Below are positions 1 through 64,000 of a stretch of DNA of 64,000 bases, one piece after another. The notes below the pieces were generated by a model. The model saw nothing but the letters and a program-made list of their open reading frames with translations. It was not told where the DNA came from and searched no databases. Each line of letters opens with the position of its first letter. Within the stretch, counting starts at the first letter, position 1. This DNA comes from Phycisphaerales bacterium AB-hyl4. GTDB taxonomy: Bacteria > Planctomycetota > Phycisphaerae > Phycisphaerales > Phycisphaeraceae. A program made the position numbers and the translations under genes. The stretch is from positions 26,339 through 90,338 of the forward strand of contig JBGUBD010000014.1 of NCBI GenBank assembly GCA_041821185.1, given 5' to 3'.

Positions 1-3000
1 CGCTCTTGACCACGGTCCCTTCGCGCAGCCACTGTCCGCGCCAGAGCATCACGTACTCGTCCGTCCCCAGCGTGGTCGGCTCCGCCAGGTGCTGCCACTG
101 GAACGTGGCGTTCGGCGGGATCGCCGTGCGATAAGCCGAGCTTTCACGCCGTGGGCCGTCCGCGTGATCCCGCCGCAGGGTGGCGGTGAAGGTCAGTTCG
201 TCGGCTCCGAAGCCGAGACGAAGGCTCAGCGTCTTGTGATCCACGTCATCGACAAGTTTCTGATCACCGCCGCCGCCGTGCTCGCGCAACTGCCCGTTCT
301 CATCGGTGATGTACCAGCCACGGACGAGCCGCACATGGTCGGGCAGATCGAGCTGCCACGTGATCACCATCTCACGCTCGTCCGGCCTCAGCGTGTGGCG
401 GCGAATGTGACCATGAGCCTCGGCGGGCTCGCCCCCCGCATTGATCTCCTGCAGTCGACCAAGCGGAATGCTGGTGATGCGAATTTGCTGGTTGTCGCCC
501 GCCTCTGTCTGACTCAATGGGCCAATGAGCAGGAAAAAAGCTTCGCCATCCGCACGCACCAGCACCAGGTGTTCCCCCTCCTGGACTTCCACACGATGCA
601 ACTGGTTTCGTTCCGCCGACCGAATCCGCTCCTGCACTTGCTCGGCCACATCACGGCGCGTCATCTGAGCGAGCAGATCGTTGGCGTCGCGATAGCGCGG
701 ACGCTCCGCCGACTCGAACGGCACCACGACCGCCCCGCGCACCGTCACCAGCACGTTCGCTTCGGGCATGTAAAGATCGCCGGCCTCGGCTTCACGCGCC
801 AAGGCCTCGGGCGACGCATCTACCGGCAGGCCGTGCCGTTGCAGGCTCAGGTGACGCACGTCGAACCGCTCCGGCGAAAGGTCCAGCAACAGCAGCGTGC
901 CGAAGCGGTCGCGATTCGGCTCCACCAGCGGCAGATGTGTGACGAACCTTGTGGGAAAGTCCCGCCGATCTTCAAATGCCGGTCGATCAAGGTCCGTTGG
1001 TAAATCGTGACCTTGAGCGTGATCCGGCAGCGGCCGCACCGGACGCTCCCGCTCCGCTTCGTCCATGCGAAACACCGGCTCCGCCGCCACCCGCACCATG
1101 TAGCGGATCGTCCGCACCACCTCGCCGTCCCGCACCCATTGGCCTTCCCACAGCGTCTGGTAATTCTCTTCCTGCGCTGCGATCATCTGATCGGCTGGCA
1201 AGGTCCGCATGCGAAGTCGGGCACCTTCGGGCACACGCCGCCGCGTGCCCATCGTTTGCAATGACATGGGCGCTGCCTCGTCATCAGCCGCCGGTTCCAT
1301 GCCCGGCAGCTCGATGCGACGACGCGTCCCGCCGGTCAACACGAGTTGGTCGCCCTCGATCGCCACGTCCAGCATCAGCGGGATCGTCCGCCGGTTCGGC
1401 TCGCGGATGACGCCGCCGCTGTCGACGCGTTCCCTGCTCGAGCCGTCGGGCCCATAGCTGGCCCAACCATGCAGCACCGTCACATCACGATCCACCTCCA
1501 GCGACCAGCGATATTCGGCAGGCTCATCCTCCGCTCCCGCCGCCGCGTCGAAATCCACCCACCCCTCGGGATGTTCGCTGGTCAGGCGGATGGGCCAGGC
1601 GTTTGAGCGAACCTGGTCTCGCAATGCCGCGTCCGGGGCTGCTCCTGTTACCTCATGATGGTAATTCTCCACCAGCTTGTACTGCACCTGCACGCCGCCG
1701 GTGTTGGTGAAGCCGGTGATCTGGAGCACGCCAACCGAGCCGGCGCGGGTCTTGAAGCGGTAGGTGAGCGGCAACTCACCTTTGGCATCAAGCAGGCCGA
1801 CGGTCGCCGGCTCAAGGTGGGCCAGATGATTGAAGAAATCGACAAGCGTTCGCGGGTGATACTGATCCCACGCACCGTCATCCACCGGAAACGCCAGAAG
1901 CCGATGGGTGAGAATTGGATAGGCATCATGTGTCGGTTGCTGCTGGTTGCGGATCAGGTCGATACCCGCATCCTCCGCCCATCGTGTGAAGTCCGCCGAG
2001 TCGGCCTCGCGAATGTCCGGCTTGGGCATCGGTTGCTCGCCGGTGTCGAGATCGAGAAAACTCAGACGATCGTTCTCACTGCGTCCGTAGGGTTCGATCG
2101 TGTGTTCAATCACCAGCCCGAAAGCGGGCTCGGCGTCGCGGTGGTCATCCTCAGGTTCCAGGGCTGACACCTCCTCATCCGTCTCACCTTCAACCGAATC
2201 GGCCTGTCCCACCACCACCTCCACCTCCACCTCCGTCTCGTGCCCCGGCTGCAGCGAGACGTTGCGGAACTCGACCCAGCGATAGGGGCGGCTTTCAACG
2301 GAAAGCGTGTCTAGTTGCTCCAGTGTCAGGCCATCGAAGGTATAGCGAAGGCTCTGTACATCTCCGCCGCGCCCACGCCGTTGCGGTGAGGCAATGTGTT
2401 GATTTCCAGCGTTGTCAGTGGACACAAGGCGGACCGCTCGATCCATGATGGCATGAGAAACGTCGATGACAACCGCATCGCCACGCTGCTCCGGCGACGT
2501 GACGACGACCGGCTCGGTGGTGTTCAGCACGGTTGTTCCGACAGCGGTCCAATCGAGCGTCCAATGCACGACTTCGCGCCAATCGCCGTGGGCCAGTCCC
2601 AGTTGCAAGTCGATAGCCTGCGTATCATCGTCAATTCGCGAAACAACAAAGCCGCGAGTGGTAGGGTATTGGTCCGATCTGGCCCCCGGCGCTCGCACTT
2701 CTGTGACACTTGTGCCTGCGGGACCCCGTGCGACGAGGTCTAGGTCTGGATTCGAGATCTTCACCGCAATCTCGTAAGGCCGGTCCTCATTCGACCATGT
2801 TCCCAGTTCATCATAAGGAGCGTCATCCAGACGCTGTCCGTCAGGCGACCACCATTCGCCATCGTCGGGACGGAAGTTCTGCGCCACACCCACAAGTTCA
2901 ACGTGCACATCATCGATAAAGGTCGCCCGGTACGGTGGCTCGTCCGCCTCGGCCAACGGTTCTGAGCTCTCCGCGGACTCGACATCCGCCTGCAGCATCG

Positions 3001-4138
3001 CCACCGGTACCGCCACCGCGCCGATGAGCGTGATCGTCAGCGCCACGCCCAGCCGGCTCATCGCGCGGCGGTTGCGGTGCTGGTCGAGGATGGCGACGAG
3101 TCGGCCATCGAGCTTGCTGCGGCGGGCCATGGCGATGCCGGCGTGGGCGGTGAACAGACCTGCTTGCGGGCCGGTGGCGATGTCCAGCAGGTGCTGGGCG
3201 TACTCACTGGCCTTCGTCTCGTGTGTGAGCACGAGGTCGTCGCAGGCTCGCTCCCGTTCGATGAGCATGCGGTGGGCGGCGTACCACATCAGCGGGTTGA
3301 ACCAGTAAACGGCACAGGCGACCTGTGTGAGCAGTTGCGTCAGGCAGTCGTAACGCTTGACGTGGGCCAGTTCGTGCAGCAGCACGGCTCGCCGCCGCTG
3401 GGGCGACCAGTCTTCGCTGTCCACCGGCACAAGCACCGTGGCAGGCACCCCCGGTAGGCAGCCCCAGGTCATCGGCATGATCGGCTGCCGGCTGCGGCGA
3501 AGCACCACCGGTCGTTGCAGGTTGAGTTTTGCTTGCAGTTCCCGCAACAGGTGCTGCCAGCTGCTGGCGGTGATCGGCTGACTGGTCCGCTTGAGTCGCA
3601 TCAGGCCGAGAGCGCCGAAGACGATCGGCAGCAGCGCAAAGCTCGCACCGCCCAGCCAGACCCACGGCAGCCAGGCGAGCATCACACGCCACGTCGGCGA
3701 AGCTGGCTCTGCCTCGGCCAATGTCATCGGGGCGGACTCGGCGGGCGCATCGTCGATCGCTTGTGCACCATCTGTCGGTGAAACCGCTGGCCCTGCCGGT
3801 GCCGGAACGGAGCGTCCATCGCCAGCGGGTGGCGGTGCGTCGGCAAGGATGCTGCCATCGTCGCCGGCCGCCGGCGCATCAGCGAAGGGTGTGGGTGCGG
3901 TGTCGGTGGTGTGCGGTTCAACCTCGACAGTGGTCGGCAACGTCGGCAGCACGGCCAGCCCCGGCAGCAAATACGCCAGCACCGGCAGCCCCAGCACGGC
4001 CGCGATCGCCGCGGTCCAGACCGTGTGCCGGGCGGCGGCCGAGTGGCGGCGCATCAGCGCGGTGACGATTGCCGCCAGCAGCAGGATCACCGTGGACTTG
4101 ATCGCAACGTCGAGCAGAAGGGGCAGAAGGTGCTGCAT
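1..4138 (-). CDS. Giant M56 (BlaR1-type) membrane metallopeptidase, 3' end outside window
   Basis: The frame is open without a stop from the ATG at 4138 to the left edge, at least 1379 codons. The first 360 residues resemble the M56/BlaR1 peptidase domain: hydrophobic N-terminal segments, a Zn-binding HELAH at residues 255-259 inside LLHELAHVKRYDCL, then a further membrane segment near residues 360-385 (LTITLIGAVAVPVAM). About 1000 residues follow, predicted to lie outside the membrane and far longer than a BlaR1 sensor domain. In this tail a unit of roughly 110-120 residues appears twice, each ending in a matching block (LWEGQWVRDGEVV near residue 990, LWRGQWLREGTVV near 1360). It lies downstream of blaI and a HEAT gene on the same strand. 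Known family role: the peptidase relieves BlaI-type repression after sensing a signal. The ligand is unknown; the tail may be a sensor or an effector. Confidence 0.85.
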   Translation of the reverse strand, partial: MQHLLPLLLDVAIKSTVILLLAAIVTALMRRHSAAARHTVWTAAIAAVLGLPVLAYLLPGLAVLPTLPTTVEVEPHTTDTAPTPFADAPAAGDDGSILADAPPPAGDGRSVPAPAGPAVSPTDGAQAIDDAPAESAPMTLAEAEPASPTWRVMLAWLPWVWLGGASFALLPIVFGALGLMRLKRTSQPITASSWQHLLRELQAKLNLQRPVVLRRSRQPIMPMTWGCLPGVPATVLVPVDSEDWSPQRRRAVLLHELAHVKRYDCLTQLLTQVACAVYWFNPLMWYAAHRMLIERERACDDLVLTHETKASEYAQHLLDIATGPQAGLFTAHAGIAMARRSKLDGRLVAILDQHRNRRAMSRLGVALTITLIGAVAVPVAMLQADVESAESSEPLAEADEPPYRATFIDDVHVELVGVAQNFRPDDGEWWSPDGQRLDDAPYDELGTWSNEDRPYEIAVKISNPDLDLVARGPAGTSVTEVRAPGARSDQYPTTRGFVVSRIDDDTQAIDLQLGLAHGDWREVVHWTLDWTAVGTTVLNTTEPVVVTSPEQRGDAVVIDVSHAIMDRAVRLVSTDNAGNQHIASPQRRGRGGDVQSLRYTFDGLTLEQLDTLSVESRPYRWVEFRNVSLQPGHETEVEVEVVVGQADSVEGETDEEVSALEPEDDHRDAEPAFGLVIEHTIEPYGRSENDRLSFLDLDTGEQPMPKPDIREADSADFTRWAEDAGIDLIRNQQQPTHDAYPILTHRLLAFPVDDGAWDQYHPRTLVDFFNHLAHLEPATVGLLDAKGELPLTYRFKTRAGSVGVLQITGFTNTGGVQVQYKLVENYHHEVTGAAPDAALRDQVRSNAWPIRLTSEHPEGWVDFDAAAGAEDEPAEYRWSLEVDRDVTVLHGWASYGPDGSSRERVDSGGVIREPNRRTIPLMLDVAIEGDQLVLTGGTRRRIELPGMEPAADDEAAPMSLQTMGTRRRVPEGARLRMRTLPADQMIAAQEENYQTLWEGQWVRDGEVVRTIRYMVRVAAEPVFRMDEAERERPVRPLPDHAQGHDLPTDLDRPAFEDRRDFPTRFVTHLPLVEPNRDRFGTLLLLDLSPERFDVRHLSLQRHGLPVDASPEALAREAEAGDLYMPEANVLVTVRGAVVVPFESAERPRYRDANDLLAQMTRRDVAEQVQERIRSAERNQLHRVEVQEGEHLVLVRADGEAFFLLIGPLSQTEAGDNQQIRITSIPLGRLQEINAGGEPAEAHGHIRRHTLRPDEREMVITWQLDLPDHVRLVRGWYITDENGQLREHGGGGDQKLVDDVDHKTLSLRLGFGADELTFTATLRRDHADGPRRESSAYRTAIPPNATFQWQHLAEPTTLGTDEYVMLWRGQWLREGTVVKS

Positions 4139-4201
4139 GGGAACGGCTCCCCGGTCAGTGGTGGATCATGGCGACAATCGAATCACAAGTGGAAAGCGAT
4201 G

Positions 4202-4267
4202 TCAGTCGCCCCGGTCGCGGGCGTCGTCGATCATCGGGTGCAGCCGTTATCGCTGCTCTTTGGTAAG
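4202..4267 (-). pseudogene. Duplicated fragment of the blaI 3' end
   Basis: Bases 4202-4260 match the 3' end of the blaI gene (6443-6501) at 54 of 59 positions with no gaps, including the stop codon. The relic still encodes RLHPMIDDARDRGD followed by TGA, against RLHQMIDDARDRGD in blaI, but carries an in-frame TAA just upstream. It lies immediately 5' of the M56 gene. The simplest reading is that blaI and the M56 gene were once adjacent, and that a duplication of the blaI end came with insertion of the HEAT-repeat gene between them. Confidence 0.85.
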
Positions 4268-4284
4268 ACTCGTGGACAATTACG

Positions 4285-6351
4285 TCAGTGCCAGAACACC
4301 CCCGTCCCGTACAGCAGCCGCTCATGCATGTACGGGGCGGCATACGCACGGAAGCGGTAAACCAGGCCTTCCCGGGCCCGCCGACGCAGGGACGATTCGT
4401 AGCCACCTTCCCGGCTGAAGCTGCGGTAGTTGGGCAAGGTGAAGTTCACGTCCTGCATCAGGCGCTGGAGCCGGGAGACTCGGGCAGGCTCCAGCAGTTC
4501 GCCCAAAGACCACGCGGCGAGTTGTTGCAGATGGGCGTCGTCGCTGTCGAGCAGGGCGATCAGGCCAGGCGTGATGTCGTAGTGGCCGGACCACTTCAGG
4601 CTGCGCACTACCGTCTGGCTGATGTACCGCTCCCGCGTGAAGGCCGAGAGCAGCAGCGGGCCGGCCTCCTCTTCGCCCAGCAAGCCGACGCCCATGATCG
4701 CCGCTCGCTGAGCGAGCACGGAAACGCGTGTCGAGCCAGAGACATCTTCATGAAGCTGGTCCACATCCACCTCCTCCACCGGCGTCAATCCCATGTTGCT
4801 GGCGAGTTGGAGGACGACGGGGTCACGGTGCATCCCGAGCGCCAGGATGATGTGGCCGGTCAGCAGAGCTTCATCAGGACGTACACGCCCGGCCGCCTCA
4901 CGCAGGATCTCGTTGGCCAACGGATGCTTGCTGAGCCCCAAGGCCAAAGCACAAGCGGAGCGGAACTCGGTGGTTTCGCTACGGTCGTTGAGATAGCGTT
5001 CGAGCCGTTGCAGCGGACGCCGCTGCTCGCGAACGGCACGATCGTGACGGTGGGCAAGGTCATCAGCGGCGAGGGCCACACCTCGTTCCGCGAGCAGCCC
5101 GAGACCAATTGCAGCCATGGCACGATTGGGGTCGAGCGGCCTTTCACGGCGGCGCAAGTGCTCATAGGTGTAGCGCATGGCCATCACGTCCATGAACAGG
5201 TCGACATCACTCGAACCGCCGATTTGACCGAGAGAGACGAGGCCGAATCGAACTTCCGATGCGCCTCGGTCCTGCCGCACCAGCGTTCCGTGAAACCAAC
5301 GGCGGTCATAGAAGGGATACCGGCCGGGGTCGCCACGCAACTGATCACGCTGCTCCTGCGGCACTTCTGAAAATGAGCGAAGAAGGTTGCGCCTCGCAAG
5401 CGATCGCTCGTAGTCGTCAGCTTCATCATAGAACGCCAAGGCCATCGCGGCCGCATGGCGGATGCCAACAATCGGAGGAGCATACTCACCGTGCGTCTGG
5501 TAAGCACCACCGACCTGCCGAATATGCAGACGGTGCAGTCGCGGCAGGCTGTGAATCCGATTCGCCTGGCCCAAATCCAGATAGATGTCGGACAGCAGTT
5601 GCTCGTTGGCTTCGTCCTGGTTCTGCCCGATCGCCAGGATTGCCTCGGATACCAGTTGAGCATCGCCACTTTCTCGCACCACCTGCTCCATCAGTTCCAC
5701 CGTGCCCGGCGGATTGTGGATGCGAATTGCCCATGCGGCGAGCCGTTGTGCCTCGACTGATCGACTGGTGGTCATTACCTGGTGCAGCCGTTGCAACACC
5801 TCATCGGGCGGGTCGGTCATCAATCCCACCGCGACCACCCATGCACCCAGATCATCTTCATTGTTGAACGCGGATGGCAGGTCGGGATCGAGCATGTGGC
5901 CCCGGGCAGCCCCGTCATCAAGCAGCCCCAGTCCCAACCATGCCACCTGTCGCACCTCGGGGTTGGGGTGGGATGTCAGTTCGATCAGTCGCGCTGTGGC
6001 CTCGCCGGCCCCGACCTTTCCCAACGCCAGAGCCGCCTCTGCCACGAGCCGGGTGTCGACCGCTTCGGTCGCTTCGAGCAATGCCCTTACCGCATCCGCA
6101 CGCCATTCCTCTGGCGAAGCCGCGATGTCGGGCACTTCGACCTTCGACAGTTGGTTCGCTTCCCACCAGTGCACCCAAGACCACCAGTTTTCAAGCCAGC
6201 CGTTCGGGTTCACCTCGGCCTGCTGAGTGTGCTGGGCGTTGGCGTCGGGAATCGTCGGGCACGACATGTGGGCCACGGACATTCCCAGAATAATCAAAAG
6301 CATGCGTACCGGAACACCCACTCGTCGGTGCGACGTTTGTTTCGACATCAT
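4285..6351 (-). CDS. Exported HEAT-repeat protein
   Basis: 688 residues. It begins with basic residues and a hydrophobic stretch (MLLIILGMSVAHM) that looks like a signal peptide or anchor; a Cys follows but the lipobox is poor. The rest is rich in HEAT/PBS-lyase-type helical repeats with recurring patterns such as ALALGKVGAGEAT, QVAWLGLGLLDDGAA, ACALALGLSKHPLA and LAAWSLGELLEPA. Such repeats are protein-binding scaffolds. The start at 6351 has a purine-rich GGAAGCGGG upstream; residue 17 (6303) is an alternative start. It sits between blaI and the M56 gene on the same strand, so it is probably co-transcribed and may be a partner or substrate of the M56 peptidase (inference). The relic of blaI just past its 3' end suggests that it arrived by insertion. 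Confidence 0.8.
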   Translation of the reverse strand: MMSKQTSHRRVGVPVRMLLIILGMSVAHMSCPTIPDANAQHTQQAEVNPNGWLENWWSWVHWWEANQLSKVEVPDIAASPEEWRADAVRALLEATEAVDTRLVAEAALALGKVGAGEATARLIELTSHPNPEVRQVAWLGLGLLDDGAARGHMLDPDLPSAFNNEDDLGAWVVAVGLMTDPPDEVLQRLHQVMTTSRSVEAQRLAAWAIRIHNPPGTVELMEQVVRESGDAQLVSEAILAIGQNQDEANEQLLSDIYLDLGQANRIHSLPRLHRLHIRQVGGAYQTHGEYAPPIVGIRHAAAMALAFYDEADDYERSLARRNLLRSFSEVPQEQRDQLRGDPGRYPFYDRRWFHGTLVRQDRGASEVRFGLVSLGQIGGSSDVDLFMDVMAMRYTYEHLRRRERPLDPNRAMAAIGLGLLAERGVALAADDLAHRHDRAVREQRRPLQRLERYLNDRSETTEFRSACALALGLSKHPLANEILREAAGRVRPDEALLTGHIILALGMHRDPVVLQLASNMGLTPVEEVDVDQLHEDVSGSTRVSVLAQRAAIMGVGLLGEEEAGPLLLSAFTRERYISQTVVRSLKWSGHYDITPGLIALLDSDDAHLQQLAAWSLGELLEPARVSRLQRLMQDVNFTLPNYRSFSREGGYESSLRRRAREGLVYRFRAYAAPYMHERLLYGTGVFWH

Positions 6352-6442
6352 GGCCCACCCGCTTCCTGATGAGTTGCTCGTGCCCGGACACGACCCCCGA
6401 GCGATAAAAAATCATTGATCGTCCTTTCGCCGATATCCACGA

Positions 6443-6826
6443 TCAGTCGCCGCGGTCGCGGGCGTCGTCGATCATCTGGTGCAGCCGCTGCCGCTGCTCT
6501 TCAGTCAGTTTCACCTTCCGTCCGGCCAGGTACGCCCCGAACGCCTGCTCCACCGAGCCGTCGAAGAAGGTCTGCACCACTTTCTGCATCGCCGACTGCC
6601 CGGTGCGTCGGCGCGGGGCCTTGGCCCGGTACAGATACTCCCGCCCGACCTTCCGGCGGGCAAGCAGCCCCTTGCGATCGAGGATGAGCACCATGTTGCG
6701 GATCGCCATCGACGTCGGCGGGTCGGGCAAATGTTCCTGCAACTGATTGACGCTCAACTCGCCCTCGGCATAAAGCGCGTTCATGATCTGCCGTTCCCGG
6801 CGGCTGAGGTTCTGGTGCGGGTCCAT
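6443..6826 (-). CDS. blaI: BlaI/MecI-family repressor
   Basis: 127 residues, normal for the family. The N-terminal winged helix (LSRRERQIMNALYAEG, then SMAIRNMVLILDRKGLLARR and the wing VGREYLYRAK) is followed by a dimerisation segment (VVQTFFDGSVEQAFGAYL). Family members repress as dimers and are inactivated by proteolysis triggered by an M56 partner; such a partner is two genes downstream. The ATG at 6826 has GAGGAGAG upstream (CGAGGAGAGCACCC). The gene is divergent from the ECF sigma gene at 7038. The symbol is used in the family sense only; no beta-lactamase is visible. Confidence 0.9.
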   Translation of the reverse strand: MDPHQNLSRRERQIMNALYAEGELSVNQLQEHLPDPPTSMAIRNMVLILDRKGLLARRKVGREYLYRAKAPRRRTGQSAMQKVVQTFFDGSVEQAFGAYLAGRKVKLTEEQRQRLHQMIDDARDRGD

Positions 6827-7037
6827 GGGTGCTCTCCTCGAAGTTCCACAAGAAAGGCGGACGTTGCGGTTGATGGCGTCGTTCAGTGCGCTACCTTTTT
6901 AACGCGCTAAGATATGCAAGGCAAGACCTGGCGCGAGATTTTTCGCGTATGATTTTGCTGGCCATTTCACCAATTTCACGGCAGGATTCGGAAAAACCGG
7001 TGCGGGTGGTGTCTTACAGGTAGAACCGAGGAGGCGG
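6827..7037. promoter_or_regulatory. Divergent promoter region between blaI and the sigma gene
   Basis: This 211-bp space drives blaI leftward and the sigma operon rightward. It contains a direct repeat of GCGCTA on both sides of an A/T tract (around 6887-6910) and a perfect 5-bp dyad, CGCGA-n6-TCGCG, at 6932-6947. Either could be a repressor site. I see no clear TACA-n2-TGTA BlaI box, so the assignment is open. Confidence 0.3.
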
Positions 7038-7541
7038 ATGAGCGGGATTGAGCCGGAAAGCCTGGCCCGATGGTACGGCCGATTCGCTCCGGCGCTGCTG
7101 CTTTATGTCCGGCAATGGCTCGGTGCGGCGGAAGCCGAGGACGTGGTGCAGGAAGTGTTCGCATCGCTGATGCAACAACGCCAGCCGCCTGCGTCGGTGC
7201 AGGCCTGGCTGTTCCGCTCGGCTCGCCACGCGGCGCTCAATGCTCAACGTTCACGCAGACGGCGTACGAGTCACGAAGCTCGCCTTGCCGCTACCGATGC
7301 GGGTTGGTTTCAGGCGGATCCCGGCCAGGCGATCGACGCCCAACTCGCCGAGCACACGCTGGCCGACCTGCCCGACGAACAGCGCGAGGTGATCGTGCTT
7401 CGGATCTGGGGCCAGTTGGGCTGGCAGGAAATCGCAGACCTGGTCGGGCGACCGACCTCAACCGTGTTCAGCCGATACCAGAGCGGCTTGCAAAGTCTCC
7501 GGCAGCGATTGGAGAACCCATGTCAGAAACCAGACGATTGA
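7038..7541 (+). CDS. ECF-type RNA polymerase sigma factor
   Basis: 167 residues. The sigma-2 region includes ALLLYVRQWLGAAEAEDVVQEVFASL with the typical D-x2-Q-E-V-F core (residues near 36-43). The sigma-4 region includes LADLPDEQREVIVLRIWG and the helix-turn-helix LGWQEIADLVGRPTSTVFSR. The start at 7038 is set by GAGGAGGCGG seven bases upstream. The gene overlaps the next one by 22 bp, as expected for a sigma/anti-sigma pair. ECF factors direct polymerase to a small regulon, often their own operon. Confidence 0.9.
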   Translation: MSGIEPESLARWYGRFAPALLLYVRQWLGAAEAEDVVQEVFASLMQQRQPPASVQAWLFRSARHAALNAQRSRRRRTSHEARLAATDAGWFQADPGQAIDAQLAEHTLADLPDEQREVIVLRIWGQLGWQEIADLVGRPTSTVFSRYQSGLQSLRQRLENPCQKPDD

Positions 7542-8059
7542 CGGCAGAGCAGCGTGAGCTGGAATCGGCTTTGAGTGGCCTGCAGCCGCGCACCCCACGA
7601 CGCGATCCGGCGGTGTTGATGTTCGAGCTTGGTCGACGCGCCGAGCGACGACGATGTCGACGGTGGCAAGCGGGCGTGGGCGGATTGAGCCTGCTGGTGG
7701 TATTAAGCGTGAGCTTGCACGTGACGAGCTTCGTCCGGCCAACCACGGGCACTGGTGTGATGGCAGAGCAGGACGAGGGAGCTTCCCCGCAACTCGTGCA
7801 GGACGAACCCGCTGAACGTCTGCCTCAACCGCAGCAACACGCCTCGACGAGGAGTGAGCGGGGGATGGCAGAGCCTGTGACAGATCGAACCTGGTCCTGG
7901 CGGACCGCCGTCTCCGAGGACGCGCAAGAGCGTTCGACCGAACATGACCACAGCGTCGGTCATCTCAGCCGTGTCGTGCAGGAGCACGGGATCGACGCCC
8001 TGCCCGAGCCGGCGTTGCGGTTCAAGGTCGACCCATTGAATCTGTCTTCGTCGTTGTAG
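7520..8059 (+). CDS. Putative membrane-anchored anti-sigma factor
   Basis: 179 residues with no family match that I recognise. The N-terminal 45 residues are charged and probably cytoplasmic, followed by one membrane segment (GVGGLSLLVVLSVSLHVTSF, about residues 51-71) and a polar, probably extracytoplasmic tail. The ATG at 7520 lies inside the end of the sigma gene, which implies translational coupling. Position, size and topology are those of an anti-sigma factor, but no HxxxCxxC zinc motif is present, so the role is inferred. The tail is Q-, P- and E-rich. Confidence 0.6.
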   Translation: MSETRRLTAEQRELESALSGLQPRTPRRDPAVLMFELGRRAERRRCRRWQAGVGGLSLLVVLSVSLHVTSFVRPTTGTGVMAEQDEGASPQLVQDEPAERLPQPQQHASTRSERGMAEPVTDRTWSWRTAVSEDAQERSTEHDHSVGHLSRVVQEHGIDALPEPALRFKVDPLNLSSSL

Positions 8060-8088
8060 CGCGATGAATGGACACTGGAGCACGAGTC

Positions 8089-9537
8089 ATGCATGAACAA
8101 TCCTTGATGATCAACCGGCGTGGCTGGGCAGTGATCATGGCGGTCATGTTCAGCATTCTGCTGCTGACGTCGGCGGAGGCCGAGGAAACGCCGGAATGGC
8201 TGGAACTGACCGTGACCCCTGCGGCCGAGCCAAGGCCGGCGCTTCAGTACCGCTTTGTTCACCGGAGGAACGAGCGTCGGCACGGCAATGCGGTGCCCAT
8301 GTATGCCCGAGCCATGATCCATCTTGGTAGTACTGTCGACTGGGAGGAGACCGGGCCGCGCGTGCGGGACTGGCAAAACCTGCCGCTTGAAGAGTTGCCA
8401 GTCGATGAGGTGCGTAAGGTGCTTGGTCATCATCAGGTTTTTCTGGACGAGGCCTCGCTTTACGATCATGCCGAGTGGGAAACCGCCGCTCAGGAGCATG
8501 GCATTAGCGCCCTCCTGCCCGAGCTGGGGCAGATGCGAAACCTTGCTCGGCTTGTCTCGCTGCGAACTCGGATCCATATTCTCGAAGGCGATTACGAGTC
8601 TGCGATCAGATCTCTCCGCACGGGCTTCACGATGGCGACCCATGTGGCGGAAGAACCGATTGTCATCAACCACCTGGTCGGCATCAGCATCACCGCGATG
8701 CTGACCGAGACGGCTTACGAGTTGATTGCCTCACCGAACAGCCCGAACCTGTACTGGGCTTTGGCGCAGGTGAAGGCCGAGCACATCGACACTCGGCCGG
8801 CCATTGAGTTCGAGAGTTATCTGATGTACTGGAGTTTTCCCGCGCTTCGCGATCTTTCAACCGTGCCGATGAGCCTTGAACAGGCCGACCGTCTTTGGGA
8901 GGAGATCTTCACCTCGCCGATGGCGGCCGACTTTGGCGGCGTCATGTGGGAACATCCGCTGCCTGCGATGGGGATCGGCATCACCGTTTACGCTGAGGCA
9001 AAGGCACGACTGATCGAGCTTGGACATGACGTCAAGGCTGTCGAGACCATGTCGGTCAAGCAGACCCTGCTGCTGCACTGGTTGATCGAGTTCGAGCATT
9101 GGGTCGACGAGATGATCAAGTGGCATTCCCTGCCTTACGCCGACGCGTGGGAGGGGCAACAGCGATCGCAGCAAGCCTTTGAACGACACCAAGCACGCAT
9201 GTCGGCCGCAACCAATCCGTTTCTCATGAGTCTGCCCCACTTCGACGCTGCGCGTGCCACTGAAGAACGCTCACGCCGACGGCTCGCGCTGCTGCGATGC
9301 GTCGAAGCCATCCGCATGCATGCCGCCGCCAATAACGGACAGCTTCCGGAATCGCTCGATGACATCACGATCGTGCCTGCGCCGGCCGATCCGAGCAACA
9401 ACATGCCGTTCCGTTACGAGCTTCAGCCGGATGGCAGGACGTTCACGCTTCAGCCTGCCGAAACTGACAATCGCCGCATGGCTGTGCGATTCAAGGAAGA
9501 TCGCCTGCGTGTCACCGTAGAGCCCCAAGATCAATGA
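8089..9537 (+). CDS. Exported planctomycete protein of unknown function
   Basis: 482 residues from the ATG at 8089, which has GGAG eight bases upstream; an in-frame ATG at 8068 lacks a comparable site. An N-terminal signal peptide (WAVIMAVMFSILLLTSAEA) is followed by a mostly helical body. A segment such as ISALLPELGQMRNLARLV and TRIHILEGDYESAIRSLRTG recalls the helical-hairpin proteins of planctomycete regulatory operons, to which the truncated HAAS protein at 24103 also seems related. The C-terminus has short beta-like segments (PFRYELQPDGRTFTLQ). It follows the sigma/anti-sigma pair and probably belongs to the same operon. Function not recognised. Confidence 0.65.
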   Translation: MHEQSLMINRRGWAVIMAVMFSILLLTSAEAEETPEWLELTVTPAAEPRPALQYRFVHRRNERRHGNAVPMYARAMIHLGSTVDWEETGPRVRDWQNLPLEELPVDEVRKVLGHHQVFLDEASLYDHAEWETAAQEHGISALLPELGQMRNLARLVSLRTRIHILEGDYESAIRSLRTGFTMATHVAEEPIVINHLVGISITAMLTETAYELIASPNSPNLYWALAQVKAEHIDTRPAIEFESYLMYWSFPALRDLSTVPMSLEQADRLWEEIFTSPMAADFGGVMWEHPLPAMGIGITVYAEAKARLIELGHDVKAVETMSVKQTLLLHWLIEFEHWVDEMIKWHSLPYADAWEGQQRSQQAFERHQARMSAATNPFLMSLPHFDAARATEERSRRRLALLRCVEAIRMHAAANNGQLPESLDDITIVPAPADPSNNMPFRYELQPDGRTFTLQPAETDNRRMAVRFKEDRLRVTVEPQDQ

Positions 9538-9560
9538 TATTTTCCCCACGGAGCAAAACG

Positions 9561-11075
9561 ATGCGACGACAGATATTGCAACGGGTCGGCGTGCTGGCGG
9601 TTCTGCTGACCAGTGTCACAGCGGCTTTTGCCAGCGATCGTCACGATCCGCAAGCCGCGGCCGCGCTGCTTGAGCAATATGCCGATCCGTCGACGGTGTT
9701 CATCGGCCGGATCACGATCTCTGAAATTGACATTCCCGCGTTGAAGGAAGAGATCCGCCGAACAGTCGAGGCCAGCGGCCTCAATGAACGCGAACAGTCG
9801 CTGTTGCTTGGTGGTCTTCCGTCGGAACCGATGCGCGAGGCGGCTGCGGCCTGGTTCGAGGCGCTGGCGGCGGAAGGCGGGAATGAGATTTACGTGCTGC
9901 TTTCGCTGACGGACTTTTTCGTGAACATGGAGCCGTCCTTCTTCGTGATCGTGCCCACTGCCGAAGAAGTCGATGCGACGCGCGTGCGCCGGCTGCTGTT
10001 CAGTGGCGATGTGCATGGTCGGGAAGTCGCGGATGAGCAAGTCAGGCACCCACTATTGCCCGGCTGGACGACGGAGGTTTTTGATGATGCGGTGGTCCTC
10101 GCGATGGGATCGGCGCTTACCCGCCTGCGCGAACAGTCCGGCCATGCCTTGCCGAACCTGGCCGAGGCACTGGCGGCGGTGGAGAATTGGGCGGTGCAAC
10201 TGCTGATCGTGCCGACAGGAGACACGCGACGGGTGATGCGGGAGCTGATGCCGGCCATGCCCGACGGCACGCGCCCGGGGGCGATCGTGGATCGCGGCAT
10301 GCAGTGGCTGGCGATGGGGCTGAACCTGCCGCCGGAGCCGGCGCTGCGATTGCGTGTGCAAGGTGAGGATGCCGAAGCGGCGCGAGACTTGGCGGATCTG
10401 ATTGCGCAGGTGCAGCCGTTGCTGGAACGCGAAGTCGAGCGCGAGGCGCCCGCGATGGTGGGGCCGCTGTCGGCATTGCTGGAACAACTCGAGCCAACGG
10501 TGGAGGGCCGACAGTTACGGGTGGAGCCGGATGCGGAAGCGTTTCGGGAGGCTGCAACGACCAGCGCAGGTGTGTTCCTGCAGGTGCGGCTGGAGGCCGT
10601 GCGGATGCAGTCCCGCACCCAGTTGCGAGGGCTGCACCAGGCCTCGGTCATGTGGGCCCAGGGGCAGCAGCCACGCGAGGGTGAGCAGCGCCGACCGATG
10701 GCGTCGGATCCGGGCAAGCTGCTGTTGGGGAATTACTTCACAGCGGAATGGGTCCTGCATCCGCTTGCGGACATGCGTGTCCCGTCTGATTTCAACGCGT
10801 GGCCGGATGAAAGGCGGCGGCAATGGGTGAACGAGCATGCCTCGTACGTACTGATCCCGGGCCTGGTGGAGGATCTTGACGGCAATCGCGTCGCCGGCTT
10901 TGAGAAGCCGGAGGTTACCGACGCTCGCCACATCGCTGTGGTGTTCAACGACAACCATGTGCGCGACGTGCCCCTCGACGAGGCGCGGGCGTTGATCGAG
11001 GAGCAGACCGGCATGACGCTGGAGGAACTGGCCGAGCAGCAGGCACGCGCCGGCGTGGACGAAACCGACGAATAG
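9561..11075 (+). CDS. Exported protein of unknown function
   Basis: 504 residues from the ATG at 9561, preceded by GGAG with a 7-base spacer; an upstream ATG at 9534 overlaps the previous stop as ATGA and would add nine residues. A signal peptide (MRRQILQRVGVLAVLL, ending near AAFAS) is followed by a soluble alpha/beta body with no motif I can name. Segments such as FFVIVPTAEEVDATRVRRLL and ALRLRVQGEDAEAARDLADL suggest repeated ferredoxin-like units. It is the last gene of the sigma-led group. Confidence 0.6.
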   Translation: MRRQILQRVGVLAVLLTSVTAAFASDRHDPQAAAALLEQYADPSTVFIGRITISEIDIPALKEEIRRTVEASGLNEREQSLLLGGLPSEPMREAAAAWFEALAAEGGNEIYVLLSLTDFFVNMEPSFFVIVPTAEEVDATRVRRLLFSGDVHGREVADEQVRHPLLPGWTTEVFDDAVVLAMGSALTRLREQSGHALPNLAEALAAVENWAVQLLIVPTGDTRRVMRELMPAMPDGTRPGAIVDRGMQWLAMGLNLPPEPALRLRVQGEDAEAARDLADLIAQVQPLLEREVEREAPAMVGPLSALLEQLEPTVEGRQLRVEPDAEAFREAATTSAGVFLQVRLEAVRMQSRTQLRGLHQASVMWAQGQQPREGEQRRPMASDPGKLLLGNYFTAEWVLHPLADMRVPSDFNAWPDERRRQWVNEHASYVLIPGLVEDLDGNRVAGFEKPEVTDARHIAVVFNDNHVRDVPLDEARALIEEQTGMTLEELAEQQARAGVDETDE

Positions 11076-11303
11076 CGCATTGGTCGGTGTTCAGCCGTTT
11101 CGATTAACACGACCGGGCTACTCAATCAGGCATATGTATCCGCTTGGGTATGGGTATTGGCGCACAGGAATCTGCCGGTACACTTTCTGATTCAGTCGAT
11201 CTTCCGTTCATACCGGCGCGGCCGCCAAGAAGCCTGTCGGTGTCCGCGCCTGCGCGCGTTGTGCAACAACAAAGCGTTCTCGTCCTCATCAGAGGAAAGT
11301 GCC
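11076..11303. other. Intergenic space before the ABC operon
   Basis: About 230 bp between the sigma-led group and the ABC operon. An upstream extension of the ABC frame is open through here but lacks a ribosome site and has no ABC-like sequence. I see no repeat or RNA gene. Confidence 0.4.
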
Positions 11304-12287
11304 ATGCCCCAGATCGTGGTCGAAAACCTGCGCAAATCTTTCCATATCGCTCAGCGGCGGCCGGGCATCATGGGGGCCTTGGCGAGCGTGGTCCGTCGGC
11401 GGCATCGTACGGTGCACGCCCTCGATGGCGTGAACTTTATAATCGACCGTGGGGAACTGGTGGGCTACATCGGTCCCAACGGGGCGGGCAAAAGCACCAC
11501 GGTCAAGATTCTTTCGGGCATCCTCGTGCCCACGGCCGGCCGATGTGAAATCGAAGGCCGAGTGCCGTGGCGCGAACGCGTGGCGCATGTACGCGACATC
11601 GGCGTCGTGTTCGGCCAGCGAACGCAGTTGTGGTGGGACTTGCCGGTGATCGAGTCGTTCGAACTGCTGCGCGACATTTACCGGGTGCCGCACACGAGCT
11701 ATCGTCGTACGCGGGAGGAACTGGTGGCGACGCTCGATCTGGCGCCGCTGCTGGATGTGCCGGTGCGGCAGTTGAGCCTGGGGCAGCGGATGCGGTGCGA
11801 TCTGGCGGCGGCGTTGCTGCATGAGCCAAGCATCCTGTTTCTGGATGAGCCGACGATCGGCCTGGATGCGGCGAGCAAGCTGGCAGTGCGTGCGTTCATC
11901 AAGCAGATCAACACGCGGCGCGGCGTGACGGTGATCCTGACCACACACGACATGGACGACATTGAGGCGTTGTGCAGTCGGGTGATGGTCATCGGCAACG
12001 GCAGCGTACTGTGCGACGGCACGCTGGCGGACCTTCGCAGGCAGGTCACGCGCGAGCGGCACCTGATCGTGGATCTTGCCGAGGCCGACGGCTGGCGAGG
12101 CGAGCCAGGCTGGGGCCAGCTGATCGAGCACGCAAGTGGACGCGTTCGGCTCGCTTTTGATCCCGACACGCTGTCCCCGGCCGAGCTGATTGCGCAGGTG
12201 ACAGCGACGCACGCGGTGCGCGATCTGTTCGTGGAAAATCCGCCCATTGAACAGGTCGTCACCCGGCTTTACGAAGGCGGTGCGTAA
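11304..12287 (+). CDS. ABC exporter ATP-binding subunit (ABC-2 class)
   Basis: 327 residues from the ATG at 11304, with AGAGGAAAG upstream. Walker A GPNGAGKST at 57-65, a Q-loop region with GVVFGQRTQLWWDLP, signature LSLGQRMRCD, Walker B SILFLDEPTIGLD and the H-loop LTTHDMDDIE. The GQRTQLWWDLP block is characteristic of the ATPases that pair with ABC2_membrane_6 (formerly DUF990) permeases, and two such permeases follow. It powers export of an unknown substrate. It overlaps the next gene by one base. Confidence 0.9.
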   Translation: MPQIVVENLRKSFHIAQRRPGIMGALASVVRRRHRTVHALDGVNFIIDRGELVGYIGPNGAGKSTTVKILSGILVPTAGRCEIEGRVPWRERVAHVRDIGVVFGQRTQLWWDLPVIESFELLRDIYRVPHTSYRRTREELVATLDLAPLLDVPVRQLSLGQRMRCDLAAALLHEPSILFLDEPTIGLDAASKLAVRAFIKQINTRRGVTVILTTHDMDDIEALCSRVMVIGNGSVLCDGTLADLRRQVTRERHLIVDLAEADGWRGEPGWGQLIEHASGRVRLAFDPDTLSPAELIAQVTATHAVRDLFVENPPIEQVVTRLYEGGA

Positions 12288-13105
12288 TGATGCGAGCGTA
12301 CCGGGCGGTGCTGACCCTGCGTTTTCGCGAAGTGCTGCAGTACCGGGCGGCGGCGTGGGCCGGTGTGTTCACGCAGGTGGTGTTCGGCTTCATCATCCTG
12401 ATGGTGCTCAAGGCGTTTTATGCATCCAGCGAAGCAGAGCCGCCGCTGGGTGTGGGGCAATTGCTGGCGTATGTCTGGCTGGGGCAGGCATTGTTCTCAC
12501 TCATGCCGTGGAACGTGGATCGCGAGGTGCAGGCGATGATCCGCAGTGGGGCGGTGGCATACGAACTGGCGCGGCCGATGGACACGTACACGCTGTGGTT
12601 CTGCCGCACGACGGGCTGGCGGCTGGCGGCGGTGTCGTTGCGGGCGTTGCCGTTGCTGGTGATCGTGGCGGGTGTGTTTCCGCTGGTGGGCATGCATGAA
12701 TGGGCGCTGCCGGGGCCGGCGTCGTGGCTGGCGTTGGGCGCGTTCGTGGCGGCGATGGTGGTGGCAATCCTGCTAGCGGTAACGATCACAATGCTGATGC
12801 ATGTGGTCATGCTCTGGACGCTGGATGCCGAGGGGATCACCCGAATCGCCCCGGCCATCGTGATGCTGGGCGCGGGCATGATCATTCCGTTGCCGCTGTT
12901 TCCCGATGCGGTGCAGCCGCTGCTGATGGCGCTGCCGTTTCGGGGTCTGCTTGACGTGCCGGTGCGGCTGTACAGCGGGCATATTCCGGTGAGCGAAGCG
13001 GCGGCCCATCTCGCGCTGGGGTTGGCGTGGGTGGTTGGCTTGGTCGCGCTCGGACGATGGATGATGACCCGCGGGCTGCGGCAAATCGCGGTGCAAGGGG
13101 GCTGA
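12287..13105 (+). CDS. ABC-2 type permease (ABC2_membrane_6-like), subunit 1
   Basis: 272 residues with about six membrane segments (for example WAGVFTQVVFGFIILMVLK, VSLRALPLLVIVAGVFPLV, MVVAILLAVTITMLMHVVML, LALGLAWVVGLVALGRWMM). The N-terminal R-A-Y-R-A-V-L-T-L-R-F-R-E-x-L-Q-Y-R-A stretch is typical of this permease family. The start at 12287 shares a base with the previous stop; an ATG at 12290 is the next codon. Forms the membrane channel with the next gene. Confidence 0.85.
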   Translation: MMRAYRAVLTLRFREVLQYRAAAWAGVFTQVVFGFIILMVLKAFYASSEAEPPLGVGQLLAYVWLGQALFSLMPWNVDREVQAMIRSGAVAYELARPMDTYTLWFCRTTGWRLAAVSLRALPLLVIVAGVFPLVGMHEWALPGPASWLALGAFVAAMVVAILLAVTITMLMHVVMLWTLDAEGITRIAPAIVMLGAGMIIPLPLFPDAVQPLLMALPFRGLLDVPVRLYSGHIPVSEAAAHLALGLAWVVGLVALGRWMMTRGLRQIAVQGG

Positions 13106-13106
13106 C

Positions 13107-13910
13107 GTGATCAACGGCTTACAGCTTTACATTCGCCTGCTGGGCACGTCGGTTCGCTCACAGCTTCAATATCGCGCCAGCTTCCTGCTGGCGGCGAGCG
13201 GACAGTTTCTCGCCACTGGCGTGGAGTTTTTGGGCATCTGGGCCTTGTTCGCCCGCTTCGATCAGCTTCAGGGCTGGCGGCTGGCGGAGGTGGCGCTGTT
13301 CTATGGCACGCTGAGCGTGGCCTTCGCGATCGGCGACGCGCTGGGCACGGGGTATGACCGCATGGGGGCGATGGTGCGTAGCGGCGACTTCGACCGTGTA
13401 CTCGTGCGCCCGCGTTCAACCGTGCTCCAGATCATGGGCATCGAACTGGCCATGCGCCGCGTGGGTCGACTGCTGCAGGGCCTGATCGTGCTCTGTGCGG
13501 CCGTCTACGTGCTCGACATTACATGGACGCCCGCAACCGTCGCCCTTCTGCTGCTGACGATCGTCGGTGGCGTTTGCCTGTTCCTGGGCCTGTTCGTCCT
13601 TCAGGGCACGCTGACCTTCTGGACCGTCGAATCCGTGGAGGCGGTCAACGCCTTCAGTTACGGCGGTGTGACGGCCGGGCAGTACCCGATCACGATCTAC
13701 GCCGACTGGTTCCGGCAGTTTTTCACCTTCATCGTGCCCCTGGCATGCGTGAGCTACCTGCCGCTGACCCTTGTGCTCGACAAGGAAGACATCCTCGGCG
13801 TGCCCCCAGTTCTGCGAGCATCAGCACCCTTGGTCGGTGTCAGCTTTCTGTGGCTCGCGCTGAGCATTTGGCAAGTGGGCGTGCGACGGTATAAATCGAC
13901 AGGGAACTGA
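13107..13910 (+). CDS. ABC-2 type permease (ABC2_membrane_6-like), subunit 2
   Basis: 267 residues, GTG start at 13107 after CAAGGGGGC, one base past the previous stop codon. About six membrane segments; SQLQYRASFLLAASGQFLATGVEFLGIWALFARF near the start and VTAGQYPITIYADWFRQFF in the second half are typical of the DUF990-type permease (strings here are family landmarks, not full domains). With 11304-13105 it completes a three-gene exporter. Substrate not evident from context. Confidence 0.85.
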   Translation: MINGLQLYIRLLGTSVRSQLQYRASFLLAASGQFLATGVEFLGIWALFARFDQLQGWRLAEVALFYGTLSVAFAIGDALGTGYDRMGAMVRSGDFDRVLVRPRSTVLQIMGIELAMRRVGRLLQGLIVLCAAVYVLDITWTPATVALLLLTIVGGVCLFLGLFVLQGTLTFWTVESVEAVNAFSYGGVTAGQYPITIYADWFRQFFTFIVPLACVSYLPLTLVLDKEDILGVPPVLRASAPLVGVSFLWLALSIWQVGVRRYKSTGN

Positions 13911-14039
13911 GGCACGTGTTTTTGAGGCTGGTCTGCGAGCGACATACAACAGGCAGTTACAGACCGATGACTGTCTGGCGCGTCGCCGAAATCGGTCATC
14001 CGCGATATGCTTATCGCATCACGTGCAGAGGGATGCTTC

Positions 14040-15005
14040 ATGCAATTGCAGGCACTGTCGGTCGTGGCTCCATGGGGTCACTACATCGCTGAGGGACGTA
14101 AGCGTGTCGAGGTCCGCTCGTGGCGCCCGGGCGCGACGCCGATACGCAACCTGCTGATCGTTGAAAATGATCGCCGTCTGACCGAGCCTGGCGATACGGA
14201 CCCGGCCGGGCGTGCGGTGGCAGTGGTGGATGTCGCCGACGTGCATTCGTGGCGACCGGATGAAGCCGAGGCGGCTTGTTCGACTTGGGAGCCTGGCTGG
14301 TGGGCGTGGACGATCGAGCACGTTCGGCCGATTGCGGCGCCGCTTCCCATGCTCGCGGCGCGAAAACTGTACAGGGTGGACGTGGATGAAAATGTTGTAT
14401 CGAAGCACCTGAACAGGGCAGATGGTGAACCGTACGCATCTCCCACGGCGATGACGCAGAATGATGCCGACGCGGTTGTGCTCGTGCCTTATGACCCCAA
14501 CTGGCCGACAATGTTCATGGAGATGGCGAACTCGTTACGACACCGCTTCGGCGACACGATTGATCGCATCGAACACGTCGGCAGCACTGCGATCCCAGGC
14601 ATGAGCGCCAAGCCGGTGGTGGATATGCTCGTTGCCATCCAAACATTTGAGCAGGCAAAGCAACTGATCGTTCCAGCTCTGGTTGGTGAAGGCTGGGACT
14701 ACTGGTGGCGTGATGATCGCCCGCCGGGACACATGATGCTCATCAAGCGCGATGCGAGAACCGGGGTGCGAACACATCATGTGCACATGGCGCCGTTGAA
14801 GCAGGCGGCGCTCTGGCAGCGAGTAACGTTTCGCGACTACCTGATCGCCCACCCGGCCGAAGCACGCCGGTATGAGCAACTCAAGCGTGAACTGGTGATG
14901 TGTCTGGCCGAGGATCGCGAAGCCTACACCACGGGCAAGGGGCAGTACGTTCGGGCCGCAACTGCGCGGGCCGTGCAATGGGCGGAGGCGACTGGTCGCA
15001 CTTGA
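14040..15005 (+). CDS. ASCH-domain / GrpB-domain fusion protein
   Basis: 321 residues from the ATG at 14040, with AGAGGGA upstream; an in-frame ATG at 14007 has no site. The first 130 residues form an ASCH-like domain (LQALSVVAPWGHYIAEGRK, VEVRSWRP, LLIVENDRR, VAVVDVADVHSW), a PUA-related fold thought to bind RNA or nucleotides. From about residue 145 the protein is GrpB/UPF0157, a nucleotidyltransferase-fold family (VLVPYDPNWPTMF, RIEHVGSTAIPGMSAKP, VVDMLVA, THHVHM). Fusion of the two is unusual; it suggests a nucleotide- or RNA-modifying role. No operon partner except the nucleotidyltransferase downstream. Confidence 0.8.
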   Translation: MQLQALSVVAPWGHYIAEGRKRVEVRSWRPGATPIRNLLIVENDRRLTEPGDTDPAGRAVAVVDVADVHSWRPDEAEAACSTWEPGWWAWTIEHVRPIAAPLPMLAARKLYRVDVDENVVSKHLNRADGEPYASPTAMTQNDADAVVLVPYDPNWPTMFMEMANSLRHRFGDTIDRIEHVGSTAIPGMSAKPVVDMLVAIQTFEQAKQLIVPALVGEGWDYWWRDDRPPGHMMLIKRDARTGVRTHHVHMAPLKQAALWQRVTFRDYLIAHPAEARRYEQLKRELVMCLAEDREAYTTGKGQYVRAATARAVQWAEATGRT

Positions 15006-15050
15006 TCGTCACGAAGTGGACGAGCGGTGGACGGCAGCGGGTGGTAAATC

Positions 15051-15716
15051 ATGGCGAAACCAATCCAACAACGCGACATCCATGCCTGGCAACCGCTGAG
15101 CGTGCCGGAGGTGGTGGCGGTGATGCGAGGTGCGACCGTGCCATGGTGGATCGCCGGCGGTTGGGCGATCGACCTGTACCTCGGTCGACAGACGCGGCCG
15201 CATGGCGATACTGACGTGCTGGTCCTGCGGCGGGACCAATTGGCCATTCAGCAGCATCTGTGTCGTTGGCATCTGTACAAGACCGGCCAACCCACGCCGT
15301 CAAGGCTGGCACCGTGGCCCGAGGGCGAGTTCCTCAAACGGGAAACGGGTATCAACGATATATGGATCAAGAACGAAGTGGGTAGGCCGTGGCGGCTGCA
15401 ATTGATGTTCATGGAAAGTGAAGGCGAGCGGTGGGTGTTCCGGCGTGATGAGCGCATCGGCGGCCGCATCGACGAACTTGGCTGGCAGACGAGCGAGGGT
15501 GTGCCGGTGCTGCGGCCGGAGATTCAGTTGCTGTACAAAGGGCGGCTGGCGGATCGGCGTCCCAAGGACGATGCCGACTTTGCGGCCGTGCTGCCGCATT
15601 TGGCTACGAGTCAGTGGACCTGGCTGGCGAAGGGGTTGAAGCAGCAGTTTGGCGATACCCATCCTTGGCTTGAGCGACTGTCGAAACAAACGTCCGGACC
15701 GTCAGAACCAGATTAG
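15051..15716 (+). CDS. Aminoglycoside-nucleotidyltransferase-like protein
   Basis: 221 residues. The core WWIAGGWAIDLYLGR followed by TRPHGDTDVLVLRRD is the nucleotidyltransferase motif (GG-W ... hDhDh) of the aminoglycoside 2''-adenylyltransferase-like family. The second part (LQLMFME, WVFRRDERI, LRPEIQLLYKGR) also fits. Family members transfer AMP to small molecules, but many chromosomal homologues are not resistance genes; substrate unknown. The last four bases overlap the convergent gene's stop. Confidence 0.75.
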   Translation: MAKPIQQRDIHAWQPLSVPEVVAVMRGATVPWWIAGGWAIDLYLGRQTRPHGDTDVLVLRRDQLAIQQHLCRWHLYKTGQPTPSRLAPWPEGEFLKRETGINDIWIKNEVGRPWRLQLMFMESEGERWVFRRDERIGGRIDELGWQTSEGVPVLRPEIQLLYKGRLADRRPKDDADFAAVLPHLATSQWTWLAKGLKQQFGDTHPWLERLSKQTSGPSEPD

Positions 15717-16849
15717 CGTCCAGACTTGAGCAGCCGCGAAGCCAACGTCGGCAGCAGCGCGGGCAGCGACGCCTCCCGTCGAGCGAGGGGCATAAGCAGG
15801 TTACGCCAGCCCTCTGTCGCAGGTTCGACGCATGTCAGGCCGTAGTCATCGTGCTCATGACGAATCTGCCGTTGGGCGGTCTCGGACCCATCCACCTGCT
15901 CGATATACAATATCGTGGCAACCCGCACCATGATTTCATCCAACAGGAGCGGCCAAGGCGGCGTATGCGTGGCCAGGTATCCCTTCAGCGTGAGTTGATC
16001 TCGCAACGGTTGAAGGCGTGCTGCGAAGTCGGGGCACTGGCTGGAGGCATCGGCCCAGAGCGTATGGGCGAACTCATGAAAGATGATGTGGCCGGTATGG
16101 CCCAGATGCAGACGAAAACGAAGCGCGACCTCTTCGTTCTCCGCGACATTCGGCGGTCCCAGGCAGCAGTAGGCGGTGCTCGCGTCACCCGGGCCGAAGG
16201 CGGTGGTCGCGGGGGCTTCGGGCACCGGGATAAGTCGAAGGGGTGTGCCCGTCCTGCCGAAGATCGAGGTGATGCTCTCCGGGATTCGCCGATGCTTGAG
16301 CACCGCTCGGCAATCGTTGACGACCAGTGCCCATTCCGACGCCTGCTTTCGCCACAGGCCCGGCAAGTCGGTCGCCAGCACGAAATCGTAGAGCCGGTCG
16401 AGGTAACGATCCGCCAGCATGTGCTGGAGCGTCTGGGCTCGCAAGTGTCCGGCCGTTCCACCGCGAGCGACCGTCACTTCATATGCCGATTGATTCACCG
16501 CCCATCGGCCTTCTTCCTGGCTCAAAATCGCCGCAAGGAGAAAGTAGGTACTGAAGTCGCCCACGGATTCGTACTGCGCCCGCGTCAAGCGCACGAAGGG
16601 GTGATCTTCATGCATGGCCAGAAGGGCTCGCACCTGCTGCCGGATCGGATGCTCTCGCCATCGCCGACCATCCGCGCCGCGAGCGTTGACGTCCACCCAA
16701 GGCGTCAGAAGGAGAATCGCCGCGATCGCACGAAAGCGGTCGTCGACAGTCACGTCGACCTTCATAGGCGGTGCGTCGCTGTGAGGGCTGCGCAACCGGG
16801 CGTCCTCGGCACGCTCCGTCCGCGGGTTGGTGTGTTTGTCCGTGCTCAT
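15713..16849 (-). CDS. Putative zinc metallopeptidase (DUF4932-like)
   Basis: 378 residues from the ATG at 16849, which has AGGGG close upstream; the frame stays open to 16915. A gluzincin-like signature HEFAH lies at residues 258-262 (GHIIFHEFAHTLW), with a conserved downstream acidic helix LLDEIMVRVATILYIE that could supply the third ligand. The N-terminal half contains VDVTVDDRFRAIAAILLL and a conserved helical domain like DUF4932 proteins. No signal peptide. Predicted protease; substrate unknown. The gene is convergent with and overlaps the nucleotidyltransferase gene by 4 bp. Confidence 0.65.
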   Translation of the reverse strand: MSTDKHTNPRTERAEDARLRSPHSDAPPMKVDVTVDDRFRAIAAILLLTPWVDVNARGADGRRWREHPIRQQVRALLAMHEDHPFVRLTRAQYESVGDFSTYFLLAAILSQEEGRWAVNQSAYEVTVARGGTAGHLRAQTLQHMLADRYLDRLYDFVLATDLPGLWRKQASEWALVVNDCRAVLKHRRIPESITSIFGRTGTPLRLIPVPEAPATTAFGPGDASTAYCCLGPPNVAENEEVALRFRLHLGHTGHIIFHEFAHTLWADASSQCPDFAARLQPLRDQLTLKGYLATHTPPWPLLLDEIMVRVATILYIEQVDGSETAQRQIRHEHDDYGLTCVEPATEGWRNLLMPLARREASLPALLPTLASRLLKSGR

Positions 16850-16964
16850 ACAACCCCTGCGTCTCGGTGTTGCACAGTTCGTTTCGATAATGACGCCCAT
16901 CGTGACGACAATCAAGCGAAATGATCGGCCGGTGGCGTTAGACCGTATGGCGGCGAGGGCTCAT

Positions 16965-19049
16965 CTACCGCACACTGTCGGCAAGCCAGTCACGATAGGC
17001 GGTGACGGCAGAATGATCCCGTTCGTGCGTAATGCCCACGTTCGCGTGGCGGTCAAGGGCGTCGATGGTGGTGGATTCGCTGATCAGCAGCACCCCGCCG
17101 CCGACCAGGCCGACCGTGAGGGTGGCCATCGCCAGCCAGGGCAATGCCGAGCGCACAAGCGTACGGCGGTACATCGCCGTTCGCTTGCGCAACTGGCTCA
17201 GCCGAACCACGCCCAGCAGTGCCCATGTGGCGGTGAGTACCAGGGCCGCGATCATGGGCGTCAGCGGCGACGAATTGCCGTGCCGTGTTGAGAGAACAGG
17301 AATATCGAACATCAGCACGCCCAGGCCGATCACGCACACAACCGTGACAGCATGCCACCATTTGGATAACGCTGCGACCGGCAGCCCCTGCCTCGCCATG
17401 GCCCGTCGCACCAACATAGCGCCGATCAGCACCACGCCAAGCGCCGCGAGCAAGCCTGCCGCGCTGGCCGCTGCGATAGTCGGGACGTCCATCATCCAGA
17501 ACCGGACAGCGTAAAACCCAACCATCACCGCAAGGACAACTCCGGCAGCGACGGCGATCTCCAACATGTTCGGCCATACCAGCCGCGGCCGTTCGCTGCC
17601 GTCGCGGTGACGCAGCAGCGAGACTATCGACGCCAGCGCGGCGCATGCGGTAACCGCCAGCAACATCCACAAGCCAGTCAACAACGCCACCTGAGACAGC
17701 CACACGCGTTCCGCTCGATCGATCCACACCGCCCCGGTCTGGTCCTGCCGGTTCATTCGCATCAGGTGAAGCGGGCTGGACAGGGGCGGCAAATCCACAT
17801 GCAGTGTCTCGCGGAAGCGGGTGTGTTCATGCAGCAGGGCGTCATACACGGCCTGAACGTCGGCAGCTTCATCATCCAGACCGGCCTCCTCCAGCACATG
17901 CACCTCGGCGCTTAAGCCCAGGGCGGCGATCGACGAACCAGTGAGCACGATGGTCAGCAGGCCGGCATCCTCCACCATGCGAACGCCAACGTGCTGAACG
18001 TGAGAGAGAAGCGATCGCGCTTCGTCGACCCGGCCTTCTTCGCCGAGTTGCCTCGCATAGGCGGCCACGTATCGGGCTGTGAAGCGTGAGCGTGCGGAAT
18101 ACTGGATCCCGCCGCGCAAGGCCGCGCTGGCGAAGATGCTTTGCCGCAGCATGTATTCGTTCGCCGAACGCGACGCAGGCAGCAACGCCATCTGTCGGCC
18201 GACGAGGTCCACCCCATGCGTGCGAAGGTAAGCAGATTGACTCGCCGCCACGAACGCTGCAACCACCGCTTCCATGGCTTCGCGATCATCCAGTTCCAAC
18301 TGCATCTCGCCGTCACGTTGATTCAGTACACCGGCCCGGTACACCAGCAGGCTCGCCTTCAGCAGGTCGTACAACCCGTTGTCAGGCTCAAGCTGCTTGC
18401 CGCGCTCCAACGTGTCCAGCAGAGCCTGCGTGTCTGCTTCACCCCGGGCCAGCGCGTCCGAGTCGAGCGAGCCGATCCAGGTCAAGGCATATCGAGCGTG
18501 CACCGCCGGGTCATCGGGGTAGGCTTCGACCATCGCCGCGGCACTTTCGAGTGCGCTTTGCGCCTCTGGATCGCCGAGCACCAGTCGCCGTTCCCGCTCG
18601 TCGAGGTGACGGAGTAACGCGTGATCGTCGATCGCCACCGGCTGAGCGGCGCCGTCCACGCCGGCGACGCCGGGTTCCATCTGCCATGCCATCAAAGCCT
18701 GCAACTGCCGAGCATCCCGCTGCTCCAGGCGATGCTGCATCGGGATCAACGCCACCGCCAACAGCACCGCCGGTACGAGCACCACCCGGGCCGTCCAACG
18801 CAGCCAGAACCGCAGGCGGATGCGGCCGCGGTTGGCCCGCCAGAGCTGATCGGCGAGATCCTGCTCATCGCCCAGCGCCCGCATCGCCTGCGCCTCGGCC
18901 CGCTCCACCGGCTCGCCCGCGTCGATGTACTCGGCGGTCGACGCGTCCAGGTGGGACGTCAGTTCCTCCGCCACGTCCCGCCGCAGGTCCGGGTCCATCC
19001 GCAGCCGATGCGTCACACGCTCCGCCAGTTCATGCAGTCTTGTCGACAT
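16965..19049 (-). CDS. HAAS-type membrane protein, partner of PadR
   Basis: 694 residues. The first 75 residues form a HAAS-like domain (TRLHELAERVTHRLRMDPDL, AEELTSHLDASTAEY, A-x-ALGDEQDLADQLWRA), the usual domain encoded next to PadR regulators and thought to signal to the membrane. A membrane segment follows (VVLVPAVLLAVALIP, near 90-105), then a 330-residue helical region with TPR-like features, then about six C-terminal membrane segments (LTGLWMLLAVTACAALASIV, VAAGVVLAVMVGFYAVRFWM, LLAALGVVLIGAMLVRRA and others). The ATG at 19049 has GGGGGTGAG upstream. It is 13 bp after the PadR gene, a clear operon. Confidence 0.75.
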   Translation of the reverse strand: MSTRLHELAERVTHRLRMDPDLRRDVAEELTSHLDASTAEYIDAGEPVERAEAQAMRALGDEQDLADQLWRANRGRIRLRFWLRWTARVVLVPAVLLAVALIPMQHRLEQRDARQLQALMAWQMEPGVAGVDGAAQPVAIDDHALLRHLDERERRLVLGDPEAQSALESAAAMVEAYPDDPAVHARYALTWIGSLDSDALARGEADTQALLDTLERGKQLEPDNGLYDLLKASLLVYRAGVLNQRDGEMQLELDDREAMEAVVAAFVAASQSAYLRTHGVDLVGRQMALLPASRSANEYMLRQSIFASAALRGGIQYSARSRFTARYVAAYARQLGEEGRVDEARSLLSHVQHVGVRMVEDAGLLTIVLTGSSIAALGLSAEVHVLEEAGLDDEAADVQAVYDALLHEHTRFRETLHVDLPPLSSPLHLMRMNRQDQTGAVWIDRAERVWLSQVALLTGLWMLLAVTACAALASIVSLLRHRDGSERPRLVWPNMLEIAVAAGVVLAVMVGFYAVRFWMMDVPTIAAASAAGLLAALGVVLIGAMLVRRAMARQGLPVAALSKWWHAVTVVCVIGLGVLMFDIPVLSTRHGNSSPLTPMIAALVLTATWALLGVVRLSQLRKRTAMYRRTLVRSALPWLAMATLTVGLVGGGVLLISESTTIDALDRHANVGITHERDHSAVTAYRDWLADSVR

Positions 19050-19062
19050 GACTCACCCCCGG

Positions 19063-19392
19063 TCAGCCTTTGGCCAACAGCATGTTCATCGCCCCAGCAA
19101 ACTGCTGCCACTCTTCGGCCCGCTTCGCCAGTTCGCTCTGGCCGCGGCGGGTGAGCATGTAATATTTCCGCCGCTTGCCGCTCTCGCCGGCTTGCCACTT
19201 GGCCTTAATCAACCGCTCAGCTTCCAGCCGGTGCAGGGTGGGGTAGAGCGTGCCTTCACGCCACTCGAAGAGCCCGTTGGTGCGGGCATTGACGAGCTTG
19301 ACCATCTCGTAGCCGTACATCGGCTTCTCGCGGAGCAGCGCGAGCACCACCGGCACCACGCTGCCGCGCACCAGTTCACTGGAAAAGTCCAT
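19063..19392 (-). CDS. PadR-family transcriptional regulator
   Basis: 109 residues, the size of the short PadR class. Winged helix with VVLALLREKPMYGYEMVKLV, FEWREGTLYPTLHRLEAERL and RRKYYMLTRRGQSELAKRAE. Represses its own operon in studied members and is released by a small ligand. It precedes a HAAS protein. A perfect dyad at 19423-19441, 31 bp upstream of the start codon, is its likely operator. Confidence 0.92.
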   Translation of the reverse strand: MDFSSELVRGSVVPVVLALLREKPMYGYEMVKLVNARTNGLFEWREGTLYPTLHRLEAERLIKAKWQAGESGKRRKYYMLTRRGQSELAKRAEEWQQFAGAMNMLLAKG

Positions 19393-19422
19393 GGCGGGTT
19401 CTCCTGAGGTTGCCTTGTGTCC

Positions 19423-19441
19423 CTAGGTATAGAATACCTAG
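19423..19441. promoter_or_regulatory. Likely PadR operator, perfect 8-bp dyad
   Basis: CTAGGTAT-AGA-ATACCTAG: two perfect 8-bp arms around a 3-bp spacer, just upstream of the padR/HAAS operon. The spacing of 3 matches the dyad in front of the second PadR gene (23741-23753). Confidence 0.65.
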
Positions 19442-19485
19442 TTACCCGAGGCAGTCAAGCGAAATCACCAGCACTCACAGTTCGC

Positions 19486-21459
19486 CTACCAATCGGCGGG
19501 ATCGAAGATATGCAGATCACGGCCGGCGAGGATGACCTTGCCGTCCGGCGTGGCGACGAGGCTCATGAACAGTTCTCCCGGGGCGGCATAGTGTCCGAGC
19601 TTCCGCGGCTGCTCGGGTTCACGCAGGTCGAAGACGATCATGCCCGGCTGCGGTTCGTGCACGATCACGAATAGCAGATCGTCGTGGACGAGGCTGGCGA
19701 GGGGATGTCCGCCCGTGATCCTTTCAAGTGGCGTAGGCGGGCGATGGCCGACGCGCTCGAAGCGCACCATGTCGCCGTTCGCTCCGGTTTGGTCGTTGAT
19801 ATCACGTCGAGCAACCGGCGAATACCGAAGCACCTCAACGCCTTGCCCATGTGTGAACCGGAGGAGGTGGTGTTCGTCGAACGTGATGGTGGGCATGTCC
19901 CAACCAGCGACCTTGAGGGTCAACCACAGGCGTTCGGCCATGTCCCATTCCGGCACATCCAGCAACTGGAACGCGCCTTCATCATTCAGCAACGCCCGCC
20001 ATATCGAGGAGCGTCGTTGCGAGAGTTCGCGGGCCGGCCACTCAAGCGAACGCAATGACGTCAGATCGTGGTCTGGATTGATGGCAAGTTCCATTAGGCG
20101 GGCCGGGTGATGCGTTCCGTCTTCGTTGTGTGGAAAGTAGCCGGGGGTGAAGACCATGGCTCGGTTGTCCCGTTGGAAGACATCGACGTTAAAAACATAA
20201 GGTGTATCGAACAGTCGTTGAAAGCTGGTTGCCCGCACAAGTGCGTCGCTGCTTTCACGGATCAGGTCGAAGGCGCCCAGACCCAAAAGGCGATGGCCGA
20301 CCGGCAAGCCATCAGGGAACACGATCTCCGCCTCCGGGTATTCCGTCATGCTGAACACCAGCGGTACAGTCACCCGTTGGGGCCGGCTCGGCGTCCAGAA
20401 CAGCGGTATTGTGCGCCGGTGCCAGCCACGGTCGATACCGACTCCCTCCGAAGCGGCCGGCTTCGCGTTCATATCGATCGACCGCAAAATCCTTCCTCTG
20501 ATATCCACCCTCACGTGTGCGTGATCGGGCAATTCTCGCCGGGATTGCGTGTTGATCTGTCCAGCCCCCACGGTCGCCACGATTCCGCGCTGCCCATCGG
20601 TGATCATCTCAAGAACCACCTCGTTCCGCTCCGCCGTCACCGGCACGACGCGCTCCGGCGTCAAATTGCTGCCGATCTGCATCGCCGCCACGCTCATCAT
20701 CACGAGCAGCAGCACCGCCACCGTCCAGCCCAGCACGTGCGCGTTGACCGCGATCCGCACCTGCCGTTCCAATGCCAGCCATGCAAGCACCGCCGCGACG
20801 CCCGCGATGGCGAGCAATGTGCCCGCCAGTTCACCAAGCTGCGGTGACAGCTGCGGCCGCCGCCCATGATGACGCAACGCCTCGAACACATCCATGTACG
20901 CCAGCGGCGGCAGCAGCACGGGCACGAAGTAGAGCATCAGCCCCGCCAGCAATGCCAGAAACACCGCGGGCACCGCCTGCCCGATCGCCGCGCCCAGCAA
21001 AAACGCCACGGCATACATCGCTGTCATGACCGGCGCTTGTACCGCCATCGCGTTCAACGGCTCGGCCCACGTCTGATCTCCCCGACCCGGCCCGAATGTC
21101 AATGCCATCGTCAGCAGATGCTGAAAGACTATCGCCGCAACCGCCACCGACAGCACGATCAGCAGCCCGCTTGCAAACTTCACCCCCACATAGGTCGCCA
21201 CACTGATCGGTCGTGAGCGCCAGAATGTCTCCACGCCCGCGCCAAGGTCGCGACACGTCGCCGCCACTGCCGTGAAGACCGCGAACGCCGCGCCCAGTGC
21301 AAGCGTCACGTTCACCAGCAGCCGGGCACGGCCGGCAAAGCCGAACACCTCGTACAGCTCGGCCGTGAGCGGCAGCACCACCATCAACGCCATGCCTGCA
21401 TACCAGAACCAGCGCAGCTCGTGCAGTTCCTTCCAGGCCAGGGCCAGGTAGATTCTCAT
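19486..21459 (-). CDS. ABC-2-like membrane protein with extracytoplasmic or soluble C-terminal domain
   Basis: 657 residues from the ATG at 21459, which overlaps the upstream permease stop as ATGA. The N-terminal 320 residues hold about eight membrane segments (for example WFWYAGMALMVVLPLTAE, LLVNVTLALGAAFAVFTAVA, LLIVLSVAVAAIVFQHLLTM, VAFLLGAAIGQAVPAVFLAL, VLGWTVAVLLLVMMSVAAM). About 330 soluble residues follow, ending in beta-strand blocks like a partial propeller (DDLLFVIVHEPQPGMIVFDL, MSLVATPDGKVILAGRDL). Last gene of the GntR-ABC-permease operon; probably the second permease of the exporter. The C-terminal domain is not in standard permeases. Confidence 0.7.
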   Translation of the reverse strand: MRIYLALAWKELHELRWFWYAGMALMVVLPLTAELYEVFGFAGRARLLVNVTLALGAAFAVFTAVAATCRDLGAGVETFWRSRPISVATYVGVKFASGLLIVLSVAVAAIVFQHLLTMALTFGPGRGDQTWAEPLNAMAVQAPVMTAMYAVAFLLGAAIGQAVPAVFLALLAGLMLYFVPVLLPPLAYMDVFEALRHHGRRPQLSPQLGELAGTLLAIAGVAAVLAWLALERQVRIAVNAHVLGWTVAVLLLVMMSVAAMQIGSNLTPERVVPVTAERNEVVLEMITDGQRGIVATVGAGQINTQSRRELPDHAHVRVDIRGRILRSIDMNAKPAASEGVGIDRGWHRRTIPLFWTPSRPQRVTVPLVFSMTEYPEAEIVFPDGLPVGHRLLGLGAFDLIRESSDALVRATSFQRLFDTPYVFNVDVFQRDNRAMVFTPGYFPHNEDGTHHPARLMELAINPDHDLTSLRSLEWPARELSQRRSSIWRALLNDEGAFQLLDVPEWDMAERLWLTLKVAGWDMPTITFDEHHLLRFTHGQGVEVLRYSPVARRDINDQTGANGDMVRFERVGHRPPTPLERITGGHPLASLVHDDLLFVIVHEPQPGMIVFDLREPEQPRKLGHYAAPGELFMSLVATPDGKVILAGRDLHIFDPADW

Positions 21460-22187
21460 CCGCGTGTCCTCCCGGGTTTGCCGAACAGCCAGGCTCCAAC
21501 GCCCCAGGCCGCCGCAGCGATTACCAATTGCAATGGCGACCAGCCATAGAGACCGATGTTGATCACGCCAGGCGATGGTGAGCGGATCACATGAACCGGC
21601 ACGAAATCGTGAACCCAATGCGTTGCCTCAAACATGAGCACCCGGCCGTCCGACATCGGCATCACCACACGCAACAGCGCCACCGCCAGCACCATGCACA
21701 CCAACAGAAATGCCACGCCCACGACGCCCACTCGTGCCTCCGTGGACAGTCGAATGCCCAGCGTCGTCGTCCACACCAGCACCACCACCGCCATGGGCAC
21801 GCGCTCCAGAAATCCACTTATCACGTACTGTCCGGGCACTTCGCGTCCACCCGCCATCAGCCACGCCACCGCCATCGCCGCCACCAACGGCAGGCTCACC
21901 ACGAGCGCCCCCATCGCCGTCTTCACCGCGTACACCACCGTCGGCCGTGCGGGCAGACGCAGCAGCGTCGACACCGTGCCTGCCTCGCGCTCTGGGGCGA
22001 CCAGCCCCATCGCTATCACGATCGGCAGGACCACCGCTCCAGTGAAACCCGCCATGAGCATGATCATGCTGTCTTCAATCACGCGGGCCTGCAGCCCGAT
22101 GGCGGTAAAGCCGACCATGATGAAACAGCCCAGCAGTAACCACCAGCGCTGCTCCATCCACTCTTTCCAGATCAGCGATCGAATCAT
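21456..22187 (-). CDS. ABC-2 family permease
   Basis: 243 residues with about six membrane segments (WWLLLGCFIMVGFTAIGL, MIMLMAGFTGAVVLPIVIAM, VVSLPLVAAMAVAWLMAG, VGVVGVAFLLVCMVLAVALL, LVIAAAAWGVGAWLFG). APEREAGTVSTLLRLPARP is a typical ABC-2 loop. Starts 30 bp after the ATPase gene and overlaps the next gene by 4 bp. Confidence 0.85.
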   Translation of the reverse strand: MIRSLIWKEWMEQRWWLLLGCFIMVGFTAIGLQARVIEDSMIMLMAGFTGAVVLPIVIAMGLVAPEREAGTVSTLLRLPARPTVVYAVKTAMGALVVSLPLVAAMAVAWLMAGGREVPGQYVISGFLERVPMAVVVLVWTTTLGIRLSTEARVGVVGVAFLLVCMVLAVALLRVVMPMSDGRVLMFEATHWVHDFVPVHVIRSPSPGVINIGLYGWSPLQLVIAAAAWGVGAWLFGKPGRTRG

Positions 22188-22217
22188 CAGCCCGGCTCCC
22201 TTCGTTCGACCATCCGG

Positions 22218-23159
22218 TTATGCCACCCGCTCCACCGCGTGCCCGGCCGGTGGCGGTGCATGTTCGCCGTCGACACGGCCGATGACGAACGCTTCGAAGA
22301 TTTCGTCGAGGTTCAGGTCCACAACCTGATGCGGCACGCCGCGGGCTCGCAGGCCGGCGATGGCGGCGGGGGCGTCGTCCACCACCACGGCTGTCTCAGT
22401 GTCGCGTTGTCGCACGTCCAGTTTTTTCAACGGCACGTCCAGCCGGCCGTACATGTCGCTGGGCAGCACGATCTGCCGCACCTGCTCGCGCAGCTCATCC
22501 GTCGCGGCGGCCCGTACGATCCGTCCCCGGTCGAGGATGGCCACGCGGTCCGCCACGGGCTCAACCTCGTACAGCAGGTGCGAGCTGTAGAAGACCGTTC
22601 GGCCTTCGCCTTGGAGGTGCGTCACCACATCGCGGTTGAACTCCTTGCGCATGATCGGGTCCAGGCCCAGCGCCGGATCGTCCAGGATCACCAGCTCCGG
22701 CCGATGGGCCAGCGCCAGCAGCAGCCCCAGTCGTACGCTCTGCCCCTTGGACAGGTGGCGGATGCGGGTCTTCAGCGGCAGCTCGAAATCGCGGACGTAT
22801 CGACGGGCAAGGTCGTCATCCCAGCTCGGGTAAAACGGGGCCATGAACCGGATGATCTGCTCGACGTTCATCCAGCCCCACATCTGCTGATCTTCCGCGA
22901 GGTAGCCGACGCGTCGGCGGATGGCCAACGCGTCGCGTGTCGGGTCAAGGCCGAGCACGCGCATCGTGCCCGCGTCCGGCGACATCAGGCCGAGCATCAT
23001 GCGGATCGTCGTCGTCTTGCCCGCACCATTGCGGCCAAGGAACGCGAACGTCTCGCCGGGTCGCACGTTCAGTTGCACGCCATCGAGCACGGCATGCTTG
23101 CCGAAACGCTTGTTCACGCCGTCAACCACGATGGCGTCGGTCGGGGAAGAGTCCTGCAT
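22218..23159 (-). CDS. ABC transporter ATP-binding protein, YtrB/BcrA-like
   Basis: 313 residues. Walker A GRNGAGKTT, Q-loop VGYLAEDQQMWGWM, signature LSKGQSVRLGLLLAL, Walker B LVILDDPALGLDP and switch His in FYSSHLLYEVEPVADRVAIL. The C-terminal 80 residues are the variable accessory part. The gene shares a base with the upstream GntR gene, an arrangement typical of YtrA-controlled exporters. Drives export or membrane-stress response with the two permease-like genes downstream. Confidence 0.9.
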   Translation of the reverse strand: MQDSSPTDAIVVDGVNKRFGKHAVLDGVQLNVRPGETFAFLGRNGAGKTTTIRMMLGLMSPDAGTMRVLGLDPTRDALAIRRRVGYLAEDQQMWGWMNVEQIIRFMAPFYPSWDDDLARRYVRDFELPLKTRIRHLSKGQSVRLGLLLALAHRPELVILDDPALGLDPIMRKEFNRDVVTHLQGEGRTVFYSSHLLYEVEPVADRVAILDRGRIVRAAATDELREQVRQIVLPSDMYGRLDVPLKKLDVRQRDTETAVVVDDAPAAIAGLRARGVPHQVVDLNLDEIFEAFVIGRVDGEHAPPPAGHAVERVA

Positions 23160-23584
23160 CAGGCCCGCTCCTTTTTCTCGTTGGTTCCGCCGGAGGATGT
23201 CAGCCCGCCGGCCGCCGCTTGAATCGCGGCTTTGAAGTGGCGCTCCAGTTCGCCCGGCGTCAGGCCGAGCATCAGCCCCCGCCGGGCAATCTGTTCCAGG
23301 TCGCCGCGGTACTGCTTCACCTGCCCGGACAGACGCCGCACCGGCGGTCGATCCGCGATGTAGGTGCCGTCCCCATGCCGGCGATCAAGCAGCCCCTCGC
23401 CCGTGAGCTTCTCATACACCCGCAGCACCGTATTCTGGTTGACCGCCAGCTCCCGCGCCAGCTCCCGCACCGATGGCAGTCGATCGCCCGCCTTCAAGCT
23501 GCCCGAAAGGCACCGGGCCCGAATCTGCTCGGCCATCTGCCGGGAGATCGGAATCGACGAGGCTCGTTCAATGCGGATGAACAT
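23159..23584 (-). CDS. GntR-family regulator, YtrA subfamily
   Basis: 141 residues from the ATG at 23584 (GAGAG upstream); an upstream start at 23596 is possible. N-terminal winged helix ISRQMAEQIRARCLSGSLKA, LPSVRELARELAVNQNTVLR and VYEKLTGEGLLDRRHGDGTY, followed by the short YtrA-type C-terminal dimerisation helix. Such regulators usually repress the ABC exporter encoded behind them. Confidence 0.9.
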   Translation of the reverse strand: MFIRIERASSIPISRQMAEQIRARCLSGSLKAGDRLPSVRELARELAVNQNTVLRVYEKLTGEGLLDRRHGDGTYIADRPPVRRLSGQVKQYRGDLEQIARRGLMLGLTPGELERHFKAAIQAAAGGLTSSGGTNEKKERA

Positions 23585-23599
23585 GGTGACTCTCACAGG

Positions 23600-23625
23600 T
23601 GACTACACATATGTAACACCAGTCA
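23600..23625. promoter_or_regulatory. Candidate GntR/YtrA operator
   Basis: TGACT and AGTCA at the ends enclose the perfect palindrome ACATATGT (23607-23614). The site lies 16 bp upstream of the GntR start, a fitting place for autorepression. The outer and inner dyads are not quite concentric, so the exact site is uncertain. Confidence 0.45.
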
Positions 23626-23740
23626 GATCACCTCGTCAATCCCTTTTTTCACAAAATCTCACCGCGGACCTGAGCACGATCCCCAGCCAATGCGCTTGAT
23701 CTGGAAAGAAATGCTTGGCATAACGCTCTATGTCAGATAC

Positions 23741-23753
23741 TATGTATCACATA
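23741..23753. promoter_or_regulatory. Likely PadR operator of the second PadR gene
   Basis: TATGT-ATC-ACATA, perfect 5-bp arms with a 3-bp spacer, matching the known ATGT/ACAT core of PadR boxes. It sits 13 bp before the PadR start and directly upstream of AAGGAG, so binding would block initiation. Confidence 0.55.
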
Positions 23754-23766
23754 ATAAGGAGCGGCC

Positions 23767-24099
23767 ATGAAAATCGAACGCGAACTCATGCGAGGGGCCG
23801 GGCCGGTGGCGGTGCTCAAGTTGCTGGCCAGTAGCGAAAAGTACGGCTACGAACTGGTCCGCCTGCTCGATCAACGGTCCGACGGCGTGCTTGCCATGGG
23901 GCAGAGCACCCTCTACCCCATGCTCTACAACCTCGAAGCCAAGGGACTGATCGCCTCGCGCGTGCAGCAGGTCGATAGCAGCCGGCCTCGCCGGTACTAC
24001 CGCCTGACCGCGAAGGGCAAGAAGCAACTGGCCCGCGATACGGCCCAATGGGAAGCGTTGTCGACGGCCATGGGCAAACTCGGCATTACGGGAGCGTGA
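23767..24099 (+). CDS. PadR-family transcriptional regulator (second copy)
   Basis: 110 residues. Winged helix AVLKLLASSEKYGYELVRLL, GQSTLYPMLYNLEAKGLIAS and RRYYRLTAKGKKQLARDTAQ. It starts after AAGGAGCGGCC and is 3 bp ahead of a HAAS-like gene, the same pairing as at 19063/16965 but a diverged sequence. Confidence 0.92.
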   Translation: MKIERELMRGAGPVAVLKLLASSEKYGYELVRLLDQRSDGVLAMGQSTLYPMLYNLEAKGLIASRVQQVDSSRPRRYYRLTAKGKKQLARDTAQWEALSTAMGKLGITGA

Positions 24100-24102
24100 A
24101 CC

Positions 24103-24951
24103 ATGAGCATGGCCAGAGAACAGACCCTGTGGCGACGGATGCGGTTCACACCCGTGAGCGATGCATTGCGTGGCCAACTGACCGGCCGACTCGACGTGGA
24201 CCAGCTCATCGCTGAAGCCGGCCTGCCTGCCGAGCCAGCGCAGCGCGTGCGGGAGGTTGTATATCGCACCCGGCTGTGGCGCAGCGAAAAGATCGACGTG
24301 GCCACCGAGTTGATCGCCCACTTTCGCGATGGCTTGGATGATGATGTGCCCGTGGACGAACTGGTCGCCGGCTTCGGCGATGCGAAGCAGGCGGCCCGGC
24401 TGATCCGGCGGGCAAAGAAGCGCAATCGGCCGTGGCCGTGGCATGTCGCGCGGGCGACGAGCCTGGCGGTGTGCGTGCTGGTGGGCGTGTACGTGGTCGC
24501 TTCGATATTGTTGCTGATGGGTCGGCCGGCGGTGACGGTGGATTACGTGGCCCGGCTGAACGAGCCAGCGATAGCGGTGCCGGAGGCGGATCGGGCGTGG
24601 CCGATCTATCGCGAGGCCCTTCTGGCGGGAATGCGGGATTTGGATTTCGACGCCATGCGGGTTCAGCTCGAGCGTGGTCAGCGCGGGATTCGTGCCGGGG
24701 AGCCGGGATGGGGAGAGGCGGTGGTGTTTCTGGAGGATCATACTGACTTGCTTGAGCAGATTCGCACTGCGGCTGCGAAGCCGGGCCTAGGCTTGTCGAT
24801 TGGACATAACTGGGACTTCACAGGCCTCGACCGCGAGGCTCTGCATGGCCCGATTCAAGGTGATCCGGTCAGCCCAGAAGGGTTTTATGAACAACTAGCC
24901 CAAGGGTCGCTTATCGGCGTAACACTCCCAAACGCGTCTATATATAGTTGA
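24103..24951 (+). pseudogene. HAAS-type membrane protein, 3' truncated
   Basis: 282 codons. Residues 1-100 are HAAS-like (LTGRLDVDQLIAEAGLPAEP, IDVATELIAHFRDGLDD, LVAGFGDAKQAARLIRRAKK) and a membrane segment follows (SLAVCVLVGVYVVASILLLM, about 119-140). The extracytoplasmic part then starts normally (PEADRAWPIYREALLAGMRD) but ends abruptly after SLIGVTLPNAS with a chance stop. Related proteins, including the 8089 gene, carry on with a long helical domain at this point. The break near 24940 coincides with the start of transposon and restriction-gene debris, so it marks the left edge of the accessory region. Confidence 0.7.
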
Positions 24952-25234
24952 GTGAGCTATCGACAGACCCCGTGGGCAGACCACGCCACCCACGACGCTT
25001 GATCGATGGTTTCGTTGAGTCCCTTGCGGAATCGTTCAGTTGATAGGCGTCTTGTCGTCTCGTGGCCTTCCTCTTGCCACAACGGCTCAACTTACGTAGA
25101 GTGTGTTCGGTTTTTGATCGCCACTGTGCCGGGGAGTGAGTGAGGAGCCCGTGAGGGGGCCACGCTATCTTTTTGCCGACATGACGGTTTTCGCCAGCGT
25201 CGAGCAGCAGGAACAGCCCAGGCTCCGGGGCCAC
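24952..25234. other. Junction DNA without a recognisable gene
   Basis: About 280 bp between the truncated HAAS gene and the 97-bp repeat. A minus-strand frame is open here (with basic segments such as CGKRKATRRQDAYQ) but has no family signature or plausible start, so I do not call it. Probably remnants of an inserted element. Confidence 0.4.
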
Positions 25235-25331
25235 CCTATCGTCGTTCGCAGCATTCCCCGCATGAGTTTCATTCGATAGCACATGTCTTGGCATCGATCT
25301 GGAAAAGTTGGTCGGATCGCTCCTGCGGTTG
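25235..25331. repeat. 97-bp repeat, copy 1
   Basis: Matches 45793-45889 in the same orientation with a single difference (CTCCTGCGG here, CTCCCGCGG there). It begins with CCTATCGTCGTTCGC, which at the second copy is part of the IS110 transposase gene. It directly abuts the hsdR fragment. The two copies enclose 20.5 kb. Confidence 0.9.
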
Positions 25332-25332
25332 T

Positions 25333-25818
25333 GACGAGCTGAATGACCAGCAGTTGGAGGAAATCGAACGGGAATTCGCCCGCCAGGCCCTCAAGCCGTT
25401 CCACAACCCCCGCCTGCGCGAAGCGGTGCTCACCGCCAGCCAGCAGTCCACCGAACAGGTGATCGACGAGATCAGCCGCGACCAGCTGCTCGACGCCGGC
25501 TACAGCGCCGCCGCGAAGGAGAAGGCCCAGACCCTGGTCAGCCACTTCCGCCAGTTCATCGACGAGCACAAGGATGAGATCGAGGCTTTGAAGCTGCTCT
25601 ACAGCCAGCCGCACCGCGCCGGCCTGCGCTACGGCCAGGTCAAGGAACTGGCCCGCGCCCTGCGGCAGCCGCCGCTGTCGCTGAACACCGACCACCCCGA
25701 GCAGCCGCTTTGGCAGGCCTACCACGCCCTGGAGCCGGACAAGGTCAGGGGGCAGAACAAGGCCCTGGTCGACCTGATCGCCCTGGTCCGCCACGCCATA
25801 GAGCCCGCGACGCCGCTG
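25333..25818 (+). pseudogene. hsdR: Type I restriction enzyme HsdR, C-terminal fragment
   Basis: About 162 codons similar to the helical C-terminal region of HsdR (EcoEI_R_C type): EEIEREFARQALKPFHNP, STEQVIDEISRDQLLDAGYS, FRQFIDEHKDEIEALKLLY, YGQVKELARALRQPPLSLN, LWQAYHALEPDKVRGQ. The DEAD-box motor and nuclease domains are missing and the end is replaced after EPATPL by unrelated sequence. Not functional. The intact system is not in this window. Confidence 0.85.
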
Positions 25819-25923
25819 TCGATCCTCCCTGGTCGTTCACTGATCCGCGATTATTACCCTCCGCCTTCAAGGTGGATCGACCAAACAAGTAACGTAACTC
25901 GAATTGTCAACCATGACGCGATA

Positions 25924-26877
25924 CTAGCCCGGATTATGCATGGCCCCATTGAAAAAACGGCCTTCGTGTGTTCTAACTCGGTCACCACAACAGAGTTTGA
26001 TCCGCACGGAGGCCGATGATGTCGCAGCAGACTGTCGGTCAGTTGACCTTTGAGTTTCTCCCACATTCGCCGGTCGTTGTCCAGTCGCATTCAGGGCAGA
26101 TCAGCACCGATGCCGGGCTGCTGCCCATTCGCCAGTTCGATCAGCGCTGGTGTTATACGCAGCGCCTTGCGGCGTGCCTGAAGCAGGTCGCTCAGCCGTT
26201 GATGGATAAGGCGCAACGCCGCTACGACCACACGGGCGTGAAGCAGCGTCTGTTCATGCGCTTCCGCTACGCCGCGGAGAGTTGGCCGCACGAACGCACC
26301 GTGATCGCCAAGGCCGAGTGCCACGCCGGCGGCACGAACCTGCGATTCGTGATCACCAGCCTCGACGTGCCGGGCAAACGTCAGGTGCGGCAGACCTATG
26401 ACGATTACGTGCAGCGCGGCGAGAGCGAGCAGCGGATGGACGAACTGAAAAACGGCCTGCATGCCGACCGCCTGAGTTGCCATCGCTTCAAGGCCAACTT
26501 CCTGCGACTGCTGCTGCACACCGCCGCGTTCAATCTGCTCAACGCGTTGCGTGATCACGCCGGCTTGCCGACGCTGCTGCGTCGCGCTCAGCCGGGCACG
26601 TGGCGAAGCCATGTGATCAAGGTGGCTGCGACGATCGTGCAGACGACGCGCCGGGTGTTGGTGTCGTTGGCGGCGCAGTGGCCGTTCGCCCATCTCAATC
26701 ACGCGGTGTCCCGCCGTGCGTTGCAGAGCCTGCCGGCTCCCTGATCGCCCCGACAAGGCGAGATCATCGGCTGGGGGAAAGGGGGCGGTCCGCGCCGACC
26801 TCGGCCCAGCCCGCCTGAAATGCCGCCGCGTTCAAACATCACGCATCAATGACACGGCGACGAATAATGCGGGCTAG
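25924..26877 (+). mobile_element. IS1380-family element, internally deleted
   Basis: Bounded by imperfect 16-bp inverted repeats, CTAGCCCGGATTATGC at 25924-25939 and CTAGCCCGCATTATTC in reverse at 26862-26877 (14 of 16 match). At about 954 bp it is well short of the usual 1.6-1.7 kb, because the transposase gene has lost its middle. I see no clear target duplication. It could still be moved in trans by a full-length relative. Confidence 0.75.
26016..26744 (+). pseudogene. IS1380 transposase with internal deletion
   Basis: 242 codons, against about 430-470 in the family (DDE_Tnp_1 group 1). The N-terminus (SGQISTDAGLLPIRQFDQR, then RLAACL) joins directly to the late part of the protein (KAECHAGGTNLRFVITS, SEQRMDELKNGLHADRLSC, FKANFLRLLLHTAAFNLL). 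The deletion, near residues 50-75, removes at least one catalytic Asp. The reading frame is preserved across it. Confidence 0.85.
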
Positions 26878-26945
26878 GGGCTCACACGTAGGAAGCTGTC
26901 TCCTCCTTCAGCCCAAGGAAATAATTCAGTATAATGAAATAATAT

Positions 26946-26995
26946 TTGGTAAAGGTGTTGATTTTTTCTTTTTACCAATGTACTTTACGTGTAAA
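26946..26995 (+). promoter_or_regulatory. Candidate operator region of LacI regulator A
   Basis: Two dyads lie just before the regulator gene: TTGGTAAA/TTTACCAA (26946-26953 and 26971-26978) and TTTAC-GT-GTAAA (26984-26995). The second is LacI-like in size. Both sit between a TATAAT-like box (around 26930) and the ribosome site, as expected for autorepression. Confidence 0.45.
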
Positions 26996-27008
26996 CGAGG
27001 TGACAGGA

Positions 27009-28136
27009 ATGCCCCCTACACGAACCCAAATCGCAAAGCGGTCGAACGTCTCCGTCTCGCTGGTTTCGCGTGTCTTGAATGGTGATCCGACGCTGCGAGT
27101 GCGGGAAGAAACCCGCAACCGCATCGTGGCGGTTTACAACGAAATGGGGGGGGGGGGAGACCCCGGGGAGGCAAGCGAAGCTGAGCAGGAACCGCGTCGA
27201 ATTTCGCAGCGGCTGGCGCACAACATCGTATTGCCGATGGATCGGGCTTTCGAAAATCTGTCAAAGCCGCTGTTTACCAGCACGGTAGCCGTGCTCGTGC
27301 AGAATCTGCAGGCGGAACTTCAAAAGGCAGGCTTTCGCTTGAGCGTTGTCTTCTTCGATCCACACCGTCGTCGCCAATGGTTTAAAGAGCTGTTGGGTGC
27401 GAAAAACTACGGGGATGGCCTGTTGCTGCTGGGTGGCGTCCTGAATGACGAGTTTGCTCGGTTGCTCATCCGGAGCGGTTACCCACACGTCAGTATCGAC
27501 TCTCGTGACGAGCAGCGAGGGGCTCATACGGTCATGGTGCATAGCCTTGGCGGAATGAGGCTTGCCGTTCAACATCTGCGCGAGTTGGGGCATCAGCGCA
27601 TTGGCTTTTTGGGGCCTCGGGAAGCCCCGCGGTTACCCCAGTTTACCATGGCAATGTGTGAAGCCCATATGCCGATAGAAGAGGCCTGGCATTGTTTTGC
27701 TCCTGGTTACGATGTGGCGATGTCGGAAGATGATTGGCGAACGATCGGCCGGGATGTCATGGGGCATTGCATTGACGGTCGAGTCGCACGGGACGTCGGG
27801 CATGCGACGGCATTCATCTGCCACAACGACCGTCTTGCCTTGGGGGCGGTTGATGCGCTGCGGCAGCGCGGCTTGGAGCCGGGCAAGGATCTGTCTCTAG
27901 TCGGCTACGACAATATGGAAGATCGCATTCACGAAGCAGCGCCGGCTGTGCCGATTTTGAGCACGATCGACAATCCGATGGACCTTGTCGGGCAGATTTG
28001 CGCGCGTCGTCTGATCAACCAGATCGTACATGGCCAGCACGATGTCGTTCATGAGTATGTTCCTACAAAGCTGATCGTTCGCCAGACAACGGGGATATGC
28101 GTTGAATCGCAATCACACATGATGGTTGCGAGGTAA
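27009..28136 (+). CDS. LacI-family transcriptional regulator A
   Basis: 375 residues from the ATG at 27009 (GAGG and AGGA upstream). The HTH is TRTQIAKRSNVSVSLVSRVL, and the periplasmic-binding-protein-like sensor domain starts near residue 95 (FTSTVAVLVQNLQAELQKAG, DGLLLLGGVLNDEFARLLIR, HLRELGHQRIGFLGP, FICHNDRLALGAVDALRQRG, LSLVGYDNM). Such proteins repress sugar genes until a sugar ligand binds. It heads cassette A: pseudopilin and DUF4838 enzyme follow on the same strand. Odd feature: a run of 12 G (27146-27157) just after the HTH region, where LacI proteins usually have YxPN, followed by an acidic insert. One-base slippage would abolish the sensor domain. Confidence 0.88.
   Translation: MPPTRTQIAKRSNVSVSLVSRVLNGDPTLRVREETRNRIVAVYNEMGGGGDPGEASEAEQEPRRISQRLAHNIVLPMDRAFENLSKPLFTSTVAVLVQNLQAELQKAGFRLSVVFFDPHRRRQWFKELLGAKNYGDGLLLLGGVLNDEFARLLIRSGYPHVSIDSRDEQRGAHTVMVHSLGGMRLAVQHLRELGHQRIGFLGPREAPRLPQFTMAMCEAHMPIEEAWHCFAPGYDVAMSEDDWRTIGRDVMGHCIDGRVARDVGHATAFICHNDRLALGAVDALRQRGLEPGKDLSLVGYDNMEDRIHEAAPAVPILSTIDNPMDLVGQICARRLINQIVHGQHDVVHEYVPTKLIVRQTTGICVESQSHMMVAR
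27146..27157 (+). repeat. Poly-G tract (12 G) inside the LacI gene
   Basis: Twelve consecutive G bases, read as the end of ATG plus GGG GGG GGG and the start of GGA. A homopolymer of this length is the classic substrate for slipped-strand phase variation, and it is not needed to encode glycine. Confidence 0.9.
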
Positions 28137-28229
28137 CGGCAGGGGATAAGGCTTCTGTTGCCTGGCTTGATATAGAGTATCCAATCCATATTATCTTCAT
28201 CACTTATCGTACCTGGAAGGAGCGTAGAG

Positions 28230-28961
28230 ATGCGTCGAGAAAAGGGTTTTACGCTGATCGAATTGCTGGTGGTTATTAGTATTACCTCGCTATTAATCGC
28301 AATTCTCTTGCCGGCGCTGAGCGCCGCACGGAGGTCGGCGCAGGCGATCGAGTGCATGAGTAAGCTGCGGCAAATTGGGATAGGCATGCAAGTCTACAGT
28401 TTTGACCATGATGACTATTTTCCTCCGGCTCGATTCGAGTATCTCGGGACTACCAACTATTACTGGGCGCACATGCTCGATCGCCGTGAGTATTTCCCTG
28501 CCGGCGCAGACTGGGAAAATCACCTGTGCCCTCAAGCTCCGAACAAGGGGAGGACAGGTCTATTCGGCTTCCCCGGCTGGAACTGGTGGTTTACTTCCTA
28601 CGGGTACAACATCCACTACGTCGGCGGATCCTACTTTGAGTCTGGAGTGAGTAATGACACGCCGGCAAAAACGATGCAAATTCGAAATCCGTCAACGACG
28701 TTGGTGCTTGCCGATGCGTCCAGTGCGAATGCTACCGGATACTTTGCCGACGAATACACGGGTTACAATCACATCTGGTCGACTTCCACGATCGCCAATT
28801 CCGGCCGACCGGATCCACGTCATAGCGACGCGGCGAACATCGCGTGGGCGGACGGGCACGCCAGTGCCGTGAAATCCCCCACAGGTCAGTGGCAAGGCCT
28901 GTATGAAGAAGGTGTGCTTGGGAACCCAAACTATGCTGGCAACGCTTGGGACCGAAACTAG
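28230..28961 (+). CDS. Pseudopilin with H-X9-DG C-terminal motif (cassette A)
   Basis: 243 residues; AAGGAG upstream of the ATG. The N-terminus is a type IV prepilin signal, [20 protein letters not shown] with Gly before Phe and Glu at +5, followed by [24 protein letters not shown] as in other planctomycete members. The C-terminus has [12 protein letters not shown], fitting the H-X9-DG signature. Predicted to be processed by a prepilin peptidase and assembled in, or transported by, a type II-secretion-like system. Between LacI A and the DUF4838 gene. Confidence 0.9.
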
Positions 28962-29012
28962 ATCACTCCGCACCGGATGTCCGCCGTCGGAGACACCGCG
29001 AAAGGATTCAGC

Positions 29013-31598
29013 ATGGGTTTTTCAGAATGCGTAGCCGCGTTATCGAACGCGGTCGACTGCTCGAAACGGATCGGCTCCTCTGTACATGCGTGCCCGGAGG
29101 TCTTCGTCATATCTCGGGCTCCTGCCTGGATGCTGGCCATACTAGTCATGGCAAGCGTTGTGTCAGGCCATGAATCGCCAGCGATGACACTGGTGGATAG
29201 GGGCGAGGCGCGGGTCGTTGTGGTGGTGGCGGATGAGCCGACTGCCATCTCGCTTCTCGCCGTCGATGAACTGGTATTGCATGTGGAAAAGGCGACGGGC
29301 GTCACATTGCCTGTCGCTCGCGAGTCCAGCATTCCAGACGGCTATGGATCACGTCTCTACTTGGGGAACACCAAGGCTGCTGCCGCGCAAGGTATCGATT
29401 CTGAGAGCATGGAGCCGGATGCATTCCTGCTGAGGACGGTAGAGGCCGATCTGTATGTGGTGGGCAGAGAGGATGGCCTGCTTGTAAGTAAGCCAGTCAT
29501 GTACGGCACCGGCTCGTATGGATACAGCGGAACACTGTTCGGCGTTTACGAAGTGCTGGAACGGTACGTGGGGGTGCGGTGGTTGTGGCCAGGTGATCTG
29601 GGTACCTATGTGCCCCGCACGAAGGCGGTGGTGATCGATTCGCTTGATGAAATGGTGCGAATGAAGCTGCAGCGCCGCCAATTCGGCGTGTCGTGGATTC
29701 GGAGGGCAGTTGAAAACTATTCGTCCCGCATGGAACGGATTGCCTTTTCGGAAGACGGGCTCCGAAACTACGCTCGAGACCTGGAGGTGTATCTGAGGCG
29801 GCACAGGGTTGGGGGCGACCGCTCCCATCCATATGTAGACCACCGCTTCCATGATTGGTGGAGTCGCTACGGAAAGGAACACCCCGAGTGGTTTATGATG
29901 AACAAGGCGGGCGAGCGCACGGGGCCAGCCTTGTGTGTGTCCAATCCAGACTTGCACCGTTTCATCGTGGATCAGGCTTGGGATGGCAGCGCCGAAGACC
30001 GATGGCATCTAAACATTGGAGAAGTCGATGTCCGGGTGTATTGCCAGTGCGAAACGTGCCTGGAGTGGGATCGGCCTCAGCCGAAGGGGTTTGCCGAATA
30101 CTCTACATCGAATCGCTATGCCCGGTTTTGGAAGGCGGTGCGAGACCTGGCAGTGGAACGCAATCCGAAGGCGCTTCCTAAAACCTTTCTGTACATGAAT
30201 TACACTCATGCCCCCACGATCGACATTGATCTTTCAGGTATCTATGGAGAGTTTGTTCCATGGTTTTCGGGATTTAATCCGTATTACCCAATGCCCGACA
30301 GGGAGCACGCATATCTGAAGCAGCAGTGGCGTGACTGGAGTCGGACTGGCATTACGATGGCGTACCGTCCGAACTATCTGCTGGGTGGGTACGTGTTGCC
30401 GCATCTGAGCACGTGGCAGGCTGGGGATATGTTTCAGTTCGCATACCGGCATGGAATGGTCGGCCATTACTATGATTCACTCTGGGGGCAGTGGGCAGTA
30501 CGGGGGCCGATGTATTACATCCACATGCGCCTCTCAGCCGACCCGGAGGCGGACATCGAGGTGTTGCGTGAGGAATTTTTTTCCTCGTTCGGCCCAGCGG
30601 CAAAAGAAGTAGAAGCATATTTCAATTACTGGGAGTCATACTCTCGGCATGAAGCTCCAAGAGGTGGGGTGGATTGGCACGACCCAAGGCGGGCGCATAT
30701 GGCCTATCCCCCAGAAGTGTTCGGTCCTGCCGAGCGGATTCTTGATAGGGCAATGAGCGCTGCGCGTGAGAGTGCGAGTAGCGAATTCTCTGAGCGCGTG
30801 GAGTTTCTCCAGTCGGGCTTGAAGCATACGCGGCTGTCATTGGAATTCATCGGCACGCTCGGGCATCAGGGTGCGATCCCTCGGGATGATAAGGAGCGGT
30901 TTCGTACCGTTCGTGAAGCGATGGAGAGGTTGGTTCAGTTTCGGCGTGCACACGAACACATGTATATCGCCGATTATGTCGCTGCTGCTACGATTGAGAT
31001 GAATCGAATCGACTTGGACGTGCTTTATGAAGCGTTCGAAGATGTGAGGGTAGATGCCGCGTCTGACTCTGCTGAAATGCCTTGGGGGCAGTGGTACTTC
31101 CGAAAGGATGAGCAGGGTGTGGGTATAAAGCAGGAGTGGTTTATCGCAGACCTGGATAAGACTAGCAAAGGCATTCAACAGTACGACGATGGCGGCGTTG
31201 CGTACTTGATCGACCGTCAGTACTGGATGCCTGTGCGGGTGCCTGCCCGACTGTCCGAAACGCCTGCGGGGGACTACCTGGGCTACGGCTGGTATGTAAC
31301 TACATTCAATATGCCCAAGTTATGGACGGAACAGTCGGTGCGTCTGCGGTTTGAAGGCGTTGACGAACAAGCGTGGGTCTATGTCAACGGGAAGATGGTT
31401 GGCGAGCATACGGTCGAATCTGAGAACAAGCCTGTCGAGGAACTTTGGGACCGTCCGTTTGAAATAGAAGTGGCCTCGGAAAGCTTTATACCGAATGGTG
31501 AAAACCTGCTTGTCGTGCGGATACACGCTTCGTCTGGAGCTGCAGGGATATGGGGCCCCGTTCAGGTGTATGTGATGGACGCGGAGCCCGCTGACTAA
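29013..31598 (+). CDS. Exported DUF4838 glycan-active protein (cassette A)
   Basis: 861 residues from the ATG at 29013, with AAAGGA six bases upstream; an ATG at 28977 lacks a site. Hydrophobic export segment WMLAILVMASVVSG near residues 40-52. The N-terminal domain resembles the alpha-glucuronidase/hexosaminidase accessory domain (LAVDELVLHVEKATGVTLPV, SRLYLGNTKAA). The DUF4838 core includes YSGTLFGVYEVLERYVGVRW, LWPGDLGTYVPR, HPEWFMMNKAGERTG, VSNPDLHRFIVDQAWDG, CQCETCLEWDRPQPKG. A C-terminal galactose-binding-like beta domain (QSVRLRFEGVDEQAWVYVNG, NLLVVRIHAS) ends it. Family members are predicted glycoside hydrolases of polysaccharide loci; the exact bond is unknown. Close paralogue of 47101-49575. 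Confidence 0.85.
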   Translation: MGFSECVAALSNAVDCSKRIGSSVHACPEVFVISRAPAWMLAILVMASVVSGHESPAMTLVDRGEARVVVVVADEPTAISLLAVDELVLHVEKATGVTLPVARESSIPDGYGSRLYLGNTKAAAAQGIDSESMEPDAFLLRTVEADLYVVGREDGLLVSKPVMYGTGSYGYSGTLFGVYEVLERYVGVRWLWPGDLGTYVPRTKAVVIDSLDEMVRMKLQRRQFGVSWIRRAVENYSSRMERIAFSEDGLRNYARDLEVYLRRHRVGGDRSHPYVDHRFHDWWSRYGKEHPEWFMMNKAGERTGPALCVSNPDLHRFIVDQAWDGSAEDRWHLNIGEVDVRVYCQCETCLEWDRPQPKGFAEYSTSNRYARFWKAVRDLAVERNPKALPKTFLYMNYTHAPTIDIDLSGIYGEFVPWFSGFNPYYPMPDREHAYLKQQWRDWSRTGITMAYRPNYLLGGYVLPHLSTWQAGDMFQFAYRHGMVGHYYDSLWGQWAVRGPMYYIHMRLSADPEADIEVLREEFFSSFGPAAKEVEAYFNYWESYSRHEAPRGGVDWHDPRRAHMAYPPEVFGPAERILDRAMSAARESASSEFSERVEFLQSGLKHTRLSLEFIGTLGHQGAIPRDDKERFRTVREAMERLVQFRRAHEHMYIADYVAAATIEMNRIDLDVLYEAFEDVRVDAASDSAEMPWGQWYFRKDEQGVGIKQEWFIADLDKTSKGIQQYDDGGVAYLIDRQYWMPVRVPARLSETPAGDYLGYGWYVTTFNMPKLWTEQSVRLRFEGVDEQAWVYVNGKMVGEHTVESENKPVEELWDRPFEIEVASESFIPNGENLLVVRIHASSGAAGIWGPVQVYVMDAEPAD

Positions 31599-31740
31599 AC
31601 GTGGGGAAGACAAACAGGGCGTAAGTCGTATTGTCTGAAAACGAGGCAGGGATCCCGGCCCGCTGTGTGTTGAGCAGGAGTCGGAGTACGGGCGGGTGGA
31701 TGCGTGCCGAGCCCCTACGGCGACGGGGCCAGGGACGGTT

Positions 31741-31800
31741 TTCCGAAGTGCTTCGCCTGACCGAGCGCGAGCGTCGCGACGTGGGCGACTTTCTCGTCCG
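31741..31800 (+). pseudogene. Fragment of a second dapA-like gene
   Basis: Encodes SEVLRLTERERRDVGDFLV, corresponding to SEVLRLSDRERRQVAEHLC of the intact DapA-like gene at 32871-33812; 14 consecutive bases are shared at GAAGTGCTTCGCCT. Nothing else of the gene is left. Shows that a second paralogue was once here. Confidence 0.65.
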
Positions 31801-31805
31801 GCATG

Positions 31806-31881
31806 CCGGCCGGCCTCGCTGGGGCTGATGCTGATCGGCGGCGCGTGTATGATGCTGCGGCGCAGGCACGGCGTCGCGTGA
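31806..31881 (+). pseudogene. PEP-CTERM tail fragment (fossil of cassette A surface protein)
   Basis: In one frame up to TGA at 31881 the sequence reads RPASLGLMLIGGACMMLRRR: PAS, one membrane helix and an Arg cluster, the C-terminal sorting signal of PEP-CTERM proteins without the rest of the gene. Cassettes B and C have full PEP-CTERM genes, so this is probably the eroded counterpart in cassette A. Confidence 0.65.
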
Positions 31882-31972
31882 GTTGACGGAATGTTTCTGT
31901 TTATCGCAGGCGCAAGAGCGCGACTGGCCGTGCTCTTGCGTCCTTCGTTCGCTTGTTGTGAAGGGCGTGGTG

Positions 31973-32767
31973 ATGTGGTGGCATGAGACATCCTGGCCGA
32001 CGATAGACGCGTTGCCGAAGGATCGGCCGGTGGTGATTCCGCTTGGTGCCTGCGAGCAGCACGGCCGACACCTGCCCGTGTTCGTTGACACGATTCAGGT
32101 CACCGCCATCGCCGAGCAGGTCGAGCGTCGCCTGGCCGAGCAGGTCATCGTTACGCCCACGTTCTGGCTGGGCTCGTCGCATCATCACCTGGACTTCCCT
32201 GGCACGGTCAGCGTTCGGCCGACGCTTTACACCCAGGTGATCCAGGACGTCGCACGCAGCATCCTCCGCGCCGGCTTCCGACGCTTGTTCTTCCTCAACG
32301 GCCACGGCGGCAACGAAGTGCCCGGCGCTCAAGCCTTGGCGGACCTGGTTGCCACGGACGACCTGGCCGACGCGGCGCACCTGACCTTCGCCTCCTGGTG
32401 GCAGGTCGGCGGGCAGAGTCTCAAAGCCGATCGGCACGATATGGCATCGCCCCAGATTACGCATGCCTGCGAATATGAAACCTCGATGATGCTGTTCCTT
32501 CGCCCCGACCTCGTCCAGCAACAGTTGGCACAGGACGTTGAATTGGTGCTCGACAAGCAGTGGTGCGTCACCGGCGGGGTTAAGGTGTTCCGCCGATTCC
32601 ATCGCCTCACCGACACGGGCAACATGGGATCGCCTTCGACTGCCAGCAGTGAAAAAGGCCAATCCATCTGCAATGCCGTAGTGGATGACATCGTGGCGTT
32701 CCTTGAGTCATTCGCTGGATGGCCTGACCTGCCGGCCCAAGGCCCAGTCCGCCAGGGTGGCCAGTGA
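31973..32767 (+). CDS. Creatininase-family amidohydrolase
   Basis: 264 residues from the ATG at 31973 (AAGGGCGTGG upstream). Metal-binding motif GACEQHGRHLPVFVDT (E, H, D ligands) and the conserved NGHGGNE, plus HACEYETSMMLFL with the late Glu. The family hydrolyses cyclic amides or removes formamide groups; planctomycetes have many members of unknown substrate. First gene of the catabolic operon; followed 103 bp later by the DapA-like gene. Confidence 0.88.
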   Translation: MWWHETSWPTIDALPKDRPVVIPLGACEQHGRHLPVFVDTIQVTAIAEQVERRLAEQVIVTPTFWLGSSHHHLDFPGTVSVRPTLYTQVIQDVARSILRAGFRRLFFLNGHGGNEVPGAQALADLVATDDLADAAHLTFASWWQVGGQSLKADRHDMASPQITHACEYETSMMLFLRPDLVQQQLAQDVELVLDKQWCVTGGVKVFRRFHRLTDTGNMGSPSTASSEKGQSICNAVVDDIVAFLESFAGWPDLPAQGPVRQGGQ

Positions 32768-32870
32768 CTGCCGAATACGATCCGTACAATCCACTTTTGG
32801 CCTGAGCATGACGAACTCATGCAAGCGTCGTATCAATCACGAATCACCGCTACGAATAGGAAATGTTGCC

Positions 32871-33812
32871 ATGGGCGGCCCTGACGTCAACCCGACCAAG
32901 AACCTTCGCGGTGTGCTGCCTGTCTTTCAGATGCCATACCACGATGACGAATCGATCGACTACACAACGCTCGATCAGCACATCGACTGGATCTACGAGC
33001 AAGGGGCCCACGGCCTCGTGTTCGCCATGGTTTCGGAAGTGCTTCGCCTTTCCGACAGGGAACGACGTCAGGTGGCAGAGCATCTTTGCAAGACCAACCG
33101 CGACCGGGGGGCCGTGATCATCAGCGTTGGCGCGGAAAGCACCCACACGGCCTGCGAACTGGCCCGGCATGCCGAATCGGTCGGCGCCGATGCGATCATG
33201 GCCATCCCCCCCGTCTCGACCGCTATCGACGAAGCGGAACTGCGTCACTACTACGACCGCCTCGCAAATGCGTTGACCATTCCCGTCATCGTCCAGGACG
33301 CCAGCGGGTATGTCGGCAAGCCCATGTCGATCGACTTCCAGGCGGCGCTGCGCCGCGACCTGGGCGACCGCATCATGTTCAAGCCCGAAGCCACTCCCAT
33401 CGGCCCGCGGCTGTCCGCCCTGCGTGAAGCAACGGCAGGTCAGGCTGACATCTTTGAAGGCACGGGGGGGATCGCCCTGGTCGACAGCTACCGTCGCGGC
33501 ATCGTCGGAACCATGCCCGGCGGCGACCTCGTCTGGGCCCTCGCCGCGTTGTGGCAGGCGCTGGAGGCCGGCGACGACCAGCGCACTTACCGTATCTCGC
33601 TGCCGCTCTCGTCACTGGTGGCGATCCAGACCAGCCTCGACAGCTTCCTCGCGGTCGAAAAGTACCTGCTGCAGAAACAGGGCGTGTTCCCGAACACAGT
33701 CGTGCGCGGGCCGCGCGGCTACCAGCTCGATGAGGAAACCCGACAGGAGGTCGATCGACTGTTCGATCTGCTCACCGCTTCGGTCTACGACATGGCAGGG
33801 GAGTCGGCATGA
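32871..33812 (+). CDS. DapA/NanA-family aldolase or dehydratase
   Basis: 313 residues from the ATG at 32871 (TAGGAAATG upstream). TIM-barrel class I aldolase family: NLRGVLPVFQMPYHDDESID, HGLVFAMVSEVLRLSDRER, VIISVGAESTHTACELARHA, GADAIMAIPP, and the Schiff-base lysine in RIMFKPEATP. The catalytic-Tyr region is IVQDASGYVG, so the usual YNxP is altered. Members cleave 2-keto-3-deoxy sugar acids or form dihydrodipicolinate; the operon favours the first (inference). Overlaps the next gene by 4 bp. Confidence 0.85.
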   Translation: MGGPDVNPTKNLRGVLPVFQMPYHDDESIDYTTLDQHIDWIYEQGAHGLVFAMVSEVLRLSDRERRQVAEHLCKTNRDRGAVIISVGAESTHTACELARHAESVGADAIMAIPPVSTAIDEAELRHYYDRLANALTIPVIVQDASGYVGKPMSIDFQAALRRDLGDRIMFKPEATPIGPRLSALREATAGQADIFEGTGGIALVDSYRRGIVGTMPGGDLVWALAALWQALEAGDDQRTYRISLPLSSLVAIQTSLDSFLAVEKYLLQKQGVFPNTVVRGPRGYQLDEETRQEVDRLFDLLTASVYDMAGESA

Positions 33813-34678
33813 TCATTGACGTGCACAGCCACGCGTGGCAGTACCCGCGCCATTTCAATGATGACTTCCGCGAGCAGGCCCGCCAGGCACGCAACGGTGA
33901 GGAAGTCGACCTGACCGTGCAGTACGAGGCCTACGCCGCCGCTGCACCCGCCGAGACGCGCAACATCGTGTTTGGGGGCAAGGCGCGATTGTCCGGCCTG
34001 TGGGTCGACGACGACTATGTCGCCGACTACGTCGCCCGCCACCCCGACCGCGTGCTCGGCTACCTCTCCGTCGATCCCACGCAGGATGGCTACGAAAAAG
34101 ACATGCGACGCGGCCATGAGGAGCTGGGCCTTTGTGGCATCAAGCTGTTGCCGATGTACGCCGGCTTCGAGCCGCAGGACGATCGGCTCGACCCGCTGTG
34201 GCGATACGCCGCCCGTCATCGCCTGCCCGTGTTGTTGCACACGGGCACGACCTTCATCCGGCAGGCGCCGCTGCATTGCACCTTGCCCCGGCACATCGAT
34301 GCCGTGGCCCGACGCCATCCCGACGTGACGATTGTCATGGCTCACCTGGGCCACCCGTACGAAGGCGAGTGCGTGGCTGTGATTCGCAAGCATCCCAATG
34401 TCTATGCCGACATCAGCGCCCTGCACTACCGCCTCTATCAGCTTTACAACAGCCTGATGCTGGTACAGGAGTACGGTGTGTGGAACAAGCTCCTGTTCGG
34501 CAGCGACTATCCTTTCACCACCGTCAACGCGTCAATTGAGGGCCTGCGACACCTCAACGACATGGTCGAGGGCACGTCTCTGCCTCGGCTGGACGAAAAG
34601 CAGATCGAAGCGCTGATCCATCGCGACAGCCTGCATCTGCTGGGCCTGGCGGACAAACTGCGTTCAGCATCCGCGTAA
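33809..34678 (+). CDS. Amidohydrolase family 2 protein, possible sugar lactonase
   Basis: 289 residues. TIM-barrel amidohydrolase-2 motifs: VHSHAW (HxH metal ligands, residues 5-7), LLHTGTTF, IVMAHLGHPYEG and FGSDYPFTT (catalytic Asp). Relatives include fuconolactonase and 2-pyrone-4,6-dicarboxylate hydrolase, as well as decarboxylases. With an SDR and a sugar-acid dehydratase alongside, lactone hydrolysis is the best guess. ATGA overlap with the aldolase gene. Confidence 0.85.
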   Translation: MIIDVHSHAWQYPRHFNDDFREQARQARNGEEVDLTVQYEAYAAAAPAETRNIVFGGKARLSGLWVDDDYVADYVARHPDRVLGYLSVDPTQDGYEKDMRRGHEELGLCGIKLLPMYAGFEPQDDRLDPLWRYAARHRLPVLLHTGTTFIRQAPLHCTLPRHIDAVARRHPDVTIVMAHLGHPYEGECVAVIRKHPNVYADISALHYRLYQLYNSLMLVQEYGVWNKLLFGSDYPFTTVNASIEGLRHLNDMVEGTSLPRLDEKQIEALIHRDSLHLLGLADKLRSASA

Positions 34679-34742
34679 CGCGAGCCGTACGATAAACGCC
34701 GGGCAGCCGTGCCTGGTTGAATAAGCAGACGGAAGGACAACA

Positions 34743-35165
34743 ATGGACGCAACGATACAACCGCAATGCAAAGCTCCGGTGTTTCCCAATGGGCAGGACA
34801 CATCGGTCGCGCCGTATTCGCCGGGGCTGCGTGTCGGGCCGTGGGTCTTCGTGTCCGGACAGGGGCCGTTAAACTTTGAAACGATGCGTTTTGAAACGGA
34901 TCGGGGCATCGAGCACGAGGCACGACTTACGCTTGAGAACGTGCGATCCGTGCTGGAGGCGGCCGGTTGCAAACTGACCGACGTGGTCAAGGTCACGGTC
35001 TACTTGCAGAACATGAACGACTTTGTCCGGTTCAATGAGGTCTACAAGCAGGTTTTCGCTGAACCCTGGCCGGCTCGCACCGCGGTGCAGGCGGTGCTGG
35101 GCGCGGGAATCTCCATCGAAATCGACGCCATCGCCATTGCCGGCTGCGGCAGCGACGGGGCTTGA
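34743..35165 (+). CDS. ridA: RidA/YjgF-family enamine/imine deaminase
   Basis: 140 residues; AAGGAC upstream. Typical fold and residues: PYSPGLRVGPWVFVSGQGP, LTLENVRSVLEAAGCKLTDV, VKVTVYLQNMNDF, the catalytic Arg in WPARTAVQAVLGAG and Glu in IEIDAIA. RidA proteins hydrolyse reactive imines, or act as pathway-specific deaminases when encoded in catabolic operons. Symbol in the family sense. Confidence 0.88.
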   Translation: MDATIQPQCKAPVFPNGQDTSVAPYSPGLRVGPWVFVSGQGPLNFETMRFETDRGIEHEARLTLENVRSVLEAAGCKLTDVVKVTVYLQNMNDFVRFNEVYKQVFAEPWPARTAVQAVLGAGISIEIDAIAIAGCGSDGA

Positions 35166-35192
35166 ACATGACACGCGGAAAGGAACACAGCG

Positions 35193-36089
35193 ATGGCCGA
35201 GCCGTTGCAGGTATTTAATCAATCGTGCTTCGCCGGGCGGGCGTATGGCGTGACTGGCGGGTCGCGTGGCATTGGCAGGGCGGTGGTGCAGGGACTGCTC
35301 GATTGCGGCGCCTCGGTCATGACGCTGGCACGCGACAGCGCGACCCTGGAACGGCTCGAAGCGTCCTTGCCCGACGAGCAGCGGGCGCGTCTGCTCTGGC
35401 GTGCCGCCGACGTGAGTTACGCCGACGTGTTGCGTGAAGCGGTCGATGCGGCCGGCGAGAAGTTCGGCCGAATGGACGGCTGGGTCAGCAACGCCATGTG
35501 CAACCCCGGCCAAAGCCTCGCCGATCATGACGAAAGCAGCTTCGAGCAGGCGTGGCAGGTCAACACGCTGGCCGCCTGGCGTGCGGCGAAGCTGCTGCAA
35601 CCGCACTTCGAGCGGGTCGGCGGCGGCGCGCTTGTTCACGTCAGCTCTGTCATGGCCCAGCAGACCGTGCCCAACCAGACCGCCTACACCAGTTCCAAGG
35701 CCGCCCTGGAAGGCCTCACCCGCGCATTGGCGGTGGAGCTTGCCACGCTGCGCGTGCGGGTGAACACCGTGGTCGCCGGTTTCGTGTTGACCTACTCCGG
35801 CATGCCTGATCGCGAGTCGTGGACCGAGCGTGAGCGCCTCGCCGCCGAGGTGGTCGAGGAGGTGAATTACCATTCCCACCCCTGGCCGGGCGCGGGAATG
35901 CCGGAGGACGCGGCCGCCACCGTGCTCTTCCTGCTCTCCGATGCAGCTCGATTCGTCACCGGCACCACGCTGGTGGTCGACGGCGGCATGACCGTGGACC
36001 TGCGCCTCTTGGCCGATACCCGTCGAGTGGCAGCGGCCCAGCGGATCGGGCAACTTCAGCAAAAGCAGGAGGAGTTTGGCGATGAGTAA
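35193..36089 (+). CDS. Short-chain dehydrogenase/reductase
   Basis: 298 residues. NAD(P)-binding TGGSRGIG at 21-28, catalytic Ser near 151-152 (VHVSSVMAQ), and YTSSK with Tyr165 and Lys169; C-terminal TTLVVDGGMTVD. Longer than the usual 250 by a C-terminal tail. Likely oxidises a sugar or sugar acid in the operon (inference). Overlaps the next gene by 8 bp. Confidence 0.9.
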   Translation: MAEPLQVFNQSCFAGRAYGVTGGSRGIGRAVVQGLLDCGASVMTLARDSATLERLEASLPDEQRARLLWRAADVSYADVLREAVDAAGEKFGRMDGWVSNAMCNPGQSLADHDESSFEQAWQVNTLAAWRAAKLLQPHFERVGGGALVHVSSVMAQQTVPNQTAYTSSKAALEGLTRALAVELATLRVRVNTVVAGFVLTYSGMPDRESWTERERLAAEVVEEVNYHSHPWPGAGMPEDAAATVLFLLSDAARFVTGTTLVVDGGMTVDLRLLADTRRVAAAQRIGQLQQKQEEFGDE

Positions 36090-37245
36090 TGTTGTCGCGA
36101 CACCACGCGTGGTCCGTGTGCGGGCATGGGAAGTGGTCGTGCCCGTCGTGCCCGGCGCGGTGAACAGCCCCGCGTTGGAGGACGCTGCCGAAAGTGAGCC
36201 GTGGGATGCCGCGCCGATCGTGCTGGTGGAGTTGACGTTCGATGACGGCGTCATCGGGCTGGGCGAACTGCCGCGCGATGTGACACTCAAAACCGTGGAC
36301 GCGTCATTGGCGAGGCTGGTCGGTCTGACCTGCCCCGGACCGTCGATGGCAGCACAGCCCAGTGCCTGGCGGCCCGGCAACATGTTCGGCCTGCATCAAC
36401 TCATGCCCGCCCCCGCCTGGCAATCCACGCAACTCGCTGCGGCGGCACTGGAGACGGCGCTGCTTGACGCGACCGGCAAACGCCTGGGCTGTCGCGTGGT
36501 CGACTTGCTCGGCGGGGCTGTGCGGCAGCGCGTCAGTGTCGACTACTGGTGCGGTCGCCAGACGCCAGCCGACCTGGAAGTCATCGTGGGCCGAGCGCTT
36601 GAGCACGGCTTCCGGGGCTTGAAGATGAAGTCGCGTCTCGGCGACCCTGTCATTGAACAGCTGCGCGTCATTCGCCAGATCGCCGGCGAGGGCTTCGCCG
36701 TCACGATCGACCCGATGTTTCAATGGCTTTCGCCCGCCCACGTCCTGCCGATGGTCAAGGCCATCGATCATTGCAACCTGGCGGTAAAGTTGGAAGACCC
36801 ATTCCCGCAGGATCAGCCGCAGATGTGGCAGCGCTTGCGCGACGCGGTGGCGACACCGCTGATCTGGCATGCCCGCGATGCGGTGTCGTTGCGTCGCGGA
36901 TTGCAGGCTCGTTGCGTTGACGGCTTTAATGCCTCCGACGGCTACTGCTGGGGCTTCCTCGGCCAGGCCCACGCCCTTGAAGCTTTGGGCTTGCCGTGCT
37001 GGCAGGGATCATCCATCGAACTGGGCGTCGCCCAGGCGGCCCGGCTGCATGCCTGCGCCGCAGCGCCGGCATGTGTCTGGCCCAGCGATCTTGTCGGCGC
37101 CGCCATCCGCCAGCACACCCTGACCACTTGGGACTGGCCCTACGACGCAGGTTACTTGCCACTGCCCACGGCTCCCGGCCTCGGCGTCGAACTCGACTAC
37201 GACGCCGTCGCTCATTTCGCACAAGTCGCATGCGATCATGAATAA
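36082..37245 (+). CDS. Enolase-superfamily (mandelate racemase-like) sugar-acid dehydratase
   Basis: 387 residues from the ATG at 36082 with AGGAGGAG upstream; a TTG at 36076 would add two residues. N-terminal capping domain (VLVELTFDDGVIGLGELPRD) and barrel with GLKMKS (KxK acid/base), metal ligands in VTIDPMFQW and KLEDPFP; the third ligand is not obvious at PLIWHARDA, where many members have an Asp or Glu. C-terminal GSSIELGVAQAARLHACAA is typical. Proposed to dehydrate a sugar acid to a 2-keto-3-deoxy acid, the substrate of the DapA-like aldolase. Confidence 0.85.
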   Translation: MSNVVATPRVVRVRAWEVVVPVVPGAVNSPALEDAAESEPWDAAPIVLVELTFDDGVIGLGELPRDVTLKTVDASLARLVGLTCPGPSMAAQPSAWRPGNMFGLHQLMPAPAWQSTQLAAAALETALLDATGKRLGCRVVDLLGGAVRQRVSVDYWCGRQTPADLEVIVGRALEHGFRGLKMKSRLGDPVIEQLRVIRQIAGEGFAVTIDPMFQWLSPAHVLPMVKAIDHCNLAVKLEDPFPQDQPQMWQRLRDAVATPLIWHARDAVSLRRGLQARCVDGFNASDGYCWGFLGQAHALEALGLPCWQGSSIELGVAQAARLHACAAAPACVWPSDLVGAAIRQHTLTTWDWPYDAGYLPLPTAPGLGVELDYDAVAHFAQVACDHE

Positions 37246-37317
37246 AATCGTACGACTCACGTCGACACGGTTCGCCACGCGTGAGGCGTGTCGTTGAGAC
37301 GCCTGGTAAAAGGTTGA

Positions 37318-37513
37318 CGGGTCTGTTCCGTAGAAAACCTTGGTGGCCGCGTCTGAGGGGCATGGCATTGTGGGTAAGTACGAGCAGCAGCAGCTCGCGG
37401 CTCTGACTCCAGTACCTCCATCCGGCAACGGCATGCCCCAGGTTGCGCTTGATCATGCTGAAGATCGTCTCGACCTGCCAGTGCTGGCCGAAGTGAATGC
37501 TTTGGTGGTTGCG
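37318..37513 (-). pseudogene. Transposase C-terminal fragment (IS4/IS5-type DDE)
   Basis: Reading leftward: HFGQHWQVETIFSMIKRNLG, RYWSQSRELLLLVLTHNAM, LRRGHQGFLRNRP. The WQVET-F-SMIKR block with the catalytic Glu is the end of a DDE_Tnp_1 transposase. The rest is missing. Wedged between the enolase gene and the polymerase fragment. Confidence 0.75.
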
Positions 37514-37534
37514 GAACAGCCGTTACATCAATCG

Positions 37535-38230
37535 ACGGTGGCCTCGGATTTGAACAAGCTCGACGGCCTGACCATGATCCTGCCCGAGCAGTTGCCCGAG
37601 GCGATCTGCCACCTGAAGCTCACCGACCTGACGGGCATCGCGGCCAACATGGAGCGGCGGCTGCATGCGGCGGGTATCACCACGGTGGCTCAGTTGTGCC
37701 AGGCTGCCGAAGCGAATCTGGCCGAGGCCTGGGGCAGCCAAGTGCTCGGCTCGATCTGGTTTTCGCAGTTGCGGGGCCACGACCTGCCCCGGCGATCAAC
37801 CCGCCGGCAGACGGTTGGCCACTCGCATGTGCTGCCGCCGGAGTGGCGCAGCGAGGAGCGTGCCCATGCCGTGGCGGTGCGGATGCTGCACAAGGCCGCC
37901 GCCCGCATGCGGCGGCTGGGCTACCGGGCCGGCTACCTGGTGCTGTCCATCAGCTATCTCGATGGTCGTCGGTGGGACCAGCGGACGGGACTGGGGCTAT
38001 GCCGTGACACGTTGACAATGGTGCGGGCACTGGGCCCACTGTGGTCGACCAGGCCGGTAGGCGTGCCACTGAAGGTCGGCATCGTGCTCACGCATTTGGT
38101 GCCCGAAGGCTCGGCCACGCTGCCGCTGTACGATGACCAAGCTCACCTCGACGTGCTCGCTGACGCCATGGATCGGCTCGACCAAAAGTACGGGCAGCAC
38201 TGCCTATTCCTGGGCGGGATGTTCACTCGT
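37535..38230 (+). pseudogene. Y-family DNA polymerase C-terminal fragment
   Basis: Contains the thumb with helix-hairpin-helix (LKLTDLTGIAANMERRLHAA, ITTVAQLCQAAEANLAEAWG) and little-finger domain (GHSHVLPPEWRSEERAHAVA, RLGYRAGYLVLSISYLDGRR) of a DinB/UmuC-like polymerase. The palm with the catalytic Asp residues is absent, and the end is broken near GGMF where the serine recombinase fragment begins. Not functional. Confidence 0.8.
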
Positions 38231-38995
38231 CAACGTGACGGTTAGGCCATGATGATTAATCAGTGACGTGATCAGGTGTTTGCCCTGGTCCTCGCTGTTG
38301 TTTGCAAGTGTTGCGAGTGAAGCCAGGTGGTGGGCCACCTGTTCTCGTGTGATGCATAGGGGGTGGTCATTCTCGGGTGGTGCTTCCGGTGGTGAGTTGG
38401 CCACTTGCTCGTCTAGCTGCTTGATTCGGTTTGTAAGCTGGGTAATGCGTTGCCACGCAGCCTCGCGTTCAATGCCGGTGATTGCGTTGTCGTGGCGTTC
38501 ATACCAACGTTCGAGATTCACGCGAGCTCGCTCTAGCTCCTCGCCAGGGGTTGGCTCTATGTCGAGTAAATCCTCTTGTTGTGCAGCGGCGAGGCGCTCG
38601 GCGGCTTCGTAAACACGGTCCACCAGCGATTCAGAGCTTAAGAGCTGATTCAAAGCAGACCAGAATGTCTGGTCTGCGCGTTTGAGGTTAACACGTGGTC
38701 GATCGCAACCGCCTATTGCCTCGGGGCCGAAGGTGCGCCGTCGAATGCATGCGTAATAGGCATGGTCCGTCTTGTTGTGAGTGCTTGCGGCTCGCATTGG
38801 ACTGCCGCAACTGCATTGCAAGACGCCAGAGAGGGCGTATCGACGTGTTGCGGTGGAAGCGTTGCCGCGTCCGGATTTGTGCAGGATTCGTGACTCTCGG
38901 ATGGCTTGGGCACGTTGCCACTCTGCTTCGGATACCTGCGGCTCATGCGACCACAGGGGATTCTCGTTCAACTCGATGCGCGTTCCCCGCTCATG
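38204..38995 (-). pseudogene. Large serine recombinase, C-terminal fragment
   Basis: About 260 codons of the recombinase zinc-ribbon and coiled-coil region: VSEAEWQRAQAIRESR, RYALSGVLQCSCGSPMRAAS, HAYYACIRRRTFGPEAIGGC with the paired Cys ligands, then long charged helices. The N-terminal resolvase catalytic domain with its Ser is gone, cut where the AbiGi-like gene begins. It lies in reverse orientation within the broken polymerase gene and probably comes from an integrated phage or ICE. Confidence 0.85.
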
Positions 38996-39023
38996 GCAGT
39001 GGTACAAATCCTGTTACGACTGG

Positions 39024-39608
39024 ATGAGGAATGGGAGGGATGGATCGTTGCTTATTCGTCCCGGTCGTACCGATTACTGGGAAGGTGTGATTCACTTCTG
39101 TGAGCCAGAGGAGTTTGCAGCCATCCACCGAGACGACCGGATTAAGGCCTGTTCGACCGGTTACTTTAAACGACCCGCTGTGTGTCTCACCGAAGCCACT
39201 CAAGGCAATTGGAGTGAATTACAGCGCGTGCATGGTCCCTTCGGCTACGTCTTCAGAAAACGACAGCTCATTGAGATTGGTGGAGCTCCTGCAATTTACA
39301 TGCCCTATAACCTTCTTGAGGCTCAAAAGGTCATTGGTTTTAGCGACAAAGTAAAGCCCTTCGTCAATCTGCTCCACCTGCGCTCGACAGATTTATCAGG
39401 CCCACCACGCCACGATTACCTGCATGAACGCGAATGGAGGGTGCCGCATGACATTGTGTTTAACAATGCTGAACCTTTCGGGGTTATCGTTGACTGGAGC
39501 CAGTTTTCGATAGCAACGCCGAACTGGGAGCATGTGTGGAGCGCACTGATGCGCTTTGAGGAGCTAGATGGCGACGGTTCGCCTGAGTCGGTCGCGTCGA
39601 CGCCATAG
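39024..39608 (+). CDS. AbiGi/DUF2971-like putative defence protein
   Basis: 194 residues from ATG 39024, or 186 from TTG 39048, which has the better ribosome site (GGGAGGGA, seven bases). Sequence: RPGRTDYWEGVIHFC, KRPAVCLTEATQGNWSEL, GPFGYVFRKRQLIEIGGAPA, IYMPYN and a late HEREWRVP. The P-x-V-C-x-T-E, YG-x-G-h-x-F-x-K, GG-x-PAIY and EREWR elements fit a family found near abortive-infection genes (AbiGi-like). Role in phage defence is inferred from family and from the mobile surroundings. The upstream part of the frame overlaps recombinase debris and is not counted. Confidence 0.6.
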   Translation: MRNGRDGSLLIRPGRTDYWEGVIHFCEPEEFAAIHRDDRIKACSTGYFKRPAVCLTEATQGNWSELQRVHGPFGYVFRKRQLIEIGGAPAIYMPYNLLEAQKVIGFSDKVKPFVNLLHLRSTDLSGPPRHDYLHEREWRVPHDIVFNNAEPFGVIVDWSQFSIATPNWEHVWSALMRFEELDGDGSPESVASTP

Positions 39609-39928
39609 CGTAGAGTGGCTCTTGCATCCACGAGACTTGGCGCTATGTTGCATGTTGGTGTTGATCCCGAACAAGTTCGCAGTTTCATGTTTTCTGTAGG
39701 TGAATCGATAAGTGGATCAATCGAAGGCAAGGCGCCGAATGCAACTATGATGGGGGAGGGAGGTGTGGCATAAGAAATAAGGGTAGGGGATGGCGGTATA
39801 ACCTCTGCTAGCCAACTACAAACCGGAGGGCACGGTGCTGATGTAGTATCTGGTACGTTCCGCGATCTCGACATCGCTTGACAGTGTGAATGTCGGTACC
39901 AAGTGTCTCATATTGCATGTAGCGGATG
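39609..39928. other. Gene-free stretch between convergent genes
   Basis: 320 bp between the AbiGi-like gene and the hydrolase gene. A minus-strand frame (39874 leftward) is open here but overlaps the AbiGi-like gene for half its length and has no family signature. Nothing else seen. Confidence 0.4.
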
Positions 39929-41659
39929 TTACCAAGCCTTTCCGTATCTGAGGTATGTGCTAATACGACGTTGAATTTTCGGGTTTCCAAAATAGTCTGA
40001 ATGACGGGCTGTAAAGACACGATTGTGATCAATTACGTTTGCAAGCCAACGTTTCGGCTGCGAGGGGTAGCTCTCATCAGCGAGGATGTACTGTTGTTTA
40101 GTCCCCACAACCCAATCGTGCTGTCGGCCGAGGATTGGCTTGATGGCCAGATCCAGTCCACGTTGAAGCCAACGTGCGATCAGTCCATTATGTGACACAA
40201 GTTCACGCTGGAAGTTGCCCACGATCGGCAGAAATTGCGGAAATGGCTGATTCGGCTTTTCAAGCACCGCAGCAAGCCGATTGCTCTGCGGCGTCATCAA
40301 TCGGCAGCCCGGTTGATTTAGGAACCACTTTGCTGAGTGCTGTGCTACGGCTAAGATGGCCGCTCGGGTCGGCCCTGCGGTGCCCGAATTGATTGCACGC
40401 AGCACTGAGAGCCCTTTAGCGACGCGACTGCCAGCCGTGAAGTAACCAACTCCGTTAGCACACGCCACGAGCGCGCCACGCTGGACAGGGAAAGCATCTT
40501 CATATAACGAAAGCCACTTACCAAGCAAGCCGCCACGGCTATGGGTAATTAGGTCCAGAGGCTGTTCGAATATGAAACCTCGCGGCAGGCGCGACTGGAG
40601 TGCGGCGGCGTTCGACTTGGCGTCCTCAGACAAGGTCGGATGATCGAATGCCAGAATCTGCGGGTACTTATTCCTGCTTGTCCCATATTGATCCGCTAGC
40701 CACGAGTTAGGTGCATCGGCGAGTAGGTGAGTAAATGCCTGTGTAGTGGACGAGAATGTCCCGTGTAGTATCAGAAGTGTAGGCACGTCTTTCCGGATGA
40801 GATCAGGGTAGGCTGGTATGAAGGTTCGCCTAGCGGGGTTCCATGTTAGCAACTCGTGTTTGTTGCCGAACAGGTGATAACTAATGCGGTCAACGATGCT
40901 CGTGCTGTCGCCATGGTTATAACGATTAAATGTTAGCACCTTAAGTACCATACGCTGCCGACCAAGCGCCTGGCCAAGCTGTACCATCTCATCATCGTCG
41001 TTGACGTCAGTCAGTATGTGAGATGGCAGCAGAGGGATGTCATAGATCAGACGGTCTCGATTCCGGCAGTCGTGACCTTTGGTTGGTTGTGGCTGAAGGT
41101 ACTCAATGTCACTTTCGTCACGGGTCTTTCTGGTACGTCGGTTACTGTCGAGAGGCTCATGTTGGTAATAGATTAGCGCTCCTTGGTCGGGCCTCAGGAA
41201 CAGAGTTAATCGCAGTTGAGGTAGGTGATTAGGATTGAACCGATCAGGAAGGCATTTCACAGCGCTGAAGACTACATTGTCGAGGTTAATAAATCTTTCG
41301 CGTACACGGTGCTTGCCCTCTCCACTTTCGGGCACGGTGGAGCGAATCAGCTCGATCTCGCGGCATGTGGCTTCAGTGGATTCGATAGGAACCGAATGGA
41401 GGTTGCCTTCGCGTGAGAACTGAATCTCTCCCCGCCATGCCAGTGGTGACCGACCATTGGCCATGCTCAACGTTGCCCAGCATAAGGGACTATCTTTGCC
41501 TGTTTCTCCCCGAATACGACGGCGGATGTGCCGCCTGGCCCTGGTGATATCCAACCTCCCTGCCTGTGACTCCGCTCCAAGTGCCAGCATCGGCGGCATC
41601 TCCCCAACCCGAATGTAAGACAAATTAGCTTGATTTGTGTCAACTTGAAATCGACGCAT
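39929..41659 (-). CDS. Alpha/beta hydrolase (lipase-like, DUF7379-type)
   Basis: 576 residues; ATG at 41659 with AGAAGGGGGC upstream. The C-terminal half is an alpha/beta hydrolase: VPTLLILHGTFSSTTQAF (oxyanion strand HGTFSS), ILAFDHPTLSED, nucleophile elbow LITHSRGGLLGKWL with Ser in HSRGG, and a possible catalytic His at the end (VIDHNRVFTARHSDYFGN). The N-terminal 270 residues are unassigned, with beta-strand character. Related hydrolase domains occur as effectors in caspase-like CHAT and other defence proteins, so a membrane-attacking effector is possible (inference). Convergent with the AbiGi-like gene. Base composition is poorer in GC than the core genes. Confidence 0.65.
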   Translation of the reverse strand: MRRFQVDTNQANLSYIRVGEMPPMLALGAESQAGRLDITRARRHIRRRIRGETGKDSPLCWATLSMANGRSPLAWRGEIQFSREGNLHSVPIESTEATCREIELIRSTVPESGEGKHRVRERFINLDNVVFSAVKCLPDRFNPNHLPQLRLTLFLRPDQGALIYYQHEPLDSNRRTRKTRDESDIEYLQPQPTKGHDCRNRDRLIYDIPLLPSHILTDVNDDDEMVQLGQALGRQRMVLKVLTFNRYNHGDSTSIVDRISYHLFGNKHELLTWNPARRTFIPAYPDLIRKDVPTLLILHGTFSSTTQAFTHLLADAPNSWLADQYGTSRNKYPQILAFDHPTLSEDAKSNAAALQSRLPRGFIFEQPLDLITHSRGGLLGKWLSLYEDAFPVQRGALVACANGVGYFTAGSRVAKGLSVLRAINSGTAGPTRAAILAVAQHSAKWFLNQPGCRLMTPQSNRLAAVLEKPNQPFPQFLPIVGNFQRELVSHNGLIARWLQRGLDLAIKPILGRQHDWVVGTKQQYILADESYPSQPKRWLANVIDHNRVFTARHSDYFGNPKIQRRISTYLRYGKAW

Positions 41660-41859
41660 GGACGCCCCCTTCTAAAGTGGCCTAATGCATTTAGACGTGC
41701 TTGGAGAAGCAGCCATTGTAAGTAGGACGATACTGCTTGACGGTACGGCAGGTCAAGCTATTTCTGCACATCATCAACATGGTGGCATGCTTGGTATCGT
41801 TGACTCTACGCTCCACGTTGTGCATGGCACGCTGTGTGTACGGAAACTTGAGTCGCGGG

Positions 41860-42411
41860 GGAATAATCCGTGCGGTGCCTTTGTCGCCAGAGACCGCTAC
41901 GGGCCAGGAGGTCCGCTGATCCTGCTGATCGAGCAAAGCTTCGTCGGCACCGACCAGCAACGTGCCCAACGTCGCGGCCTTGTGCGTCTGGCCGGCAGTA
42001 AGATGAAAGTGAAGCGGATGGCCGTGGGCGTCACAAAGCACATGGATTATGGTGGTCAGCAGCCGCGGCTTCGGTCCAGTGCGTAGTCCGTCGGCTCGTC
42101 CGGGTCCCTTTATTTCCGCCGCCCGAAGCGCAGTTGTGGGCCCGCGCCGCGGTGGCGTCGATGCACCACAGTTTGCCGTCGATCTCGACCTCGCATTGCA
42201 TGTGTTGCAGCAACACCGCGAGGATTCCATAGGCGTTCCACTTATCGAACAGGCCGCACGCCGTGGCCCAAGCGTAGAACCTAGTGGGCAGGTCGCGCCA
42301 CGGCAAGCCGGTGTTGAGAATCCAGTGCACACGCAAAGCCACCTGCCGGCGATCGCGAGGGCGGCCGTCCCGTGGCTTTGCGTGTGCCGAAAACAGATCA
42401 GCCACACGCAA
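41860..42411 (-). pseudogene. IS5-family transposase remnant, two frames
   Basis: First frame: VHWILNTGLPWRDLPTRFYA, LFDKWNAYGILAVLLQHM, DGKLWCIDATAARAHNC. The second, in the -1 frame, continues with LLTTIIHVLCDAHGHPLHFH, LTAGQTHKAATLGTLL and PVAVSGDKG before decaying. IS5 (IS427 group) enzymes are often made by frameshifting, but here the third catalytic Glu region is lost. No clear ends. Confidence 0.8.
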
Positions 42412-42534
42412 CAGTGCTCATCTGTGGGCCAATGTCGTTCCATGACGTGCCCGTTCAGAGGATGTGTTACTCTCTGGTATGGGCTCGACGAAGCCAAGTC
42501 CGACAAAACCAGGGTTAAAAAGTCCTTGCCATGA

Positions 42535-42838
42535 TTGACGTACCGGGGGTATTGTAGGCGTCGCAGTCGAAAAGCGGCTGGGTGGCCTCCATGATCCAGG
42601 TGGTGCCTTGGAGGGAGTTACCAACTGAATATCAAACACAAATAAATAGTCATCAATCCAACCCGTATGGTAGTCCGACTTAGGTATTTTCCGACGCTCG
42701 GATGAGAGGATTCCGCCGGATACGATCACACTTGGCCATAGAGCCCATTCAGCTATCGGAGTTGGCGGGAGACAGGATATGGATGAGCACTAGGTGGCTC
42801 CATTCCTAAAACATAGAAACATTACCGGAGGGTAAGGT
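42535..42838. other. Gene-free stretch upstream of the membrane-protein gene
   Basis: About 300 bp. A minus-strand frame is open but has no family signature. The region carries the ribosome site (GGAGGGTAAGGT) of the next gene at its right end; I see no other feature. Confidence 0.35.
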
Positions 42839-43666
42839 ATGACGACTGTTGATGCTGTATTGAGAGTTGGCCAAAAACTAGATCATTATGCAGGGGTATG
42901 CATTATTCTAGGAGTGTTTGTATTGTTTGGCGGCAACGGGATCCTTAGCATTGGTGGCTACTCAATCGAATTGGCAAGGTATGCTCCCGCTTCCATTGGT
43001 ACAATCGCCACGATGATTGGGGCGGTGCTAATCCTGGCTCCGCTTTACGTACTATTAGTGAAATGGTTAGGGTATCCAGCACAGAGAAGATTCTTGAATT
43101 GCGTATTTATAATACTACTCGTGTATTCTCTTGCGTACATCACCTATTCTAGTTTCTTTTCACGACCCGGTAATCCGGTGCATGAGTGGGGGTACTCTTT
43201 AAGCCAGAATCGATTCTGGATGGAGGTAGCAGCTAACGAATTGCGTCGCCATGAGGGACGTTCGCTCGTCTTGGTAGTGAAAAGTCCGGGATCTGAAACT
43301 GGCATCGGTCCGCATGTTACCTGGGTGAGGAATGATAGCTGGCAAGTTAGTCAGGGGGCATTTCGGTTTTCCGTGGATAATGTGAGTATCAAAAATGACG
43401 TGAGGCTTGGAGATCGGATTCAAGGGTTCTTATATTCTATTCCCAGAGACGCGTCGTTAGAAGAAGCACGTACTCTCTCCGACATTCAGGATGTGGGAGG
43501 GCAACAGCTGGCCTATCGATGGGCCACTGTGTCAATTCGTTCTTATTCTTTTGACGAATGGGAAAATGCACTTAACAGTATGCCCTCATCACTGTCAAGT
43601 GAGTTGGAAGCATATTTAAAGAACTATGGGCGAGACGTCGATAGCGCCCGTGACCTTGCCCCTTGA
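42839..43666 (+). CDS. Membrane protein of unknown function
   Basis: 275 residues with an excellent ribosome site. Three membrane segments: YAGVCIILGVFVLFGGNGIL (about 18-37), IGTIATMIGAVLILAPLYVL (about 53-72) and FLNCVFIILLVYSLAYITY (about 85-104). About 165 soluble residues follow, with beta-rich SLVLVVKSPGS and KNDVRLGDRIQGFLYSIPRD. No family recognised. Base composition is clearly lower in GC than the neighbours, and it lies between IS relics, so it was probably acquired. Confidence 0.7.
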   Translation: MTTVDAVLRVGQKLDHYAGVCIILGVFVLFGGNGILSIGGYSIELARYAPASIGTIATMIGAVLILAPLYVLLVKWLGYPAQRRFLNCVFIILLVYSLAYITYSSFFSRPGNPVHEWGYSLSQNRFWMEVAANELRRHEGRSLVLVVKSPGSETGIGPHVTWVRNDSWQVSQGAFRFSVDNVSIKNDVRLGDRIQGFLYSIPRDASLEEARTLSDIQDVGGQQLAYRWATVSIRSYSFDEWENALNSMPSSLSSELEAYLKNYGRDVDSARDLAP

Positions 43667-43763
43667 ACCGAGACCGGGCTTTATGTATCTCTTCACTGGC
43701 TTGATTGCATATAGGAAAGGGCAATCGCGATGGCTTAAACACGTCACACGCCGGATTAGATCT

Positions 43764-44118
43764 TTGCCAAGCCGCCGAAAGCGGAGGTGCTGCTTGCTCG
43801 CGGCATGAAGGTGCCGGAAGTGGTGCTTCAAATCAGCGTGACGGAGCAGGCCTACTATTGCTGGCGCAATGAGAAGGGCGGGCTGTGCGCCGATTAGGCC
43901 AATCGCACGAAGGGTTTGGAGAAAGAGAATGCTCGGCTGAAGAAGCTGCTGGCCGATGTGTGCCCTGGACAACGACATTCTCAACTCGGCGCTGGACCCT
44001 TCCATCACGACCGGGATAAGCGTGGGCGTGTGCTGCACTGGCTGGTGATCGAGGACGAGTTCACGCACGAAGGTCTGGCAGTCGAGGTGCGCCGCTCGTT
44101 CAAGGCGATCGTTGGACA
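43764..44118 (+). pseudogene. IS3-family transposase relic
   Basis: The OrfA part reads KAEVLLARGMKVPEVV, VTEQAYYCWRNEKGGLC, a stop at ADQ, then LEKENARLKKLLADV (leucine zipper). It fuses out of register to OrfB pieces GRVLHWLVIEDEFTHEGLAV and VRRSFKA. Most of OrfB is absent. Confidence 0.8.
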
Positions 44119-44210
44119 TACCTCCGCTCCAGCCCGTGCATGTCCAGCTATAGAGTCAGCCATCAACCCTCCATGGCTCTAATCAAGGCAGGCACATATT
44201 GTCAGGCAGG

Positions 44211-44342
44211 TCACCCGTCTCCAAAACACCCGTTACCATTATCTCCTCCGCAGCTTTGGGGGGCGTCGATCAGGTTTCCCGTTCCCATAAATGTTGCGGC
44301 TGTCAATGTCAAAATGCTCAAAGCAATCAAAAATGATTTCAT
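44211..44342 (-). CDS. Small secreted cysteine-containing peptide
   Basis: 43 codons, ATG at 44342 with AAAGGGG six bases upstream. MKSFLIALSILTLTAATFMG is a good signal peptide; the short mature part (N-L-I-D-A-P-Q-S then CGGDNGNGCFGDG) has two Cys separated by seven mostly Gly, Asn and Asp residues. Translation initiation signals and a clean stop support a real gene despite its size. No family recognised. It could be a secreted signal, a bacteriocin-like peptide or a small surface protein. A candidate promoter lies in the AT-rich region to its right. Confidence 0.55.
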   Translation of the reverse strand: MKSFLIALSILTLTAATFMGTGNLIDAPQSCGGDNGNGCFGDG

Positions 44343-44744
44343 GATGATCCCCTTTGCGTGTCATTAACTTCCGCTTGTGATCTGCAAGTGTCAGCGTACT
44401 GAGATTACGTACGACTGGCGGGTTCTGAAGGTTCAATGTTCAAGCTGAGCACTTGATTTCAACCTAATACAGAATTATTGAATACATTGCTGGTGTCGGG
44501 GTAAATGATGCAATCGAAAGTCTTTGCGCGGTCTTGGGAAATGTAGATTGTGGCCTGCTGGATAATTTAGTGTCCCATTGATTGTGCGTAACTTTCACCC
44601 ACCTGCCACGGCTTGCTCGGGCAGTGGGGGGAGGTAGCCGTGCTGCAGCAGATGACGCAGAGCGTGAGCGATCGTCTCCGTCGGGCTCAAGTTACGTAGC
44701 TTCAACGTGCGGAATGCGATGGCGAACCAGACCGGAGGCTGTGC
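44343..44744. other. AT-rich spacer and possible transposase tail
   Basis: The first 240 bp are AT-rich and presumably carry the promoter of the small peptide. From 44740 down to 44595 on the minus strand there is an open segment (FAIAFRTLKLRNLSPTETIA, HALRHLLQHGYLPPLPEQAV) that reads like the C-terminus of a transposase, but I cannot place the family. Confidence 0.35.
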
Positions 44745-45249
44745 GGCAAACTCGGCATCGACACCAGCGGCGACACGATCCTGCGCCAGCTTCGCGCCTT
44801 GCCGCTGGCAGTGGGGCATGCGGGCAGCGTCATCGGCGTCGACGACTTCGCATTTCGTCGAGGCCAGCGCTATGGCACCATCATCGTTGACCATGAATCA
44901 GGCGGCGTGATCGACCGGCTTCCGGATCGCACCAGCAGTTCTCTGGAAGGCTGGTTTGCTGCGCAACCGGCCTTGCCCGGACCTTCGGAGAGGCCGTTCG
45001 AGCGAAGGATGTCAATGCCCTGTCGGCGTGGACCGCGCATGCGACGCAGTCAGCATCCCCCAAGGCGAGGTACGGGTTCGCCGACGGGCTGATCCGGAAC
45101 TGGCCGGAGGTAAAGGCGGAGGTCGGGCTGCCGTGGAGCAACGGCCGAACGGAAGGGCACGTGAACCGATTGAAGCTGATCAAGCGGAAGATATACGGTC
45201 GCGCCAAACTCGACCTGCTCAGAATTCGAGTCCTCGGCCATGAGCCATA
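44745..45249 (+). pseudogene. ISL3-family transposase relic
   Basis: KLGIDTSGDTILRQLRALPL, VIGVDDFAFRRGQRYGTIIV (first catalytic Asp region) and DHESGGVIDRLPDRTSSSLE are followed by a frameshift and deletion, then LPWSNGRTEGHVNRLKLIKR with the catalytic Glu and KIYGRAKLDLLRIRVL. The order is that of the DDE_Tnp_ISL3 domain, with the middle missing. Confidence 0.8.
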
Positions 45250-45416
45250 GTTCGTTCGATCACGTCGATCGGCTCCGGTGCTGTCAGGTTTCATCGAGAG
45301 AAACTATGAAAGCCGGGTCTCCCGGCGGTGGTCCTGATTTGGGATCATCGTCCCATGTGTAGCGGGCTGATCGCGTGGATCGCCCAAGAACTTCAACCTG
45401 CACAAGGAGACCCGAC

Positions 45417-45804
45417 ATGAGCATGATTCTCGCCATTGACCTGGGCAAGTTCAAGAGTGTGGCCTGCAAATACCAGACCGCCACCGGTGAGCACACATTT
45501 CAGACGCTTCCAACTTCGCCCACAGCACTGCACGATCTGATCGTCGACATTCAGCCGACCCGCGTGGTGATCGAGATCGGCTCCGCAGCGGGCTGGATCA
45601 AGGATCTATGCGAAGCACTAAACGTGTCGATCGAGGTGGCCAATCCCAATCACGAGGCGTGGCGATGGAAGAACATCAAGCGCAAGACGGACAAGGACGA
45701 TGCCTTGAAGCTGGCGCAGCTCTCGGTCATGGGTCAACTGCCCACGGTGACGTTGCCGAGCAAGAACGTGCGGCAGTGGCGCAGCTTCATCGCCTATCGT
45801 CGTT
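45417..45804 (+). pseudogene. IS110-family transposase, N-terminal fragment
   Basis: Starts with AAGGAGA upstream of the ATG. MSMILAIDLGKFKSVACKYQ is the DEDD first motif, then VVIEIGSAAGWIKDLCEALN, VANPNHEAW, RKTDKDDALKLAQLSVMGQL and VRQWRSFIAYRR. It breaks at the 97-bp repeat; the rest of the DEDD domain and the Transposase_20 domain with its Ser are gone. Confidence 0.88.
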
Positions 45805-45889
45805 CGCAGCATTCCCCGCATGAGTTTCATTCGATAGCACATGTCTTGGCATCGATCTGGAAAAGTTGGTCGGATCGCTCCCGCGGTTG
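45793..45889. repeat. 97-bp repeat, copy 2
   Basis: Direct repeat of 25235-25331 with one mismatch. Here the first 15 bases are still in frame with the IS110 transposase, so the repeat contains the breakpoint between the IS110 fragment and unknown sequence. Confidence 0.9.
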
Positions 45890-45925
45890 CACAAAGCACT
45901 CCCATCGCCGCGGCGCTGTCCCTTT

Positions 45926-45972
45926 CCGCACTGCGCATAACGTGGGCACGCCTTCCGTTGTGCGCAGTGCGG
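45926..45972. repeat. Large hairpin between the repeat and the PEP-CTERM gene
   Basis: 17-bp arms with a single mismatch (45926-45942 and 45956-45972) around a 13-base loop. It lies 54 bp past the stop of the minus-strand PEP-CTERM gene and could stop transcription or protect the mRNA end, but no T-run follows, so a palindromic repeat unit is also possible. Confidence 0.6.
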
Positions 45973-46025
45973 TCAGGCCGATGGAAACGGTTTCTTATTT
46001 CAATGGTCGCCCGCGACCTGCAGTC

Positions 46026-46937
46026 TCAGTTGGCGGATGGCGTCCCGCGACGTTTGATGAACATTAACGCGCCCAGCCCGACCAACCCCACCATTCCAGG
46101 TTCGGGGATCGGTGTGACCGAGCCATAGGTTGTTCCGATCCGCAGTTCATCTACGTTGAAGACACTGCTGCCGTAGTTCTGACGGGCATGCCAGAAATAC
46201 ACCGCGTCGAACGTATGATCGCCGGTCAGATCCTCGATAGCCGCATCGGCGGTTGAGGTATCAGGCGCTTCGTTGAGCTTCGGATTCAGCCAGAGGTAAG
46301 CGTTCGTTACGCCTTCCGTGTCTTGCGGATCGGGAAACTCGAACATGAGCAACACGAACGCAGGCGTGTCCCATGAGACATTGGTGTTCGAGGCCACACT
46401 GTCTCGTGCCGAGCGCAACGACCAGACGCCATCAAATCCGCCGATACGGAACGTGACGTTGCCGGCGCTGGTCGGGTTGCCGAAGCCAAGGTCCAGAATG
46501 GTGTTGCTCACCGATCCCGTCGGATCAGCCAGATAGCTTAACCAGAGTTGGCCACCGTCCGCGCCGAGGTTGGGGGAGGCATCCGTCGGCGTGGCGTATC
46601 GCACTGCTCGCCCATGCGTCGAAGCATTCGTCGCGGAGATCACCGCCCGGTTGCCCGAAGTCACCAGTTCATTGCCATCACCGTCGGTGTAAGACATAGA
46701 TGCCTCACCCACCGTCGCGGTGTTGTACGCCCAGCCGCGTCTGGACGACGAAGACCCATCCCCCTCCACCGGCCAACCGACCCCTCCATCCTGCCCTTGA
46801 AGTAACTCCTCGGCCGAGTAGTCAAACCCCTCGTAGAGCAACAACTCAGCCTCCGCGCTCGACGACATGCCCAGCACGCCAACGAGTATGCCGGTCATGA
46901 CTACTTTGCCGCTTCGGATTGTTCGATGCCTTCTCAT
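46026..46937 (-). CDS. PEP-CTERM surface protein (cassette B)
   Basis: 303 residues; ATG at 46937 with AGGAG nine bases upstream. Signal peptide (VVMTGILVGVLGMSSSAEA), then a beta-rich lectin-like body (LLLYEGFDYSAEELLQGQDG, LWLSYLADPTG, FDAVYFWHARQ, VFNVDELRIGTTYGSV). It ends with IPEPGMVGLVGLGALMFIKR and a basic tail: the PEP-CTERM signal recognised by an exosortase, which attaches the protein to the cell surface. Follows the DUF4838 gene in cassette B. Probably binds the cassette's glycan (inference). Confidence 0.85.
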   Translation of the reverse strand: MRRHRTIRSGKVVMTGILVGVLGMSSSAEAELLLYEGFDYSAEELLQGQDGGVGWPVEGDGSSSSRRGWAYNTATVGEASMSYTDGDGNELVTSGNRAVISATNASTHGRAVRYATPTDASPNLGADGGQLWLSYLADPTGSVSNTILDLGFGNPTSAGNVTFRIGGFDGVWSLRSARDSVASNTNVSWDTPAFVLLMFEFPDPQDTEGVTNAYLWLNPKLNEAPDTSTADAAIEDLTGDHTFDAVYFWHARQNYGSSVFNVDELRIGTTYGSVTPIPEPGMVGLVGLGALMFIKRRGTPSAN

Positions 46938-47100
46938 TGTGTGTTTCTCCTCTGTTAAAGACAAATATGATGATCGACTCGTTCCAGACCAATCCCGCTG
47001 CCAATCCCCCGCCTTAAAAAAAGCCGTCCGTGACGCCGATGCGTTCCAGAATCCTGGTCCGCGTCGGGCCCGTGCCACATCCAGGAACTCCCATGCAGTC

Positions 47101-49575
47101 TTACCGATAGGCATCCTCGCCCGGCACCATGCTGTACCACCCGTCTTCCACACCGATATTGTCCGGGTCCTTGCGGAACTCCCATGATTGTGCAAACTCA
47201 ATGCGCCCACCGTCCTGGTAGACCTCCACCGGTTTGTGAATGCCGGCGTTGCCGTCGGAGGCGTGCATACGCACAATCAACAGGTTTTCGCCATCCACAA
47301 GGTCCTCGGGTTCGACCGTGATGACGAAGGGCACGTTCCACAGTTCGACCGCTGGCCGCCCTTCCGATTCCGCCGTATGTTCGCCCACGAGTTTGCCGTT
47401 CACGTAAACCCAAGCCTGCTCGTCTACCGCGCCAAAACGAATCTCCACCGGACGATCGAGCCGGTGACCAGGAATACTGAATGTATTGCGATACCAACCA
47501 TGCCCGAGGTATGGGCCGACGTCCGTGTGTGCGAGAAACGCCGGGACCTGCACAGCTTCGTACTCGTCGAAACGCGGGCGATCCTGCACAATGTCCTGGC
47601 CGCTGGTCAATTGATCGATCTGCGCGCCGTACTGCCGCCGTTCAATACGGACGGCACTGAGATAGTTCGAAATGAAGTCACCTTCATGCGCACGTCGAAA
47701 GGACACCAGGTCATGGATAGCCTGTTGTGCCGCCGGTGCATGGCCTGGGTCGTTAATGTAGCCTTGAATCGCATCCACCATTTGAACCGCCAGCTTGGCA
47801 TGCATCAGGCCAGTCTGGAGGAACTCAACACGTTGCGCATACTCAGGCAATGAGTCGGTCACGGCCTCGCGCAACGCCCGGTCCAGCAATCGCTCGGCGT
47901 GGGCGAAAATTTCCTCAGAATACTGTTGGGACGCCGTCGCCGGACTGCTCCACATGTTGTTCCATCGCCCCTCGGAGAGCAGACGATGGTTGTGCTGCTC
48001 CCAGAAGTCGAAGTACGTTTCCACATGCTTCGCCGCGGGCCCGAACGCGCTGTAGTACTCGCGCTTGATCTCGTTGATTGAAAGCTCCGGCTTCAAGTAC
48101 AAGCGTGCGTACATGTAATGTTCAGGCCCTCGCGTCGCAAACTGGCCACGATAGGACATACACACCGTCGTCATGCCATGCTCATATGCAAACTTGAAAA
48201 ACTCGCCGCCCTGTCGCGTACTGATATGTGGCATGACATATCCGCCCAACTCCCAGTTCGGTCGATAGCCGAGTTTCGCGCCGGTGGCTTTCCATCCCAG
48301 CCATTGTCGCTTCATCCACGCCAGACGCTGCGGGTCGGTCGGGAACCAGATCGTAGAGCCTTGCCCCCATGGACAGAACTCGAGATACACATTCTGGTCC
48401 AACTGAATATCAACACTGGGGGCCGGAAAGTAGCCCATGTAGATGTAGGCAATGATCTCAACATTCGGATTACTATCCTTCGCAAGTTCGTAGACGGCGT
48501 TGTAGAACCGCGCATATCGGTTCGACACAATCCGACCGGTCATGAATGCATCATTGGGGTGCGGCTCGTCCCATGCTAAGCAGTTCTCACATTGACAGGT
48601 GGCGTAATGATCCTTGGCCCCCAGACGCAGCACATCACCGCCGTCCCATATTTCGTCGACGATGAATCGGTGGAGGTCAGGATTCGACATGCACGGGTCT
48701 ACACGCATGGAGTTCGGGCTGTAGTGCCCCCTCCGTCCTGATTCATCCATCATGAAAAATTCGGGATGTTCCTTGCCATACTCCTGCCACCAGGTTTTCA
48801 TATTGTGACTCACCCGCCCGTGCACAACGTATTGTTCGCGGTTCAGACGAGTGCCCATCCGGTGCCGGCGAAGGAATATTGCCGTCTCTTTTGCAAATTC
48901 CTCCAACCCTTCATCGGAGAATGCGAGCTGCTTGTTCTCAGGCCTGTAGCGACGAATCGCACCTTCTATCGACTGACGCCAACGCATTCGGCGAAACTCT
49001 ATGGCTGGCTGAATCACTTCGTCCAAATCATCAATCGACAGCGCATCCAATCGTGGAACATACGTCCCCAATGCGCCAGGCCAAAGCCAACGCACCCCCA
49101 CATACCGCTCAAGCAACTCATAGACACCAAACAACGTGCCGCTGTATTGGTTCTGCTCATGAAGCGGGTCGGCCTCGGCATCTTCACGCCCTACTACGTA
49201 TATATCGTTATCTATGGTTTGCAGAAGCGACGCCTCCAATGGCAGTTCGTCAATTGCAATACCTACCTTTCGAGCCGCGTGCGTGTCGCCGACATAGACG
49301 CGGACTGAGAACTGAGACAAGTCCGCCGCCTCTGTATGGATAGCCAGGCGGGCACCAGTAGCTTTCTCCACATGATGAACAAATTCTTCGGCGGCGTAGG
49401 CGGCCGTCAGGCTCGGCGACTCGGCAATAACCACAACTGCCGCCGTCTCCCCTTGATTAACAATCGTCACACTTGCCATCGACCTATTTGCGCCGCACGC
49501 AAGGACTCCCGCCAGCACCAGGCACTGAAGAACCGCGACGCCAGGGACGGAATGAAAAAGCCAGTTAAGGTACAT
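47101..49575 (-). CDS. Exported DUF4838 glycan-active protein (cassette B)
   Basis: 824 residues from the ATG at 49575 (GCAGGA upstream); a TTG at 49596 is less likely. Export signal WLFHSVPGVAVLQCLVLAGV near residues 5-25. Domain order as in the cassette A protein: accessory domain (AAYAAEEFVHHVEKATGARL), DUF4838 core (YSGTLFGVYELLERYVGVRW, LWPGALGTYVPR, YGKEHPEFFMMDESGRR, MSNPDLHRFIVDEIWDG, CQCENCLAWDEPHPNDAF) and C-terminal jelly-roll (PVEIRFGAVDEQAWVYVNGK, NLLIVRMHASDG). Clearly a duplicate of 29013-31598 that has diverged. Predicted secreted glycoside hydrolase. Confidence 0.85.
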   Translation of the reverse strand: MYLNWLFHSVPGVAVLQCLVLAGVLACGANRSMASVTIVNQGETAAVVVIAESPSLTAAYAAEEFVHHVEKATGARLAIHTEAADLSQFSVRVYVGDTHAARKVGIAIDELPLEASLLQTIDNDIYVVGREDAEADPLHEQNQYSGTLFGVYELLERYVGVRWLWPGALGTYVPRLDALSIDDLDEVIQPAIEFRRMRWRQSIEGAIRRYRPENKQLAFSDEGLEEFAKETAIFLRRHRMGTRLNREQYVVHGRVSHNMKTWWQEYGKEHPEFFMMDESGRRGHYSPNSMRVDPCMSNPDLHRFIVDEIWDGGDVLRLGAKDHYATCQCENCLAWDEPHPNDAFMTGRIVSNRYARFYNAVYELAKDSNPNVEIIAYIYMGYFPAPSVDIQLDQNVYLEFCPWGQGSTIWFPTDPQRLAWMKRQWLGWKATGAKLGYRPNWELGGYVMPHISTRQGGEFFKFAYEHGMTTVCMSYRGQFATRGPEHYMYARLYLKPELSINEIKREYYSAFGPAAKHVETYFDFWEQHNHRLLSEGRWNNMWSSPATASQQYSEEIFAHAERLLDRALREAVTDSLPEYAQRVEFLQTGLMHAKLAVQMVDAIQGYINDPGHAPAAQQAIHDLVSFRRAHEGDFISNYLSAVRIERRQYGAQIDQLTSGQDIVQDRPRFDEYEAVQVPAFLAHTDVGPYLGHGWYRNTFSIPGHRLDRPVEIRFGAVDEQAWVYVNGKLVGEHTAESEGRPAVELWNVPFVITVEPEDLVDGENLLIVRMHASDGNAGIHKPVEVYQDGGRIEFAQSWEFRKDPDNIGVEDGWYSMVPGEDAYR

Positions 49576-49723
49576 AACGATCCTGCTCCGGTACAAACGA
49601 TCTGTTCAGTAATCCACGATTCCTTCGGACCACACCTCATTGGCTCGGCGATTCGCAGAACATTCAACACACAATTGAGCCGCACATGTGACGTCCGCTT
49701 GCGGCTTTGCTTGAAACAAAACG

Positions 49724-50467
49724 TTAATCGATCTGATAGAACCAATCCGAAGGTGTGCCATCCGCAAGTCGGCCGCGGCCACCAAGATGGGCATATTGAA
49801 CATCAGACCCCTCGTATTCGACCGCTTCGCCAATCCTTCTGGGGCGGGCTCGTTCGACGTGGCCGTCATGGAACAGGAGATTCACTGTGTTGCCGTGCCG
49901 AAGATGCGCCGTACCGTTGTTGTTTTGTACCCAGAGACTCCACATCGCGAATTGTCTCTCTGTGACGCCGTGATAGGTATCCGTCAGCAAGGGAAAGTTT
50001 GACGGTGATTGAACTCGTCGCATGGCAAGCACTTGCATTCTCGTACCATCGCCGACGGGAACCAGTTCGGCGAACGGATCCTGAGCAGCGGGAAACATTC
50101 GAATGCCGAATACTTCTTCATGGGCGGTTTCGCGGTCGACATTCTCGTCCCATCGGAACGGATCGTGCGATGGGCAAATAAGTGCATTCAGGTCCTGCGC
50201 GGTGTAACCTTGATCAGCCCATACCAGGGAGTAAAAGTGTGTGAAACTGCCACCGGGATCGTAGTGTCTGGCGAGCAAATATTCACTGTTGTCATCCTGA
50301 TACATGGCGGCGGCAAGACCAGCCTGCCGCTGAAGACTGCCACAGGCGATGGCCCGCGCAGTTTCGCGGGCTGCACTGAGCGCGGGCAGCAGAATCGCGA
50401 CAAGCAATGCGATAATCGAAATCACCACAAGAAGTTCAATTAAGGTAAATGCTTTGGTGCCTATCAT
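49724..50467 (-). CDS. Pseudopilin with H-X9-DG motif (cassette B)
   Basis: 247 residues. [20 protein letters not shown] is a prepilin signal in which the usual Gly before Phe is Ala. [20 protein letters not shown] follows, and [12 protein letters not shown] near the end fits H-X9-DG. Sits between LacI B and the DUF4838 gene, the same place as in cassette A. Confidence 0.9.
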
Positions 50468-50540
50468 GATAATACTCTTCTTCGTTGGCGTTTCCGTGCA
50501 TGCGGGTTCCGCCCAGCACTATGACGCCGAGATGTTTACG

Positions 50541-51674
50541 CTACATGAAAGTACGACTTGATCCCGCTGAATCAGGTTTCCAATTGGCACGACCCCGTCT
50601 TGCCGGATCTGAAGAAGCCCGAACAACCAGCTCCGGCAACAAGAGTCGATTTTCCAGCGACGTCTTCTTTTGGCCTGATTTCAACTGATCGATCAGCATT
50701 TCGACTGCGATGCGACCAATGCCTGCGGGCTGGCAAACCGTTGACAATGGAACCGCAAGGTGAGCCGCAAACGCCTGACCGTCGAAACCGATCACAGCCA
50801 CATCCTCCGGGACGCGCACACCAGCATGCGTCAGGACATCCATCGCTGTTAGCGCCACCTGATCAGATGTCGCCACCACGCCGTCGACGAACTCCCCCGA
50901 CTCCAGCAACGCGTTCGCGGCACGCCGGCCGAACTCATAGCCGCTGTCCACTTCGTCCCGAAAAAACAGATGCTCCTCCCGCGACGAACCACACTCCTCC
51001 AACGCCATCGTGAACCCGTCCATCTTTTGCGCCGCGGGATCCGCCTGACTGCCCATGCCCCCCGGCATGAAAAACGCCAATCGACGGCACCCCGCATCCT
51101 CCATCAGGTGCTTGACCTGAAGATACGCGCCCCGAACGCGATCCACCGCTACGTTCGGGACATGAACCACGTTGGCGGCGTCTATCGTTACCGCCGGCAG
51201 GCCCGTCGACAACAACCACTGTATTTGTTCTTCGACCTCATGGCTGGGCATTAAGATGACGCCTGCCACTTGGTAGCTCAGATAATCCGCCAGAAGCGAC
51301 TGGATCTCGTCACGCCCCCGGCCATGATGGTTGCGGATGAGCACCTGGTATCCCGAGGCGATGACATGACGCTCTACCTCCGCGAGTTTCGCCATGGGAA
51401 TCGGGTGCATGTCGAGCGAGTGAAACGCCAGACCGATCAGGTTGGATTCCTGCGACCTCAGCGATCGCGCGATCTGATTCGGTCGATACTCCACCTTCTT
51501 AGCCGCAGAAAAGACCCGGGCCCGGGTTACTTCCGAAGCCCAGGAAGTCTTCTCCCCCCGCAAGATCGCCGAAGCGGTACTCACTGCCACCCCCGCCTCA
51601 CGAGCCACGGTCGAAAGGGTCACGCGCTTCCGGCCCGTCTTGCTACGAGGTTGATCAGGTACGATTGAGGCCAT
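50541..51674 (-). CDS. LacI-family transcriptional regulator B
   Basis: 377 residues from the ATG at 51674; an upstream start at 51719 overlaps the operator. HTH VTLSTVAREAGVAVSTASAI with hinge YRPNQIARSLRSQESNLIG, sensor domain HVIASGYQVLIRNHHGRGRD, VAGVILMPSHEVEEQIQWLL, DGVVATSDQVALTAMDVLTH, VAVIGFDGQAFAAHLAVPLS. Heads cassette B. Two near-palindromic sites upstream point to autoregulation with DNA looping. Confidence 0.92.
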   Translation of the reverse strand: MASIVPDQPRSKTGRKRVTLSTVAREAGVAVSTASAILRGEKTSWASEVTRARVFSAAKKVEYRPNQIARSLRSQESNLIGLAFHSLDMHPIPMAKLAEVERHVIASGYQVLIRNHHGRGRDEIQSLLADYLSYQVAGVILMPSHEVEEQIQWLLSTGLPAVTIDAANVVHVPNVAVDRVRGAYLQVKHLMEDAGCRRLAFFMPGGMGSQADPAAQKMDGFTMALEECGSSREEHLFFRDEVDSGYEFGRRAANALLESGEFVDGVVATSDQVALTAMDVLTHAGVRVPEDVAVIGFDGQAFAAHLAVPLSTVCQPAGIGRIAVEMLIDQLKSGQKKTSLENRLLLPELVVRASSDPARRGRANWKPDSAGSSRTFM

Positions 51675-51719
51675 AAAAAGAGCCTGAACAAGGTTTGGTA
51701 AGAGAATGACCACCGTCAT

Positions 51720-51735
51720 TAGACAACGTTATCTA
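51720..51735. promoter_or_regulatory. LacI-type operator O1 of regulator B
   Basis: TAGACAACGTTATCTA, a 16-bp palindrome with a central CG and one asymmetric pair, the classic LacI/GalR operator layout. It lies 45 bp upstream of the regulator's ATG. Confidence 0.75.
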
Positions 51736-51820
51736 CCTTCCGTCAAGTATAATCTTCAGAAAAGATGATTCAAGCCCATAGTGACACCCTTCACGGATCA
51801 AGGAGGTGTTTGATGCCCCG

Positions 51821-51836
51821 TAAATAACGTTGTCTA
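51821..51836. promoter_or_regulatory. LacI-type operator O2 of regulator B
   Basis: TAAATAACGTTGTCTA matches the reverse complement of O1 at 15 of 16 bases. The centres are 101 bp apart. Just to the left, AAGGAGGTG precedes an ATG at 51813 that opens only four codons (M-P-R-K) before TAA inside the operator, possibly the stump of a divergent gene lost when the IS5 element arrived. Confidence 0.7.
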
Positions 51837-52047
51837 ATCAATTCACCGGCTTAGCGGCGGCCGAGCCCGGCATTGGACGCGGTCCATAAACTCGCCACCC
51901 ACGCCCGATCGGCTTCGCCGGACGGGCGGCCGATGACCGGTCTGGTTCGGATCACTGCTGTTCTGGTGGTTAGCGTTCATACCCCTAGGTGCTACGGACA
52001 TTCCCCGCTGGTTCGCCTATGGTTTGATTTGGCCAGGGAGGGCCAGC
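51837..52047. other. Spacer between operator O2 and IS5 copy 2
   Basis: With the O1-O2 region this forms a 370-bp gene-free stretch from 51675. It probably includes the left end of the IS5 element, whose terminal repeat I could not pair. Confidence 0.35.
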
Positions 52048-52452
52048 ATGCGACGACGTCACGAACTCACGGATGAGCAGTGGGACCGCATTCAGAACCT
52101 GTTGCCGGGCAAGGCCGGCGATCCCGGCCGCACGACCGCCGACAACCGCCTGTTCGTCAACGCGGTGCTTTACGTCCTGAAAACCGGCATCCCCTGGGCG
52201 GATCTGCCCGAGCGGTTCGGCAGGCCCAACACCGTCTGGAAACGCTACGACCGCTGGTGCGCCCAAGGCGTGTGGGAACGCGTGGGCCGGGCGTTGGGCG
52301 AGACGGACCTGACGGGCGAGCAGGACGAGGTGCAGCTGGACGCCACCAGCGTCAAAGCGCATCCGACCGCGTCGACGGGACGCCGACGGCGAGGTGAAAA
52401 AAACACGACGCCGACGCCCGCCGCGGCCTCGGCCGATCGCGGGGCGGGCTGA
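52048..52452 (+). pseudogene. IS5-family transposase, truncated, with -1 frameshift site
   Basis: AGGGAGG upstream of the [62 protein letters not shown] and [12 protein letters not shown] (first catalytic Asp). At 52397-52404 the zero frame reads GAA AAA AAC, a canonical A_AAA_AAC slippery site; the -1 frame then gives [16 protein letters not shown], the conserved start of OrfB. The gene stops at unrelated sequence right after this, so no active enzyme is made. Confidence 0.85.
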
Positions 52453-53470
52453 CGCCGTACGCCCAGGACATCACCGCCCAGCACCAGGAACAGCAGGAAC
52501 GACCGGCCACCGCCGCAGACGACGCCCAGCGAGCCCTCGACGACCTCGCCGTGCTGATCGACGACCCCGCCCATGGCATCGGCCGGCAAGCCCTCGACAA
52601 GCTGGCGGACCGCCTGCTGTGGGCGGATCAAGACACCCCCGGCCAGGACGTCGCCGTGGTGCCCGCTGACCAGGTGGTGGTGGCGAGCCACCAACCCCGG
52701 GTTGTGAGCGTAGTAGTTGGTTGCTCAGCCAACAAACGAGAATTACATCCTCTACCATGCGTAATGGTTTCAGAGCGAGCGAACACTTCTGGCATGAATG
52801 TTGTAATGCCCTGGCAGGAAGGGTGTTGCGGTTAACAACACGCTCCCGTGCGTTCCAGGATCCGCTGAAGTAGTGGTCGATGTTTAGGTTGCCAACCTGA
52901 AGGTTGATCTCGCACACCTCTTCAGTTTTCGATGTTCGTACTTGGGGGGAGGGGTTGCAATGGGTTCTTAAGCAGCCTGCCGGATTCGCCCCACGCTGCG
53001 TGGCGTAGCGTGTTCCGGAGTACGTCACGAGCCTCCGCTACTTTACCGATCACAGCAGCCTCGGCACCCGCCTCATCGGTAGGGTACTGATGCGTAGGAT
53101 CGGCATGTTCACAGGTCAGCCCGAGCCTGTGAATGGGCCGAAAATCGGCACGAGTAGCTTTCCACCCCACACGAAGCGTGGAGGGGGCGGTAGGACGTGT
53201 GCCTGGACCGACTCAAGTAGCCCGGGACGCAACCGCGTGCAAGTGGACTGGTCTATCGTGGCCGGACTGTGGACCACCGGTCTCGTTATTATATAATCGC
53301 TGGTCAGCGAAAAGAGCGGAAGCCCCGTGGACACCTCAAGCCCGGAGATTACGCGACCAGTCGCCACAGTGTGTGACTCAAAACAGCACTTGCACCGCCA
53401 GTGGTGGTTTAGCGGCAATTAGCCTTGATGCTGTTGTGCATCCCCGACCTTCCACTGCACGGGAGAAAAT
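52453..53470. other. One-kilobase gap without a convincing gene
   Basis: The first 280 bases keep an open high-GC frame (LDDLAVLIDDPAHGIGRQAL, DKLADRLLWADQDTPGQDV), a fragment of an unidentified gene. The rest has no long frame, no tRNA and no repeats that I can see; stop codons are frequent and composition is mixed. The ribosome site GGGAGAAAAT of the next gene is at the right end. Confidence 0.45.
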
Positions 53471-54826
53471 ATGCGCTATAAGGATGATGAGTTAGTTGCG
53501 GGCTACACGGCAGAAGAGATAGAGAAACTGTTCTTCCTACGGGCAGGTCTGGACGACCTGTCGCCTGACGAGAAAAATCAACTGCTCGCAAAGCTCAATC
53601 ACATTGGCTTAGCTCAGATACGCTTGGATACTGTCCATTTATTGCTTTGTGTCATGCACGAAGCTCGGGAGAAAGATCAGGATCGTTTTCTCAACGAGGT
53701 GTTCTTTCCGTGGTGCGGTCTCCGTCAGCAGACGAGAAGTCACTTCGAGCACATTGCTGCAGAACTCGTACGCATCGGAAGTTTCACGCCTGGATCGACA
53801 AATGAGAGTGTCCATTGCGCAAACTTATATCGTCACATTGTGTCGGACCTGTTCGACCCCTACCTATCGCTTGTAGTTGCTTGCTTCCAGTTCAATGAAG
53901 GAAGCTTCACAAGCATGGAGGTTTCGGATTTAGGGCAGGCTGAACGCAGTAAGTATGAGTACCTCGCTGCAAGGGTTGACGGGTTCTTCGGCAGCGATCC
54001 GTCTTTTCTCGCCGGATACGACCCGCGGGTCCGAAATGCAATGTCTCATACGGGCGCTGCCGGCGTGACCTATCTGCCAGACCGAATCGTTTTCAAGAAC
54101 ATCAAGCGAGGGAATTCGCCTAGAGTCGAAGTAGTAGAGTGGACGCCCGATGAGTTGCAGCATCGTATACTTCAGTTGCTCGAGTGTCTGCAGTCAATAG
54201 AGGCAGCCGTCGAGATCTTCGGGCTCGACATCGGCGAGGCAATTTTCAAGGACTTTACAACCTATTCCCAGTTTGTTCTGAATGCCCTATCGCCGGAACA
54301 GCGAACGCAACTTCGTGGGCATATGGACGAAGTCCTCCAAGCAGTGCGGCAGAAAGCCGAACTCACGGTGGAGCAGCGTGCATCCATTCTAATGAACACC
54401 CTGTCGCACAATCTGCAGATTCGCCAGATGGGCCTGCGGAACGTGCGGTTACGCAATAACCCGGAAGCAGTGCATTTAGACGTGCCCCTCGACGCCATTG
54501 ACACCAGTAAGGATGGTGAGCTTGTTACGCGCGCCTGTGAACTGGCGCGGTATGCGATCGTCGCTCGGGCAGTCTTCAGAAACCTCTTTGACACCTTTGT
54601 TGTTGTTGAGACGAACGACGAAGATGTGCCTTGCCAGCTTATCGGTGAATTCCCGGGAGTTCTTTTGGACGAGTACGCGGATGAAAAGGCAGGGCTTGTT
54701 GATCTTCTCAACGACGGAAAATGGTGGTTGGACCGTGAACCACTCGGGATTGAAGTCGACTTTGACGCGGTCAAGCAGGTTGAACATTCCCAAGCGGCTC
54801 GGCCGTTTCCGAGAAAGCCGCGTTGA
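53471..54826 (+). CDS. Protein with HEPN-type R-x4-H motif, possible defence RNase
   Basis: 451 residues with a good ribosome site (GGGAGAAAAT). All-helical N-terminal half; DPRVRNAMSHTGAAG gives R188-N-A-M-S-H193, the R-x4-6-H signature of HEPN ribonucleases, followed by VTYLPDRIVFKNIKRG as in HEPN proteins related to abortive infection. The C-terminal half has no known domain (RASILMNTLSHNLQIRQMGL, CQLIGEFPGVLLDEYADEKA). No membrane segments. A role as toxin or anti-phage effector is inferred from the motif and from the mobile setting. Lower GC than the core genes. Confidence 0.6.
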   Translation: MRYKDDELVAGYTAEEIEKLFFLRAGLDDLSPDEKNQLLAKLNHIGLAQIRLDTVHLLLCVMHEAREKDQDRFLNEVFFPWCGLRQQTRSHFEHIAAELVRIGSFTPGSTNESVHCANLYRHIVSDLFDPYLSLVVACFQFNEGSFTSMEVSDLGQAERSKYEYLAARVDGFFGSDPSFLAGYDPRVRNAMSHTGAAGVTYLPDRIVFKNIKRGNSPRVEVVEWTPDELQHRILQLLECLQSIEAAVEIFGLDIGEAIFKDFTTYSQFVLNALSPEQRTQLRGHMDEVLQAVRQKAELTVEQRASILMNTLSHNLQIRQMGLRNVRLRNNPEAVHLDVPLDAIDTSKDGELVTRACELARYAIVARAVFRNLFDTFVVVETNDEDVPCQLIGEFPGVLLDEYADEKAGLVDLLNDGKWWLDREPLGIEVDFDAVKQVEHSQAARPFPRKPR

Positions 54827-55033
54827 CAGGAATTTTCAGAGGGTACCCTATATGCTCTGGCGAAACGCACGGGCGACGGACCCGACTTTGCCGAGGTGGC
54901 CGACTGGGCGATTCGGGCGGCGATCATCCAGTACCTGGCGGGGGTGGCGGCGCTGGAGCGGGGGCGCTGCACAGTGGTGGTACAGCGCCCCGGCCCTGAT
55001 ATTCACTCTCCTGGTTTCAACTTTGGCCCGCGA

Positions 55034-55480
55034 TTAAAACGGGTTGGCCTCTCGTCGCCATGTCACGCTCATGGCGTTCAGGCCGTTGGCGAGGTCTTCG
55101 TAGAAGCAAGCCTTGGCGGTCATGTGCATCGCGAGCGGGTAGCCCTGCTCGTTGTCCGTTTGCTGGGCGTACTCCACGGCCTTGGCGAAACATTCCGGCT
55201 CATCTTCACCACGTCCAACCATCAACAGGGCGCACAGCTCGTGCTGGGCTTCGCGTGACAAGCCCCGGACGCATCGTTCGATGATTTGCCGCCAGCGGTC
55301 GTCGCGAAGCCCTGACGGCCCCTCGCCCATGCCGATGAATCCTCGGTCGTGGTTGTTTCCGGTGTAGTGGTGTGGGATCGTTTGCTTCGCGAGAAACATA
55401 AGGTCGGTGAGGTCGTCGGCGGTCAGGTGCTGCATGGTCGTCATGGTTCGATTCTCCAAGGTGGGGGTGTAGGTCATCAC
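55034..55480 (-). CDS. DUF3775-like small protein
   Basis: 148 residues. REAQHELCALLMVGRGEDEP, FAKAVEYAQQ and YEDLANGLNAM resemble DUF3775, a helical family of unknown function. Its ATG at 55480 overlaps the upstream gene's stop as ATGA, so translation is coupled; ATGs at 55444 and 55435 are alternatives. The 200 bp beyond its 3' end contain an unassigned open segment (FAEVADWAIRAAIIQYLAGV). Confidence 0.65.
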   Translation of the reverse strand: MMTYTPTLENRTMTTMQHLTADDLTDLMFLAKQTIPHHYTGNNHDRGFIGMGEGPSGLRDDRWRQIIERCVRGLSREAQHELCALLMVGRGEDEPECFAKAVEYAQQTDNEQGYPLAMHMTAKACFYEDLANGLNAMSVTWRREANPF

Positions 55481-56796
55481 TTCTTTTCCTGCGCCTTCAG
55501 CATGGCCTCGTATTCAGCTTCCAAGCGATCCTGCGACCAGTCCACCATCTCGCTGACGATGGGGGCCACCGCGCCATGGCTAATGGTGTTCTCGTTGAGG
55601 TAGAGCGATTGGCCCAGCCGGCCCAATTTCCACCGGATCAGGTCGAAGTGCGTGGTCAGCCGGTCAAGATAGGCCCAGACCTGCTGGGGCGTTCCGCGTT
55701 CCTGCAAAGCCTTCACCTGGTCGAACAGTCGCTTCCGGTCCTTGCCTTTCACCCACAGCGGCATGCTCAAATTGCACTGCGGGTTTTCGTTGCGGCGATG
55801 CTGGCAGACGCGCCACCAGTAGAACGACACGAACTGCTGAAGGGTCCAGCGGTCGAGGTTGAGGTTGTAGCGGTCCTTGCCGTCTTCGTCCGTCCACCGG
55901 TCAACGTGCTGATACCAGTTGCCCGTCGCGGGCTTGAGGCCTTCGGCGCTCATGCCATTGCGGAAGTAACCAATACCCCACCACAGATAGAACTTCACGT
56001 TGTCCACGCTGGACAGGATCAGCGCCCGTTCCTCGGCCGTGGGATCTCCGCCGGTGCTCGCCTTCGGCGGAGTGTGGGTGGCTGTGCTGGTCGCAGCCTT
56101 CGGCTGTGGAGAATCACCTGCGCGGGTCGCAGCCTTCGGCTGCCCGTTGGGGGCTACGCTGGTGGCATGGTGTGAGAACTGATCACCCTGCGGGTTGCCG
56201 CTGGCAGGGGTGCCGGGCTGCGAAGCCGGCCCGGCCTGCTCCCCTCTTTCATTAGTGTTTTCAGTGGTGTAATTCTGAATGTAAAAAGCTGGTGTATTAC
56301 TGTGGGCGGTTGAATGGGCGGGTGAATGGGCGGATGGCTGGGCGAGTGGCTGGGCGGATGAATGGGCGTTCCAGTCGCCGGGCGTATCGTAAGCGTCGGA
56401 ATCAAGCCAAGTTACAAGCGTAAGTGCCTGGGTGTGTGTGGCCGTTCTACCGTAAACCGTGTGGGCGTCGACGATGCCGGCGGCCTTCAAGTTCCGCAAT
56501 ACCCGCCGGGCGGTATCTCGCGGCTCTTTGCACCCTGCGGCCTTGCCCAGCGCCTCCATGCTGATGGCCCATTGGCCCCGTTGGACAGTGATTCCCAGCT
56601 CGGAAAACGTCGCTGGCTGGCTGGCAATCTTCTGGTACAGCTCCAGCACGACGGCCCGGTGCTCGGCCTTGGTCTTTCGCCAGAAGTGGGTCTGCGTGAA
56701 CCACCGGGGCCACGCGCGGAAGCCGGTAGCTTGGTGATGCTGTTGGGCAAAGGTGGGCGGGGCCGTGTCCGTGGTGTGGGGGGCGGTTGCGATCAT
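55477..56796 (-). CDS. Replication-initiator-like protein of an integrated element
   Basis: 439 residues. The N-terminal region contains a winged helix (MEALGKAAGCKEPRDTARRV, LRNLKAAGIVDAHTVYG) as in plasmid and phage replication or helix-loader proteins. Residues about 140-255 are low complexity, with repeated S-A-H-S-P-A-H-S type units and PKAAT repeats. The C-terminal domain is rich in Trp and charged residues (FYLWWGIGYFRNGM, FVSFYWWRVCQHRRNENP, VWAYLDRLTTHFDLIRWKLG). No integrase is nearby. Assignment rests on general character, not on a recognised family. Confidence 0.55.
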   Translation of the reverse strand: MIATAPHTTDTAPPTFAQQHHQATGFRAWPRWFTQTHFWRKTKAEHRAVVLELYQKIASQPATFSELGITVQRGQWAISMEALGKAAGCKEPRDTARRVLRNLKAAGIVDAHTVYGRTATHTQALTLVTWLDSDAYDTPGDWNAHSSAQPLAQPSAHSPAHSTAHSNTPAFYIQNYTTENTNERGEQAGPASQPGTPASGNPQGDQFSHHATSVAPNGQPKAATRAGDSPQPKAATSTATHTPPKASTGGDPTAEERALILSSVDNVKFYLWWGIGYFRNGMSAEGLKPATGNWYQHVDRWTDEDGKDRYNLNLDRWTLQQFVSFYWWRVCQHRRNENPQCNLSMPLWVKGKDRKRLFDQVKALQERGTPQQVWAYLDRLTTHFDLIRWKLGRLGQSLYLNENTISHGAVAPIVSEMVDWSQDRLEAEYEAMLKAQEKK

Positions 56797-56830
56797 CTCC
56801 TGGCCTCCAGTCGCTGGGGTGCATAAAAAT

Positions 56831-56854
56831 GCCGCCGGGAACCACCCCGGCGGC
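56831..56854 (-). terminator. GC-rich hairpin followed by T-run
   Basis: Nine-base perfect stem (GCCGCCGGG / CCCGGCGGC) with a 6-base loop, followed on the minus strand by ATTTTTATG. Looks like an intrinsic terminator for leftward transcription. It lies 35 bp upstream of the replication-like gene, so it either insulates or attenuates that gene. Confidence 0.6.
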
Positions 56855-57493
56855 GAGTTTCGCCCAGCGACGAGCGAGGAGAGAATCAGGTTGTACGGTT
56901 ACGGAAGCTGCTGTCGTCGCTGGGTTGCGGCTGGTCAGGCCGACCCCGGCTGGCCGGGGGATAATGTCAGATCGGGTTTTTTCGATCGGGGTTGAGCGCT
57001 GTCTGATAAAAATCTGCTCTTTTTGCTGGGGGCTCATTTACGGCTGTTTTTGAGTGTCGCGTAGTGATGTGGATCGCCCCCTTCACGGGGGCGTGGTTTG
57101 AAACCTGGTCCAGTCGCTGCACCAGCTCCTCGACCGGTCGCCACGGCGGCGGCCGGCATGGCGGGCCGGGAAGCGCCACGCAACGGCGAATTACAGAAAA
57201 GAAGTTGCTTTATCTTTAAAATCAGCCAGAGCATGGTAAGTGTACAACTGTGAAAATTGAGTGAAAATATCTCAATATTGAGCAGGGTGGGCGACCCATG
57301 AATGGCTCGGCACGCTGACGCCCGCGATCCGAAGAAGGCCCTCGGTGCCGCTTGTTTTCGGGGTCTGGGCTGTATCCTTTTGTTAAAATGTGCCTGTCAC
57401 CAGGATAATTGAAGCCTATCCACCAATCCCGCGCGTTTCGCTTCTTCGGCGTGCCGGGCTCGAATCCCAATCCATGAATTACTCGAAGGCTTA
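56855..57493. other. Gene-free stretch upstream of cassette C
   Basis: About 640 bp. A minus-strand frame from 57037 is open but has no recognisable protein. It includes the solitary CRISPR-like repeat at 57072-57104 and an AT-rich stretch at 57190-57280. At 57440-57475 a short sequence resembles a tRNA T-arm but has no partner arms. Confidence 0.4.
57072..57104. repeat. Solitary type I-C-like CRISPR repeat
   Basis: 33 bases starting GATCGCCCCCTTCACGGGGG and ending GCGTGGTTTGAAAC. This has the two hallmarks of type I-C repeats: a CGCCCCC...GGGGGCG stem and a (G)TTTGAAAC/ATTGAAAC end. Only one copy is present within reach on either side and no cas gene is in the window, so it is not an array. 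Confidence 0.5.
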
Positions 57494-57522
57494 TTGACAG
57501 GATGCAAGTTGTGAGATAGATT
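57494..57522 (+). promoter_or_regulatory. Sigma70-type promoter of LacI regulator C
   Basis: TTGACA (57494-57499), 17-bp spacer, TAGATT (57517-57522). Initiation about seven bases on would fall at 57529-57530, directly at the ATG (57531), implying a leaderless mRNA; no ribosome site is visible. TGTGAG and CTCATA flank the -10 and could be operator half-sites. Confidence 0.6.
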
Positions 57523-57530
57523 AACTCATA

Positions 57531-58628
57531 ATGGGCACTACTCTCCAAGACATTGCCAAGCAGGCCAATACCAGTCTGATGACGGCTTCCCGCTCGCTGC
57601 GCGGCACGGGGCGCGTTAACCCCGAGACACGTCGCCGTATCCGTGCCATTGCTGACCGCTTGGGCTACACGCGTCATAAAGGGCTGGTGATGCAGTCGGT
57701 TGCGCCGTCTTCGGATGAGGCTCGGCAGCGTCTTCTGGTGCCTGTTTTCGGCAAGGCCGCCGATCTGGCCAAGTCGCGGACCGGGCAGGCATTGATCGAC
57801 GGCCTGAAGGACCGGCTGGAGGAGCTGGGGGGCACCCTGGAGGTGGTCGAGGTGAAAGATATTGCAGACCTGTTGAAGGCCTGCAAAAAGCGCCGCCCGC
57901 ACGGCGTGGTGTTGCGTCGGCCGTTCCCGCGGGCGTGGGTGGAGAAACTGCGCGAGACCGCTCCTGTCGTCTATGCGATCTCCCACGACTATCAGGAGGG
58001 CGTCGACGCCGTCTACGCCAACGAGCATCGCTCAGGCGCCATGATCATGGATCGGCTGACCTCGCTTGGGCATCGCGAGATTGCATGGTTCGGCGTGGTC
58101 GACCACCACGCTCCTTTTCAAAACGTATTTTTTGCGTCTGACTCGTCGACCGTCGTGGACCGTCAAGCGTGGTCGATTCACAACATTCGCCACGCCGTCT
58201 GGGCCGGGCTCGCGGTGTGTCAGCCAGATCAGAAGAAGATGCCGATGGTGCTTCTGGAGCGCGACTGGCGTTTTCAGAGTCTTGAAGACGTGGTCGCTCG
58301 GGGGCTGAGTGAAATTCTTACGTTGCGTCCACAGCCCACTGCCATCGTGGTGGCGTCGGATGCGATGGCGCACGCGATGCTCGGCGCCTTGCGGGCGCGT
58401 GGGCTGCGCGTGCCCGAGGACATGAGTCTGGTCGGCTACGGCATGGCGGGCGATGAGCAGACAGACCTGCCGTTAACGCGTATCGATCTGCCCATGAAGA
58501 CGATCGGCCGCGCCATTCCCGAACTCATTCGGCGTCGGCTGGCTGACCCTGATGCGCTCGCGATGAGTGTTCAGCTCGATACGACCCTGTTCGAAGGTGC
58601 GACGATCGCACCCGTCCGTCGTTCGTAA
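57531..58628 (+). CDS. LacI-family transcriptional regulator C
   Basis: 365 residues. HTH TTLQDIAKQANTSLMTASRS with LRGTGRVNPETRRRIRAIAD; sensor domain ALIDGLKDRLEELGGTLEVV, ANEHRSGAMIMDRLTSLGHR, PTAIVVASDAMAHAMLGALR, MSLVGYGMAGDEQTDLPLTR. Heads cassette C and presumably represses it until a sugar ligand binds. Confidence 0.92.
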   Translation: MGTTLQDIAKQANTSLMTASRSLRGTGRVNPETRRRIRAIADRLGYTRHKGLVMQSVAPSSDEARQRLLVPVFGKAADLAKSRTGQALIDGLKDRLEELGGTLEVVEVKDIADLLKACKKRRPHGVVLRRPFPRAWVEKLRETAPVVYAISHDYQEGVDAVYANEHRSGAMIMDRLTSLGHREIAWFGVVDHHAPFQNVFFASDSSTVVDRQAWSIHNIRHAVWAGLAVCQPDQKKMPMVLLERDWRFQSLEDVVARGLSEILTLRPQPTAIVVASDAMAHAMLGALRARGLRVPEDMSLVGYGMAGDEQTDLPLTRIDLPMKTIGRAIPELIRRRLADPDALAMSVQLDTTLFEGATIAPVRRS

Positions 58629-58690
58629 CGCGGACTGGTTTTCCGTGATCGATTCCTGTTCGATTCCATTCAAGCAGTAGGAGGAAACAT

Positions 58691-59611
58691 ATGTTGTCAT
58701 TTCGCCGACCGTTTTCAATCGTCGCCGTTGCCGCATTGGCTGGCCCGGGCCTGATGCACGCCGATGCGAGCGTGCAGCCTTATGTCGCCGACGCGAATAC
58801 GATCGGCCTATGGCATCTGGATGAAACCAACGATCCGCCGACCACCTTCGCTGATGCCAGCGGCAACAACTATACGTTGACATACGAGGCGGCCGGGAGC
58901 GCCACGGTCAGCGCAGAGTCTGTCGCCGGGCTGTTCGGCCAGGGCGTTACCGGCTTCCGCCAAGGCGGCTCGACTGACAACCTTCGCCTGTCGGCGACGG
59001 GTGTCGCTGGTACCAATCCCGCGACACAGACCTTCGAAGCCTGGATGATGTGGGAGAATGAGGCCGACCTGCCGCAGAACACCACAGGCGGGGGCGCTTT
59101 TAACGCTTGGCAGACGCTGATGCACCGCAGCCAGCACCAGCAGATCCTTCGGCTTGAGCCCAACGGTACCGGTGGTGCGCAGATTCACTACCGAGTTCGA
59201 ACGCAGGCTCCGTCGGGCGGGACCGCCCGAACAGAGGACACGTATTTCGACATGGGCGAGATTCTGGCCAATACCTGGTATCACCTGGCCGTGTCCATGG
59301 AGGAAGTTGGCGACGACCTGATCGTCCGCATGTACTGGAACGACGTCAACACCGGCACCGCCACGCCGAACCCCGTCGTCACCAACGTGCTGGAGGACTT
59401 CACCTATGACTCACGCTGGTGGAACAATATGTGGATCGGGGGCAACACACTCAGCGGTGTCGACGGATTCGCAGGCATCATTGACGAAGTGCGTCTGAGC
59501 AACATCGCACGCACCGAGTTCAACACGTTGGTTCCCGAGCCGGCCGGGGCCGCACTCTGGCTGGGTGCCGCGGCGGCGCTGATGTGGCGACGTCGCCGAG
59601 TCGCAGCATAA
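58691..59611 (+). CDS. LamG-like PEP-CTERM surface protein (cassette C)
   Basis: 306 residues; AGGAGGAAACAT before the ATG. Signal peptide ([19 protein letters not shown]), then a concanavalin/LamG-type domain ([64 protein letters not shown]). The C-terminus is [20 protein letters not shown] plus a basic tail, the exosortase sorting signal. LamG domains bind carbohydrates, so this may hold substrate at the cell surface. Confidence 0.9.
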
Positions 59612-59796
59612 GCAGTATTTTTCGGATTCGCGCGTCGTGCCGTCATGCGGGGCGACGTGCATTGCAACGGGGTTCAAAGCGGATGGTGATCGCAGATGCC
59701 GATGATGTGAATCGGCCTGCCCGCAAGTGTTCTGTCGAGGCGGAGACCATCCGTTTGCCACCGACTCGACCGCTGATTCCAGCAAGGAGTACGCTG

Positions 59797-60477
59797 ATGA
59801 AACCTCGCGCTTTCACCCTGATTGAGCTTCTGGTCGTGATCTCAATCATTGCGGTGCTGATCGCTTTGCTGCTGCCTGCACTGCAATCGGCACGCCAGAG
59901 CGCGCAAGCGATCTCGTGCCTGTCGAACTTCCGCCAGATCGGCGTTGCGCTGCTTCAGTATGCGGACGACTCGCCTGGTGGTGAACGGTTGCCTCAATCC
60001 GCAGGGGTGACCCTGGAGGGGCATTCGGTATGGGGTATTCTCGCCGTTCGGCCTTATTATTTCGGGGGCGTAAATGGCAGATACTGGTGGCGCGACGGCT
60101 CGCCAATTACCCCTTTGGACATTGAGAAATGTCCTTCGGGAGGCCATGTCCGTCCATATTCCATGGATCATCTCGGTCACACCTATATTACGATGTATCA
60201 AAATGCGGCGCCCGACCATCCCAACTACATACGTACTTTCCGTACCAGCTATGATCGCCCGTCGGAAACGCCACTCATTTTCGACTCGGACTTCTACAAC
60301 GCCACAGGCACTACGTATGGTTCGCCACATTGGTGGTTAAACAGCCTCATCGGCGACCGCCATCAAGGGTCCATCAATCAGTGGTATCTCGATGGCCACG
60401 CCAGCCGTGTGCAGATGGATGAAAAGTACGTCGACAGCTCTTGGCTGCACCGCCTCTTTACGCAATTTCGATACTGA
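59797..60477 (+). CDS. Pseudopilin with H-X9-DG motif (cassette C)
   Basis: 226 residues from the ATG at 59797, with AAGGAG seven bases upstream. [20 protein letters not shown] prepilin signal (Ala before Phe), then [20 protein letters not shown], and [12 protein letters not shown] near the end fits H-X9-DG. Here it follows rather than precedes the PEP-CTERM gene. Confidence 0.9.
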
Positions 60478-60585
60478 GATCGTGCTGTGATTCATCAACG
60501 AACAGTCATAGACTGCCTCCCACCACACGCCCGGCTGACGTTGCTTTAACCAGTGGCCTGGCGGCAATAGCTTGCGAGTTTATCC

Positions 60586-63500
60586 ATGAACCAGCGAACC
60601 AACGGGCGTGCTCTGACGATCCTGTCAGGCATGGTCGCGTGCCTGTTCACCGCCACGGCGTTCGACACGGCGGGCGCTTCCGAAGGGCCGACGCTCGCGT
60701 CGATCGAGCCACTGGCTCGCGAGGTTCAGGAAAGTGTTTCGTTTGAATCGCTGCCTGCCACGGGCAAGTTCGCTCACCGGGCGTTTCGCAACTCGGATTT
60801 TGTCAGAAGAGCCGGCAAGACCGTTCTCAACTGGCAGCCGGCGGAGCAGGGGCAGGTCTGGCTGCATGTCCCTGCGGTGCCCGAGGACTGGTCCGGCTAT
60901 GACGAACTGGTGCTGCATCTCGAATCGGCCAGGGCCACCGGTGCAAAGATCAACCTTCAACTGCGCAGCACCGGCGACCGGGACGAAGGCTACTACCTGA
61001 CGCAGTTCGAGGTGGACTGGCGAGGCCCGCGAACGCTTCGCCTTTCGTTGGACGACGATTTCACCGGCCACCGCGCGCCGGCGGGCATGGCTCGCATCGA
61101 AAGCATGATGTTCGGCGCAAGCGGCTGGCGGGCTGAACCGATTGCAGGCACGCAACTGAGGGTATTGGACATGCAACTGGTCAAGATTGCCCACCCGGTC
61201 GAGTCATTGCTTGCCAGGGAAGGGCGACAGATCTGGGACGCGCCGAACTTCAACCGACGCAACTACAGTGGGGCTGTGTTTCATGTCAATCATCGCGAAG
61301 GCGACGCGACCGTCGTCGACTTGAGTTATCAGGCTGACTCACCGCTGGCGGACGAACAGCCGGCCAACCTCGAACTGCGCGTGTTCAACCCGGAAGATCG
61401 CTGCGTGCTCACGGCCGACCTTTCGCGAGAAGGCCCGCAGTGGTACAGCACGCAGATTGACCTGTCCGACCAGCCGGCCGGTCGATATCGCATTTCGATC
61501 ACCGGCTATCACCGGGGCCTTGCGCTCGCAGCCGAGCCCGCCCAGCCAATCGGCGTGACCGGAGCCTACACGCTGGGACTGCCCGGCCATGTGTCGGACC
61601 AGTACATCTACCTGCCGCGTGATGCGAGCTTCTGGGAGCTTTGGGTTGCCGCCCGCGCGCCGGGGCAGGCGATTGAAGTGTATGACGTGGATGATCGGTT
61701 GGTGAAGACAGTGGAGGTACCCGTTGAGCCGACGGGTTGGAAGCGTGTGCGGTTCGATGACGTTGAAGGCGACAGCGTCTGGCGTCTGCATGCGACAGGC
61801 GGCCGCGAGTTCCGCGTGGCGGTGCTGGGCGTGCCGAGCGTGATGTGGCCCGACCGTGCGTCGGCCGAGGCGTACGGCCGAAGCGTGCGCCATATCGCTG
61901 GGCGTCGTGTGACCCACGGCTGGCAGGTGCCGATGGCGACCTGGCTGGCGGAGGTCAGCGAAGCCGATCTGGCGCTGAACGTGGATGAACCGAGCCGACC
62001 TGACTTTTCGCAGATGTCGGATGATCAGATGCTCAAGCTCGTGCCGATGGTCGGCGCCTACGGTCCGTTGAGCCAGGGGCCGGACCTGATGGAGCATCAG
62101 CTGCTCGACATCGATGCGCCGCAGTTGGGCGTGTTTGCCTACGACCTGGCGGACATACCCGACGAGCCGATCAACCCCGACTGGGCTTCGCCGTTTCGTG
62201 ATACACGTTACCTGAACACTTTGGCATGGCTGTATGCGTATGAAGCGGACGGGATCAACCCCTACTACCGCAATCCGGGTCTACTCAATCGCATTATGGC
62301 CGGCGTATTCCAGCTGTGGCTGGCAGTGGGCGAACGCCAGGCGGTGTTTTCCGAGCGTGCCGACCGCCCGGTGCTCGATACGCATATGTTTTTCTTTCTG
62401 GAGCCGATTGCCAGTATTTACAAACTCATTGGCGACGACATGCCTGAGCCGTTGCAGCAGGCCTACCGCGACGGGCTGGTTGAGCTGTTCGGTCGATACG
62501 CCTACCACACCGCGTTCATGAGTAACCAGTGGGGCCACCTCCTGCTTGGCCTTTACGACGCTGCCGAGGCCACAGGCGACCCGCTTCTCGCCGCGGCGTA
62601 CGAACGCAACCTTACCATGCTGATCAACCACACCGCCGGTAGCACGAACCTCGGCCAATCGCCGGCTGGCTATTACTATGAATTCGGCGGCCTTGATGGC
62701 ATTTACAACATCATGAACGAGCACGCGTGGAGCCTGCTCTACCGCAACAGCGGCGACGAACGCCTGCGCGACAGCGTGGCTCGCAGCTTCGAGCTTCGCC
62801 GACATCTCACCGTCACCGGTGCCGACGGCGACCTCGTCTCGGCGCGCAACTGGAACCATCGCACGAACAGCGGACTCGCGGGCGGCTACCCCGCCGCGCG
62901 ATTGCTGGCCGACTGGCCCGTCGCTTCACGATTCGTACACCGTGACCCGCAACAAGGTGAAGGTCACACCAATATTTCGTGGACCGTCTGGCACCCCGAC
63001 GCCGCGCGTGCGACACTGGAACACTGGTGGATGCGCTCGGTCGGCTTTGATCGGCTTGGCGATCGACAGGGGCTCGCCGGTCCATTGGGCGCTAACCTCA
63101 GCTACCACGCACCGCCGATTGCCCAGCCGGGCCAACTTGCCTGTGAAGAGCCGGGCCCGTTCGTCCGCCACTTTGCGGATGAGTTCACGGCTGGACGATT
63201 CGGGCCGTGGTACGCCGTGCTGTATCGGGGCGGGGCTCATTCGGATCGTGCCTTTGGCGGCAGCGGGCTGGCAACGCTCTGGCATGAACGGTTCGGCCCG
63301 ATCATGCTCGGGCACACACCGATCAACGGTGACCATACCCCCTCCACGGACGAGCCCGACGGTGTCATTCTGACGCTCACTGACGCATGGACAACACCGA
63401 CCGACGAGCGTCGCTCAACCTACAAAGCCCACGGCAAACTCACCGGCGATGTTGATCGTGCCGAGCTGGCGAGCACGCTCACAACCGGCGGCGACGATGT

Positions 63501-63840
63501 GTTCGAGCGGTCCTACACCTTCCAGGGCCAACGCATGACCAGCCGCGGCAGTCACACCAGCGGGGCGGGTGCGAACCACACGCTGTACCTGCCGATCGTT
63601 GTCGGGCCGAATGTCGAGGTGGTTGCGTCGAGCGAAACGCATGGCAACGTGGAACTCACCGTCGGCCAGTCCGCGGCGATACAGCAGATCACGTGGCGGC
63701 TGGACGGGCATGTCCTGCGCATGACCTTTGAGCAACCGGTGCCGATGACAGTGGTGCGGGAAGAACAGCTTGCAACGACGCCCTTACGCATCATTCGTCT
63801 GGACTTCAACGACCAGCCCGGACGCTGGACAGTCGAATAG
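60586..63840 (+). CDS. Large exported polysaccharide-active protein (cassette C)
   Basis: 1084 residues. Signal peptide (LTILSGMVACLFTATAFDTA). Residues about 45-205 form a CBM-like beta-sandwich (QVWLHVPAVPEDWSGYDELV, INLQLRSTGDRDEGYYLTQF), then further beta domains (DQYIYLPRDASFWELWVAAR). Residues about 540-790 look like an alpha/alpha toroid (YLNTLAWLYAYEADGINPYY, YHTAFMSNQWGHLLLGLYDA, GYYYEFGGLDGIYNIMNEHA), followed by a beta-rich C-terminus. The order toroid then beta-sandwich resembles polysaccharide lyases of the heparinase II/III or chondroitinase type, but I cannot name the family; conserved N, H, Y and R in the toroid (FMSNQWGH, SARNWNHRTNS) could be catalytic. The substrate-binding lectin and LacI gene upstream support a glycan role. 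Confidence 0.7.
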   Translation: MNQRTNGRALTILSGMVACLFTATAFDTAGASEGPTLASIEPLAREVQESVSFESLPATGKFAHRAFRNSDFVRRAGKTVLNWQPAEQGQVWLHVPAVPEDWSGYDELVLHLESARATGAKINLQLRSTGDRDEGYYLTQFEVDWRGPRTLRLSLDDDFTGHRAPAGMARIESMMFGASGWRAEPIAGTQLRVLDMQLVKIAHPVESLLAREGRQIWDAPNFNRRNYSGAVFHVNHREGDATVVDLSYQADSPLADEQPANLELRVFNPEDRCVLTADLSREGPQWYSTQIDLSDQPAGRYRISITGYHRGLALAAEPAQPIGVTGAYTLGLPGHVSDQYIYLPRDASFWELWVAARAPGQAIEVYDVDDRLVKTVEVPVEPTGWKRVRFDDVEGDSVWRLHATGGREFRVAVLGVPSVMWPDRASAEAYGRSVRHIAGRRVTHGWQVPMATWLAEVSEADLALNVDEPSRPDFSQMSDDQMLKLVPMVGAYGPLSQGPDLMEHQLLDIDAPQLGVFAYDLADIPDEPINPDWASPFRDTRYLNTLAWLYAYEADGINPYYRNPGLLNRIMAGVFQLWLAVGERQAVFSERADRPVLDTHMFFFLEPIASIYKLIGDDMPEPLQQAYRDGLVELFGRYAYHTAFMSNQWGHLLLGLYDAAEATGDPLLAAAYERNLTMLINHTAGSTNLGQSPAGYYYEFGGLDGIYNIMNEHAWSLLYRNSGDERLRDSVARSFELRRHLTVTGADGDLVSARNWNHRTNSGLAGGYPAARLLADWPVASRFVHRDPQQGEGHTNISWTVWHPDAARATLEHWWMRSVGFDRLGDRQGLAGPLGANLSYHAPPIAQPGQLACEEPGPFVRHFADEFTAGRFGPWYAVLYRGGAHSDRAFGGSGLATLWHERFGPIMLGHTPINGDHTPSTDEPDGVILTLTDAWTTPTDERRSTYKAHGKLTGDVDRAELASTLTTGGDDVFERSYTFQGQRMTSRGSHTSGAGANHTLYLPIVVGPNVEVVASSETHGNVELTVGQSAAIQQITWRLDGHVLRMTFEQPVPMTVVREEQLATTPLRIIRLDFNDQPGRWTVE

Positions 63841-64000
63841 ACGTCGACCAACGGCAGCGAGTTCGCCCGCTTCACCACGCTGGAGAAGCGGTTGAAGTTG
63901 AACGTCTACTTCGCCGAGCCGTACAAGGCCTGGCAGCGCGGGGCGAACGAAAACACCAACGGCCTGATCCGCCAGTTCTTCCCCAAGGGCGTCGACCTGC
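63841..64000 (+). pseudogene. IS30-family transposase fragment, runs off the right edge
   Basis: Begins directly after the stop of the previous gene: TNGSEFARFTTLEKRLKLNV, YFAEPYKAWQRGANENTNGL and IRQFFPKGVDL, the C-terminal part of the IS30 DDE domain with the catalytic Glu in NENTNGLIRQ. The preceding DNG motif reads TNG, so the second catalytic Asp is replaced by Thr at the break. No N-terminal part is present. Confidence 0.85.

What the first reader, a model, noticed from the sequence alone, without database searches (positions are those of the whole stretch)
27009..63840. Recurring four-part cassette: LacI regulator + H-X9-DG pseudopilin + PEP-CTERM surface protein + large secreted glycan enzyme
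Three versions occur within 37 kb: A (27009-31881, with only a PEP-CTERM fossil), B (46026-51674) and C (57531-63840, gene order altered and a different enzyme class). Each has one local repressor, one prepilin-signal protein with H-X9-DG, one exosortase-sorted protein and one big exported enzyme. Seen directly: gene order and motifs. Inference: a planctomycete equivalent of a polysaccharide utilisation locus, in which the pseudopilin and the exosortase-sorted lectin replace SusC/SusD in capturing glycan. I know of no described function for the pairing of these two surface classes in one regulated unit.
Basis: partly seen in the sequence, partly recalled or inferred. Interest (0 to 1): 0.8.

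Follow-up and report, generated by a model that had tools for sequence, protein, structure and literature searches.

The report
Sugar-sensor, pilin and glycan-enzyme gene cassettes
This bacterium carries about forty look-alike gene sets in which a sugar-sensing switch stands next to a pilus-type surface protein and one or more large, often glycan-cutting proteins, which may show how such bacteria grab particular complex sugars with tailor-made pili.

Summary
All three cassettes exist; the PEP-CTERM remnant of A is weak, and C's gene order is one of two common ones. Genome-wide, 43 of 53 LacI-type-sensor genes have a prepilin-motif gene within 5 kb (random mean 9.7, maximum 20 in 3000 draws), 36 downstream on the same strand and 0 upstream on it. 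I read 40 cassettes: all hold a gene above 400 aa, 25 a PEP-CTERM-like protein. Partners include PL8, GH20, GH123, GH5, GH42, heparinase-like and DUF4838 proteins. The link recurs in the window's own family (18 of 20 LacI loci), other families of the class (12 of 20) and one Lentisphaerae genome (9 of 11), not in other classes of the phylum (3 of 20). DUF4838 genes in general lack pilins. Best reading: separately regulated glycan operons whose most constant surface element is a dedicated pilin, PEP-CTERM optional. Glycan capture by the pilin is inference. No operator was found, and signs of regulator-pilin-enzyme co-divergence vanished without recent duplicates.

The parts
27009..28136 (+). 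Cassette A: LacI-family regulator with Peripla_BP_3 sugar-sensor domain
   Evidence: PF00356 37.1 bits and PF13377 84.1 bits, both over cut-off
28230..28961 (+). Cassette A: type IV pilin-like H-x9-DG protein (243 aa), next gene after LacI
   Evidence: N_methyl 35.7 bits and PF07596 24.5 bits, over cut-off; F1, E5, Cys pair and H-x9-DG in alignment
28977..31598 (+). Cassette A: large DUF4838 + GH2-type sugar-binding protein (start probably at 29130 or 29184)
   Evidence: PF16126 82.2 bits, PF02837 51.7 bits; starts
31810..31881 (+). Cassette A: PEP-CTERM-like tail remnant without PEP tripeptide or mature domain
   Evidence: translation ends PASLGLMLIGGACMMLRRRHGVA*
31973..37245 (+). Genes after A: creatininase-family, DHDPS-family, amidohydrolase, RidA-type, SDR and enolase-superfamily proteins; possible intracellular sugar-acid catabolism (inference)
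   Evidence: Pfam hits over cut-off for each of the six genes
46026..46928 (-). Cassette B: protein with PEP-CTERM-like tail
   Evidence: tail IPEPGMVGLVGLGALMFIKRRGTPSAN; PF07589 16.7 bits, under cut-off
47101..49596 (-). Cassette B: DUF4838 + GH2_N protein
   Evidence: PF16126 98.4 bits, PF02837 38.4 bits
49724..50467 (-). Cassette B: type IV pilin-like H-x9-DG protein (247 aa)
   Evidence: N_methyl 22.7 bits over cut-off; motif in alignment
50541..51719 (-). Cassette B: LacI-family regulator
   Evidence: PF13377 96.3 bits, PF00356 39.0 bits
57531..58628 (+). Cassette C: LacI-family regulator
   Evidence: PF00356 47.5 bits, PF13377 74.8 bits
58691..59611 (+). Cassette C: concanavalin-like lectin-fold protein with PEP-CTERM-like tail
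   Evidence: Laminin_G_3 34.6 bits over cut-off; PF07589 12.7 bits, under cut-off; tail [26 protein letters not shown]
59797..60477 (+). Cassette C: type IV pilin-like H-x9-DG protein (226 aa)
   Evidence: N_methyl 28.8 and PF07596 25.2 bits, over cut-off; alignment
60586..63840 (+). Cassette C: 1084-aa protein of unknown family, apparent signal sequence
   Evidence: no hit in Pfam up to E 1, NCBIfam up to E 0.001, or PDB sequences up to E 1

Best explanation
Each cassette is a separately controlled operon for one kind of complex glycan. A regulator with a periplasmic-binding-protein-like sugar sensor (LacI type, or another DNA-binding head on the same sensor) controls a type IV pilin-like H-x9-DG protein, one or more large proteins that are often glycan-active, and in about 60% of cassettes a PEP-CTERM-like surface protein. 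The pilin has a constant, polymerisation-competent N-terminal helix and a constant Cys/H-x9-DG frame around a very variable middle. I propose it is inserted as a substrate-specific subunit or tip into a pilus or pseudopilus built by shared machinery encoded elsewhere, where it binds the target glycan and brings it to the cognate enzyme. Shown: gene order, strand, motifs, enrichment, recurrence in related genomes, presence of assembly genes. Inferred: induction by the glycan product, glycan binding by the pilin, assembly into a filament, retraction-driven capture.
For: 43 of 53 sensor-type regulators have a prepilin gene within 5 kb, 36 downstream on the same strand and 0 upstream on the same strand; random means 9.65, 2.45, 2.52. 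Same-strand 1-kb bins from 0 to 10 kb downstream hold 19, 8, 4, 3, 2, 2, 0, 2, 0, 0 regulator-pilin pairs; expected about 0.55 per bin. 40 cassettes read, 40 of 40 with a gene over 400 aa. Families of the 58 large partner genes include DUF4838 (8), GH2_N (6), Laminin_G_3 (6), GH123 (3), GH67N (3), GH42 (2), CBM9 (2) and a PcRGLX-like protein (25 of 84 families shown); single cassettes show PL8, GH20, GH5, heparinase-like and an ABC sugar-importer-like fusion. In 38 aligned pilins F1 and E5 are invariant; in 40, Cys42, Cys100, His198 and Asp208 are each at 97% and median identity beyond residue 60 is 21%. Assembly genes exist: a PilT over its cut-off (432.6 against 319.1 bits) beside a PilB/GspE-type ATPase, PilO, a PilM-like protein under cut-off and a secretin, and a T2SS cluster with GspD, E, F, G, J, K, M domains over cut-off. 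The arrangement recurs in 18 of 20 LacI loci of the family (expected 3.3, at most 4.8), 12 of 20 of other families of the class (3.3, at most 4.0) and 9 of 11 sensor genes in one Lentisphaerae genome (1.3, at most 3.7). Literature: gold-labelled dextran sits on pili-like fibres of planctomycetes (PMC5394234, passages) and a 'fishing rod' pilin hypothesis is in print (PMC12078418, section 5).
Against: No operator: CG-centred palindromes are not enriched (4 of 74 regions at p up to 0.05, 3.7 expected), so co-regulation rests on gene order only. Regulator-pilin co-divergence (r 0.19, p 0.001) falls to r 0.08, p 0.13 when near duplicates are removed (37 of 40 kept); the closeness of pilins with homologous first enzymes (p 0.003) falls to p 0.19 in the same way. 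52 of 94 prepilin genes have no such regulator within 5 kb. PDB sequences match the N-terminal part only, so no glycan-binding fold is shown. 29 of 58 large partner genes show no signal sequence by a crude test on my gene starts. 23 of 40 first large genes have no BLAST homologue among the other 39, and window C, L002 and L090 have no known family. Four of 58 are FAD-oxidoreductase-like. In other classes of the phylum LacI genes are not linked to pilins (3 of 20; expected 1.2 to 2.4). In one of two further Lentisphaerae genomes sampled the link is absent (0 of 4 places, G235).
Confidence: 0.55

Rival explanations
1. The pilin is a cassette-specific pseudopilin of the type II secretion system, made to export the partner enzyme rather than to capture glycan.
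For: A T2SS cluster with GspD, E, F, G, J, K, M domains over cut-off is in the genome; 29 of 58 large partner genes show a crude signal sequence; the GspG model of NCBIfam matches the N-terminal part of all three window pilins, far under its cut-off (26 to 32 against 88.85 bits).
Against: Known T2SS use one set of pseudopilins for many substrates (recalled). The cassette pilins are 200-297 aa with a hypervariable middle, unlike the GspG of the same genome (135 aa); no T2SSG domain shows in the window's three pilins.
Confidence: 0.2
2. The pilins are general adhesins or matrix proteins that sit in nutrient-regulated operons only so that cells attach to the particle that carries the glycan.
For: 52 of 94 pilins lack a sensor regulator within 5 kb; PEP-CTERM proteins are linked to exopolysaccharide matrix in other bacteria (recalled); pilins do not co-diverge with the enzyme once duplicates are removed.
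Against: The strict order of regulator, optional PEP, pilin and large gene, and the different large protein in most cassettes suggest pairing with a substrate; general adhesins would not need about 40 separately regulated versions.
Confidence: 0.2
3. Ordinary clustering: abundant pilin, PEP-CTERM and CAZyme genes fall together in the same accessory regions, with no functional unit.
For: Prepilin (94) and PEP-CTERM (54) genes are abundant; transposase fragments flank A and B.
Against: Null placement gives 9.65 against 43 observed, and 36 downstream against 0 upstream on one strand cannot come from mere co-location; recurrence in other families.
Confidence: 0.03

Closest known systems
Polysaccharide utilisation loci (PULs) of Bacteroidota, SusC/SusD type
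   Same: Glycan enzyme plus surface protein plus local sensor-regulator in one co-directional unit, one unit per glycan (recalled definition)
   Different: No SusC/SusD or TonB-receptor hit in the 10 cassette proteins of the window scanned nor in the pilin of C; the constant surface element is a type IV pilin-like protein; regulators are LacI-type sensors
LacI-regulated CAZyme clusters of Gram-positive bacteria (recalled)
   Same: LacI sensor controlling glycoside hydrolases, sometimes with an ABC importer (one cassette here, L101, has an ABC fusion)
   Different: No pilin as a constant neighbour there, as far as I recall
Bindosome of Sulfolobus solfataricus
   Different: Archaeal; no per-glycan LacI operons with large enzymes recalled; homology not tested beyond weak similarity of the assembly ATPases to the BasE model
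Planctomycete 'fishing rod' pili
   Same: Same proposed role; dextran-coated gold sits on pili-like fibres (PMC5394234, passages; PMC12078418, section 5)
   Different: No genes, regulation or substrate pairing named in the passages seen
SBP_bac_10/DUF1559 N_methyl family expanded in planctomycetes
   Same: Same domain class, 41 or more per Planctomycetales genome, often flanked by genes with signal peptides (PMC8567305, section 18)
   Different: Coupling to LacI-type sensors and glycan enzymes is not reported in that section

Membership tests
Polysaccharide utilisation locus (Sus-type) | SusC/SusD pair in the locus | tested here: not met
   Pfam scan of the cassette proteins of A, B and C shows none; for the other cassettes only 25 of 84 families were shown
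Polysaccharide utilisation locus (Sus-type) | Locus-specific regulator and glycan enzymes in one unit | tested here: met
   40 cassettes with sensor regulator and large partner gene; glycan-active families in many, not in every one
Polysaccharide utilisation locus (Sus-type) | Induction by the cognate glycan | not testable with these tools
   needs expression data
LacI family regulators | LacI HTH plus periplasmic-binding-like sensor | tested here: met
   PF00356 and PF13377 over cut-off in A, B and C
LacI family regulators | Local palindromic operator | tested here: inconclusive
   No enrichment of CG-centred palindromes in 74 regions; only this generic pattern was tried
Type IV pilins | Prepilin motif with F1 and E5, hydrophobic N-terminal helix | tested here: met
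   N_methyl over cut-off in A, B and C; F1 and E5 invariant in 38 of 38 aligned
Type IV pilins | Pilin fold of the globular domain | tested here: inconclusive
   PDB sequence matches cover the N-terminal part only; structure prediction was off
Type IV pilins | Assembly into a filament | not testable with these tools
   assembly ATPases, PilT and secretins present
PEP-CTERM proteins | PEP motif, transmembrane helix, basic tail | tested here: inconclusive
   25 cassette proteins were chosen by my own motif; 20 of 25 match PF07589 at E up to 0.01, but B (16.7) and C (12.7 bits) are under the cut-off of 20.7
PEP-CTERM proteins | Exosortase in the genome | not tested
DUF1559/SBP_bac_10 | PF07596 over cut-off (23.3 bits) | tested here: inconclusive
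   A 24.5 bits as a protein but 22.3 in the genome search; C 25.2; B 11.4, under cut-off

The most novel reading that the evidence does not exclude
A class of glycan-utilisation system in PVC bacteria in which an inducible, substrate-specific type IV pilin takes the place of SusC/SusD: some forty interchangeable pilins per genome, each switched on with its own enzyme by its own sugar sensor and threaded into a shared retractable filament, a bacterial counterpart of the archaeal bindosome and the missing genetics of the planctomycete 'fishing rod'.
Probability: 0.35. Interest if true: 0.88.

Novelty: new variant of a known kind. Interest (0 to 1): 0.72.

Why it matters
How planctomycetes take up large polysaccharides is open; fibres that bind dextran have been seen, but the passages I read name no substrate-specific genes. 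If right, these cassettes name a pilin, a large partner protein and a sensor for each of about 40 units in one genome and make the question testable gene by gene. They also give a simple sign, a pilin next to a sensor regulator, for finding glycan operons where SusC/SusD searches fail, and put large orphan proteins such as that of cassette C on the list of likely new glycan enzymes.

Tried and rejected
Operators: 74 upstream or intergenic regions searched for CG-centred 14-bp palindromes against shuffles; no enrichment. Promoter and terminator scans of A, B and C: site numbers within the noise of shuffles. Co-divergence of regulator and pilin: significant at first, lost after removing near duplicates; the same holds for pilins of cassettes with homologous first enzymes (p 0.003, p 0.19); I claim neither. 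PEP-pilin co-divergence: none; regulator-PEP r 0.12, p 0.036, not re-tested without duplicates. DUF4838 as a cassette marker: rejected. The 30 DUF4838 loci carried only about 1.5 kb of flank, so their tally (1 with pilin, 2 with regulator) was replaced by 20 wider loci. Viral contigs: no relative of enzyme B. A first, stricter pilin motif missed pilins without G/A/S/N before the Phe; recounted with a wider motif.

Counting notes. Contig lengths in the null were partly assumed (sum 4.50 of 4.57 Mb). One search counts 54 regulator genes by my own profile in the fetched loci (one a 147-aa fragment, L106) against 53 by PF13377; two further cassette-like loci seen later (L115, L116) are not in the 40. 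The pilin alignment used 38 of 40; L019 (200 aa) and L099 (cut at a locus edge) were left out. LacI loci of other genomes were picked by me from the listed top rows and longer contigs, not at random; pilins there were found by my motif, while the expectations come from PF07963 counts, which for G176, G053, G036, G238 and G235 scored only the first 150 candidates; one search gives upper bounds from all candidates. One search set the Lentisphaerae count 'within three genes' against a 5-kb expectation; one search repeats it at 5 kb: 9 of 11, 8 downstream on the same strand. That is one genome; four other genomes gave 0 of 4 (G235), 3 of 4 (G237), 1 of 1 (G239) and 2 of 2 (G236) within 5 kb; my regulator profile recognised only 8 regulators in those 11 loci, 3 with a pilin within three genes.
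Full report
OBSERVATION. The window lies in an unnamed 4.57-Mb genome (32 contigs, 97% complete; C14:26339-90338); that it is a planctomycete, and its class Phycisphaerae, is inference. Cassettes A, B and C are present as described. Each has a LacI-family regulator with a sugar-sensor domain, a protein with a prepilin N-terminus and H-x9-DG near the C-terminus, and a large protein; B and C have a PEP-CTERM-like protein whose PF07589 score is under cut-off, A only a weak 23-residue remnant. Genes of a cassette are on one strand with short gaps. The 1084-aa protein of C has no relative in Pfam (E up to 1), NCBIfam (0.001) or PDB sequences (1).

IS IT MORE THAN CHANCE. The genome has 31 LacI HTH hits, 53 LacI-type sensor domains (PF13377), 94 prepilin motifs, 54 PF07589 hits and 12 DUF4838. 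With random placement of the 53 regulators (3000 draws), 9.65 would have a prepilin gene within 5 kb; 43 do (maximum of draws 20). Downstream on the same strand: 36 against 2.45; upstream on the same strand: 0 against 2.52; PEP-CTERM within 5 kb: 26 against 5.8; both: 24 against 3.8; DUF4838: 9 against 1.3, a value that random draws reached (maximum 10). In 1-kb bins, 27 regulator-pilin pairs lie 0-2 kb after the sensor domain on the same strand. The asymmetry rules out a mere shared neighbourhood.

ANATOMY GENOME-WIDE. I fetched stretches around the regulators and called genes with a simple caller of my own. Of 54 regulator genes, 34 have a pilin in the downstream run and 6 only in a divergent run: 40 cassettes. 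All 40 have a gene above 400 aa and 25 a PEP-CTERM-like protein; 19 regulators are followed directly by the pilin and 9 by PEP then pilin. Window A and B are of the first type and C of the second. Of 58 large partner genes scanned, 8 have DUF4838, 6 GH2_N, 6 Laminin_G_3, 4 FAD-oxidoreductase, 3 GH123, 3 GH67N, 2 each beta-helix, GH42, CBM9 and metallophosphatase (25 of 84 families shown). Scanned one by one (19 proteins), they include PL8, GH20, GH123, GH5, GH42, heparinase II/III-like and DUF4962 proteins, CBM9 proteins and one fused ABC sugar-binding protein and permease; window C, L002 and L090 gave nothing and L005, L007 and L095 nothing telling. 23 of 40 first large genes have no BLAST homologue among the other 39. 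29 of 58 show a signal sequence by a crude test. So the regulator and pilin are constant and the large protein varies, as expected for one unit per glycan.

THE PILIN. In 38 of 40 aligned pilins F1 and E5 of the mature form are invariant, a pattern of subunits that enter filaments (recalled). In all 40, Cys42, Cys100, His198 and Asp208 are each conserved at 97%, while median identity beyond residue 60 is 21%. PDB sequences match only the N-terminal part of type IV pilins and GspG. The genome has 13 T2SSE-family ATPases, among them a PilB/GspE-type protein beside a PilT (432.6 bits, cut-off 319.1), PilO over and PilM under cut-off with a secretin, and a T2SS cluster with GspD, E, F, G, J, K, M domains over cut-off. 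Machinery for a retractable filament is thus present; that these pilins use it is inference.

RELATED GENOMES. In 39 genomes of the phylum, the window's included, LacI over cut-off is in 9; 3 of 20 LacI loci of other classes have a pilin within 5 kb, not above chance (1.2 expected, at most 2.4; p 0.12 to 0.45). In the window's own family it is 18 of 20 (3.3 expected, at most 4.8; p up to 4e-10), in other families of the class 12 of 20 (3.3, at most 4.0; p up to 9e-5). DUF4838 taken as a neutral bait across named genomes (the best 80 of 338 relatives were returned) has a pilin motif in 12 of 80 loci, 8 of the 47 that are at least 12 kb; with the stricter motif 10 of 80, a regulator in 5 and both in 4: two Lentisphaerae/Lentisphaeria, one Chthoniobacterales, one Phycisphaerae. 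In the Lentisphaerae genome GWF2_44_16, with 100 sensor genes, 9 of 11 sampled have a pilin within 5 kb (1.3 expected, at most 3.7, p up to 0.0014) and 7 of 11 as the next gene. Another Lentisphaerae genome (G235) gave 0 of 4; three further genomes together 6 of 7. The unit is therefore not private to this genome and occurs in at least two PVC phyla, but is absent from many relatives.

HOW IT MOST LIKELY WORKS. A sugar released from a glycan releases the repressor; pilin, large enzyme and, in some, a PEP-CTERM surface protein are made together; the pilin joins a shared pilus or pseudopilus and binds the same glycan for the enzyme. Steps shown: order, strand, motifs, enrichment, recurrence. Steps inferred: induction, binding, assembly, retraction. 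Against it: no operator signal, no lasting co-divergence of regulator, pilin and enzyme, 52 of 94 pilins without such a regulator within 5 kb, no fold evidence. The PEP-CTERM-like protein is a frequent companion, not a defining part; 4 of 25 have a recognised lectin-like Laminin_G_3 domain.

COMPARISON WITH PRINT. Boedeker 2017 (PMC5394234, passages) saw dextran-gold on pili-like fibres; the word pilin does not occur in its held text. A 2025 review (PMC12078418, section 5) gives the 'fishing rod' hypothesis. A proteome paper (PMC8567305, section 18) notes the expanded N_methyl/SBP_bac_10 family, often flanked by signal-peptide genes. A CAZyme survey (PMC11131199, passages) says that to its authors' knowledge CAZyme clusters of the phylum have not been characterised functionally. 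The archaeal bindosome (PMC4471445, passages) is the nearest precedent for sugar binding by prepilin-type proteins. Ten searches of the held library (lists capped at 8 to 20 papers) showed no title or abstract start that describes LacI-pilin-enzyme units; term look-ups in three PVC papers (PMC5615132, PMC6388578, PMC7356697) found neither pilin nor LacI. Papers outside this library were not seen.

VERDICT. A real, strongly ordered gene unit that recurs across the class; glycan operon likely; pilin as capture device plausible and now testable. New variant of a known kind (PUL-like operon), with a bolder reading not excluded.

Noticed in passing
window 31973-37245: After cassette A comes a run of six genes (creatininase-family, DHDPS-family, amidohydrolase, RidA-type, SDR, enolase-superfamily) that could break down a sugar acid released by the enzyme.
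   Followed up: partly
window 26016-26744 and 45375-46067: Transposase fragments (DDE_Tnp_1_4 and IS110 type) lie next to cassettes A and B; the second overlaps the end of B's PEP-CTERM gene.
   Followed up: no
window 60586-63840: Large protein without any family hit; its sequence made me think of a toroid-type lyase, a guess only.
   Followed up: partly
L101:778-3438 (own genome C4): A cassette whose large gene fuses an ABC sugar-binding protein and a permease.
   Followed up: no
own genome, 58 large partner genes: Four of the 58 are FAD-dependent oxidoreductase-like, unexpected in a glycan operon.
   Followed up: no
L045 and L047 (genome G003, another class): Two LacI genes with a pilin motif 315 bp away divergently and 942 bp downstream, so the link may exist sporadically outside the class.
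   Followed up: no
L115 and L116 (own genome): Two more regulator-PEP-pilin-large gene runs, one with three PEP-CTERM-like genes and two pilins in a row, not in the count of 40.
   Followed up: no
genomes G238 (Lentisphaerae GWF2_44_16) and G234: 100 and 78 genes with a LacI-type sensor at E up to 1e-12 in about 5.2 and 6.0 Mb.
   Followed up: partly
own genome, e.g. L026-L028: 23 of 53 sensor-type regulators lack a LacI HTH hit within 1.2 kb upstream, so the same sensor seems to be used with other DNA-binding heads in similar cassettes.
   Followed up: no
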